From the NCBI GenBank assembly GCA_009746045.1, contig RPFO01000645.1:568185-632184 (forward strand): DNA of 64,000 nucleotides, read 5' to 3'. A model generated the notes under the pieces. That model saw nothing but the letters and a program-made list of their open reading frames with translations, ran no database searches and was not told the DNA's origin. The stretch's first letter is position 1, and every line of letters begins with the position of its first letter. A program made the position numbers and the translations under genes. Shown piece after piece: positions 1 through 64,000 of this stretch. The DNA is from Mesostigma viride. Its lineage: Eukaryota; Streptophyta; Mesostigmatophyceae; Mesostigmatales; Mesostigmataceae.

Positions 1-1454
1 GTGTAGATACGATGCCGTGAACCTTCAGGAACGCGGCCTCGGGCTGAAAATGGCATGCACACGCACAAGTCCAACATCGGGATCAGGTTACAACCGAAAG
101 CGGTGAGAGCACCCCCCCCTTCACATACTCTTCACAGCCATCAAGGTGCCACAAACAGTACCGTTTTCCTCGGGATGCCTTTCGCAATAACCGATATAGC
201 TCTTCTTTAGTGCTTCGGAAACGGCCTTGAATAAGCGGGGCTGCTGGCGGACATCATCGTGCCGACCATTCGGTCACCTGTAAAGATAGCATGTCGTGAC
301 GTGTAGTGGCTTCTACGTGCATACGGCTGAAGCATCCCATGGCCTAACGCTATAGATGCTCAAGAAACATGCATGGGCCGAGTGTGCCCAGCTTTTTCCA
401 ATTCGACATTTCAATCGCTCGGCTGAAGAGTCAAGGCCCACGGGCGTGGAAACATGACGATACTTACTTGCCAAAATCATCCCATAGCAAAGGTAGCCAG
501 CTCGGTCGGCCTGACAATTTCATTTGCAGACTTGATGACACCGGGGCTGCCATTTTCTCCCTTGCTGGACATGGTCGTCACTTGCCGGGGCAGCTTCACC
601 ATGGAGGCGGGCCTTGATCCGAGTGGCAGCAAGGTGGCTCGCTTCGTTGGGGAACAATACCTCAGCACAGCCCTGTTTAGGATTCTAGAGGATGCCGCGA
701 TACCTAAAGCTTGACGAGGCGTGATGTACGGCTTGCACACCACGCACGCACTCATTGCTCCTTTCTCGAAAGGAAAGATGCCTGGCGCATGCAATTTCAG
801 GCAATTTATGGATATGGCGGAGAGCCGGGGGGGTTATCAACGCCGCTTCGTGATGTGCAGACAGTATCTATCCCCGGCAGCCATTGACGTGGCGAACTGG
901 GGGACTCCATCATATGCATGCCCTGGTTCTCCACAACCTGGAAATGCCACGAAGGCAGATTGTGCGAGATACGCTCGACAGCATGCGAAATTGATGTTGT
1001 TCAGTAATTTTATAAATAACGTGATATTACTTCCCTGCAAGTACCACTAATTAAGACCACTATTGTCCGTATCGCCACTTGTCGGGAACATCAGGTAGAT
1101 TGTCAAACATCAACTCGTTCTCGTCATTTCCCGGAAAGTTTTAAAATATTATGCTGGCTGGTCGCGACTCGCGAACGTATGTCAGCATTTGGGGAACGTT
1201 GCGTACAGTAATTTGGAATGCCACCGCCCGCGTGTTTAGCGTAATGCAATAAGACGGAAATGGCGGACTGCTAAAAGCACTGCCAATTTGCCGGCCGATC
1301 CTTCTGTCTCTTGTAGGAACGTGCCAATGTGCCCATACGGCTGGCAGAGAAAGTCTCCTGTGCTGCTCTAGGTTGGAGCTCGTGCTGAATGTACACGGCT
1401 TGGGTGCGGGGCGTGCGATGAGGACCAGTTCAGGGAGACCGCTGTGTTAATGAC
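1..1454. other. 5' flank without a convincing gene
   Basis: Several short overlapping reading frames occur on both strands but none shows a family signature. The 3' part is the presumed promoter and 5' leader of the glycosyltransferase that starts at 1455. An AT-richer patch lies around 1000-1260. No repeat family found elsewhere in the window is seen here. Confidence 0.5.
454..714 (+). CDS. Possible hypothetical exon or small ORF (86 aa)
   Basis: An ATG-initiated frame of 86 codons that I do not recognise. Its C-terminal half reads like ordinary folded protein (a stretch SKVARFVGEQYLSTALFRI), so it could be the last exon of a gene entering from the left, or a small gene. An overlapping frame and an antisense frame of similar length are also open, and no splice sites or homology decide between them. 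Low confidence. Confidence 0.18.
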   Translation: MTILTCQNHPIAKVASSVGLTISFADLMTPGLPFSPLLDMVVTCRGSFTMEAGLDPSGSKVARFVGEQYLSTALFRILEDAAIPKA

Positions 1455-3245
1455 ATGCCCATGTTTTCCCTGATATCTGGCGCCGTCCGATTGGTTACCG
1501 CGAGAAAAGATGAAGGCAATGCTCCCCAACCACTCACCCCCACGAGGCATGGCAGGCGAGCCGGCAATCTCCTCCTTTTGTCTATCCTGGTGGCATCGTT
1601 CGCGGTGGCATCCTTCTTTGTTAAGGTCATCCACATACACTACCACGCGCCGCACGCGCCGCAGATGGTGGGCGTCCAAAGGACTGTCAAGCTGCGGACG
1701 GCGGCCTTCCCTGAGATGACAAACGGCGGCTCTGTCTGCCCGGAATGCGACAAGGCGACAGCTAGCAGCAACTTGGATGCAATCTTGCAAAGAGTGAGCA
1801 GTGGGCCTGATGGGCTAGAGCTCGGGCAGCTTTCTTCCGCGTCAGATAACCTCTCGCCTGACCGACCGGCTGGCTCAAGTCAAAGTCCTCAAACTCTCGC
1901 TGCTGGTGTGGCATCGGCTGGACCGGCGCCGGGCGTGCAACCGGACGCAACGCGGCCCATCCCTTCCTTCGCCAGTGGCTCCAGCGCGCCAGGTCCAGAC
2001 CCGGGCGCGCAGCGTCCTTTACAGTTACAGACGGCATCTCTGCCACGAGCCCTGTCAGCTTGGGAAACCATGCTGCTGCCAAACGCGGCATCCTCCCCGC
2101 CGCCTGTCCAGCCCCTGGCCAGGTGGCAGCCCAGAAACGCGGTCGCGCTACGTGCGGGCACCTTCCGCAGGGGCCGCGCGCCCCGCCGTGACGTCGACGG
2201 CATCCACGTGATCTGCACGTCGGACGGCAGCGCCGCCTTAAACTGGCAGACGGTGGTCATGTACCACAGCTTCCTCCAGGTGGCGCCCGCCAGCGACATG
2301 CACTGCTTCACGCGCATCCTCCATCGCAGCACGCCCGATGAGCTCATGCTGCGCGTGCCCACGCTGCGCGTCGATCCGCTCGACCCCGCGTGCGACGCCG
2401 GCGCGTCCCAGGCATGCCCCTACCCGGTGGCGGGGCGGCCGAAAGCGGTTGCGGACTGGGTCGCGTCAGGGGACCTGTGCAGCCGATGGATCCTGATGGT
2501 CGAGACCGACTACGTGTTTGTGCGGCCGATCCACCTGGCAAGCGTGATGCAGTCAGCACGACATGCCCTCGGTGCGAAGCCAGAACATGGCAGTGATGAC
2601 AACTCATCCCAACCGGGCGCCAATAGTAGTGCCAGCGGGCCCAGCTCGGTGGCAACCCAACCTTATGCTGGCGCGCCGCCCCTGCCTGAGATCCAAGCGG
2701 TGGGCTACCCCTGGAAGAACATCAAGCCGTCGCACGGCAAGACCGGCCGGCTCATGCGCCGCTACTTCCCCGAGTCCAAGGGCCCGCTGACGCTGGTGCC
2801 CGGCACAGGGAACGCGCCCGTGCTAATTCAGGCGCCCGCGCTGCGCCGCCTGCTCCCCCACTGGGTCAATGTGACGGCGGCCATGGAGACCGACCCGGAC
2901 GTGGTCTCCTCGCTCGGCTGGGTGCGCGAGATGTATGCCTACTCGGTCGCGTCCGCGCTGGCCAGGGTCCCCCACGTGCTCCCCCACTACCCCCACTCGC
3001 TGATCGCGATGCCCACCGTGCACAAGCGCATGGGCCACGCGCATATGATCCACTTCACGGGGCGGGTGGTGCTGGAGGATGGCGCACACAACAAGGTGTG
3101 GTCATTCAACAAGGCCTTCTGGCCCGGCGCGGCGCCTGAGCATATCCCGGAGCCACCGGCGGAGCTCTCATTTCCGACGATTCGGCTCCTGGTGGACACG
3201 ATCAACACGGCACTGCGGGAGTATGCCGCCAGCAAGGGTGGGTGA
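1455..3245 (+). CDS. HPAT: HPAT-type Golgi glycosyltransferase (hydroxyproline O-arabinosyltransferase / SERGT-like)
   Basis: Single-exon 596-aa type II membrane protein. A short basic cytosolic tail is followed by one membrane segment at about residues 38-58, then a Ser/Pro/Ala-rich stem to about 245 and the catalytic domain (about 246-575). Family hallmarks in order: CFTRILHRSTPDE, a VDPLDP turn, ILMVETDYVFVRP (the plant EPDH position reads ETDY, about residue 349), YPWKNIKPS, YFPESKGPLT, GNAPVLI, PHWVNVTAAM, and GWVREMYAYSVASAL. These match plant hydroxyproline O-arabinosyltransferases and the related peptidyl-serine galactosyltransferases, which glycosylate Hyp/Ser-rich secreted proteins in the Golgi. 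A Ser/Gly/Asn-rich insert of about 40 residues (about 372-411) after the ETDY motif is unlike land-plant HPATs. The start is the first ATG and places the membrane anchor correctly. Lack of introns contrasts with the neighbouring genes. Donor sugar and acceptor (arabinose on Hyp versus galactose on Ser) cannot be settled from sequence alone. Confidence 0.85.
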   Translation: MPMFSLISGAVRLVTARKDEGNAPQPLTPTRHGRRAGNLLLLSILVASFAVASFFVKVIHIHYHAPHAPQMVGVQRTVKLRTAAFPEMTNGGSVCPECDKATASSNLDAILQRVSSGPDGLELGQLSSASDNLSPDRPAGSSQSPQTLAAGVASAGPAPGVQPDATRPIPSFASGSSAPGPDPGAQRPLQLQTASLPRALSAWETMLLPNAASSPPPVQPLARWQPRNAVALRAGTFRRGRAPRRDVDGIHVICTSDGSAALNWQTVVMYHSFLQVAPASDMHCFTRILHRSTPDELMLRVPTLRVDPLDPACDAGASQACPYPVAGRPKAVADWVASGDLCSRWILMVETDYVFVRPIHLASVMQSARHALGAKPEHGSDDNSSQPGANSSASGPSSVATQPYAGAPPLPEIQAVGYPWKNIKPSHGKTGRLMRRYFPESKGPLTLVPGTGNAPVLIQAPALRRLLPHWVNVTAAMETDPDVVSSLGWVREMYAYSVASALARVPHVLPHYPHSLIAMPTVHKRMGHAHMIHFTGRVVLEDGAHNKVWSFNKAFWPGAAPEHIPEPPAELSFPTIRLLVDTINTALREYAASKGG

Positions 3246-4276
3246 GGTGGCTTGCGGGGGCATGCGGGGGCGTTATGTGATGTGCTACAGAAGCCCAAAT
3301 GAGACCTCTGTGGAAGGGGTCGCCTTGTGGAGAATGGTGAGGGCTCGAGATCGATAACTCTGGCCCAAGTGGGCGGCCTGTCGATCTATCTGGTGCGAGA
3401 TGGCGACCGGTTGCCATGCATGTGTGCATTGCTCTGATGTGTGTCGTCAATGTAGCTTTTGGCCTGCAAGTGGCGCGTCAAATGCATGAGGAAATGTGGC
3501 CTACGGACAAGTGTTTCGGAACAGCCACTGCACCATGATTGTCTTTTATTTATTTTGCTAGCCTTAACTTCGGATGTTAATTGGCTCATGTCGCCTGTTG
3601 CAACATGATGCGATAATAGTATTAATTTGTATAAGCGCACTGGGTGCAGCACTGCAGCTTTTCTTGGACGTTCATGGTGTTGTTGATGTAGTGAGTTGGT
3701 CAACACGACCTATTGATATTTGATAGTAGCTCCATCGACGGCGATTCCTTGTTTTAAATGGACGCCAGGTACTTATTTCCACTGGGGGTGCCTGCTGATA
3801 AAAGGGCGGGAGAGCGATCGCAGCAGTGGTGCGTATGTGTAACCTAACATCCTGACCGCTAGGAACAAATACTGAATTACTGATCACGAGAGTTTGAACA
3901 TTTTTTAGCCAAACCATCCAGCTATCTCGCTAGTTCGATAAACGTTAGCCAGCTGCATTATTTTTTGCATACACTGGTTGTCTCCTTGATACACAGCTCC
4001 ACAATTGGGCCATTGCATCTCCATTAACATTTCCATCGTATCCTGCATGGTTGTCTCTTTGATATCCTGCATGAACAGCTAGCTCATACAGTTAACAAGG
4101 ATCGATTAGATCTCAGCAGCGTATCATGCTCTAGCTAAATTTTCCACAGCGTGCCTGCACATGCATGCTGTAAGCCTGCATGCACTGTACTTAATTGTCT
4201 CATATAGCAGCTTATATTGATCAATTGGATTTCTATAGATCACATATGAAATTAAATTAATTAATTCATTAATTAG
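3246..4276. other. 3' flank and AT-rich spacer
   Basis: Downstream flank of the glycosyltransferase, turning AT-rich after about 3500. No coding frame with a family signature. The short motif GGTTGTCTC(C/T)TTGATA appears near 3976 and 4050 and again near 5280, so part of this stretch may be transposon-derived. Confidence 0.5.
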
Positions 4277-5033
4277 ACTCGTGCTCCCGTTGGGGAGTCA
4301 CGGAGCATTAACCCCGATGGATGGATGGATGGATGGATGGATGGGTGGGTGCAAACATTCCTACCGGTCTAATCTACATTGGCTACATACTACATCTATC
4401 TTACAGCATTCTAACTACAACATCTATCTAGGCAGCCGCCCGCTGCCCTAGGGGGAGCTATCTGGCGTGCCTCCCGCGGGATTGCACACGCGGGCGCTTC
4501 CCCACTGGGGGGGGCTCGTTGTCCTCTATGACCTGGGCCCACTTGGCCTTAATTGTCCATCATCTGAAGTCTTCCAAATCACGGAGAGGCCTAGGCCCCC
4601 CATGTCCTCCACTAGCTGTTCCTTGAAGGTGCGGGCCTTGCGGCGTCTAACATCACTGGGCCCAGCCCACGTCAGGAGGTGCCGGCCAGGCTGGGCTGGT
4701 CGCAGTCCTGCGGGGGGGCCACGTGAGGTGTCTACCTGGTTGGTGCGAGCTAGGTGCCCTACTAGCTGCAGGCGGCGTTGCTTACTGGTGCTGGTGATAT
4801 AGGGCATGCCCTGGTACAGGTCCTCATTGCGGACATGAGCAGCATATCCTACTCTGAAAATGGAACGAAGCATGCTGGTGACCGCGCCGTCCAGCTTGCG
4901 GGCCAGGTCGGCGGTGAGGGTCCACGTCTTGGCTCCATACGTGAGAACAGGAAGGACGAGGACCTTGAACAGGTCCTGTTTCTCGATCTTGCCCAGGGGC
5001 TTGCGCCACAGGGCCCGGTATGATCGAAATTAA
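4277..5033 (-). mobile_element. 5'-truncated LINE copy (ORF2 C-terminus plus 3' tail)
   Basis: On the minus strand, 5022-4526 is one open frame matching the C-terminal part of LINE-type reverse transcriptases as seen in other copies here: KQDLFKVLVLPVLTYGA, WTLTADLARKLDGAVTSML, LYQGMPYI, VGHLARTNQVDT, GRHLLTWAGPSDVRRRK. A 3' UTR follows, then (CATC)n at about 4318-4343, then a terminal module with the stem-loop CTCCCCAACGGGAG and TTAATTAATT at 4277-4310. There is no RT catalytic core, so this is a dead 5'-truncated insertion. Closest relative in the window: 62740-63060. Confidence 0.75.
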
Positions 5034-5049
5034 AGAAAAGTAAATTAAA

Positions 5050-5350
5050 ATATAAATTGGAATGAACGTGTCTCCGTTGGGAGTACATGTAGCCGTACAT
5101 ATCCCTGAGAATCGGCATATCACTTTTAATGCATTCTGGGCTACTTCCTGCAAGGGGCCTGCTCTGGGTGCACAAAGGGCCGGCACCTGCACTACTATGT
5201 ATTCCAGCTAGCAGCTACTTAAGGTGCGGACATATGGTTCACCATGGTCCGGATTCTCCCGATTTCTGGCCTGCGCTGGTTGTCTCTTTGATATGGTTCA
5301 CCATGCGTCCAGGCATAGTTGTCTCACGTTTCATATGCTGGAAGATCATC
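5050..5350. mobile_element. Module B copy (hairpin-ended repeat), degraded
   Basis: It begins with the stem-loop CTCCGTTGGGAG, followed by the landmarks ATGTAG, CCCTGAGAA, GGCATAT, TTTTAAT, CATTCTGGGCTACTTCC, GGTGCA. The same series occurs at 13930-14135, 44403-44610 and 47758-47960. The right side (5220-5355) is a short unidentified spacer with GTTGTCTC motifs ending in (TTAA)n. Confidence 0.6.
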
Positions 5351-5355
5351 ATTAA

Positions 5356-6768
5356 TTAATTAATTAATTAATTAAACTCGTGCTCCCGTTGGGGAGTCAC
5401 GGAGCACCGAAGTGCTTTTAATCCCTGTGTGTGCACTACAGGAGAAAGGGCAGAGACCCCCAGTCTCCTTCATGCCGAAGGCATGCCACAGCTGCAATCG
5501 GGCGCGGCTAGCTAAAAGGACAGGCTAACGATCCGGCAAACTGTGGGTGCAATAAGACCCATGTGAGCATATCATAGCAAGGAGCGTGGGCAAGTAATCT
5601 GAACATAGCCAGGGCGTAGCATGGCTGTACTAGGACTAGGCTAAGGCTATGGCTGGTTGTGTACCGTGCGTTGGCGGCACGTGACTAGGTGTTGGCACAG
5701 CTAGGCAACATTCTAGGCATGGCTGCCTTAGCGGCAGTGACGCCAATGGTTACAAGCTAGGGCTATTGCTATTCTAGCCCGCTGCGGGCGTCCACATCTT
5801 GTGGTTGATCATCAGGTCCCCGCCCCTCCAGTACACCTTGGGCTTCTGGGGGTCCTGCTTATGGCGGAGGTATTCCGGCCACAGGTCGCGTCGCTGCTGT
5901 TGCTGAGCGGGGGTGAGGTCGTCATCCAGCGTCCAGGTGAGGTCGTGCAACCGCTTGCGACGAGAGAGGAACCGCTGCTTATCCTCAGGGGAGGGGAAGG
6001 TGAGTAGGACTGGTGGGGGAGCCGCCTTGTCCCGTGAGTGGGGAAGGCGGTGGCACCCACGCAGTTCTACCTCACCTACCAGGCCCATGAGGGTAAGAAG
6101 CTGGTTCTTGAGCTCGTCAGCAAGAGAGGTTGACGTCTCACCTGGCTTCTGGGGGAAGCGACGTAGCACCACTCGGCACTCGCGGCGAGCGCGGTCGGTG
6201 ACCTCCCGTTGCTGGGCCTGGCGGTGGTCCTCCAGCTCCTGGAGCTTTGTGGCGATGGCGTCGGTGGTGGAGGCGGTCGCTGACCGCAGCAGGTCCGCGT
6301 AGGAGAGCGGCGGGAGGTCGCCAGCATCCTGCCGGGGTGGCTGGGATGCAATGGTGGCCGTCTGCTCCGCTATCTTGGGGACCTGTGTGGCCAGGGCCTC
6401 GGTGTGGGCGGTGATGGCCTCAAGCTTCTTCAGGAGCACGCCACACTTGCCCTCCACCTGGTTAAGGCGAGAAGATCATCATGGCCGAACAATGGCTAGG
6501 GCATGGCGTCTCTAGCAGAGAAGCTTGCCCACGCTCCTTGTTATGCTATGCTCACGGCATATGGGTCTTATTGCACCCACAGATTGCCGGATCGTTAGCT
6601 TGTCCGTTTAGCTAGCGCGGCCGAATGCAGCTGTGGCATGCCTTAGGCATGAAGAAGACTGGGGGTCTCTGCCCTTTCTCCTGTTGTGAACACACAGGGA
6701 TTAAAAGCACTTCGGTGCTCCGTGACTCCCCAACGGGAGCACGTGTTTAATTAATTAATTAATTATCG
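5356..6768. mobile_element. Composite element: inverted A modules around a LINE ORF1 fragment
   Basis: Two copies of a roughly 240-bp module (A) face each other: 5356-5612 and, inverted, 6490-6768. Each outer end reads TTAATTAATTAA, then ACTCGTG or its equivalent, then the stem-loop CTCCCGTTGGGGAG and the mini-hairpin GCACCGAAGTGC, then TTTTAATCCC. Inner landmarks shared by both arms are GGGCAGAGACCCCCAG, GGCATGCCACA, GATCCGGCAA, CAATAAGACCCA and GAGCGTGGGCAAG. Between the arms a minus-strand ORF1-like frame runs toward the left arm. Nested or opposed insertions into TTAATTAA sites are the simplest explanation, but the overall look is that of a long-TIR element. Confidence 0.7.
5774..6457 (-). 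pseudogene. LINE ORF1-like nucleic-acid-binding protein, 5'-truncated
   Basis: Open frame of about 227 codons with no ATG at its start. The first in-frame codon after an upstream stop lies at the junction with the right-hand A module, so the N-terminus is missing. The N-terminal part is Ala/Gln/Glu-rich, likely coiled coil (about residues 1-85). The rest resembles the RRM plus C-terminal domain of L1-type ORF1 proteins: VLLTFPSPEDKQRFLSRRKR, then LDDDLTPAQQQQRRDLWPEY, then KVYWRGGDLMIN. Such proteins coat LINE RNA as trimers. Decayed relatives occur at 41411-42835, 46219-46345 and 48440-48610. The frame is otherwise intact, so the insertion looks recent. Confidence 0.7.
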
Positions 6769-6822
6769 GGGGTACGTTAGCATGCATGCAACCTACATGC
6801 AATTAACACCCATCATATCATT

Positions 6823-7095
6823 AATTAATGAATGAAACACGTGCTCCCGTTGGGGAGTCACGGAGCACCGAAGTGCTTTTAATCCCTGTGTGTGCACAAC
6901 AGGAGAAAGGGCAGAGACCCCCAGTCTCCTTCATGCCGGTAAGGCATGCCACACCTGCATTCGGGCACGCTAGCTAAACGGACACGCTAACGATCCGGCA
7001 ATTAATCTGTGCATGGGTGCAATATAAGACCCATGTGAGCATGGCATAACAAGGAGCGTGGGCAAGTAAACTGATCGGAAACCCATCATCATGGC
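6823..7095 (-). mobile_element. Solo A module
   Basis: Starts after ATTAATTAATGAATG and carries the stem-loop CTCCCGTTGGGGAG, GCACCGAAGTGC, TTTTAATCCC, GGGCAGAGACCCCCAG, GATCCGGCAA and GAGCGTGGGCAAG, in the same order as the left arm of the composite element next door. No coding content. Further copies lie at 45430-45700 and, as diverged versions, at 44875-45100 and 62495-62660. Confidence 0.75.
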
Positions 7096-7099
7096 CGAG

Positions 7100-7439
7100 C
7101 GTACAGTTGTCTTGGATAGTCCGGATGATCAACGCGGATCGAGTTGAGCACTATCTGCGACTCCAGACCTGGGCGAGTGCATGAGACATCGTGCCACTTG
7201 CATGCCTAATTGTGGGTGAAGTATCCGCGTAAAGAAACTAGTACCTCATCGGGTACTCCGTGGCATGCCTTCAGTGCATGTTCACGCACTTACTTATTTT
7301 ATTGATCAAGCTGTGAGACAACTACACTACGTGAGACAACTAACACTTAATTATGTTGGCCGGATCGAATAAGCGGTTGATCCTCGCGAAGTCATTCATG
7401 CATGCACAACCATGTGCTAGGTATATTAAATTAAAAATT
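7100..7439. other. Spacer between repeat modules
   Basis: No gene or clear repeat module. Contains two GTGAGACAAC motifs (about 7314-7342), the complement of the GTTGTCTC motif seen beside several modules. Confidence 0.4.
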
Positions 7440-8085
7440 AAAAATTAAATTATAACATGCCTCCGTGGGGAGGTCATGTAGCACATATTTCATGATGGAT
7501 GGGGTGGAGGAAGCCGCGTGATCGAACTATCCTAACTCTATCTAGAAAATCCTAACTGCACTACTCATCAAAACGTCTCCTCCGCTTGGGGGGAGGTGGC
7601 TTGCCCACAGGGTCGGGCGTGTGCGCCTTGACAATCTCCTTCCACCGCGTCTTGTCCTGCATGGCAGTCCAAAGACGGGAGAGAGAGTGGATGCGGTGCT
7701 CAAACTGGGCTGGGACCACTAGGTCGTCCAGCAACATCTGAACGTAGTTCGTGACAGGTTTCCCTACCCTTTTGGGAATGTCCTTGGGGCCAGGCCAGGT
7801 CAGAATGTGCCGCCCTGGCTGTCCAAGCCGCTGGGGGCCGGCCAGACCGAGGGTGGTGTCGACCTGGCTGGTGCGTGCAAGGTGTCCTACAAATGCTATC
7901 CTACGCTGCCTAATCTCGTCCGAAACACGAGGCATGCCATGATACAAAGACTCTGATGACGGACGCTCGGAAAAACCTACATTAAGGACCTGCCGGAGCA
8001 TCCTGTAAACTGTGCCGTCGAGCCGAGCTGCTAGGTATATGTGGTACAGATTCCCCATCGGGAGCACGAGTCTAATTAATTATTT
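7440..8085 (-). mobile_element. LINE ORF2 3' fragment with hairpin tail
   Basis: Minus-strand coding 8040-7561 is intact to its stop and matches the C-terminal end of LINE ORF2 proteins: LDGTVYRMLRQVL, LYHGMPRVSDEIRQRRIAFV, GHLARTSQVDTTLG, GRHILTWPGP, then a basic, Pro-rich tail ending in RRRRFDE. Its 3' UTR ends at about 7440-7480 with GTGCTACATG and the stem-loop CCTCCCCACGGAGG, then an AT-rich tail. The 5' truncation point (about 8050) abuts the last 33 bp of an A-type terminus in opposite orientation (8053-8085, CCCCATCGGGAGCACGAG then TTAATTA). Upstream reverse-transcriptase motifs are absent. Homologous 3' end at 48020-48395. Confidence 0.75.
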
Positions 8086-8808
8086 AATGTGGTACATGCA
8101 GGTTATATCACATTGTCAGTATCAAATAGACAGTATGATTGCATGGCCGTCCGGCCGGCAGGGAGATATTGTCGTCCGGCCGGGGGATATAACTGCATGA
8201 ACTGTTTTTAATTAATTTCGTCTTACAGAAATTTTGCCGGCCTATACACACTATCTGGATTTTGTATGTCAAGTAATATACATGACGTAATGTAACATAT
8301 ATATTGTATTATATTCGACCTACAATACAATTACATAGGAGTTGTCTCACATAACATTGAACAACCGGCATGTTTTTTAACGCCCGTGCACGCGCGTGTT
8401 TCCCAGTACACATCTGCTTAACCCAGCCTAGTCCATTCTGGGCAGGCACCTGGAAAGGCCCCAGTAACAACACTGAGCTCGCGAAACCTACTACTGTGGC
8501 AAGCAGCCATACCTCAAAACTCCCCGGGCCATGTGCAGCCAGCGCTTGTCTCTGCCCAATCATTTACCATGATAGCACCCAGCCAATGCACACGCATGGA
8601 TTCAAGCTCCACTGCTTGTTAACAACCACCAAGTCTTGTCGGGGCAATGCCAGTGACCGTATCCTCGCGCCGATTTCTGCCGAGGACCTTTATTGAAACA
8701 AAAAATCGTCCCTGTCGTGACCATTTATGGTCACGCACACATCCCCCACCCCCCTCCCCCGCCCCTCACCCCTCCCATCCCTCATATCCATAATCTGCCA
8801 GCAGCCCG
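8086..8808. other. Intergenic region 3' of the ARF-GEF gene
   Basis: AT-rich to about 8360, then mixed. It should include the 3' UTR of the minus-strand ARF-GEF gene ending at 8809. No recognisable gene. Confidence 0.5.
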
Positions 8809-11800
8809 TCACGGTGCCTCTGGCTTGCTCGGCGACCCCTCCAGCGGTGTCATTTCGTGCGGACCGGCAGCCGAGGTGGCCGCCACCGAGACCAGCTCCG
8901 GGTGCAGGCTGGGCGATATCGACCGCATGATGCGCCACGTGGCGTCCCACAGCGTCTCCTCGCTCGGCCCCGGCTCAGCGTCGCCGTCGGCGTCAGCGCG
9001 TGGCTCCAGCAGTAGCTCCGCCACGGCGGCAGGCACCAGCAGGGGGGTGTCCTCCTTGAGGTACCCCTGCGTGTGCATGACCAGCACCAGGTTCTTGGCC
9101 ATCTCGGGGATGTTTTCCGCCTGGACACAATGCGACGCAATGCGATGCGATGCGATCAAGATGAAGCACGTTGTTAGCTCATTGCTGAGCAAATCGGGGA
9201 TGTTCTCCAACTGCGCACGCTCAAGTCAGATCCGATCAAGGTTTGTCGTAGTTGAGCAACTCACGGATATTCTCAGCATGCGCATGAAAAAGGCCAGGTC
9301 GAACGACTATACGGTTGATTACCCTAGTTAAGCTGTACACAAGCACATGTCCGAGACACAGTGCACAGTAAACGTGATTCAAGCGCTGGTGGCACGTGGG
9401 AACGTAGGCACAAACACTCGAGGGGCAGGGGTGTGGCACACATGGGGCGGCACAGCCAATGCTAGACTATGGGTTACAAGAAGCAGCATCCACACATAGT
9501 CAGTTCACACGTCCACATGCCTAGCTAGTTGCTGTTATAATGTCCAGGATGGATAACATGGGTTGTGCTACTCTTGGCTTTGTGCCCGCAACCACCACCA
9601 TCCAGCAAAGGTGACTCTAGTTGCGGCAAATCTGGCTGAGGTACTCCTGACCCACGTACCAGCTGCTCCGAGGGCAGCGCGCGCAGGCTTTGCTCCATGC
9701 AGCTGATGGTGGACAGCCACAGGTGGCCAAACCCGGGCAGCCCACGCAGCAGCGGCGAGTAGTGCAGGAATGTCTTGGACAGCAGCGCGAGCGCCTTGCG
9801 GAGGGACGTCTCCATATCCGCGTAGTCACCGCTGCGCTTGCGGGCGGCAGAGATCAACTCCTTCACCATCGGGAAGATCATCTGTGCGTGTGGTGGTCGT
9901 GGGGGGGCCAAGAGAGGTTGTGTGCGAGACGGGTGGATGTGGGTGTGGGTTGGCATGGCGAATGGGTGTGTTCAGTGGTGGTGGTGGTGGTGGGTGGGTG
10001 GGGGAGGGGGGCAGTTTGATAGGTTGCAGGTAAAGCAACGGTAGCCAAGGATTACAAGCTTTGACTGTGGCCGCTTGCACACATGCGCACGCCAGACGAG
10101 CATCAGCATGGCAGCCACTTTCAGGCTTGAGTGGTGGATGAAAACGCCCAAGGGCAAATTATAACCTTCCTACAAACGTAGGACCATGAATCTGGACCTG
10201 TATTCCAACAATGCAAGAATCTAAATTCCAAAAAGCCACCACCACCAGTTTCAAACAGTAATTCAGAAAAAAACTGTGGCTATTAATGCATGTTGAAGAC
10301 CCCAACTCTGTTGCATGGTAAATGGGCGCCCGCGGCATGATTCATATAAGGATCCTTAATGCATGGTGTACAGGTACATCTACAGAGCCTATATGATGGC
10401 GCTAACACACGCGCACACCACAGGGCCTCACCGTTTCCAGGCACTGCGCAAAGGTGGCGCCGTTTACCGCCAGCACATCACCCAACAGCAGCGCACGCTG
10501 GAGCAATATGACCGCTTGGTGGCGCACGGCCACCCGCATCTCCAGGCACAGCCGGCAGAGCACCGCCACCAGTGCCAGCCACAGCTCTACGAGCGCTGCG
10601 GAGAGGCGGTGGATAGAATAAGCATGTTCAGAGCAGGCAGGGAAGCAATGGGGAGCATGTGGGCAAGGGCGACGCGCGACAAGCCAAGGGGCACACACAA
10701 GCGAAGGGATAAGCTGGGTAAGAACAAGCGGGGTGTTGTGTGAATACAATTTAGGTGGTGTGTGGATGGGACAGCCGCATGCAGATGTCGCACAAGCGCA
10801 GAGGATCCTACACTGTTCCGCCCAACGTCCAGCCAAAGGTATGTCTGCTTTTCTTGCTGCTTGCTTGCCAGCATGCCAGCGTGCCAGCATGCCAGCGTGC
10901 CAGCATGCCCACTTGTCAGCACGCTTGACCACTGCGCCATGATGCCATCAGCTGCTTCCCAAAAAGCATGAATAGGTTTTGTCCCCTTCCCCTTCCCAGC
11001 CACGTTGCTGCCCTACCATGCCATGCCCTGTCTAGCCACCCTGTCCAGACCATCAAAGGGGTGTGATGGGGGGGGATATCCTTCCGCTGCCTCCCCAAAA
11101 CCATCCTGGCGCGATGCCCTGGCCGACTGCGTCTGCCACCACCTCTTCACAAACTGGATTGCCTTGACAACTTATGAGTCATGGCCTGTACCTGTGACGA
11201 TCATCAATTGTCGTCAGAAAGCAACAAACGTGACAACGCTAGCTGCCCAAATCTGAGATTCCGTGGAACACAGAAAGTAAGCCAGCCTAGAAGCTACCAG
11301 CAAGGAATCGAAGATAGGACCTTTGGCATGGTTTCGCGGCTGTGGGAGTCTCCTGATCCGAAGGCATCTCACTTAACGTTTCGAAACAGCTCAACTGCAA
11401 AAAACCTCTTTACCGGAGAGGGGATCAATGCCCAGCTGATACGATGATGACAAATTCCCAGCTGCTGCTTGCCCCTGCCCGCGGCAACGCTCAACCGCCA
11501 CCCAGATGACTTACTAATTAATTATGAAAAGTGTAATACCTGCCATCCACCTGTCCCCATCCACCCGCAGGCGTCACGCATCCACGAACGCTCGGGTACC
11601 ACAAGTGAGACAACCAGTGCATGACCCATCCAACAAATGCCAAAGGCTAGCCCAGAACATGACCCATTCGAATCTTAGCCTAGGCCTACATTACCCCCCC
11701 CCCCCCCCCCCCCCACACACTCATCGATCCATTTCCTGCCAGGAATTACTGCGATCTCACAGACTACACGCTTCTCCCACCTTGCTTCTTCTTCGCATCC

Positions 11801-14800
11801 TCGGCTGCCGACGTCGGGTCCTCCCCCTCCTCGGCCCACGCGGCCAGGTTGGCGCCCATGCCCGCCAGCAGGTCCAGTGCGGCGATGCTGCGCTCCGGCC
11901 CCCCCACGCGCGACTCGGCGTAGGCGCGGGCCGTCTTGAGGCACGGCAAAAAGTTTGCTGCGCGCACGTGCGACGCGTCGCCCAGCAGGAAGAGCAGGGC
12001 TTCAAAGCCCACAGCGGCGGCTTCCGGGTGGTGCGACCCCATCTCGAGAAGTTGCAGCACGGTCTTCCACCCCAGGGGCGACTGGATGTAGGTCACGTCC
12101 ACCCTCACGAGGCGCAGCACGTCCTGCATGATGCGCTCCGCGTACACGTCCGCCACCTGGAAGGAGTGGGGGTGGGAGGGTTGAAGGGGGATGAAAGGGG
12201 GGGACAAAGGCAAGGCAAATGAGGCAGGTTCAAGTGTAGGAAATAAAGATGCTGATTCCAGGAAGAAAATAAGAGATTGCCTTCAATCCTTCGGTCCGTG
12301 TGTGTGCATGAGTGCGCGTGTGTGCGTGTGAAGCCATGGGATAGCGCGGGCCCTATGCAGCCATCTACCCCCATATCCGTTCATCATCACAAGGTGTTGA
12401 ACCCCTACTTTTGCGTCCGCGGTCAACCCTCTCCTTCCCCCCATCCAGAGCGTCTAGTTTTCCCCGTTGCGTCCAGTTTCCCCCCTCCCTACCTTTCCGC
12501 CCAACACCACCCTACCTATGCGACCAGCTTTGTTTCTGCCCCCTACTTGTGCGACCAGCTCCGCCACCCTAAATCGGCATCACCTTCCCCCTCCCTGCCC
12601 CTACCTTAGTAACCAGCTTTGTTTCTCCCCTCCCCCTCCTACCTTTGCGTCCAACTTGAGCAGCAGCTTGAGCGACTGCAACAGCTCCTCGGCCATGTCT
12701 GCCTTGTAGGGCAGCAGCCGGCGGCAGATGCGCAGCAGCGAGAAGACCGCCTTATCCACCAGCGGGCCGGGGGCGGTGGCGCTGCCGATGACGGACTCGA
12801 GCCGCTCCGTCACCAGCGGCCTGGGAGGGGAGTGGGGGGGGAGGAGGGGTGGAAGCATTAACAGTGTGCATTTGGGTGTGCAAGTGGGGGTGTTGGGGGT
12901 GTTGGGGGGGGGGGGGGGGGGGGGCGCATCAACGTGGGTTAACCAGTCGGTGGACTGTTGGAGTTTTGCCAGCTGAATTCCGAATATCAGGAGCAAAGTC
13001 AGAGCAAAACAATGGGCCGTGCCATTCACGGGTGACAGGGGAAATCACCGATTACATTCGGCCGGCCCACCACAAGTTGATCCAGCACTTACTGCCACCG
13101 AGTGCAACAACCATGCCTTCGCCCGCAAGAAGAATCCTCAGCAATACTACAATACCTGGGTTGCCCTCAGCAACACTATGATACCTGGGTTGCCCTCAGC
13201 ATCATGACACCTGGGTTACCCTTGTGCTACTCTCTTACCACCCCTTTGCACGTATACCTCCCCCACTAACTGGCATGGGACACGCAACAACAAACACCCT
13301 TTCCCACCCCTTTTCCACCCCTCCACCACAACATTCCCACTCTTCCCAGTGTGAGTTCGTACGCCGTATTATACAATACGGGGGTGGGGGGTGGGGGTGG
13401 CGGGTGGGGGGCGTACTAACGCACTAGAAATACGTCGTATCGAGTTCTCAGCGCTAATACGCCGTATAATACGTATTTTTCGCGCATTTTTTCCACAGAG
13501 CTCCGGGATTGGCGCCAGACCTAGTTTTGGCGTAGCTCACCTAGGCAGGTACGCAGCCTAAACCGTACTCGGGGAGTACGGGCCTACGGTTGGTCCCGCT
13601 TGTCATCTCTGCCTGTTCACCGCGTGGGTAAGCCATGGCACAACGAGACCGACTTGCATAAAAATAATAATTGACGTCCGCGGCCATGAGGTGTAGAAAA
13701 CTGACTGGCATGAGAGCATGGCTTGACATTTTGAAATGCAGTTTTGCAGGCATGATCCATAGGTCTTACAAAGCTTATATCCTTTGACAGGCAACGTTTG
13801 GATGTGCGCAGATATGTCTCGACCTTCTGCTCGGTGCAGCAACCTCGTTTGACCAGCAACCAGGTAGGTCGCCGTGCATGTGCTAACTGTTGCTAGGCGG
13901 GATATATGTCCATACATTTGTACGCGGATTAATTAATTAATTAGGAACATCACTCCGTTGGGAGTCAATGTAGCACATCTCCCTGAGAAGGGGCATATGG
14001 CTTTTAATACATTCTAGGCTACTTCCTGCAAGGGTGGGAATGTAAGCGACCCTTGCTCTAGGTGCACCAGGGCACCTGCACCCTCATAATCTTCACACTA
14101 TGCCCAGCTAAGGGGGAGTATGTTATGTGGGGGAAGATATGTACGCGGATATATGTGTCAAATTATTGCTGACATGATCAATTAGCTACAACGGCCAGGA
14201 AAGGCTCGCAGCTACGTCCATGAGGTGGGTATGCGGCAAGCTGCAGCAAGGAAGGTATACGTAATTAATCTGCGGTTTTGATCTGGTATGTGCTATCCTG
14301 TTCACGTGTTTATTGTATACTGTATCAAGTTCTTGGGTCGATTTCAAAGTGATCGTAGACCTATCAATTGATTAATGGTTGTCATAAAAGGAATTAGTTC
14401 GATTAGCAATCTATATAGCATGCAGTTTGGCTTTGATAGCGATTCGGGCCGTGGTGCCCACACCCCTGTAACTAGGAACTAGATAGCTAGCATCATCCAT
14501 TCCATCCCATTCCCATCCCACTGAGGACTTCTGCTCACGTGGCGCAGTCACGTGTAAATTAATTAATTGCATGCAGTGGATGAGTATCACACTTCATACA
14601 CTGAGACAACCAAGTGAGTGTCAAAGGCTACGCGCATTGCATTCACGACACGTCAATAATGAGGCATTAGTTAGCGTGTTTGAGAGGCATACCCATGGGA
14701 TAAACACCGTAGAATATGACGAGAGACTTGCCAGCATGAATAGCGGCTCGAACATGCCCTTTCTGAGCTTTTGGCATTTAGTACGCGTATAACACACAAT

Positions 14801-17800
14801 ATGGCAATACGCCGAGGTTTGGCGTATTGCCGTGCTAGCCATACTAACTCACACTGACCCTTCCCCACACTTTCCTCACCTCTTTCCCACCCCTTCCGAC
14901 CCCTGCACCACCCCCATGTACCACAGGACATGCAAGAGCAGACATCCCCATTCTATACCTCCAGCCAAGAACACGCCATAAAGGCATAAACGCATTATTC
15001 ATTCCACAAATTTCACTACACTGACGCACCAGAGCAGCTGGATGCGGTCGCGGTTGCGCAGCGTGACGGTGATCAGTAGGTCCAGGCAGAAGACCGCTGT
15101 GTCCTCGTCCTCGGGCGACTTGTGGGGCTGCCCCGCCGCCCACACGAGCGCCTTGGCCAGCTGCGAGAGGGCCTCTGCCTGCAGGAACCTGGGGGATCGG
15201 AGGCAGGGGGGGAGGAGGGGAGGGGAATTATGGAGAGGACAGTGAAGGCGCGGGAGAAGGGAACACAGGCGGTGTTGCCGTGTATGTGCAGGACAAGAGA
15301 GAGGGAAGGGCCAGCAGGGCGGGCATGCAGGCGAGGAGGGCAGGCTTAAGGTGTGCAAGGGATACGCAACGAGGGTTATCTCAACGAGGACACTGATTCA
15401 TGGGGGAGCAAGCACGCACGACACGGGGGGGCGTCTACAGGCAGAGCAGGGCAGAAAGCAACAAAGGAAAGAGGCAGAGCAACAAAGGTAGAAAGGTAAC
15501 AGATTGTGAACATAACTGGGGGGCTGGGGAGGGGGGGGGGGTCAAGCAAGAATATATACACAAGAAAAACGGGGTATAAGACAAGAGAAGGATGTTTGAG
15601 GAAAAACGCTTACGAACTATAAACAAAGGCCACACGGGGACGCGCCGCGGTGCACTAATTCTTGCTGTCGGAGGGGACACATTTAGGGCCACATGGGGTG
15701 GCGTGGCAACAAACTGCCGTTTACTTGCTGTCCGAGAAGGTCAGCACAATAGCCCACGGCTGGCAGAGACATAGCCCTCCTGTACTTGCTAACGAAGAAT
15801 ACAAACACAAGGCCGCATGGGGTGCCTTCTTACATGCTGTCGCAATTCACACAAACGGCAGAAAGATGCCCTCTTACTTGCTGTCCGAAAAGATGTCGTC
15901 GATGTGGCAGGCCTCGATGCACCGCAGCGTGCGCTGCTGTGCCGCAATCTCCAGCTCGGTGGGCGCGGCGGGGGGCGGCTCACTGTCGAGTGAGAGGAAG
16001 CTGCTAAACCGCGTGGACATGGAGCGCAGGATGGAGGAGGAGGAGGAGGTGGCCACTTTGTTCGCCGCGGAAAGGGGCAGGGGGGCGGGCGCCAGCGCAG
16101 CTGTGGCCGCCGTCATGTCTGGGGGGTAGCGGCGATGGACCCGATGACAAGATGGATGGCAGCAACGGAAACAGCGAGGGTGACATCAGGAATGGTGGCC
16201 AACACCCACGCAACGACCATGCGTCCATGGCAGAGAGAAAGATATCGCGGGTGAAGTGAGTGCAGGATGCTCACAACAAGACAGCCCTTGGCAACACGTC
16301 CTTTTTGTTTAGGAGAAAAGGTGTTATTGACTTAACTAGTCACTACTTGGGTCCTGAGTCCCCAGGCCAGAAGGCTAAGTCAGGTTTCAAAATGTGCACA
16401 CCACAAATGCCGCAATCACGGCAGACAACCTGCCGCAGCAACAGATGCTGGGGTATAGAAAAAGCTGGGGTACACAAAGCTTAGACACAAGCAATGAGTC
16501 GAAGAGCAGCAGCGACGGTGGAAGTGGCGTTGCGTGTGCGTGAGCATGCAGAAGCTGCGGAAGAACATTAATCCCGCGTGAAGGGGCCAATATTTCAGAC
16601 AGGTTTCTTTATAACTAGTGTGTCAGCAAGTGACACTACTACTTCACTTAATGAGGACACTCACTGGATGACCGCTGCTCGCCATCACCCATGCCGTCGT
16701 CCGACTCGGTGACGCTCGACGGCAGCAACCCGAGCTTATGCAGCCGCAGCACGCAGTCCAGGATCTGTGACATTGGTGTTATGTATTGTAGACCACATCC
16801 GTGTCATGGGGATGGTGAGCATGGTGAGCGTGCCCAGTGATGGCAGCACGCAAGGAGCGTGCTATACACGAGCAGTTGGGTACATCCCACCTGGGTTGCA
16901 GGAGTAATGGACGACTACCCTGTAAGACTACCAAGGAACCGTGGCCGCGAATGAGAGACCTGGCACGAAAGCTTGGCACAAAACCACCCTGTAGCGGCAT
17001 GCCAGGGTTCCAATAGGGACAAAAGCATTGCCACGACAGCCATGCTTTCTGTCTAATGTAAAAGTGGCATGCGCACACATTCAGCAGATGATATGGCAGC
17101 TATGTTGTGTGGCTATCTTGGCGTGGCCTGTCATCCACAACTTAAACCTGCAACCACACCCCACACCCCACGTCCCACTCACATTCATCGACCACTTGGC
17201 CCCCCTTTACTCACATTCCTCCACCCCGCGCGAATGTAGTCGCCGAACTTGTTGGCGATGGAGAAGACGGTGAGCGCGGCCATGCGCGCCTTGATGTCCT
17301 CCCCGAACGCGACGCATGGCTTCTGGGCGGTCGGGTTGAGCAGCGTCGTGAACTTGCAGAGCGACACCTGGCGGAGGATATGAGCCGGGGGAGGGGGCGA
17401 GGGCATGAGGCGCGGGCAAGGGAGGGGGGCAGGGATGATGGTGGTGAGGACAGCAGGGAGAGGGTGGGGACACGACTAGGGCTGGAACGGCTCGAATATG
17501 GTTGTACTGGTAACATTGGAATAACTCGAGTAAGTTTCCCAGATATCTGGGGTCATCAGGCCCTTGTCTTCTAACTGCAGTATAGATACAAACGGGCTGT
17601 GACCATACACAAAAGACTACCAATTTCTCTTCTAACATGCTTGTGTCATGTCCGCCTAAGCAGGGGCCTCACCCATCGCATCTCCCACCAGCTATTGTTC
17701 GCGGCCTAGTTCGTGCCTGGCATCCGCGACAACCCCAACCAAGCGGAGAGCCTGGCATCCGCCCCAACCCCAACCAAGAGGAGAGCCAGGCATACGCCAC

Positions 17801-20800
17801 AACCCCAGCCATGTGGGGAGCCTGGCATTCGCCACAACCGCAACCAAGTGGAGAGCCTGGCATCCGCCACAACCCCAACCAAGTGGAGAGCCTGGCATCC
17901 GCCACAACCCCAACCAAGAGGAAGGCTTGTGGTGCGGAACCACAGCACCACATCCTGGTTTTCGTACAATCATGTCAGAATACGTCCCTGACCCACGCGT
18001 GCGTTGCGGCCACATGCGTCCCCAACCCCATGCGCATGATTTGCTCGGGAGGGCATCTGTGGCACCGCGGTGGCTCACCCCTGCACCTGTGGCTTACCCC
18101 TGCACCTGGTCTAAAGTTTGGACTTCATCTGTTCAGGCGCTAACCAAGAGGTTTTGGGTGATAATGTTCGCCCACGGCAGCACCCACCACCAGGTTGTGA
18201 AGCACATTCGGTAATCATAGCGTATTCGGCCACCCACAACCCCTTTCCCGGTCTAGCGAGCACTTGTAGTGTACTGCATCACCCACCACCAGGTTGTGAA
18301 GCACGTTCGGTAATGATAGCACATTCGGCCACCCACAACCCCTTTCCCGGTCTAGCGAGCACTTGTAGTGTACTGCATCACCTACCACCAGGTTGTCAAG
18401 CACGTCCTCCATGTAGAGGTGCGCGGATATCTTGGCGACGGAGATGAAGCCGTCCAGCGCCTCGCGCAGCACCTCCTCGTCATCCGCGTGGTCAAACACT
18501 GCGTGACCATTGCAACGCCACCATGACACGTTTACGATCCTGCTGACGCTAGGGTCAAACACTTCACAATGTTTACACCGTTCACACTCACCAGTGTTCT
18601 GGCTAGGGACAAAGACTGCGCGCCGTCGAAGCATCACATCAAGCAGGTGTCATGACAGGCATGCAACATAAAGAGATCCTAACGCTGCACACCATCGTAC
18701 CGTACACAACCACATCAGGCAGGCGGGTGTGTGGGTCAGGCACAAAGCATGGCTGGGGCCAGCAACTGCCCAGAACCGCAGGTGGATGGTGCAGCACAGC
18801 AAGCCAGTCCTCTTTCGGTGGCCCTTGGCGCGGTCCAACCTTTGGAGGCGGGGTCTTGTGGGGGGTAGGCGGCAGCATAAGTGTGAGGAGTAATAGGCCC
18901 AGAGGAGGGAATGGGTACAAATTGAGGTCATGACGCACAGCAGAACACAGGACCGCACTATGCTGACCCAAACTGCCATCCTACATCCTTAGTCCTTCAC
19001 ATCTTGAGGTTGGCTTCAAGGGCAGCAATAGCCCTGCAGCCTGTGAACTCGCTAGTTACTATCGCCCCTCCCTTGCCTCCGCGCGCATGGGTTGCGAGGG
19101 CCAGCACCTACCGACGGAGATTGCGGCAATCGTGGGCCCCCACATGATCGCAAACATGTCGCGGTCGTACAGCGGCAAGCTGCTGGGCGACGCAAATGGG
19201 GTGATGTGGCGCGACCGCTTGAGCAGGTCCAGCCAGCGGCTCTGGTTCATCTCCAGCACGCTGCTGTCCCCAGACATCTTGATCTCGTTGCGGCAGATGG
19301 AGTTGTATATGTCGTCAATCATGGCGCGCGGCAGGTTCTGCCCCGCGTTGATCGCGCGGTTGTTGCGTGCAAACTCCTCCTGCGACATCTTCTTCTTGAC
19401 CTGGAGGACAGGGGGGGGAGGCGTAGAGGCGTAGGACGGGGGGGGAGAGACGCACGGCCAGGCGGGGCAGCGCGGCACAATGGGGGGAGGAGGGAAGGGA
19501 GGAGCAAAGCGCCTTCAGAAAAGTGGTTGACAAGGGGTTTCGATGATTGGCTTTGCGATAAAGGCTTTCAGAAGGGGCTATTGAAAAAGTGGATTCGAAA
19601 GAGGGCAGAGCGAGAGATGGCTTTGAGAAAGGGGATTTTCCAGAGTGGCCTTGAAGACCAACAAGGATGGACTCTTCAGAGGCTAGGATTAAGCAAAGGA
19701 GCTTGAGGGATGCGCCGTCCTAAGACAATTCACTCACAAGTTGTGCAGGTCCCACATCACCCTGCTGGCACAACTCACATGCTAATCGTCCGTGCCCCAC
19801 ACCACCCATCCACCATGCATGTGCCGCTCACCTGCGAGTTGTGCTGGTCCGTGTTGAGCATGATGACCGAGTAGGACAGCACGTATGCTGCATCTGCGTC
19901 CGCAAGAATCCCCCCGCAGTGCGCGTGGTACCGCGCCGCAAACGCCTCGAGCACCCGTCCGATCTTCTGTGCCTCACCCGGCAAACGGAACGTGTCCAGA
20001 AACGTGCGCAGCGCAGCGTCAATTGTCATGCCTTCAAAGTCAAACAGGCACGACAGCTCCCGCAGGACCGCGATGTTGAACTCGCCCGGCTCGCCCACAA
20101 ACTCGCCCAGCACGACCTTGTTGAGACCCGGCGTGTGGCGGAAGAACTTAGCGAGCGAGCGCGGGTGCTCGGTGATGGGCGTGGGCAGCAGGTTGGCCGA
20201 TTGGAGGAAAGCGAGACCTTTCTTGGGGTCGCGGTTGAAGTGGTCCACACCCATCGCTAGCCGCCGCTTCATGTAGCGCCGCCGGCGGTGGAACTCGGCC
20301 AGTCCGACCGGCTGAAAAGAAAAAGGGGGCGCACGCGGGAAGTACGCAACCAACGATGGCATGCATACGGCGGACATGCGAAACGCGGGGGTGAGGTGCA
20401 AGGGGCAAGGGCAGGTCACAGGAACCGATGCATCCGCATGGTCGCATCTCGTGAATCAGGGCCTGGGGAAGCAAGCTCACAAAAAAAGGCTGGCAAGTAG
20501 CAGACCTGGCAAAGAATAGCCCAGGCTATCTATCAAAGGCTCGAGCATTCCCAAGGGTGCTCCTTACCCTCTTATGAGGGACACCCATCTAAAAGACACC
20601 CCCTCAAGTTTGCAAGTTCTTAAGTCACTAGTAAACAGACACCCCTGCTGCCCCAGTAAGGGCCTTCATGTTTAGGCGTCCATGCCAGGCCGCATAGGAT
20701 GCAAATAATCAATCATTACAATCAATACCACGTGCAACAAACCCAACCAAACGAACCAAACCCATCCACCACGCATGCCCACTCACGTCGTCCATGTTTG

Positions 20801-23800
20801 GCACCTCCTCCCAAAAGTCCACGTAGATGGATGGATCCGCCTCGGCCGCTACATGGAAACTGGCCAGGTTGGCATCCTTGGACACGGTGGAGGCGCGCTC
20901 GGCAATGCCGTGGACGACCGCCAGCAGGCCCTCCAGCGACAGCAGGTGCACGGGGGACAGGGGGCAGTTGACGGGGAAGGAGTTCTGGGCAGGGGGGAGG
21001 GCGGGGGGGGGGGCGGCGGGGGGGGGGAGGAATGGGCATGGGCATGGAAGTGTGGGTGCTAACTAGTTAGGAGCAGGCAGTGATTTGTCTGGCAAAATAA
21101 GCTAGCGCGCGGCGCACGAGCTAGCAGGCACTTGGGGATGCCAGCATGTATGGGTGCAAATACAAAGGTTTTTATAGAACAGGTGGAACAGATAGAACCG
21201 ATGACACATCTGCGCTTGCTGTGTAGCACCCTAGTCAGAAAAAATCGCAAGCGCAGGCGAAGTATTCTGGCAATGGCAGGCTCTGCCTTTCTGGATTCAA
21301 GAAGGCACATGGCCACGAGCACCCAACTTGGACGACAAGTTGCCCATGGCATGCACAACTCACCTTGGACAGTAAATTGCACATGGCCTCGAACACGTTG
21401 CGGCAGTAGAGGTCGCAGTCAAAGTTGATGAACATGTCGGTCATGAAGCTGGGCTGGCGGCACAAGTCAACCAGCGCCTCCACGGCGGCCTCCTGCTGCT
21501 CGTAGCTCGCGTTGTGGCCCTTGCCCTCGGCCACGCGCAGCAGCGCGTACAGGAAGAAGGCCTCCAGCTGCAGCTTGAGGTGCTTGCGGTAGAAGCAGTA
21601 GAGGTGGAGCACCAGGCTGTACACGCCCGAGAGAATGGACAAGTTATTGGACAGCCCCCACTGGTGGGGCATGTGCGGCGCGACCCCAAGAGCGAGTGAG
21701 GACGGGGGAGCGGGGCCAGGGTGGATTGGTGGGAAGAGAAGCAACAGAGAGGAGTGGGGGCGGAGACATGTCAGCAGTTTGCACAAAAAGGTAGGTATGC
21801 AGGTGCAGCCTAGGTTCAGGGTGTAGTGCTTAGGGCAAGAACGGTTTGTGCGGCTCGCACAAACCAAGGCGTGTAGATGAGAGGTACCTGAACATTTCTG
21901 CCCTCCATCAAACATTCACTCATCCCCGCATCCTACGGTTGGCGGATGGTGTCTGGGTTATCCCACAACCTTCACACACGGGCATTCAACAGCAGCACAA
22001 TACTGGTAGCATCCCAGAGTGCACGCCCTGAAAATACCCCCCACTTCTCCCCCCCCAACACACACACATGGGCTGGCATCAGGGTCACTACTCGCGTGCC
22101 ACAGAGGAATCACTCAAGAGGCCGGCAGGATGCTCACAACCCCATGCCCTGCTGCATGACCGCACCAGGGAGCAAACGCGAGGTCCAGGTTGCGTACCTG
22201 CATGAGGTGCTTGAACAGCTCCCCTTGCACCAGCCCCAGCAGCTGCGGATGCCGCGAGAAGCCTGGCGTGCCCACCTCCAGAGCTGAGTTGATGAGGCCC
22301 AGGGAGAAGAGGCAGCTGTCCTCGCTGCCGCGCGCGGGGGGGCCGGGGCCCTGGGGTGCGCCGCCGGGGGCCCCGCCCGCCCCCTGCTGGTCGTCGCCCC
22401 CCAGCAGGGAGCAGAGGAAACGGAACACCTCAGCCAAGCAGGCAAGGCCATAGGGCGCGCCCAGCATGACCACCGCAGGGGCAGGGGTGGCGTTGGCTGG
22501 TGGGGTGGCCAGTAGGTTGGAGGTGGTGGCCAGGCCGGTGGCCTTGGTGCCGGTGGCCGCACTGCCGTGGTGTGTGTGGCTGCTGCTGCCACCACGAGGG
22601 GGCGTGTGCGAGGGTGTGACTTCCTTGGAGGCCGGGTTGGACTTGTGGGCGGGTTGGTGGCGCGGTTTGGACGCCGCTGGGGACACAAATGGGGGCAGGG
22701 TGGGGAGGCAGGCATGAGGGGGGGGGGGGGGGTGCGGGGGTGACTCATGGTCAGCTGATCGTCGCATGCAAGTGGTACCAGGGCAACCACCACACGCAAC
22801 AGCCAATACCAAACTGTTTGCGGAGCACAGTTATGGGGCATAGGCTTTAGGGATTGGGCTCAGGGTGGTGGGTTACGTACAATATAGATAACGTACAATC
22901 TAACTCACGTACAATATGTGCCTCGTGGCACTGCTAGCCCTATGCGGCATCGCAGGCAAGGCACGCTTTCTGCCTCTTCCCTTCTTTCTTACTCCATCCG
23001 CAACCACAGGGTGGAGCACACAGGGTGTGTTCCATCGCCTTGTGACAATCACAGTGACGGGCACTGCTCCACTCAACCACCACGGGCTTGCCCTGAATCA
23101 AAGGCTCTGGCTCCATGGTAGGCGCTAAGATTAACATTAACGACCCCACAATTAACGATCACCAGTAAATATGATACCAGTCTGCCCACACACCGGTCTC
23201 CCGTGCGCCAACTCACATGGTGGCTTGGCAGCAGCGGTCGCGTAGCTGATGGGCGGCTTGCCACTCGCCGGGTGGGCCAACGGTGCCACAATGTGCACCG
23301 GCGGCAGCACCTGACGATCCTCCGAGCCCGGTGCCGCCGTCCCCCCTTCGGCAGGCCCTTCACGCCCAGGCTCAGCGGGACTACCCGCGGGCCGAGCATC
23401 CAGACTTAGCGGCGGCATACCCCCGCGGTCGGTAGACTTCACCACACCATCCCCCGCACCCGCCCCATTACTAGCTTCCTCCCTCCCTTGCTGCGCAGGG
23501 CTGACCCTGGCCCCTGGCCCCACCCTGGCCGCTGCATCCCCTTCCACTGGTGCACCCGCATCCGAGACCCGTTCCTGCAACGCGGCCCCTGATGAGCCCT
23601 CCCCATCCCCCTGACTCCCACGACTATTGCCATCCGCCACTGCCTCTGCACCCCCGGATCCCCCCGCCCCCCCACCCCCCACGGGCCCTATCGGCTCCGC
23701 CGCGTTGAGCATAATGCTGGCGTGCTCATGGTGGCCCGGGTGGAGCTCCGCATCAATGGCTACCGCGGTGGCGGACGCGCGCAGCGACTCCTCCAGCAGC

Positions 23801-26800
23801 ACCTCATCCATCATGTCGACCCCCATGCCGCGGCCGTCGTCGCCGCCCATCAGGTACTTGGGGGACAGGGAGTCGCACGCGGCCGCGGCACGGGGCGCGT
23901 TGCGGTCGTCAGCAGCTACTGCGTGGACAGGCGCGGGGGATGCCGCCATGGCCAGCGCGTCAGAACGTGTGTGGGCGAGCCCATGGTGGGGCCGCAGGGG
24001 CTCCACGGGAAGATCCTTCACCCGGCGGTAGATGTGGCGCACCATCTCCTGCATCATGTGGCGCGACATGCGCTTGAGCATCTCTGTTGCCATGCAAGGG
24101 GGCAATACAGGGAGGGGTGGGACAGAGGCGAGGGGGGGGAAGAGGAGGGGCAGATTGAGGAAATGTCAATAAACAGTAATCAACTTAAACATTGGCTGCT
24201 AGCTATTGTTAACCCTGATGGGTGGGTAATGTGAATATTGAATAAGGACATGCGGACACTTCTGGCTTGAACAGCAGGCGAGACCTACATCGGAACCTTG
24301 GGCACGCTTTGTAACGGGGTGCTTCATATGCCTGGAAATGCACAGTCAGCGTCAAGGTGATAAAGCGCGTTACGAAACATAGCAAGTTGAGCAAGCGCGG
24401 CAGGGGGCCCCCACCTCCTTCCTTTCCGGTCCGGTGGCCGATGTTGTACGTGGTCTCCACAATGTGACACACGTCATCATCAGAAAGAAGCCGTCCCGTC
24501 GGGCACTTGAGCAGAGCCAGCAGCACCTGGAGACGGGAATGTAGGGGGGCCGGGGCAGGGAAAAACACCCGAACATGTGCGCAAAAGACAAATCCATGAA
24601 TTGATGCCAAAGAAAAAAATGGTGCCTACTCCAAACAAGGAAACTTGTTACCAGGTATCCAGGGGCATCGGCAAGGGTAAGGGGAAAAAGAACTCATTTT
24701 ATACTTGAAATCCTTGAAGTCGGCAAACGAAGACGATAGGCCGGGAAGGAATCATGGAATGGAGCTCCATGAAAGTATCCATGGATGGCAAGAGTCAAGG
24801 GGCGTCGCCTTCATGACATCGATGAACATGCACGCTACCCACCTGCAGGGTCTAACCCTGAACCCACCTGCAGGATCTTCATGAGCACCACCTCGTCTGA
24901 CGCCGTGTCGGTGGCCTCAAACAAACAGTGGGTTGTCGCGTCCGCGATCAAATGCATCACCTCCGCTGCACAGGGGGTGGTGGGGCCTGCAGGGAGGGGC
25001 ATGCCCAATAGATGCCAGGTCGTCACAAAAGGGCATGTCAGACACCTTCTGTGATGAGCTGCCGAGGACATCTGCCCCCTCGGTTCAAGTAGAATATCGT
25101 AAAGGATGTCGCGGGTACATTTGTCCAAGGCAGGCACTGGCTCCAAGTGGCTCGGTGTAGATCGTACTAGCAAACTGTGTGTAGATTGTACTAGCAAAGT
25201 GGCTGTAGATTGTACTAGCAAAGTGGGTGTAGATTGCACTAGCGAAATGGGTGTAGATTGTACCAGCAAAGTGGGTGTAAATTGTACTAGCGGTCCTCTT
25301 TGAACAGTGAACGACAACACAGGCTGCCTTGCCTAGGTACGCATACACATCCATAAACCGTTGCCTCCGTGTATTTGTCCCATCAACAGTGATAAGCCGC
25401 CCAATGCGGTTACAATCACCCATCTAGCTTCTCCAGCACAGCCTGGCAATACACCAGTAGATCATGCCTCTCGACCTTGCTTATCACTGCCATGCCCTTC
25501 AGGCAAAAGACATTTTACACTGTGCAGGACAGGGCTTGCATATCACCATTTCACAAGGCACCTGGTAACCACGAATTTTTCAAGTCTGGCAGCATGCTAC
25601 TACACACGTACACGTGTATAATAGTACACGTTTGCATTGGAGCGATTCCAACTGAAAATACCAGAGCCAAGGGAGGTAAATACGGACAAGGGAAACTACA
25701 GAGCCGCGTATGGGCTGTGAGAGCGATACTGTCAAGCAGGCGTGCATGCACCCACCAGTCAAGCACTGCAACAGGCATGCATGCAACCACCGCTCAAGCG
25801 CTGCAACAGGCGTGCATGGACCCAGCGGTAAAACGCTGCAACAGGCGTGCATGCACATGGCACCCACCGATGAGGCCGTAGGTGAGCACTTTGTACACGG
25901 CGGAGAGGGCCATGCCGGTGATGGGGCCGCTTGTTTCGGCAGAGCGGATCACCTCCAGGAAGGGGGCCAGGAAGAGGGCAGGGTCCACCTGGAAACATGG
26001 GAATGACGGTACACAGCACTTCAGGACAATAAGCAAAGGTGCATGCACGCCCCATGCATACACCAAGCGCCGTTTGTACCACAGTCCCTGCGTCCGGCAC
26101 CGATGCCTCAAGCAGTAACACCCCTTGCTTGCGCTGGTCCAACCAAAGGGGACAACTGAGCGTAATACAGTGGCCCGGCCATTATTCTATTTCATGGGGC
26201 AAGAACGTGCGCAAGTACCAGAAGCGCCCCCCCCCAGAAGTGCCTCATTACGTTTGGCACAATCTGCAGCCAGCAAAAATCGTCTAGAAGCGGCAACCCT
26301 CCCTCGCACCTCGTCAACTCCAAATGCACTAGCAACAATACAGGCAGTGCAGGCACTGAGCTCCTGCTATAATCATGTTTGCATGTGCAACGAGTCCCCT
26401 GACACAGCAAGCAGGGACAACCATGCTGATGATACACACACAGAAACGAAATGCCACAACCGTTTCCATGACATCATGCGTGCCACCCTCCATTCAAAAA
26501 AAAAAATACCATCCTCAAGTACACACCCCATCAAAACAGCAACTATCATCATCGCAAGTTCATGGACCCGAGCAGCTATACACTGCAGTTCTAGCCCTTG
26601 GAAGATCATGGCCTGACCAGCCAGACAAATGGCACCATGAAAACACCCCTCCTGGCCAGGCAGGTGATGGTAACGCACCACGACACAGCTGAACACATGA
26701 ATGTCTCCAGTCTTACGTCTGGCTGATGCATACTCTGCAATCACCGATACCACCCAGGGACTACTTCAACACATGTAGACAAACACGCAGCCCATGCCCC

Positions 26801-27769
26801 ATCCCTTAATGTACTGGCGGTTGCCGCATGGCAGTGCCCTTTTCCACCAGCAGGCCCTCACAGTCTAGCCCCTTTTGCCACTACGCAAGGCACCCTTGAT
26901 CAACTATGACAGGATCTGATCCTATTCTTTTCTGTTATCACAGCCAGCCCCGCCACCACAAAAAACAAGGACAGCACATTCCGCTATCTGGCATAGGGCG
27001 GGAGAAGAAGTAGGCTTGGTGTCGCAGCGCGCACGTCCTGGCTGCAGTAACCCAACAAGCCTCACTATTGTGAAAGATACTGCAGGGAACTAAGTGACAT
27101 GTGCTTAAGGCTACTGTCTGAATTTACATTTTCTCTACATACCATGCGCACACAAATAGCCTCGGTTCGACTACTCGCCAAAACGAACACCTGCCATAAT
27201 AGGAAACTGAAGTAAAAATGCCTCGCATTTTAAGAATGCACCACCACCGAGTAAATAACTCGTCAAAGATTACTACAGAAATCAGCGCTCCACACAAGCA
27301 GCTCTCCCATGCTAAAGCATGCAGATAAACAGCTACCAATCAAAAGAAATAGTGTGCGCTCTACACCTCTCTTAGATGGTCATGACATGCAGGCGGTCAA
27401 CCGACAGGCTTATATGCAAATTCAAATTATATACACCTTCACTTAGAACAATGTGACGAGACGCCCATAACCTGCACAAAAACGCTAAGTGATCAAGTTG
27501 AAAAAGAAAACAAGTCCGTATTCTAAGACGCTGACCTGACTCCAATCCTGCCAGAGAAAAATTCGCCGCCGCAGAGCTTTAAAAGCTTGAAGCAGGGGGT
27601 CGTCTGACAAGTCCTCGTCGAACAGGCGAGGAACAACAGCCCACTTCGCATTCTGCCTCATCATCGACATCACTCCCTGGATTTCCATGTTCAGCATGCA
27701 TGCTGCCTGCATGCTGCTAAAGCCGTTCACCCAACCCGTAACATCATCATCTCCGACGGCGGCGTCCAT
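8809..27769 (-). CDS. GNOM: GNOM/GBF1-type ARF guanine-nucleotide exchange factor
   Basis: Twenty exons: 27769-27536, 25988-25868, 24986-24868, 24526-24415, 24083-23217, 22676-22198, 21660-21364, 20984-20787, 20311-19832, 19400-19112, 18498-18386, 17367-17215, 16764-16665, 16118-15878, 15188-15030, 12820-12643, 12156-11781, 10595-10432, 9881-9660, 9120-8809. All have GT-AG borders and matching phases, giving about 1737 aa. The order follows plant GNOM: DCB domain (residues 1 to about 230), HUS domain (about 600-790) with HUS box INFDCDL, Sec7 domain (about 812-1000), then HDS1-3. Sec7 has FRLPGEAQKI, with the catalytic glutamate near residue 922, and YSVIMLNTDQHN, so exchange on ARF1-class GTPases at Golgi/endosomal membranes is expected. 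The YS and Met pattern is that of brefeldin-A-sensitive GEFs. Residues of exon 5 (about 230-484) are a Gly/Ala/Pro-rich insert absent from GNOM. The start ATG at 27769 fits the GNOM N-terminus (MRQNAKWAV). Introns hold many repeats. Family assignment is very secure; the least certain borders are the acceptors of exons 7 and 14. Confidence 0.93.
9180..9285. repeat. Acceptor-side echoes of the last ARF-GEF exon
   Basis: The exon-20 start (plus-strand CTCGGGGATGTTTTCCGCCTG, 9101-9121 region) is repeated twice in the intron: ATCGGGGATGTTCTCCAACTG near 9193-9213 and CTCACGGATATTCTCAGCATG near 9261-9281. Both copies keep the AG-equivalent position. Confidence 0.6.
11696..11714. repeat. Poly-C tract
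   Basis: About 18-19 consecutive C, i.e. a G run in the sense strand of the ARF-GEF intron just downstream of the exon-17 donor. A similar G run lies at about 12905-12923 on the plus strand. Confidence 0.9.
12398..12655. repeat. Array of exon-16 donor copies in the ARF-GEF intron
   Basis: The true exon-16 end and donor reads CCTACCTTTGCGTCCAAC (about 12639-12656, plus strand). Diverged copies lie near 12402-12418 (CCTACTTTTGCGTCC), 12461-12475, 12487-12504 (CCTACCTTTCCGCCCAAC), 12510-12530 (CCTACCTATGCGACCAG), 12541-12560 (CCTACTTGTGCGACCAG) and 12598-12615. Several keep the GT of the donor, and the last few share a TTTGTTTCT extension. Confidence 0.7.
13130..13215. repeat. Short tandem repeat with ACCTGGGTTGCCCTCAGCA
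   Basis: About 2.5 copies of a roughly 35-bp unit inside the intron between ARF-GEF exons 15 and 16. Confidence 0.75.
13340..13620. mobile_element. hAT-like terminus or MITE relic with TACG repeats
   Basis: Contains TACGCCGTATTATACAATAC, TACGTCGTAT, TACGCCGTATAATACGTA, and the block GGCGCCAGACCTAGTTTTGGCG. The same motif density and a similar block follow the left end of the hAT element at 43067, and TACG-rich sequence also ends that element near 44300-44395. Ends and target duplication were not identified. Confidence 0.45.
13930..14568 (+). mobile_element. Module B...module C element, internally deleted
   Basis: Left end: TTAATTAATTAGGAACATC, then the stem-loop ACTCCGTTGGGAGT and the B landmarks to about 14135. 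Right end (about 14400-14568): CCATTCCATCCCATTCCCAT, ACTGAGGACTTCTGCTCACG, then CAGTCACGTGTAAATTAATT, with a CACGTG stem. The same pair of ends, in the same relation, bounds the larger copy at 46614-48006, so B and C are the two ends of one element type. No coding sequence remains in this copy. It sits in the intron between ARF-GEF exons 15 and 16. Confidence 0.6.
14800..14832. repeat. Perfect hairpin GGCAATACGCC
   Basis: GGCAATACGCC, a 7-nt loop (GAGGTTT), then GGCGTATTGCC: an 11-bp perfect inverted repeat using the same TACGCC core as the hAT-like termini. It may be a relic of a short transposon end. Confidence 0.7.
15715..15890. repeat. Exon-14 donor echoes in the ARF-GEF intron
   Basis: The real junction reads CTCTTACTTGCTGTCCGAAA (plus strand, 15871-15890). 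A near-identical copy TTACTTGCTGTCCGAGAAG lies at 15721-15739. Weaker copies are near 15781 (GTACTTGCTAACGAAGAA) and 15829 (TTACATGCTGTCGCAA). Confidence 0.7.
17713..17930. repeat. 35-bp minisatellite (about 6 copies)
   Basis: Unit of 35 bp with core CCCCAACCAAGTGGAGAGCC followed by TGGCATCCGCCACAA. Intronic, between ARF-GEF exons 11 and 12. There are no unique spacers, so it is not CRISPR-like. Confidence 0.9.
18182..18408. repeat. 99-bp tandem duplication that includes the exon-11 donor
   Basis: Two intronic 99-bp copies begin ACCCACCACCAGGTTGTGAA at 18182 and 18281. The third copy, starting ACCTACCACCAGGTTGTCAA at 18380, is the real exon-11 end and donor. The decoys read GTGGGT where the real donor reads GTAGGT. 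This is the cleanest junction duplication in the window. Confidence 0.9.
24834..24880. repeat. Duplicated exon-3 donor
   Basis: ACCCACCTGCAGG occurs at 24836 and 24862, 26-28 bp apart. The second is the junction supported by homology (MKILQ then intron). Confidence 0.75.
25147..25292. repeat. 24-bp minisatellite (about 6 copies)
   Basis: Unit GTGTAGATTGTACTAGCAAA plus GTGG, 24 bp, within the intron between ARF-GEF exons 2 and 3. Confidence 0.9.
25739..25868. repeat. About 35-bp repeat abutting the exon-2 donor
   Basis: Four imperfect units with CTGCAACAGGCGTGCATG followed by ACCCA-C-G. They run directly into the exon-2 donor (ACCCACCGATGAGG), whose GTGGGTGCCATG sense sequence resembles the unit borders. 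Confidence 0.7.
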
Positions 27770-28442
27770 TTGCAAAAATGTCTAGGACAACGTTGGCCCT
27801 GGGCCTGAGCCCGAATCAGGCCAAAACTTTTGGCTAATCCATGGCAGGAAGCCAACAGAGAAAAGCTGGTGGTCTGCCCTCCCCATTCATTGTGAGGCCA
27901 CCTGCTGTCTAAAACGCCATGGCTGCACGGGAAGTCATCACCAGCTCGTATTTCAGGGCAGCCAGCTCATTGATGTTCGCACGTCGTCGCGTCTAGGCAC
28001 CAGTCGTGCAAGCAACTAGGCAGTTGGCATCCGGGGAGCGAATGCGAGACTGCCGCGTGACACCGACGTACGGGCAGGCGTAATTGGCGGTCAGCAATCA
28101 ACCCTGCTCACCTAATGCAGGCGTCTGCAACTCGCGCGGGCGCGGGCGCACGTCTCACGGCGCGGCCGTGGAAGTCTGCCGGCCCTGGAATTAATGCGGG
28201 TCTGGAATTTCTGCGTACTCCGCATTCCGCAGTGAGCACTGAGCAATAACTTTTGAACCAATGAACAGCGCAGTCGACAGTACAAACTTGCGATGTGACA
28301 ATTTAGTGCTGCAGCAGGATCTCCCTGCACTGCGACGTGGCACCGGAACATGAGCGTCCAGGTTGGAAATAAGAAACTGCCGATCTCGACTCTCGCCTAA
28401 TAAAATCATGAAGCACAGTACTGTACAAACGCTGCAAGCTTC
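27770..28442. promoter_or_regulatory. Divergent promoter interval, ARF-GEF / STICHEL-like
   Basis: Only about 670 bp separate the two divergent start codons, and no repeat or other gene lies between. The interval is GC-rich and must hold both promoters and 5' leaders. No clear TATA box was identified. Co-regulation is possible but is inference. Confidence 0.6.
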
Positions 28443-31400
28443 ATGAGGATATTTGTTGGTGGGCTATTCGAGCAGGGAAGCCGCCACCCGACAATGGCGG
28501 CGCTAATGGAGGCTTGCGGGAAGATGAATTCGAGTGTACCGACATATATAAGACAGAATTTGACGGAATGCAGCCGCGCCGACGGAGAGATGTCGAACAG
28601 GAAAAGGCCGGTTTTTTCAAAGAGTTATGTGCCCAAAACGACATGTTCTCTAGGCCATCCCAGCAGGCAGGGCAGCAAGCTTTTTCCTGCGAAGAAAGCT
28701 TTCCTGCCGCGCCCTCAAACCAAGTTGGTGCATATCGCCGTCAGCTGCGTCGCTAACCAGGTTGCTTGTTCGACGAATGGGAAGAAGGTTGCTCCCGAGA
28801 GCGGCAACTACGAAATTAGCGCACCTGCTTCTGAGGACAGGAACGGGGGAGCTTCGCTTTCGACAGCCGCGCACAGCGCCTTCCATCAGAAGTATAGGCC
28901 AATGAAGTTCAATGAGCTACGTGGACAGGTGGGCATTTACTCATAATTGATCTTCTTGTCATTTTGTTTTCCTACTTGATATCATCTGCCCTTCAGACTG
29001 CACATCCAGGACGTTCATCTCAGCTGATGTGCTGCAGGAATACGCAGAAGTACTCAGTAGTGGGAATATGCCAGCGTTATCTAGGAGTCGTGATCCCGTC
29101 AGGCAATCTGCCAGATAGAGTTTTGTAAGGGTAACACGCTTTTTCTCCTGTGCTCACTGGATGCAATATATCAGCTGACCGTTCTCCATTTAGCACTTTC
29201 CTCGTCGGGCGCAGCCCCTCGTGGCCGAAGCGCTGGCGGCAGCTGTCATGAACAACAAATTGGCCCCGGCATACATATTCTCAGGCCCCAGGGGCACGGG
29301 CAAAGTAAGTGTCGTTTGGTCTCCGATGCGTGTTGGTACCAACAGCTTGCCCATGCTAATCCCTCTCGGTGCATGTGCCTGTGCTTGGCTCGCAACATCA
29401 TGAGCGTCTCTCTCACCACGCGTTCATGGTCACGCAGCGCCCATGACTACTATGTTAGTTGTCACTGTGCTTAACCCACATCCCTGGCTGCCATCACTCC
29501 CATGTGTGTGCAGCTGCCTCTCGCACGTGTGCGGGTTCATGCACCCGTCGACCTGAGTTTGTTTTGATAGAGTAGGCAAAAGAGTGACATCTGCAGAGTC
29601 GAAACCAGCCAGGCCTAGCGGTCAGGTTCCATCATTTTGGCAGTGTTCATAATCCAAGGCATCACCATGACCGCGAGGCAAGCATGCACCCTGCGCCTGG
29701 TGCACTCTTCCGCTGCCTGTGCTTACCAATTATTTCTGGTCTTTTCTGGTCCTTGTGTTTTGTCTGCCCTATGTATTTTTCCTTGGGGCAAGCTATACTG
29801 TAATCTTCCTTTATATATGAATAATCAGGAAATCGGAGCCAACATATACCTTGCCTCCACACCTACCGCTTGCCTCCACACCTACCCCTTGCCTCCACAC
29901 CTACCCCTTGCCTCCACACCAACCCCTGGCCTCCGCACCTACCCCTGGCCTCAGCACCTACCCCTTGCCTCTGCTCCAACCCCTTGCCTCTGCCCTTACT
30001 CCTTGCCTCCGCCCTTACTCCTTGCCTCCGCCCTTACTCCTTGCCTCCGCCCTTACTCCTTGCCTCCGCCCTTGCTCCTTGCCTCCGCCCTTACTCCTTG
30101 CCTCCGCCCTTACTCCTTGCCTCCGCCCTTGCTCCTTCCCTCCGCCCTTACTCCTTGCCTCCGCCCTTACTCCTTGCCTCCGCCCTTACTCCTTGCCTTC
30201 GCCCTTACTCCTTGCCTCCGCCCTGACTCCTTGCCCCCGCCCCTGCTCATCGCCTCTGCCCCTACACCATCCACGTTGATGCCTCTTTCGGGGCACCTCC
30301 TGCCTCCTCCACGTTGCCAAGTTGCTTGTTTAGCCTGCCGTTTCGCCCCTGTATCCCTGTACTTAAATTACCTGCTGGCTTCACCCAGCCTGAGAATGTC
30401 CGCCCACCCTTGTACGGGGGTTGGAAGCGGCTCATCAGGCTCCCGCTTCTTCCCGTTTCTGGTACCCGGGATTCCACCGCGTTCGCCATACATGGCTCAC
30501 ATTTGGTGTTGATTTCTTGTTCCCGCAGCTCGGCTTTCTGCTTGGCAGAGCTTCGGTTGTACTGCTTTTCTTCCCGGGGCCCCACCCTTGATTAGTCTTT
30601 GTGGTCAGATAGGCGGTTCATACGTCTTGTCCATGCATGGTGCCGATATGCGTTCATGGTGACGCAGTCTACGTGTACATTAATACACGCCTTTATTCAA
30701 TATACCTGATACCTCTTTGTTCCGCATACCGCGCCTAATGAGTGTTGCCTATGAACATTGGTGTTCTCTTCTCCCATGCGTCTGCGACCTGCCCCTCCAC
30801 AGACGTCGTCGGCGCGCATCCTGGCAGCGGCAGTCAACTGCGTGGACCGGGAAAGCATGAACGGGGAGCCCTGCGGAAGGGTGGGTGTGGGAGGGGTTGC
30901 CTGTAGCCTGGTGTGTGTTGGTGTTGTTGCCTTTGGCCAGGCGGGTGGAAGGGGGTTGCTTGGGATGTAGGCGGGGCCCGTGTAGCGTGGATTGATCCCA
31001 CCCTGCACCATTGTGAGGGTTTATGGTCTGTGTCTCCCCACCGTGGCCGGTTGTCTTCTAGGATGCAGAGTAGACATGCAGTAGAGAAGGTGCTACTGGG
31101 CTGGGAAATGCCGTGCTGGCACGACAGGTGTGGTGGTGACAGGCGCGGTGGACAGGCGCGGTGCCTGCAGGCAGGTAGCCGCGGTGGCAGCTGTCACACC
31201 CCACCAATGTCCCACAGAACTAGAGCGGATGTGGCCAACAAACAGAGGCGAGTTTGTTACCAACCGTCTGGCGGCCACGGCCACGGCAAAGGAGAGCTTG
31301 CAGGCAGCGTTGCTCACATGGGCTGTCATCGCATGGTGGGTTATGGAGGGTTTCTCATTACTGATGGTTTGGATTTCCAGCATTTCCTATTCCAGTAATG

Positions 31401-33763
31401 TCTGGATTTCCTTTTTAGTTGTACGGATGACTGTCCCTGATTCGGTCTTAGCAGCCGCCAGGTGAGCGCAGCTTAGACTGCGAGGCTTGCCTATGTCCCT
31501 TCCCTTCTCCTACATGATTCTCACCAGCCATGCGCCACGTGTCCGCATGCAAAGGTGGCCATCCTCTGGGAAGGTGGCCATCTGTTGTATCCCTGGCTGC
31601 TATTTAAAGCTTGGCCGGTGGCACCCTGTTCCCCCCCGCCTCGCCATCCTACGAGGCCTGCTTTGCCCCTCCTTTCGCTTGCCTCTCTGCACGTGGATCG
31701 CTCTGTCTACTGTATGCACTGTAGGATCGCTCTGTATGCCCATCATGCCCGCTCCCTGTGCACGGCTTCCCCTTTTCTGTCCTTACCTACTCGTACCCTT
31801 CTCTCCTAACACGGTGCCCCCTTGTGCCCTGCTTGCGCCCCTGTGTGTCCCTCTTGTTGGTCTGTGTGTGTGTGTGTGTGCGCGCGTGTGTTGCCTCTCT
31901 TTCTCTGTGCCTCGGTGCCGTGTGCGGCTCCAGTGCAATTATTGCGCGGGGATCGCTGCGGGCAAATGCGTGGACGTGCATGAGGTGGACGCCGCCAGCC
32001 AGAACGGCGTTGGTACGTGGGCACTCACTGGACAGGACGGGTGTGAAAGGCATGGGGGGAAATGTTGGTGGCAGGGCATTCAAGTGACGGGTGCCAGCAG
32101 TAGTAAGGGCATATGGTTGGTGATAGAGCATGGCGGTGACGGGTGCCAGCGGAACAGAGGGCAAGGGATTTGAGGCAATGAGTGTGCACGTTCTCATGGC
32201 GGACTATGGCCATGTATTGGTTGGATGCCAGGTGTCTAACAGCATTCTGCACCATCTAGCACCATCCCCCCAACCCCCCGCCTCTTAGACAACGCCCTAA
32301 ACGACTCCTGCCCCACCCCCTCACCGCTGCGTACGTGCCCCCCTGACAGACCACATGCGCTCCCTCACGGCGTCGGTGGCCCTAATGCCCACATCCGCGC
32401 GGATGAAAGTGTATATCATTGACGAGGCGCACATGCTCACGGTGGAGGCGGCCAACGCCTTCCTCAAGACGCTGGAGCAGCCGCCCGCCCACGTGGTCTT
32501 CATACTCTCCACCACAGAGCCTGCGGTCGGTGGCCCTTGGTGGCTGGGGGGGGGACAATCATGCTTGGGTGTACATGGGTGTATATGGGTGTGCATGGCA
32601 TGCATTGGTGCGCAGATTGCCACCTCACTTATACCTCCCAACCCACAAGATAGGTTTTGCATGTTGAAGATTCAGATGCAGTGAGCTTGCCGGGGTTAGT
32701 GTCAGCAATTTCTCGAACCTCCTGTTGAAAACCTGCCGTTCCATGCAGCAGAATGGCTGCCATTTCAGGGTATCTCTGTTTGGTGTTGTGGTCAAGCATG
32801 AAGCATAGGATGGGATGGGTGGGCCGATGAGGAAGGTGGCAGCGAACTCGGCACTATCACGCCGGTCTCTTTCATGTCGGCAAAGAGTTGAGGTACAGGT
32901 GGCGTGCCCTAAGGGGGGTGGGGATGGTTGGGAGGGCAAGATGGGCGGGGGGGGGGGGGGGTAGGGAAGGGCAAGATGGGTCCCGGAGGGGGTGGAGGTG
33001 GATGATAGCCACAGTCAGCCAGTGTGCGGGGGAAGCCGGTGCACTGACTGCGTGGGAAACCAAGGCAGGCTGTGGCCTCGAGAGTGTTGACTGGGTGTCA
33101 GCGGTTGGCAGGGTGGGATAGGTAGGATGATGGTAATATGGGAACTAGCCTTTTGCTGTACTGGATACCCCTGCAGCGCTGCCGAATAGTCAGGGCACCG
33201 ATTATGGGAGAGGGTGTGATGGGCCCCGTGTATTCTGCGTATGGTATTTGAGGGTGTTCAGGGTGTTCCCATGTATGCCACCATGTAGCCAGTAGCCACT
33301 CTCCGATGGTTGGTGCACTTACATATAATCTGATAGTTGGTGCTCTCAAGGCGACAGTCGGCGCGATTACTTGTGCAGGGGCAGTCATGCCGCTGCTGTC
33401 GTCTGTCTCGGTTCCAGGGTTCAGGCCACAGCATGCCGCAGCATGCCGCACGCGTCTACATGGGCGCACAACCATCCACCCCTCCAACAGCCTTCACCAT
33501 AAGGATCCTCTGATGCCCTTGCCGCTGATGCATGCATGCATCAGCTAGTGCTCTTTGCCGGTTCTGTTGGCTTTGTCGTATGGTTCTTGCCCGACGTGGT
33601 CATGTGTCCATGCCCCTTTCTCCTACTGGGGCGCGCCATCAACTGATCTCTGACCGCTGTCACTTGCACTGTGCTGCTTCCCGGGTTTCTTTTTTTTGTA
33701 TGGATTCATTCTTCTTCGTCGTCGTCTTCGTCGCCGTCAACTTCTCCCTTCCCACTCCAACCG

Positions 33764-33794
<31 letters not shown>

Positions 33795-36700
33795 GCAGCG
33801 CCTACCCCCTACAGTTCTCTCGCGCTGCTCCCAGTTTTCCTTCCGCCGCATCCCTGACGACGACGTGGAGCGGTCCCTGCGTGACCTGGCGGCACGTGAG
33901 TCGCTGGACGTGGGCGAGGACGCGCTGCGGCTGATGGTGAAGATGTCGGACGGGGCGCTGCGCGACGCGGCCGTGCTGCTCGAGGTGGGTGGGGGTCCTT
34001 GATGATGTGCTCGTGGCTTAGCTAATGCTGCTCGCTGCTCGAGGTATGTGCAGGCTGTGTGCTTGACCCGTGTTGATGCGAATTACGTTGTGCACCATGC
34101 TTTACACATGATGATGAGTGTCATGGGTCGTGGCTGCGTGACATGGACATGCTGTGCGAGTCATATGCAAGCACTGGTGATCGACGTCTTTGCGCCCAAG
34201 TATGGATGTTTTGGTTGCCTGATTGGGGTGGGTAGTTGGTGCCAGAGGAGGGTATGTCTCTTGTATCATGTTATTGGACAGCCGCTTTGCTTTATTACAT
34301 CCCGACTGCCGCGCTTCCCGAGGTGGGCTGCACGCAACTAGTGGGGGGCGTAAGTTGGGCAGTCGATTAGGTGCGCCAGGTGGGAAGCGGGCGTATGTTG
34401 GCAGTTACAGTCTCCTCTTGCTGTCGTAGTCCCTGCTTTCTGTGGGCCGGGTGGCAGCGGAATAGAGAAGAGGGGAGTTGACCGGATGGGAATTGGACGG
34501 ATGGGAATAAACTGTTGGCCAGTTCTGGCAGAGAACCAGCAGGTCGGCAGGAGGGTATGGGCAGCAAGAAGGATCCCATACGAGTATCATTTGCTGGAGC
34601 CTTCCGAAGGCACACCTTCGATTCTTGTGCTGCGGCTGGGGGCTGATGCCTTGGTTGGAGCCGACGCTATCTGTGTCTTGCCGGTCCATTGGACACAGGA
34701 AATTCATTTCGAGTGTTTTTGCAGATGATGGGCCAGACCCGCAGCTGTGTGATTTCTTTGCTTGATATGTATTGACCTTGTTTATCCCGTGTTTGTGCAT
34801 CTGCCATCGCGTGTCCATCATCGCGATGACGGCCCCCTGTGTGTGCACTGCAGCAAGTCAGCCTGCTGGACGGACCCATCACCGCCAAGGTGGTCGAGCA
34901 GCTGGTAGGTGACAGATGACAGCACGCAAGCACCGTGGCCGTACACAAGCAGAATGGCTGTACACCGCCACTTACGTAGCGCACACCAGCAGCATTGTAG
35001 CACTGCCAAGGTGATTGAGCGATAGGTCATGGCTCCACTCCAGTGCGGTGGCTGGATGGTTGGCCCCCCCCTGGGCATCCCATGACTCCCTCCCCCGAAC
35101 ATGCACACGCGCATGGCTGTCTAGTATTTGCCAATTCGCCAGTGCGACACGTTTAGGCAGACAGGTGAATGGGCAGACTGGTGAGCGTTCAGACACCCCA
35201 CTAGGTCACCCAGCAACCACGTACACGTTACCACCAAGCGAATTCAACCTCTTTGAATGGCAGCATGGTGGACTACATGTGTGTATTGTCATGCAAGCAA
35301 GCTACCTAGGAACCATGACGTTGTCGTTGCAGTACCTGTCCCATAGTTTGCCATTCTGCATCTCCCCCTCCTGCCCACCCCACGTGTGTTATCAGATTGT
35401 CGGACACACAACAAACAACAAGTGGTACAGTACACACAAGACATGGGCGGCAATGTACGTTAACAAAGAACAAGCTACATTTATTTCGGCTTTGCAGCCC
35501 TGGCATTTTCTCACTACCTCGGCGTCTAGGCCACGGCCACCCCCCTGATTCTGCTCTTGTCGTCTTCTCCCCTACCCCCATTTTTCTCTTCTCTCCACCC
35601 CCCATTTTCTTTCTTTTGCGATTTGCAAGCATTCAGCTTCAACTTTTTTCTTTCCCTCCGCCACTTCCCTCATATGCGCCCTACCACTGGCCCTGCCCCC
35701 AGGCGGGCGTGTCGCCCACCGATGACGTGGCGGCGCTGCTGCACCACGCACTGGAGGGGGACGCGCCGGCGACGCTCGCCCTGGCGCGCCAACTGCTGGC
35801 CGCGGGTGTGGAGCCCTCCACACTGGTGGCCGAGGTATGGGGTGGTGATGGCAGCTTATGATGGTGGTTTATTGTAATAGTTAGTGATGATGGCGGATGC
35901 TAGTGGTTGATGATGATGGCATGTCGTGGTGGTTTATGATGATGGTTTATGATGATGATGATGATGACGATGATGATGACGATGATGATGATTGACATAT
36001 GATGGTGATGCTGATGTCACGGTGACTGTGGTACCATCACGGTTCTCCTGACCGTTTGGCAATGGTGGCCTGACGCCCTTGAGGCCTCACCCTTGAGGTC
36101 ACAGTCTTGCTTGTTGTTGATTATTATTTGCGTTGGTTTACCATCGACATGCAGCCGCACATGTGCTGGTTGCGGTTGGCCGCATGAAGAGAGTATTTTA
36201 AGAAGCTTGGCATCACAGGGAGCGCTGGCACTCCCTGAAAGTGCGCAACTGAATGTATTGCGTCGTCTGTACATGTTGTGGTGGGTCTGTACATGTCGTG
36301 GGGGGTCTGTACATGTTGTGGTGGGTCTGTACATGTTGTGGTGGGTCTGTACATGTTGTGGTGGGTCTGTGCATGTTGTGGTGGGTCTATACATGTTGTG
36401 GTGGGTCTATCCATGCGGTCTATACATGTTGTGGTGGGTCTATACATGCGGTCTGTACATGTTGTGGTGGGTGCATCGTTGTTGGCATCAAACTGTGTAA
36501 GTACGTGATGCAACTTAGGGTGCGGCAGAGCCGTGCTTGCTGTTGAAGGAGGACTGTGTTGGAGATAGGTGACGCTTGCCATGTTCAGCTACGCTAGCTT
36601 GTTGGGTTGAAGTAGGGGATGTCGTGTCGGGTTTAGGCAGGGGATGTCGTGTCGGGTTGAGTTAGCGGATGTCGTGTTGGGTTGAGGTTGCGGATGTCAT

Positions 36701-39700
36701 GTTTAGTTGAGGTAGGGGATATCATGGTGGGTTGAGGTAGGGGCTTTCGTGTCGGGTTGAGGTAGAGGATGTGGCGTTGGGTTGAGGTAGGCGATTTCGT
36801 GTCGGGTTGAGGTAGCGGATGTCGTGTTGGGTTGAGGTTGCGGATGTCATGTTGAGTTGAGGTAGGGGATATCATGGTGGGTTGAGGTAGGGGCTTTCGT
36901 GTCGGGTTGAGGTAGAGGATGTCGCGTTGGGTTGAGGTAGGCGATTTCGTGTCGGGTTGAGGTAGCGGATGTCGTGTTGGGTTGAGGTAGGGGCTAGCTT
37001 GTTTGGTCCAATATTTCGCCAGGTTGGAAATGCGGGGTCACTATATCCTCTCTCTTGAGGGACCATACAGCCACCACGGTCACGTGGGATGTTGCCGCCT
37101 CTGCACGTGCGGGGGCCCGACGGCACAATGACAACAAATATTCGATCGCATCGGATGCTAATGTGTCGTGTGGGCAAGTGGGAAAAGACCTCGGTTCGCA
37201 CGTAATACGAATGGCCTTGCTGGCGGTGCCGGATGCCCTCGCATGAGAGTCAGGTGTCTATGTCAGGGAAGGCTTGTGTATATCGGTAAATTTTCATGGC
37301 TCTCTGCATTGTGTGATCTTGCTTTTTCCATCTCTCCAGTTAGAGCCTTTTTTCTTTGGCATTTAGTACTCTCGTACTTGTGACTTCGTGACACAATCTT
37401 TTCCTTGGCCCCCCCTTCCACCAGATGGCATCCCTCATCATGGAGAAGCTGCTCAGCCCGCCAACACCCACTCCCGCCATCCCAGGGTCCCGGCTCGCCG
37501 CCACAGGCATCCGCGAACGGCCGGATGCAGCCTATGTTGCAGTCGCCAGCAGCGCCGCATATCCTTATGCTGCTGCCGTTACCACCGCCACCTCTACCAC
37601 CCCCGCGGCAGCTTCTCCCGCCGCCTATGGTCCCGAGCTCCTGAACGCGGCGCTGGACGAGCTGACGGCGCTGGAGAGCCGGCTGCGCTCGTGCGTGAAC
37701 CCCCGCGTGTGGCTTGAGGTGGGGCTGACCAAGGTGGCCACATCCCTGCAGGGGCGGCACCAGGCGGGCGCGCCAGCGAGGGGCGGCCCCATAGCAGCAG
37801 CGGAGGCCCCCAGGGAGGCCAAGCAGGTCGCCAAGCAGGTTGCCAAGCAGGTCTCCAGGGAAGAGGCGGAGGAAGAGACCAAGGAAGGTGCGAACTCATT
37901 CGCGAAGGAAGTCGAGGCAAGCCCAGCGCCGAGTGCCCCGCCAAGGGCTTGGTGGAAGGGTAGCGTGCGGGCCAGCGGGGAAGGAGAAGGGGGGAAGTCA
38001 GTGGGGAGACATGGCCAGAAAAATGGTGCTCGGCAGAATCCAGAAGTCAGGAGAAGTCACCAGGTGCAGAGCACGCGCTTACAGGGGGATGCGGTGGACC
38101 AAGCGCACCCGGCAACCAATGCAAGGGCTACCCAGCCGCACTCACAAAACATCCTTGTGGGAGCAGAAAGGGTTGGGCATGCGGGCGGTGCCGATGCGAG
38201 TCATTCAAGGGGCAGGGAACCAGCGGGGCTGCAGGGCAGCACAGGAGCCGGTGGGATGGGGTGGAATGGAGAGGAGCCGGGTGAGTCCAGGGGGGGGAGG
38301 GGGGAGGGGGGGACGACTGAAGGTGACGCGGTGGCTACTAGCGGTGGACATCCCAGGGCAATGGTCCATGAGGAAGGCAACGAAGAGGCCGAGAACAAGC
38401 CGAATGCCAGCGTGGTAGAGGCGGGTCTTGCATCGGCAAACACTGGGACAGACGCAGCCGTGGGCGACGGCGCTGCCACTACCTGGGGTCATGACGCCGC
38501 CAGGTGGCAGCGTGCCGAGTGGCCTGAGTGTTGGAAGCGCACGCTGCAGCAGCTGAGGAAGGGCCCCCAGGCGCTGTTCAACGAGCACGTGCGGGAGAAA
38601 ACGTGCGAGTTGTTGCCAGGTGGCAAGGTCAGAGGTAAGTCACATGCGCCGGTGTGGGCAGTTGATTGATGGGCTGGGTTGATTCAGCAGCCCGCGGTAG
38701 TTTGTGAGCTAATGCTTGTATGATCTTGTGCTACAGGCGTTGTCTGGTACGCGCCCGGCGCAGCATTGCTGGCGCAGCAAAGGGTTACTGGTCACGCGTG
38801 GGTAGTTTGGTCTCCGGATCGGTTGCCGCGACTGGCAGGAATGGGTAGTCGCATGGCCGCAGCTGCCTTAGGGGTACGGTCGTGGTATCTAACTACAACC
38901 TGGTAGTATTGGAGTGGCCATCGTCATTCTGTTGATAATTGGATGGCATCTGGCCGCGATGGTCGATGGCCAGGTTTCCTTCATCGCTGCGTAGTGCTGC
39001 ACCCTGTGTGGTACCCAGGTCCTGTGTGGTATGGCTCTCAGGTTTTATGGCCCGCCGTGGACAGTTAACCATGGGGCATAATTATGTCTGTCTACAAAGC
39101 ATTGCTTGGCTGGCTGTGCTCAAGGGTGGTGCCGTTCAATGCAAGCAGCAAAAGCGGAGCATGGGCCTCCTTCAGAAGGCATCGGTTACCGTCTTTGTTG
39201 GTTGTTGCTGGGAGTTAACGCACGGGTTTATGTTTGACATCCCATATCGCCGTAGTGGGGTGCTTGATTCTGTGTAAAGAGGACCTCGTACGGGGGTCCG
39301 GGAGCTTCAGACGAGAGCAGCCACACATCATGGGTCTGCCCTGCACTTGCGCAGTTCTACCCCCATGGACTTGTAAACGTACGAGCTGGGTGTTGTGGGT
39401 GCATAAAGGGGTCATGGGCGTTGCTTGTGTGTGATGCGTCTCGAATGTGGTTCAAAGGTCTTGACGATGTGTTTGTACAACAACATGGAGGTGGTATGGT
39501 GGGGTATGGTGGGGTGTGGGAGGTATGGGGGTAATGGGGGGTATGGGGGGGTGCAAAGTCTTGACCGTCGCCAACAGCCGCGGCGATGCTTGCCGATGAC
39601 CAAAGATTCTGTTGATCGTGCCCTTGCTGGTTATACCCACGTCGATGCAATCACGCGCTATATATACCTCGTGGTGGCTGTAACCTTGCACTTTTTTCAT

Positions 39701-40955
39701 TTGGTTCCCTACCTTGTTTTCTCTTCCACCCGTCCCCTACTTGCGTCTGCCCCCAGTGGTTGTCACCTGGTCCAACGACGCCGTTCGAGCTCGCAGTGAA
39801 CGCCACTGTGGGGTGTTTAAGGAAGCTTTGACGTCACAGTTGAAAGCGGAGCTGTCGTGGTGGAGAGGTGGCTCTATGGACGTGCAGGTGGAATACTTGA
39901 CATCTTCGCCATCCACGCCGCCTGCCGAGAACGGCCTCTCAGTTGCTACGCCGACAGCCCAAGTTGCGGAAAGGAGAGATGAGGGCTCACCGGCTCCCTT
40001 GGCCGAAGACAGCGTCAAGCCCCATTCTGTCGCCAGCCGTGGTGCCGTTGCCAGAACCCATGTCGATGCCAGCAACAAGGAGGATGCCAGCGCTGACGTG
40101 GATGCCAGCGCCCATGTGGGTGCCAGCAGCATCACCGCCAGGGAGACACACGATGCTGGCCCTGCGGATGGCAATGTTGCCTTGCAAAGGGCTGGTGATG
40201 GCAGGAGCGCTGGCATCCGCAACGTGTCAGCGGCGGCTGCCAGGAATGCTAGGCACTTTTCGCCCAACAAAGGCTGGGCACCTCCAATGCCTGCTGCTGC
40301 CACATCCCCAGCCGGTACCCCGTCATCGGACACAGGGGGGGCGGTAGACACCCCATCAAGCCAGGCGCATGTGCTGAAAGCAGCCGCATCGGACAAGGAG
40401 ATGGTGCCAGAAGTAACTCCACAAACAAAAGTGTCAGCTTCTCAAGATGATGGGTGGGAAACGGCGCCACCTGATCGCAAGACTTTTCAACAGGGGGGAA
40501 CCCTGTTGAAAGAGAAGTTAAGGCAGCCGCTGTCAGACGTACGGCCCAGCTCTGCCGATTTGTCCAGGAAGGATAAGAATAGGTTACGTAATGAGCAGTC
40601 CAAGCGGGGGCAGGGAGGGAAAACGAAAGAGGTATCCTCTGCCCTGGCAAATCGACAGCCCGAAGCAGCATCACATTCACCACTGCCTACAAGTGATGTG
40701 CCTGCACAGTCGCAAAGCCTGACTCCGCCACGCAGCACCTCGAAGCCGCTCGAGGATGATCTCCGCGAATACTACAAAAAACACGGAAAGGAGAGCTTCT
40801 CCGAGCCAGTCTCACATAGCCCACACGTTCACTCGAGCCCTTTGAGTCCACAGCAGCAACCTTCTGTGGTCACCGGAAGTCAAGCAGGAATGTGTGACGT
40901 GGACAGGGCTGCGGAGAGCCTTGCAAAGGCATTTGGGGGCCAAATACTGTTCTGA
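28443..40955 (+). CDS. STI: STICHEL-like / DnaX-type AAA+ clamp-loader-like ATPase
   Basis: Ten exons: 28443-28928, 29215-29304, 30803-30880, 31934-32012, 32350-32525, 33799-33984, 34854-34904, 35703-35834, 37425-38634, 39757-40955. Phases agree and give about 1228 aa, close to Arabidopsis STICHEL. Order: 140-residue N-terminal tail; YRPMKFNELRGQ (box II of clamp loaders); Walker A GPRGTGK at 186-192; zinc cysteines 205, 216, 219, 222; Walker B VYIIDEAH at 265-272; SRC arginine-finger motif near 311-313; lid domain with DGALRDA; ASLIMEKLL; a long Ala/Gly-rich linker; a conserved block (about 790-840); then SNDAVRARSERHCGVFKEAL, which matches the STICHEL C-terminal domain; and a 370-residue Ser/Pro-rich tail. 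In bacteria DnaX loads the sliding clamp. Plant STICHEL proteins act in cell morphogenesis with unclear biochemistry. All ATPase motifs are intact. The donor at 32526 (GTCGGT) is weak. The last intron (38635-39756) is inferred from phase and homology. Confidence 0.9.
29850..30256. repeat. 19-bp minisatellite (about 21 copies)
   Basis: Unit GCCTCCGCCCTTACTCCTT, with a GCCTCCACACCTACCCCTT variant on the left side, in the intron between STICHEL-like exons 2 and 3. It creates a long pyrimidine-rich open frame (LPPPLLLASALTPC) that is not a gene. Confidence 0.95.
33971..34050. repeat. Exon-6 donor echo, STICHEL-like gene
   Basis: The real junction GTGCTGCTCGAG then GTGGGT (ends 33984) is copied as CTCGCTGCTCGAG then GTATGT at 34031-34050. 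The decoy has the better donor consensus. Confidence 0.7.
34881..35030. repeat. Exon-7 donor echo, STICHEL-like gene
   Basis: Exon end and donor ACCGCCAAGGTGGTCGAGCA then GCTGGTAGGTGACA (34881-34914) are copied at 35002-35030 as ACTGCCAAGGTGATTGAGCG then ATAGGTCATG. Confidence 0.75.
35935..35995. repeat. (GATGAT)n microsatellite
   Basis: Imperfect GAT/GAC triplet repeat in the intron after STICHEL-like exon 8, itself part of a longer GATGATGG-rich stretch from about 35845. Confidence 0.85.
36267..36473. repeat. 20-bp minisatellite (about 10 copies)
   Basis: Unit TCTGTACATGTTGTGGTGGG in the intron between STICHEL-like exons 8 and 9. The last copies are shortened. Confidence 0.95.
36600..37000. 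repeat. 25-bp minisatellite with a 150-bp higher-order period
   Basis: Unit close to GGATGTCGTGTTGGGTTGAG plus GTAGC, about 16 copies. A block of six diverged units beginning at 36667 is repeated almost exactly from 36817, giving a 150-bp higher-order repeat. Intronic. Confidence 0.9.
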
Positions 40956-41410
40956 TGAATTGAGCGTGTCGCAAGAATTTCTTTGCGTTGCTTGAGTACC
41001 ATGCGTGCTCGACATCGAACGCGATTTTGATCGCTTGTACAGCTAACAAAGTAATACTTGTACATATATTGAGTAATACTTGAACTGGTTACAAATTACA
41101 GCCGTTGACTATGTCGGTATTTCATATGCAACTTACCGTGCAAAGTTGCTTGGTTCTAAAGATGTCAAATGCCCTACCATTTCATGAGACGATCTAACCT
41201 TGTTTACTGAATGTGTTTATGTTACATATAAACACGTGGTAGACATGCATATAAACACGTGGCAGACGAGCCACGAGGTAGCCATGGCTGACGGCGGAGC
41301 TCATAACTTTCACGTTTGAGCACCGAATTTAGCCGTGAATATCACAGTCGACGTGTCTTTCTACGACGCACATGCTGATATAATTTTCCGAAGCTATTAC
41401 GCAATATACG
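40956..41410. other. 3' flank of the STICHEL-like gene
   Basis: AT-rich, no coding signature. ATATAAACACGTGG is repeated (about 41226-41239 and 41250-41263), followed by the start of the retroelement debris. Confidence 0.5.
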
Positions 41411-43066
41411 ATGAGCAAACGCCTTTCGACGCAACGCAGCCTGGCGGCTGCGCTCGGCAATGAAAATGCGTCTGCAGCTTCGGCTGAGCTTCGCCCACCG
41501 GCCAAGAAGGCAGCGGCGCCAGTAGCCAAGCTCTAGTGGTCGCCCAGCCCCCTCCCGGGCTCGCCTCGCCAGCAGCGTCGCCTGAACCCAAGCGCAGTCG
41601 CTCTGCCGAACCGAGCTGGGAAGCTTTCGACTTTGACGCCAGCCAGCCCGGCTTTTTTGACCAGCTCAACCCCGCCATGATCCTGAGCTACGTGTTCTGG
41701 GGATCGCACGCCTCGCTTCTTGAGATGTGCATGCAAGCAACTCTTCCATCAGGGCCGCCTCATTGATGCTTACCAGAGGCGCCCCTCCACCTTCGACCGG
41801 GCCATCCTCCAAAGCCGCCGCCCCCACCTTCAGCAACGCGTCCTTTTCTCCCTCCTTGGCCGCTCCATCGAGGATCGAGCTTTGGGCCCCCAAGCCCCTC
41901 ACCACCACCTTAACCGAATCCTCCATCCGCGCCCTCCTTAAGGAAGCTTTCGAGCAGCACGTGACCCCCCTTGCCACAGATGTGGCGGCAATGGGCGGCA
42001 CGCTGGCTGAGCACTAGCTGAGCTCCCCACCATCTCCACCGCCACCTCCACCCTCCTCGCCTCCTCCACCGCCACCACCCCCTCCTCCTCCGACGCCATC
42101 ACCGCCCAGCTCCGCGACATCGACCAGCGTCTTAAGGACAACATTTGCCATCCCCATTGAGGTCCTGCAGAACACCGCAGGCCTCACCGCCCAGGTGGTG
42201 AAGGACATTGCCGCCAAGCCAGCCCCTGCTAGCCTGGCTGGCGGTGCTCCTCCCATCACGACCTGGGCGGACATGCATGCTTAAGCAGCACACCACCTCC
42301 ACCACCTCCGCCGTCGCAGCCCAGCTCCAGCGGCAGACGCTTGACCTCCGCGAGGAGGCCGAGCTCGCCAAGCGCAGCCTCAACGCCATCCTCAAGAACT
42401 TCGACATGGAGGAAGGTGAGAATTCCGAGAAGCTTGCACGTGCCGGTTTGAGAGCAAAATCCTTGCACGCATGGGCCTCCTTGGTGAGATTAAGCTGACC
42501 GCCCACGTCTCCCCCGCGCGCGGGGTAAGGCATGCAGGGGCGCCTCCGCTTCTTCTCATCTTTGAGAGCCCAGCGGACAAGATTTCGTTTCTCATGGACG
42601 CCGCAAGCGGCTCGAGAAGACTCCCTTCACCGTGGACGATGACTTGACCCTGGTGCAGCAACAACGGCGACGGGAGCTATGGCCGACCTACCTCCAGCTC
42701 CGGCAGACCAAGGCGGGCCAGCCGGTGTACTGGAAGGGGGCGGCCATCGATACGCCGGCCACAAGCCCTGGCACGCGACCCCCTCGACCATGACCGCGGC
42801 CCCAGCGACCCAAGAAGCCCCAGCCTAGGGGAATACAGTAGCAGTAGTGTAGAATAGTTAGACAGTGGCCTTGTACATGCCCGCCTACTACAGGCACTAT
42901 ACCAGCTGAGGCAGTAGCCTTTTAGTCATGTACATGTGTGCCTATGATGAGCCGCCCTCCAGATGATGCCTAGCTTTATTTAATTATGTCGTGCCCATGC
43001 AGGGAGTAACTCTCTGCTGAGACGCCATGCCCTAGCTTTTGTATAGCTATGCTGATCTTCCCCCCC
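41411..43066 (+). pseudogene. Decayed full-length LINE ORF1 with 3' UTR
   Basis: Starts with an ATG-led segment MSKRLSTQRSLAAALGNENA and proceeds in shifting frames: EPSWEAFDFDASQPGFFDQL (about 41606), ESSIRALLKEAFEQHVTPLA (about 41918), QLQRQTLDLREEAELAKRSL coiled coil (about 42320), LLLIFESPADK (about 42550), DDDLTLVQQQRRRELWPTYL (about 42635), GQPVYWKGAA (about 42715). These are the same landmarks, in order, as the ORF1 fragment at 5774-6457. Stops and frameshifts break it at least five times. The 3' UTR (42830-43066) matches 46340-46585. The element is split by the hAT insertion at 43067-44402 and resumes at 44403. Confidence 0.75.
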
Positions 43067-44402
43067 GGGTTGGTCAGTACGCCGTACGGAGCCGCAGAAG
43101 TACGGGAAAACGTACACTGAAGGCCTCCGCCGTATGTACGCGTACTTTACTTCAGAATACGCGGTTTGGACTTAGAATTTTTCGGGGGTACCAGCGGGCA
43201 GCGGGCACTGGCGCGGTGCCCAGGTTCTGGGCGCGTCGCGTTCACTGCACATTTGAGATTTTTACTACTAGAAGTAGATGCGTACAGTTCTTTCCATAAA
43301 GCGCAAGCCTTGCAAAATCTTTGGCCGGTAGGAGACAGCTAGGACTAGGTACATCACGCATAATGACAGCAAATGCCAGCTGTGCTACTGACGGTGTAAT
43401 GCAATATAGCGAGGACGAGGCCAGTGCGACTGTGCGATAGTGTGCAGCCATTTTCGATTTGCAGCCATGCCGAAGAAAGGGCCTGAATGGGATTTCGTTG
43501 TCGAGAAGAAAGAAGCAGTCACGGATGCTGTTAGTAACACAACGCAGTATGTGTCGAGGATGTTCTGCTCATTTTGCAACAAGAACTTCTCCTACAAGGC
43601 GGGGCCAATAAGCGTATTCCGAGTCCGTGCACACTTTGCCGGAATCGCAGGGGAAGGGGTGTTACCCTGCGACAAAATTCCACCGAATATCCGGAACAGG
43701 TTTCTCAGGATTGCTAACAACAAGTTGCAGAAGTCAGACGCCAAGAAGGTGCACACTTTGAACAGGGCAATGGCGGAGATGGGAGGGGCTGCGCCGGCTG
43801 ACTTGTCGTCGGTTCCCAGCAAGCATCAAGGCCAGCTGAGCATCACCAAATGGCTGGTTCCCGTCGACGAACAAGGTATCCAGCTGCTGGCTGCCGAATT
43901 TTTTATCGAGAACGGCATTGCCTTCAATGCGGCTGAGAGCGCCTCTTTCAAGCAGATGGTGGCCGGCATGATCCAATACAAAGGAGGGCACGTCACCCCT
44001 CCTTCTCGGAAGTTGTTGGGTGGCGAGCTGCTCGTGAAGAAGTTAGTTGTGTCTTATGTCCTCTCATGCATTATATAGTGGATGGCTTTCCTTACAATTA
44101 ACTAATTAATTGATTCCTTACAGTTCCCGTTGCAGTCTGCTCCCCCCAGCATTTAACAAATCATAATCAGATAGGATTGCAGGGCATAAATTAATGGAAG
44201 ATGTTAATAAATAAGCATATACACCAAATTTCAGTTGCAATAACTGCATGACCATCATCAAGGAGCGTGCTAATTGGGTGACTGACAATTGGACCACAAA
44301 AACGGTCGCGTATTTTACCGCCGCGTATTTTACACCCCCCACGTATAATACGCGTATTTTAGGTCCGCGTATTATACCCCGTACCCGTATTTGCCAACCT
44401 AG
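43067..44402 (+). mobile_element. hAT-family DNA transposon, internally deleted
   Basis: Flanked on both sides by the 10-mer CTTCCCCCCC (43057-43066 and 44403-44412), compatible with the 8-bp target duplication typical of hAT. Ends are inverted: left GGGTTGGTCAGTACGCCGTA, right (complement) CTAGGTTGGCAAATACGGGT. TACG-rich subterminal repeats occur at both ends. A homologous uninterrupted site is present at 46572-46600 (GATGATCTTCCCCCCCACGA), so the insertion point is directly visible. It lies inside the older LINE ORF1 element. Confidence 0.75.
43467..44078 (+). pseudogene. hAT transposase N-terminal part
   Basis: 203-codon frame from the first good ATG. A BED-like zinc-finger start (MFCSFCNKNFSYKAG, then RVRAHFAGI) is followed by the DUF659-type segment ITKWLVPVDEQ, AAEFFIENGIAFNAAESASF, PPSRKLLGGELL. 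In intact hAT transposases this leads to the RNase H-like catalytic core with the DDE residues and the C-terminal dimerisation region. None of that is present. A possible small next exon from about 44233 (after a TTTCAG) reads KERANWVTDNWTTKTV before the TACG-rich 3' terminus begins. The copy therefore cannot mobilise itself. Confidence 0.7.
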
Positions 44403-44610
44403 CTTCCCCCCCATGACAGGCTCCCCCTTAGCTGGGCATAGCTTGAAGATCATGGGGCTGCAAGTGCCCTGGTGCACCTAGAGCAACGGGTCGTTTACTA
44501 TTCCCACCCTTGCAGGAAGTAGCTTAGTTAGAATGTATGCATGATAGGCCATATGCCCCTTCTCTGGGCTAGATGTGCTACATATACTCCCAACGGAGTT
44601 ATGTTCCTAA
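44403..44610 (+). mobile_element. Module B: 3' end of the interrupted LINE ORF1 element
   Basis: Continues from CATGACAGGCTCCCCCTTAG through GTGCCCTGGTGCACCTAG, CACCCTTGCAGGAAGTAGCT, GGCCATATGCCCCTTCTC, GTGCTACATA, to the stem-loop ACTCCCAACGGAGT and TTCCTAATTAA. Together with 41411-43066 it makes one insertion ending in module B. Confidence 0.7.
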
Positions 44611-44870
44611 TTAAACACGTGGTTGTCTCCATAAATTCAACACGTTACTGCATGCATGCATTACATAGTATAGGTGCCAATACAGAGTAAAGGAATTACC
44701 TGCACAAACCTTATACTCGGCAACGACCGGATCGAGGGAGGGCGGCCTAGCTTCGATCTCTCACTGCCACAAGTGGGCAGGCCACAGAGCGCTCTCTCCG
44801 CAGAATGGTGCCGGGGCGCATGCAACACAGTGTACATGGGTGCAATACAACCATGCAGTCAATCAATCAA
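44611..44870. other. Spacer in transposon cluster
   Basis: Carries ACGTGGTTGTCTCC just after the module B end. Otherwise unrecognised. Confidence 0.4.
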
Positions 44871-45130
44871 TTAATTAAACAAGTTCTCTAGATAGTAATT
44901 GGGGAGCGGTCATGGAGCACCAGATCGAGTGCTTTTAATGCATGAGAGTGCACTAGTGGGCAGCGGCCGGCCGGCAGAGACACCCCCCTTGGCCCTTGTG
45001 CCTCAGGCCGGGTGCACAGTCGGACCCACGTCGAAACGATATGCGGCATCCCCTGTGGGTGCAATTAAGCTAGCTACGACATATAGCAAATTACGCATAG
45101 CGGGTGCTGCCCCATGCATGGTCCAGTGGC
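44871..45130 (-). mobile_element. Diverged A-type module
   Basis: After AATCAATTAATTAAAC come GGGGAGCGGTCATGGAGCAC, GAGTGCTTTTAAT, GGCAGAGACACCCCCC, GGGTGCACAGTCGGACCCAC, GAAACGATATG and GTGGGTGCAATTA. The same order is found at 62495-62660. Confidence 0.6.
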
Positions 45131-45429
45131 CACAGAAATAGGCTTGAAACTCATTCAGAGGCGACGGGCAACCGGTTTAAATGGCCGGGCCGGAGAATAT
45201 AATTAGGCCTCTCCAGACCTGTGGAGCCTGAGGGTTTTGGGGGGCATGCCCAGGGCTCACCCACAAATCCCATGCAAAAAGATAGGTAGGCTGATGCTTG
45301 CATTAATTAATCAATTAACTTACTAAGAACATATAATTGCCCCCCATGCAAAGGGGGGTGAGCCCCATGCGGGTAAGGAGCGTGCCCGTCAGCTTATAGC
45401 GTCAAGAGACTCGGCATCAACTAATTATA

Positions 45430-45700
45430 ATTATAATGAATTAAACTCGTGCTCCCGTTGGGAAGTCACGGAGCACCGGAGTGCTTTTAATCACTGTATG
45501 CCGTGCACAACAGGAAGAAAGGGCAGAGACCCCCTTTCTCCTTCATATATGCCAGAGGCATGCCACAGCTGCAATCGGACACCGGCGATAGACGATCCGG
45601 CATTGAAGTTCTGTCGGTGCAATTATAAGACCCATCCACGTGAGCATATCATAACAAGGAGCGTGGGCAAGTGATCTGATCATAGCCAGGTCGTAGCGTG
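45430..45700 (-). mobile_element. A module copy
   Basis: Begins ATGAATTAAACTCGTGCTCC, then the stem-loop with GTTGGGAAG, GCACCGGAGTGCTTTTAAT, GGGCAGAGACCCCC, GGCATGCCACAGC, GACGATCCGGCA, AAGGAGCGTGGGCAAG. Close to the copies at 5356 and 6823. Confidence 0.75.
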
Positions 45701-45749
45701 GCTAGCTGTACAAGGACTCGGCATCCTCCCCATTCCGTGCATCCTCCCC

Positions 45750-46613
45750 GTTCCGTGATCCGACGCTTCAAACTGCTGGAAAGCATGCTCCCCGACACCG
45801 CCGACGATGTGGACATCCGCATCATGCAGCCTGGCCTGGGCTAGGCTTCGTTCGCTCAAAACCTACTGGCGCTCGAGGGGCCTCGGCGAGCACCGCAAGC
45901 GCATGCTCTTCAAGGTCCTCGTCCTCACGGTGCTTACGTATGGCGCTGAGGCATGGACGTACACTCACGGACACACTGGCCGCCAAGCTAGACGACACGT
46001 TTTACAGGATGCTTCGACATGGGTGAATGTACGGTTTTCCACGCATATAGGTCATTATTAGAGTCTTTGTATCAGGGTATGCCTCGCATTTCGGACGAGA
46101 TTAGGCCGCGTAGGATAGCATTTGTAGGACATCTTGCTCGCACCAGTCAGGTAGATACCGCCCTTGGCCGGTCTGGCCGGCCCCCAGCGGCTTGGCCAAC
46201 CAGGGCGGCACATCCTGACCAGCTCCGGCAGACCAAGGCGGGGCAGCCGGTGTACTGGAAGGGGGCAGCCATCTACGTCGGCCACAAGCCCTGGCATGCC
46301 GGACCCCCGCGGCCCCATGCAACGACTCCAGATGCCCCAGCTTAGGGGAATACAGCAGTAGTAGTGTAGAATAGAAGACCGTGGCCATGTTGTACATGTA
46401 CGCCTCCTACAGACACTATACCAGCTGATTCACGAGCATGCACTATTTAGCCATGTACATGCGTGCCTATGATGTGCCGCACACCCCAGATGATGCCTAG
46501 CTTTATTTAGTTACGCTGTGCCCATGCAGAGAGCTGCTCTCTGCTGAGATGTCACGCTCTAGAGCTCTTTTGTATAGCTATGATGATCTTCCCCCCCACG
46601 ACAGGCTCCCGGC
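45750..46613 (+). pseudogene. Chimeric LINE remnant: ORF2 C-terminus joined to ORF1 C-terminus
   Basis: Plus strand 45757-46216 gives LINE ORF2 C-terminal motifs in shifting frames: LRSLKTYWRSRGLGEHRKRM, LFKVLVLTVLTYGAEAWT, LYQGMPRISDEIRPRRIAFV, GHLARTSQVDTALG, GQPGRHILT. At about 46219 the sequence switches to the ORF1 C-terminus, LRQTKAGQPVYWKGAAIYVG then HKPWH, followed by the ORF1-element 3' UTR to GATGATCTTCCCCCCCACGA (about 46600). Several frameshifts; not functional. Confidence 0.65.
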
Positions 46614-48006
46614 CCCTGGGCATTAATTAATTAATTAATAGACACGTGACGTACTGCGTCACGTGAGCATAAGTCCTCAGTGGGAGGGGAACATGGGATG
46701 GAATGGATGGTGTAAGCTATCTAGTAGGTCCTAGTTACAGGGGTGTGGGCACCGCGGCCCGAAGCGCTATGAATGCCATTATTACTTGGTCACACATTGC
46801 GGAGCCCCCACAGGCTTGGGGGTGGTCTCCTTCTTCATCACTACTTGCCATCTATCCTTGCGCACCATCTGCCTCCATATCAGTACAGACAAACCAGGAG
46901 GCTGCGGCGGGTGTGAGCCCGTCACGTCTAGTGTAGCACATGTCCATGCCGAGTCTATCACGAAAAGTCCACGGGTGACGGCCCTGCCGCGCGCGGCCGG
47001 GGGCACGCCAGGTGAGGACATATCGCCCATGGGCTGGGTGGGCTTGGTGCCAGCTAGCTAGTCTATCTGACGTGTCTACCGGCTGACGATCTGTGCGGGC
47101 CTGGTGCCCGGCTAGGCCCCTGGGCGCCTGTGCCTAATAATGTGGGAAACATAGGGCAAATCAGCGTACAAATCCTCATTACTAATGTGCAAACCAAAGG
47201 GGATGTCAAGGGCCTTGCGCAGCATCTTGGTGACGGCGCCGTCGAGTCGTTGCTCCAGTTCCTGCGTCAGTGTCCAGGTCTCGGCGCCGTAGGTCAGGAT
47301 CGTCAGAATGACGACCTTGAAGAGGTCACGCTTGACGATCCGGGCCGGTAGGGTGGGGTTGCTCCACCAGCGGCGGTGGTCATGTCCAGGTGCGCCCACG
47401 CCATGCCGATCCGTGTCGTCATGTCGTCCTCGCAGTCGGGAAGCCAACTGCCGAGCAGCTCGAAGCGGCCTGAAGGAGGGTAGTTGACCTCGGCATCGTC
47501 TAAGAGGCGGAGTGTGGGTGGGGGCCCTGCCATGCCGAGGGCCAGGGCCTCCGTTTTGGGGCTGATTTCTAGACCAGCCGCCCGAGCCTCGAGCGCCATG
47601 CAGGCAGTCCAGCCAAAGTCGGGGCAGACTCCGGCTTCTCGATGAGCGTGATGTCGTCGGCGTAAATGAGGTCAGCTAGTAAATTCTGCTTGTTAGTCGG
47701 CCCCCCTTCTCCAAGCTCGTTCGTGATCGCTAGGCCAGGGGCACGGCCTGCAATGTTAGCAAAGCGCCCCTGGGCATAGCTTGATAGATCATGGGGATGC
47801 AGGTGCCCTGGTGCACCTAGCTAGAGCAAGGGTCGTTTACATTCCCACCCTTGCAGGAAGTAGCTTAGAATGTATTATAGGCCATATGCCCCTTCTCAAG
47901 GGCTATGTGCTACATACACTCCCAACGGAGTCATGTTCCTAATTAATTAATTAATTAATTAATTAATTAATTAATTAATTAATTAATTAATTAATTAATT
48001 AATTAA
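46614..48006 (-). mobile_element. Module B...module C element carrying RT fragments
   Basis: Left end (46614-46780, complement of C): ATTAATTAATAGACACGTGA, CACGTG stem, ACTGAGG equivalent. Right end: module B 47758-47960, then about 65 bp of perfect (TTAA)n. Between them, minus strand, are LINE ORF2 pieces: YADDITLIEKPES (the polymerase YxDD motif, about 47680-47640), GLEISPKTEALALGMAGPPP, FELLGSWLPDCEDDM, DLFKVVILTILTYGAETWTL, LDGAVTKMLRKALDIP. Frames break near 47590 and 47370. Same end pair as 13930-14568. Confidence 0.65.
47941..48006. repeat. (TTAA)n array
   Basis: About 65 bp of uninterrupted AATT periodicity between the module B end and the next LINE fragment. It is the longest of the TTAATTAA runs that border every module. 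Confidence 0.95.
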
Positions 48007-48395
48007 TCCTGACCTGGCCTGGCCCCAAGGACATTCCTAGCTAGAAAGCTGGGTAAACCTGCCATGAACTACATCCAGATGTTGCTGGCCGACCTAGTGG
48101 TCCCAGCTCAGTCTGAACACCGCATTCACTCCCTCTCTCTTGCTTTGACTGCTATGCAGAACAAGAAGAGGTGGCAGAAGATATTGTTCAGGCTCACACG
48201 CCAGCCCCTGTGGGCAAGCCCCCTCCCCCCAAGCGGAAGGGGCGCTTTGCTGGGTATAGCGTAGTTAGGATTTTCTCTACTAGATAGCTCAGAGTACCTT
48301 AGCTTAGTTCGATTCCGCGGCTTCGCCCACCTCCACCCAGCCAGCAAGGAATATGTGCTAGCTACATGATCTCCCAACGGAGTCATTAATTCAAT
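48007..48395 (+). mobile_element. LINE ORF2 3' fragment with hairpin tail
   Basis: Coding end YIQMLLADLVVPAQSEHRIH then SLSLALTAMQNKKRWQKI, followed by a 3' UTR and a terminus GTGCTAGCTACATGATCTCC then CAACGGAG and ATTAATTCAA. Matches the minus-strand copy at 7440-8040. Confidence 0.7.
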
Positions 48396-48419
48396 CCTCC
48401 CCATGCAAGGTCCATGGGG

Positions 48420-48700
48420 AAGCGACGCAGATCAAATCACCCGGCAGTTAGCTGCGCCAGTCGCGCTCGGTGGCCTCCTTGCGCTGGGCATCCAGCTCCT
48501 AGGAGCTTCGTGGTGGCGATGGCGTCGATCGGCGGTTGAGGCACCGCGCTTGGGACTTGACCAGGTCGGCCCAAGTGTGCACGGGGGGGGGGCTCCTCCG
48601 CACGCCCAGCGGGCGCTGGGCGGAGATGATGGCCGCGTCTTTGCAGCAATCTCGGGCGCACCTGCATATTATAAGGCCAAGGCCTCGATTCTCGTAGCTA
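48420..48700 (-). pseudogene. LINE ORF1 fragment
   Basis: The block with CCAGCTCCTAGGAGCTTCGT and GGCGATGGCGTCGAT (48490-48535) matches the coiled-coil region of the ORF1 fragment at 6230-6265. It is heavily diverged and frame-broken. Confidence 0.55.
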
Positions 48701-49146
48701 GCATGTAGTCTGCTTAGCCAGGCCTCGTCGATAGCTCCTTGAGGTACGTCCTGCACCACCATGCTCTCTGATGCAGCTGTTGCAGGCGAGCGAGGATGGA
48801 TGAATGACAGCATGAGTGAATTGATTCATGAATGACCACCACCAGGGGGCATACTGATGCACGCTGCGCATGATACAGACGCACTTTTTTTTGTTTTTAT
48901 GTGTTAGATATACCAGCTATCTTCATACTAATGTTCATCTTAATGTGAGTAGTGCACGGTACTCCGCTGCATGGCCCCACACATGGCCAGTATGCAAACC
49001 ACTACTCACATCAGGGACAGCAAAATAAACTAATGCCAGTGGTTTACCCTGCGCCAGCCATGTTGATGGCTTTGAAATGTAAACAAATCACTGCTCACAG
49101 CTGTGCAAGCGTACACCTGCTTATAATTTAAGCTCAATCATGCCGC
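48701..49146. other. 3' flank of the GH13 gene
   Basis: No gene recognised. It should hold the 3' UTR of the minus-strand GH13 gene. Confidence 0.5.
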
Positions 49147-56997
<7,851 letters not shown>

Positions 56998-57982
56998 TCT
57001 AACTTATAAACAAGATGAGGCGCGCTGATAACATTCGATTCTCCTGCTCGCCACCTTCTAAACGTAGGTTTCTGGCGCAGGCCTCGTCAAGGCAAACGAG
57101 GCCACGCTTCGATTGTAGTCACAACCGCAATTATCCCAATGCCCATCTAAAATCGCGACAACTGTATTACAAGATCTGGTCGTCAATGTAATGAATATCG
57201 AAGCAGCACTTCACGAGCTGATCTGATCAGAGTCGCCGAAACAAAGAAAACGCGAGTATATCCCAATGTTCTATGTTTCCATCCTCTGTCCGTAGTGTCA
57301 AATGTCCTGCTTGGCGCGTGTTTTGAGCTCAATCAGTATGTATGTTGTAATGGCGCAACGTGAAGGCGGTCGCGGTCTGGCGCACTACCATTCACTTGTC
57401 ATAAACATGTCAAGCCAGCGACTTCTCACCCGCCATGCAGCATGCTAAGGTCTTATTAGCATGGCAGGACATGTAGCTCATCCCCGTCACTAACCTGTCG
57501 CCAGGCGGCGCATGCGTGCGTTCCGCGGCTAGGATGCTCTGATGAATTTTACTGCGGACTTCCGCATGGTCTGCTTACTCTGCTGACAACAACCTCGGAT
57601 TACTATCCCATGGAGGTATGCGCAACGAAACCCGGGGCGATGCTTGTGCCAGTGATTTGCAGTTCAATTAATGTTCTCATATTTTTGCTCAGTTATCATT
57701 ACTAGAATAGGTGTTGCGGGGACCCACCTTGTATACATGATCAACCCTGGTGGCTACGTACGTTATCTCGATATCTGGGCATTCTCCGTCGGCCATCGCG
57801 TTTGGTGACGGGCTGAACGACTGGCTTCTCTGGTAGAACGTCGGCCGGCTTCGTTGGGTCTGGCATCACTTCTTGTAGCATTAATATGCGCAGTGTTTTC
57901 TGTTCTCGTGGATGTCGAATTCCCCACGTTTCGCTCACCGAGTCGGCTTAGCGGTCTGGCTTTCTTTTACCTTTGGTTGCAG
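56998..57982. promoter_or_regulatory. Divergent interval, GH13 / LOTUS gene, with undetermined first exon
   Basis: Between the GH13 start and the first homology-supported LOTUS exon. A good acceptor (CTTTTACCTTTGGTTGCAG) ends at 57982, so the LOTUS gene must have an upstream exon here. Two phase-0 candidates are ATGGAG then GTATGC near 57611 and ATGATCAACCCTGGTGGCTAC then GTACGT near 57737 (21 nt total). Neither can be chosen without transcript data. Confidence 0.5.
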
Positions 57983-60900
57983 TTTCGAGAGACCCCCGGA
58001 GTCGGCAACGGGAAGTTCAGTGACGAGGTCTGGAGCGCGTTCAAGACTTTCCTGTTGTCAGCGGAGGGGCACTACAAAGTCTCGGGGCTCGGGCGAGGCG
58101 GAGGATCCCGGTAATTAGCGCGCTAGCAATTATCCCATCCGGGGTGGCTGGCTGCTAGTACCGCAATTCTCGTGCACGGAGCCCTCAGCATTTGTGCCGA
58201 TGTCCGGCTTATGATGCTTGCTAGAGTGACCTGCTGGCTTCGCCCAGCCGAAAATGGCTGACCGAGCAGCGACCAACCCACGTGCAACCCACATTTTAGT
58301 GTCCTAGCAACCTACCAACCCACATGCCTCCCGCAGTTTAGTGTGGTGCTGGATTGGGCGTACCTTGGGGACCCGCCCGCTCTTGGCCGTCTTTTCCTGT
58401 TTTCTTTCTGGATTCGTCGCGTACTCCGATTGGATCTCCCTGAAGTCGGCGATGTGCACTGAGCCTCAATTAAAGCAAAGCAAAGTAGATTTTTTCTCCC
58501 ATGCTTCTGCCGCTCACACATGTCCAATTGGTGTGCACCGTCCTCTTCCTTGCTTGGTCTTGTTGGGCATGTGCCGCTGTCTTTAGATCATGTCGGTCAC
58601 CCGCTGATCTCCGACTGCTTGCCAGCGTGCGCCAATAACCGTTTGCCACATGGCCGTACACGTGGTGGCCAGTAGCCATTGTACTAGTTTTTGTCTTGTT
58701 GCACGTGAAATGGCTGGATGGGGCTGGTTTGCTCTGATTCACAGGGCAGCACCGTGCATGGCCTGGCGCGCAAGGAGTTCTGTCACTAGGGAACACCGCA
58801 TGTATTGCACTGCAGCCTGTTTTTCTACCAGACTCGTCTCCTTAATTCTCAGGGGCCGAGAATTAAAGTTGTTATGAGTAGAAGGCATGCCTGGGGAGAG
58901 CGAATGTCGGGCGCATGGACTTGCGTGGATGGCTCACGTGGCATGAGGGCCGTGCAGGTGGAACAACGTTTTCACGATCCAACCCCCATAGAACTGCCCT
59001 CAGCAGCGAGCAGTGGGGCAGCAAGGGGGGGAAATTTTTGGCATGCAAAGGAGGCTGGCAGTGTGCAGTCTTGTCGTGTGCTTTGTTTTGAGCCAGCCAT
59101 GTCAACCGGCATCAGCCCATGTCGGCCCATATCAGCGCGTGTTAGCCCGTGCCAGCCCGTGTTATCCAGGCCGAGGCGCCCACACCTGTACGCATTTGTC
59201 AAGAGGAAAGCATGGCCTGGCACGTGCCTCCACTATTGAGCAATATCGGGTACAGCCCGTTTGCGTGCAAGTGCGGGCGTGATGGCACGGGTGGAGCCCC
59301 CGCCTGTGTGCCAGCAAGCACTGGCTTGCGGGACTGCCGGCTGACAATATTGCTTGTATCCGGCACGAGCAGACCATGCCTCAAAATTTGTTGGCTGGGT
59401 ATGTCGCAGGCTGCGTCGGCGCGTGGGTTGACCTTTGTTGGGAGTGCCTGCAAGTCATTCCTTGCAGGCCAAGCCCCACATCCTTGGGCTCCTAGCCTTC
59501 AGCCCTCAGCCCTCGACTCCCAGCTCTTAGCCCTCATCTCTTAGCTTTCAGCCCTCACCCCTGCGCGCACAAAAACAAAGATGGCATTCCTCCTCACTCG
59601 CATGTCTCACGGTGCCGCGTTTCCCCCTGCCGGCTGGTTGGCCCCTTGCGGGCCGCGGGCGACAGCAAGACATTCATCAAGGTGCTCCACGAGGAAGGCC
59701 CGCCCGCCCTGCAGCGGCTCAGCCCCCAGGACCTGAACGAGCTCATCTCGCTGTCGGTGGCCAAGAACTGGCTGAGTGAGCAGTATGACTGGGGCGGTGT
59801 TTGCGTGCACATATCAGAGTCTATCGTCCAAGGGAACGGGGGGTGGGTACCCGCGTCACTGGGGGCATCTGCCAGCCAACCGCCGACACCGGCGACGACA
59901 CCCTCTGGACATTGGCCACCGCACATGCCAGGGGTGGCGGGGTCCTCACCCCGCACGCCCCTGCCGAGCTACATGGACGTGCCACCTGTCACGATGCCGC
60001 GGCTGATCAAGGTCCAGGTGGACAAGATGAAGGACTGGCTGGAATGGACGGTGGAGAAGGCGGGCAGCGGGGGCTACCCGCTGAGCCGGGTGCCCATCGA
60101 CTACAAGCAGCGGTTCGACGAGAAGCTCGACTACAAGTCGATCGGTGTGCGGCAGCTCAAGGACCTCGTGGGATACATGTCCGACGTGGTCACTCTATCA
60201 GTCGTTGCGGAGGTACCCACGCTATTCCACAAGACCAAGAAGCTGCCCGTCAAGCGGGACATCTCCCCACCCAAGAAGCCGGTGCCCACCGGGTGGGGAA
60301 CGCCAGCGAGTGCCAACCCAGCCCCGAATCCTTGGGCCAACGTGCCCCTAGGGGGCGCCAATGGGTCAACCCCGAGAGGCTCGGACCGCGGCAGCACGGG
60401 CACCCCCATGGGGGCGTCAAGCACAGGGACACCTGGCAGCCGGCCGGGCCCCGCCGGGCCCAGGCGCGTGGCGACCGGATGGGAGAGCGATGACTCGTCG
60501 GGGCATGACTTCATCCCCACGGTATGGGACTGTGCGGCGCGGCCCAAGCCGTCCGTGACCCCCTGCGCTGAGCCCTACGTGCGCAAGCTGCGGCGGTGGC
60601 TCCCGAAAGCGATCAAGCGCGCGGGCAAGGACGGCTTCACGATGAGCGGCATACCCATGGCGTACGCCACCGAGTTTGGGGAGCCGCTGGACTTGGACAA
60701 GGCGGGGGTGAAGAAGCTGGCGGAAATTGTGGACATGGTGGGCGACCTGTTCGACAAGGTGGGTGGCAGGGTTGTTTGACAAGGTGGGCGGGATGGGGTG
60801 GCAGATTTGTTTGATGAGGTGGGCGAGGTAGGGTGGCAGATTTGTTTGACGAGGTGGGCGGGGTGGGCTGGAAGATTTGTTTAACAAGTTGGGTGGGGTG

Positions 60901-62289
60901 GGGTGGCGGATTGGTTAAACAAGTTGGGTGGGGTGGGGTGGCAGAGTTGTTTGACAAGACGGGCCGGGTGGGGTGGCCAATTTGTTTGACAAGGTATGTG
61001 TTTTTATGGCAAGTTTTGTCGGACCAAAGGCAGGTGTGTGGGCATTGATGTTGTTGAAGTGGAGCGAGCAAAGCCAAGGGTGCGGCATCAGAGTGCGTAT
61101 GGTGGCTTGGCACCGGGCTGCTACCCATTTGTGTTGCAAGTGGGAGCCTTTTGTTTACGAGTCTCTGGCGGTTTTAAGGAGGTGCATGTCCCACCCCATC
61201 ATCCGCACATGTCATATCCTGTGAAGCAGTGCGCATCTCACCGATGTGGGGAGCATCCCACTCATGAATCGCCGTGTGGGGCACATCCCACTCACAATAA
61301 GCCGTGTGGGGCACATCCCACTCACAATGAGCCGTGTGGTGTGCTGCCCCTCTGGTTTGCACGTGCAGGTGTTTGAGAAAGGTCACTACGTGCTGCGGTT
61401 GCCAGAGAAACCGGCGCCCAGCAAGCCGCGGCCACCGCGGCCGGTCGAACCGGGGGAGGTGACCGTGCTCAATCGCGCCCCACCACAGCCGCCGCAGCCA
61501 TCCTCAGCAAGGAGCGGCGCAGGGCGCGGCCTGGGTGCTGGTGGCAGCATCGGGCCCATGCCCGAGGCCACGCTGGCGCTGCGGGAGGAGCTGGTTGACA
61601 ACGTGGCAGCTCTCCTGCGCATCCACATGGCGGGGGTGGACCCCCAGCGGGGCCGCAAGGTGGCGGACTTGGAGCGCATTTACCAAGACGAGATGGGGAA
61701 GCCGCTAGATTATGCGGCTGCAGGGTTTGGCAGCGTTATCGATCTTCTGGGGGAGGACCAGATCGCAGAGGTGTGCCGCACGGAGCCCCGTCCCTGGGGG
61801 GGTGGCATCATGTACCCTGTGACAGGTGACAGCAGGGCAGCTGCGGTGCGTGATGAGCCCAGGAGCGGCGGGGGAGGGTCGGGGGGGGTGACTCCAGCAG
61901 CATCACCCATGGCACCAGGGCCGGCAGGGAATGGTGGGTGCAACTCTGCAGGTGGCCCGAATGGGTATGGCCTGAATAGGTTTGCCCAAAATGGCTATGC
62001 CCAACATTCCTATGGCCAAAATGGCCATGCCCAAAATGCTGCCCCGGATGGCTATGGCGCGCATGGCTATGCCCAAAATGGCCGTCAGCAGTCGGTACAA
62101 ACACAGATTCTACCGGCCAGCGCGGCCCTACCCAATAAGCCTGTCGCTTGGACAGGCAAGCTTAATGGGCCGGGCCTGGACCCGCCTGGAGAGGAGGCAC
62201 CCACGCAACCGTGGGGGCAGTGGCAACCAACAGGCCATGGTGCGGTGGAGGACGAGGTTCAGCTTGCGGATCTGCTTCTGCATGACTGA
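57983..62289 (+). CDS. Multi-LOTUS (OST-HTH) domain protein, 5' end incomplete
   Basis: Exons 57983-58110, 59666-60758 and 61369-62289 join in phase (about 713 aa without the missing first exon). There are four LOTUS-like winged-helix units: residues about 11-80 (VWSAFKTFLLSAEGHYKVSG, FIKVLHEEG), 150-230 (LEWTVEKAGSGGYPLSRVPI, GVRQLKDLVGYMSDVV), 343-425 (RRWLPKAIKRAGKDGFTMSG, LAEIVDMVGDLFDKV then FEKGHYVLRLP) and 476-545 (LALREELVDNVAALLRIHMA, GFGSVIDLLGEDQIAE). Pro/Gly-rich linkers separate them. LOTUS domains bind RNA (G-quadruplex) or DEAD-box helicases in RNA-regulating proteins such as MARF1; no nuclease domain is seen here. The C-terminus is Asn/Gly/Tyr/Gln-rich with NGYAQ repeats. An alternative ending is possible: a donor at 61771 and a GAG acceptor at 62290 would remove the NGYAQ region and end in ERFIKVYLL at 62371, a better LOTUS-like finish. 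Confidence 0.8.
60748..61000. repeat. About 36-bp minisatellite made from the exon donor
   Basis: The exon end TTCGACAAG then GTGGGTGGCAGG is followed by seven diverged units of TTTGACAAG-GTGGGC-GGGTGGGGTGGCAGA type through 61000. The last unit reads GACAAG then GTATGT, a near-consensus donor. Confidence 0.85.
61236..61346. repeat. 30-bp minisatellite (about 4 copies)
   Basis: Unit GTGTGGGGCACATCCCACTC plus ACAATGAGCC, intronic, just before the last LOTUS exon. Confidence 0.9.
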
Positions 62290-62489
62290 GCCTCCAAGGT
62301 TGCTCATCGACGCGGGCTACGCTACTGAAAGTGAAGGGGGGGAGCGGTTCATCAAGGTCTACCTGCTTTAAAGTTGTGACAAAACGGGGTGTTACAGCCT
62401 TTAGTAGAGACATTCTTGAGGTTCCGTAAGGTAATTGTGGGCACCTGGAAGCATGCTCAGAAATTTCTATGGAGTAACCAGTATCGTGA

Positions 62490-62660
62490 ATGAATTAATT
62501 AAACATGTGCTCCCGTTGGGGAGTCACGTAGCACCAGAGTGCTTTTAATCCCTGAGTGTGCAAAGCGGGAAGGGGGCAGAGACCCCCCCCTTCCCTCATG
62601 CCACAGGGTGCACAGTCGAACCCATCGAAACGGCATCGATCCCTTGTGGTGCAATATGAC
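62490..62660 (-). mobile_element. Diverged A-type module
   Basis: AATTAATTAAACATGTGCTC, stem-loop CTCCCGTTGGGGAG, CACCAGAGTGCTTTTAATCC, GGGCAGAGACCCCCCC, GGGTGCACAGTCGAACCCAT, GGTGCAATATGACC. Shares the variant inner sequence with 44871-45130. Confidence 0.7.
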
Positions 62661-62739
62661 CTGTGTTTACATTGCATTACTATATCAAGGAGACAACAAT
62701 ATGGTGACGCGAGCAAACAGGCCGTGCTAGGCGAGGCAC

Positions 62740-63060
62740 ATAGCTATGTAGGCCGGCACCTGCTTACGTGGGCCGGGCCCAGCAATGCTCGCCGCCGCAA
62801 GGCCCACACCTTCAAAGAACAGCTAGTAGCAGACATGGGGGGGCTAGGCCTCTCCGTGATTTGGAACAAGATGATGGACAAGGCCAAGTGGGCCCATGCA
62901 GGTTATAGAGGACAACGAACCCCCTCCCGTGGGGAAGCGCCCGCATGTGCATTGGGAGGCACGCCAGACAGGTCCCCTAGGGTAGAGAGCTTAGACTAAT
63001 TGTTGTAGATAGATGTTGTAGATCGATGTTGTAGATAGATTAGCCCGGTAAGTAAGTAAG
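62740..63060 (+). mobile_element. LINE ORF2 3' fragment
   Basis: Frame VGRHLLTWAGPSNARRRKAH then TFKEQLVADMGGLGLSVIWN, ending in RVESLD and a stop near 62999, then TGTTGTAGATAGATG repeats and AGATTAGCCCGGTAAG. It is the plus-strand relative of the copy at 4277-5022, with a (GTAA)n tail. Confidence 0.7.
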
Positions 63061-63171
63061 TACTTGCGTGTCATGCGCAAAGGCATGCCACGGAGTACTA
63101 TGCTAATCTCATTAGAAAAATAATTACACAAAAGCTTAAACAAATATGCATCATCCCCCAACCGTTAAGCA

Positions 63172-63397
63172 CTAGATGGGGATGTAATCCTCATCCGAGC
63201 TGTCCTCTACTGTAATGGCAGACGAGGCGGTAGTATAGCGGCTATCCTCAGGACCAATAACCTCCTCCTGCGGACTTCTACCCTGGCTAGCAACGGGCCG
63301 CGGGGCCCGTGGGGAGAAAACAGGAGCATACCCCTCGGGAAGGTGCTTATCGCCCGGTAGGACTGTTTGCTTACTAGCCCGGTAGGACTGTTTGCAC
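63172..63397 (-). other. Short unidentified coding-like segment beside (CATC)n
   Basis: Minus-strand frame from the repeat border to a stop at 63172, with a basic/Pro-rich part ([20 protein letters not shown]) and an acidic end ([12 protein letters not shown]). The border GTTTGCACCC next to (CATC)n also flanks the LINE 3' end at 4344-4365, so this is probably retroelement sequence. No function assigned. Confidence 0.35.
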
Positions 63398-64000
63398 CCA
63401 TCCATCCATCCATCCATCCATCGATCCATCCATCCATCCATCCATCCATCCATCCATCCATCCATCCATCCATCCATCCATCCATCCATCCATCCATCCA
63501 TCCATCCATCCATCCATCCATCCATCCATCCATCCATCCATCCATCCATCCATCCATCCATCCATCCATCCATCCATCCATCCATCCATCCATCCATCCA
63601 TCCATCCATCCATCCATCCATCCATCCATCCATCCATCCATCCATCCATCCATCCATCCATCCATCCATCCATCCATCCATCCATCCATCCATCCATCCA
63701 TCCATCCATCCATCCATCCATCCATCCATCCATCCATCCATCCATCCATCCATCCATCCATCCATCCATCCATCCATCCATCCATCCATCCATCCATCCA
63801 TCCATCCATCCATCCATCCATCCATCCATCCATCCATCCATCCATCCATCCATCCATCCATCCATCCATCCATCCATCCATCCATCCATCCATCCATCCA
63901 TCCATCCATCCATCCATCCATCCATCCATCCATCCATCCATCCATCCATCCATCCATCCATCCATCCATCCATCCATCCATCCATCCATCCATCCATCCA
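63398..64000. repeat. (CATC)n microsatellite, at least 600 bp
   Basis: Almost perfect CATC units with one early substitution (TCGATCC at 63421). The array continues beyond the window. The same tetranucleotide occurs in a short form at the LINE 3' end near 4318-4343, so it may have grown from a LINE tail. Confidence 0.97.

Follow-up and report, generated by a model that had tools for sequence, protein, structure and literature searches.

Direct copies of exon ends and splice donors within the adjoining introns of Mesostigma viride genes

Results

Four genes carry copies of their own exon ends

The window, a 64,000-nucleotide stretch of the Mesostigma viride genome (contig RPFO01000645.1, positions 568,185 to 632,184), holds an ARF-GEF, a STICHEL-like, a GH13 and a LOTUS gene, for which we modelled 34 introns (18, 9, 4 and 3 respectively, with ARF-GEF intron 1 left out) in frames that stay open through every internal exon. 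We use the term echo for a direct copy of an exon end and its donor lying further into its own intron. All the cases that the original prediction had listed as clear were found in place, namely ARF-GEF exons 3, 7, 9, 11, 14 and 16, STICHEL-like exons 6 and 7, GH13 exon 2, the LOTUS exon and, on the acceptor side, ARF-GEF exon 20 (Table 1). Its weaker cases fared less well: ARF-GEF exon 12 is borderline (p = 0.013, and outside the nine donors at p ≤ 0.01 in a repeat) and ARF-GEF exon 2 is not significant (p = 0.25). The array at ARF-GEF exon 11 begins 20–22 nt within the exon. A solved Gea2 protein aligns across each of the ARF-GEF boundaries E3/E4, E7/E8, E9/E10 and E11/E12, indicating that these exon ends are ancestral and that the first donor is the one that fits.

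Table 1. Splice junctions of the window with copies in the adjoining intron
Junction	Copies	Positions	Strand
ARF-GEF exon 3 end and donor 24867	one copy, lag 25	24837..24878	-
ARF-GEF exon 7 donor 21363	lags 37, 74	21271..21396	-
ARF-GEF exon 9 donor 19831	lags 53, 98; long-lag spacer unduplicated	19730..19867	-
ARF-GEF exon 11 donor 18385	true tandem array, 99-nt unit, two further copies	18177..18405	-
ARF-GEF exon 12 donor 17214	single borderline copy, lag 32	17177..17227	-
ARF-GEF exon 14 donor 15877	four decayed copies, lags 44, 92, 153, 216	15649..15894	-
ARF-GEF exon 16 donor 12642	six decayed copies, lags 38, 96, 127, 150, 178, 234	12402..12657	-
ARF-GEF exon 20 acceptor (first exon base 9120)	two upstream exon-start copies, 9161-9218 and 9227-9284	9076..9284	-
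STICHEL-like exon 6 donor 33985	lags 59, 176	33957..34160	+
STICHEL-like exon 7 donor 34905	exon-end copy, lag 121, spacer unduplicated	34878..35020	+
GH13 exon 2 donor 54122	lag 90, running into (GGGT)n tract	54013..54142	-
LOTUS exon donor 60759	opens 25- to 35-nt array, seven further copies	60737..60995	+

Echoes are frequent at donors and replicate outside the window

Our base test compared the final 30 exon bases with the initial 300 intron bases against dinucleotide shuffles (p ≤ 0.01), and an alternative query joined 25 exon bases to 8 intron bases. The exon-only query was significant at 8 of the 34 window donors and the alternative at 9, and across repeats and other shuffles 9–11 donors had a direct copy in their own intron, where 0.3 are expected. 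At 10 donors (7 with the exon-only query) the own intron beat each of the 33 others. Window controls remained at background: inverted copies were found at 0/34 donors in one run and 1/34 in another, copies at the far end of the own intron in 0/17 and copies of the next exon's start in 0/34. A comparison with exon interiors had been proposed as a check, and exon ends proved far commoner as sources; 33-mers starting at least 50 bases inside the exon matched 0 or 1 of 26–34 per offset.

A second sample comprised 130 introns of other genes outside the window in the same 440-Mb genome (164 introns in total), drawn from searches for kinesin, dynein, SNF2, HSP70 and kinase families. We used 246 of 423 family matches (kinesin 114/129, dynein 36/44, SNF2 34/64, HSP70 44/51, kinase 18/135) and, in a later round, 48 of 68; matches dropped by eye apparently lacked a partner exon, or lay on contig C622 or two similar short contigs. 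No acceptable splice model was found for 8 of 112 and then 1 of 28 exon pairs, and one intron was removed for similarity to another. A direct copy was present in 44 of these 130 fresh introns and an inverted copy in 3, so that overall 55 of 164 donors, about one in three, have a direct copy (45/164 with exon-only queries) and 4/164 an inverted one, with about 2 expected by chance. Controls on 103 fresh introns ran slightly above the 1% expected (inverted 2/103, far end 2/46, next exon's start 4/103). A donor-proximal permutation test gave 11 introns against 5.2 in the window (p = 0.003) and a weaker result in the fresh introns (29 against 21.8, p = 0.03). Splice-junction echoes are therefore real, confirmed in the window and replicated beyond it, and they are as predicted too frequent for chance, local, direct and spread over unrelated genes. 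A search of viral_contigs and genome_contigs for relatives found none.

Acceptors also carry direct copies, about half as often as donors (26/164 versus 55/164, p = 0.0003), and inverted acceptor copies were absent (0/164). The nearly donor-only picture of the original prediction reflected a small sample: acceptor echoes number 2/34 in the window, yet 24/130 in the fresh introns.

Copies begin close to the exon end

Duplication arrays with their spacers cover 23% of intron bases. Their starts cluster in the last 40 exon bases, where 36 arrays begin at about five times the intron density, and only 3 begin at exon bases -80 to -40. Matches by exonic offset in the 103 fresh introns numbered 0/102 at -120, 1/103 at -80, 3 at -60, 16 at -40 and 31 at -25, and only 1–2 duplication sources were wholly exonic, versus 18–22 that spanned the donor. 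Lags at donors peak at 75–125 nt (30/55), and lags in intron interiors at 25–50.

Some copies stand head to tail without unrelated sequence between them (E11, L2 and E7 and, among the fresh loci, for example L118 and L124), and at others the spacer is not detectably duplicated (L092, L103, L115, L054 and S7, as well as the long-lag copy of E9). Among the latter, the copies match at 100% over 40 nt at L115 and at 93% over 58 nt at L092 and L103; unduplicated spacers of 21–107 nt between near-identical copies amount to about ten cases. The donor-spanning duplicated segments (18 in number) vary in length from 24 to 69 nt. Echoes are direct only, with inverted copies near chance level, as for tandem arrays.

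Tandem high-identity duplicates are evenly spread (8/163 at the donor point, 7.6–10.5% at intron points). Non-tandem copies were found at 17/163 donors versus 0.3–2.3% of intron points, and non-tandem first copies at 12.2% versus 0.9%. Divergence of 10–30% was seen in 21 of 38 donor-spanning first copies; young ones number 13 versus 3.6 expected after matching for age and skew (p = 0.0001). We also simulated uniform duplication with a simple model whose unit lengths came from the observed lags; the rate at donors was then 0.55–2.1 times that in mid-intron. The observed 9/34 was unlikely in five of six settings (P 3e-7 to 0.004) and compatible with the one at the highest duplication rate (P 0.06), so that, this setting excepted, the simulations disfavour uniform duplication as the whole story.

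Intron length, G-skew and donor-like copies

Echoes had been proposed to lengthen introns, but we found no difference in length, either over all introns (median 657 nt with echoes versus 624 for others, p = 0.82) or in the window (610 versus 870, p = 0.21). Over their initial 150 bases introns are rich in G (skew +0.22 in the window), the duplication rate reaches 44% at intron positions where skew exceeds 0.4, and G-skew suffices to explain the whole excess within the first 33 intron bases (31 observed, 32.5 expected). As a cause, G-skew explains this first-intron-base excess but fails both for the first-copy excess and for which introns have echoes, there being no difference in 5' skew between echo and non-echo introns (p = 0.25 in the window, p = 0.23 in the 164 introns).

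The anticipated decoy donors are present as sequence, in that 18 of 28 window echoes equal or exceed the score of the weakest authentic donor, against a background of 7%. GT is retained in 43 of 53 best copies with the junction inside the alignment, a count that junction-anchored alignments favour. Identity per intron in window echoes averages 0.68 for the exon part, 0.75 for the donor and 0.40 for intron positions +7 to +18; conservation of the copied donor site does not exceed that of the exon part copied with it (p = 0.40), giving no sign of selection on echo donors. The distances of GT-keeping copies show no clear frame preference (15, 17, 11).

Discussion

Intron-wide duplication and a frozen exon copy

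The explanation that we consider best, and favour with modest confidence, combines short-range direct duplications throughout introns with an exon copy held in place by selection. Short direct duplications arise all along introns, potentially by break repair or slippage, some of them tandem and some with about 20–110 unrelated bases between the copies. An event that starts a few tens of bases or less before the exon's end and crosses the donor would create a second junction, 25–215 bases inside the intron. Splicing would still use the first donor, as the open frames and protein conservation suggest, and the event would be nearly neutral and retained. A duplication wholly within the exon would alter the protein and be lost. 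Because selection would freeze the exon copy, old events would stay visible at exon edges, for about twice the time over which a pair of intron copies can be recognised. Events crossing the acceptor may be less tolerated, perhaps since splicing takes the first AG that follows the branch point. The original prediction of a process that starts at exon-intron borders thus holds in part: array starts do cluster in the last 40 exon bases, but for much of the signal such a process is unneeded because intron-wide duplications and a selected exon copy suffice.

Several observations fit this explanation poorly. Exon conservation would give at most an approximately twofold enrichment, and array starts show about fivefold; young first copies at donors exceed the expectation matched for age and skew; units of about 100 nt would be expected to extend frequently beyond the last 40 exon bases, and only 3 arrays begin at -80 to -40; and the lags at donors differ from those in intron interiors.

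Alternative explanations

The most serious competitor, which we regard as distinctly less probable and put forward tentatively, is that donors are duplication hot spots. Sequence reaching from the last 40 exon bases across the donor would be copied again, in direct orientation, some 100 bases further into the intron, several times more commonly than other intron sequence, through DNA damage or repair linked to transcription or splicing at the 5' splice site. A co-transcriptional structure (an R-loop, a paused polymerase or U1-bound nascent RNA) could provoke breaks or template switching just downstream, with repair re-copying the junction. The clustering of array starts, the non-tandem and first-copy excess at donors, the scarcity of wholly exonic sources, the G-rich start of introns and the high duplication rate at strongly skewed intron positions all point this way, and the donor excess that survives matching for age and skew keeps border-starting duplication in contention. 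Against such targeting, 5' skew does not differ between introns with and without echoes, acceptors carry copies as well, the age-matched strict non-tandem excess comes from 4 donors (identity at least 0.92), and selection would remove wholly exonic tandem events anyway.

That extra donors are kept because they are useful, a cluster of donor-like sites recruiting U1 or buffering splicing, is improbable. GT retention and the donor scores of window echoes speak for it, but copied donors are not significantly better conserved than copied exon parts, no clear frame preference is seen, and the GT count is favoured by the alignment itself.

Less likely still is that a mobile or introner-like element entered at the junction and produced a long target-site duplication, in which case the spacer would be the element. 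The unduplicated spacers could be read in this way, and by raw score (at least 85) four spacer pairs align mutually. However, spacers matched essentially their own loci: among the analysed loci each hit only the place it came from and overlapping or haplotype versions of that place, the sole exception being a 25-nt match between two kinesin loci, and the L103 stretch occurs at one place in the genome (a genome-wide search of this single locus). We thus saw neither a spacer family among the analysed loci nor a short fixed-length target duplication, and segments of 24–69 nt would be very long and variable for one.

Chance, composition or assembly error is refuted as the main account: G-rich flanks do raise the match rate, but the signal persists with exon-only queries and against dinucleotide shuffles, other introns and the inverted, far-end and next-exon controls, shuffled introns yield zero donor-spanning segments, and assembly error does not produce the 10–30% divergence of first copies, the L092 stretch moreover showing no difference on the near-identical contig C622 (99.9%), which may be the other haplotype or derive from the same reads.

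Relation to known systems

A minisatellite in a single interferon-induced gene reportedly has a splice donor within its repeat unit. Echoes resemble it in copying donor sequence, but affect roughly one in three of the donors studied and mostly consist of few decayed copies; a usable donor in the unit would define that type, and 18/28 window echoes contain a putative donor by score. Human introns are also said to have come from tandem arrays (Zhuo et al. 2007, by title), with tandem arrays and introns in common on that basis.

In Chlamydomonas reinhardtii and Volvox carteri, tandem repeats are concentrated close to the borders between introns and exons (PMC3887541), so that the earlier statement that no named phenomenon matches was too strong. 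These are likewise repeat-rich green-algal introns with more repeats toward their ends, described for units of 1–50 bp on a normalised intron scale; the passages of that study available to us make no mention of an exon-end first unit, unrelated spacers or a donor-acceptor difference, all of which are present here. Intron gain through tandem genomic duplication of AGGT-bearing exon segments (reviewed in PMC3443670) similarly involves local direct duplication of splice-site sequence. In that mechanism the duplicates form both ends of a newly created intron, whereas here the copy sits inside an existing one. The signature of such gain, an exon-end copy at the 3' end and a next-exon copy at the 5' end, is absent from the window (0/17 and 0/34), with 2/46 and 4/103 in the fresh introns. 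Among the matches listed in the open-licence literature, no paper dealt with junction-spanning echoes. While junction-near tandem repeats are already known, the form that spans the junction looks new, as do its frequency and the limit on its reach into the exon.

Significance

If a third of donors carry diluted copies of themselves, introns would act as a recorder of local duplication for which the exon is an undamaged reference, and echoes would offer a simple measure of duplication rates and ages. They would also provide a natural set of competing donors for the study of splice-site choice, and repeated donors are a warning for gene finders and variant callers. Should the donor excess prove mutational, it would link splicing or transcription to genome instability.

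Echoes at exon ends in the window

Gene models for ARF-GEF, STICHEL-like, GH13 and LOTUS were made by hand, with frames open across every internal exon. Pfam backs these names with Sec7 and HUS domains, a DNA polymerase III delta-subunit-type domain, an alpha-amylase domain and an OST-HTH domain, respectively; of ten stretches scanned, two (one GH13 exon, one LOTUS exon) gave no match. The solved Gea2 sequence aligns through the ARF-GEF junctions of exons E3/E4, E7/E8, E9/E10 and E11/E12, which indicates that the coding sequence at those exon ends is old and that the exon-nearest donor is the one keeping the protein intact.

Direct copies (echoes) of the last 30 exon bases were found within the first 300 intron bases of 8/34 introns at p ≤ 0.01 and 10/34 at p ≤ 0.05. 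A query of 25 exon and eight intron bases raised these counts to 9/34 and 12/34, and other shuffles gave 9, 10 or 11 of 34. The signal was highest (29-32%) for queries beginning 20-25 bases upstream of the donor and fell to 0-3% from 45 bases inwards of the exon. Neither inverted copies of the exon end nor copies of the next exon's start occurred in the 34 window introns, nor did exon-end copies at the far end of 17. The clear cases of the original prediction were upheld; of its weaker ones, ARF-GEF E12 lies at the borderline and E2 does not reach significance. Window introns are also strongly asymmetric between strands, being G-rich in their first 150 nt (skew +0.22) and C-rich in their last 150 nt (-0.28).

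Other features of the window

The inverted repeat in GH13 resembles a fold-back element. The coding-exon repeats have units of 15, 18 and 12 nt, and therefore multiple-of-three duplications survive in proteins too. Pfam gave zero matches for the four unnamed open frames, which may be retroelement pieces and a zinc-finger-like frame.

Repeats and open frames in the window
Feature	Position	Strand	Detail
Large inverted repeat	50177-50642 and 51061-51526		GH13 intron 4; arms 466 nt, 94% complementary, 418 nt apart
Hydroxyproline O-arabinosyltransferase match	1422-3242	+	607-codon open frame, Pfam HPAT
Very long simple repeat (CCAT)n	63398-64000		
Very long simple repeat (GA)n	55170-55832		GH13 intron
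Very long simple repeat (CACC)n	53631-54033		GH13 intron
In-frame tandem repeat	61953-62082		15-nt unit, coding exon
In-frame tandem repeat	40049-40127		18-nt unit, coding exon
In-frame tandem repeat	37818-37857		12-nt unit, coding exon
Open frame	4526-5029	-	
Open frame	7561-8079	-	
Open frame	47112-47675	-	
Open frame	43465-44078	+	

Replication across the genome

Gene content, base composition and the dynein and kinesin genes suggest that the source is a green alga. Fresh introns were drawn from its 440-Mb genome (2243 contigs) using kinesin, dynein (two domains), SNF2, HSP70, protein kinase and P-type ATPase families, by pairing nearby exon matches whose profile positions adjoin. Of 491 family matches 294 entered; those seeming to have no partner exon, and three short contigs, were left out by eye. 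Splice sites were set by frame, profile continuity and a window-derived splice-site matrix, echoes playing no part. Introns were obtained from 104/112 exon pairs and then 27/28 further pairs, one being removed for likeness to another.

The first 103 introns alone gave donor echoes in 29 and acceptor copies in 16 (controls: inverted 2/103, next exon's start 4/103, far end 2/46). Across all 130, donors had direct copies in 44 (37 with an exon-only query) and inverted copies in 3, and acceptors had 24 and 0. With the window included (164 introns), direct copies stood at 55 donors versus 26 acceptors (p = 0.0003); the mean per-intron rate at interior positions was 10.9%.

Tandem and non-tandem copies

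An ungapped scan over every lag found 117 high-identity direct duplicates of two kinds. The 67 tandem ones are evenly spread (covering 4.9% of donors, compared with 7.6-10.5% of intron points), and the 50 non-tandem ones concentrate at junctions: 18 span donors, 6 span acceptors, 23 are intron-interior and 1 has a wholly exonic source. Ten of the 18 are clear, after removal of three in complex multi-copy arrays (L062, 1160-nt intron; L076, 860-nt intron; L077), four for which spacer tests speak against a non-tandem reading and one with an 8-nt spacer. The non-tandem form is well illustrated by L115 (40 bases, identical) and by L092 and L103 (58 bases, 93%). A second scan, with a lower score cut-off and a spacer that must not itself be duplicated, gave 77 non-tandem segments (22 donor-spanning, 11 acceptor-spanning, 41 interior, 2 donor-side and 1 acceptor-side exonic) and zero junction segments in shuffled introns. 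Donor copies most often lie 75-125 bases away (30/55), interior copies 25-50.

In the window the ungapped scan, more stringent than the first test, finds just 4 arrays that cross a donor (E7, E11, GH13 exon H2 and STICHEL-like exon S3, the last missed by the first test), so that duplicate, first-copy and array counts rest mainly on fresh introns. Three fresh tandem arrays (L124, L118, L121; 94-99% identity; lags 78, 99 and 51 nt) start 17-29 nt inside the exon and are candidates for between-strain polymorphism.

Function, intron length and precedents

GT is present in 43/53 copies and, on sequence score, 18/28 window copies would pass for real donors. The donor within a copy is conserved no better than the copied exon part, and copy distances have no clear frame preference; we saw no evidence of function in these comparisons. 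Echo introns are not longer than others, contrary to the proposal that echoes lengthen them.

In Chlamydomonas reinhardtii and Volvox carteri, tandem repeats are enriched close to intron-exon borders (PMC3887541). A human minisatellite reportedly carries multiple splice donors, and human introns derived from tandem arrays have reportedly been described. Among the matches listed in the open-licence literature, no paper was on junction-spanning echoes. A review (PMC3443670) counts tandem genomic duplication among the ways in which new introns arise, and another paper (PMC4039745) ties some C. elegans minisatellites to alternative splicing.

Proposed general duplication and a probable donor-linked residue

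Because the exon copy would be unable to decay, donor echoes would be expected to stay visible for roughly double the time that pairs of intron copies do. Counting first copies only, 38/164 donors lie inside one versus 3.3% of intron points; matched for age (identity 0.92 at donors, 0.84 in interiors) and G-skew, 13 donors remain versus 3.6 expected (p = 0.0001). Merged arrays beginning in the last 40 exon bases number 36, about five times the intron density, with only 3 in the preceding 40, and 39 arrays cross donors versus 17 crossing acceptors (p = 0.005). Against this, the excess over the first 33 intron bases is gone once skew is allowed for (31 observed versus 32.5 expected), and the strict age-matched non-tandem donor excess rests on 4 donors. 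Selection could account for the limit near 40 exon bases, since longer copied exon context may let a second donor compete.

Weighing these results, we hold that a general duplication process with a frozen exon reference accounts for much of the echo signal. The suggestion that duplication begins at exon borders may stand in part, in the donor excess and the fivefold array starts: beyond general duplication, a further donor-linked residue, whatever its cause, is likely.
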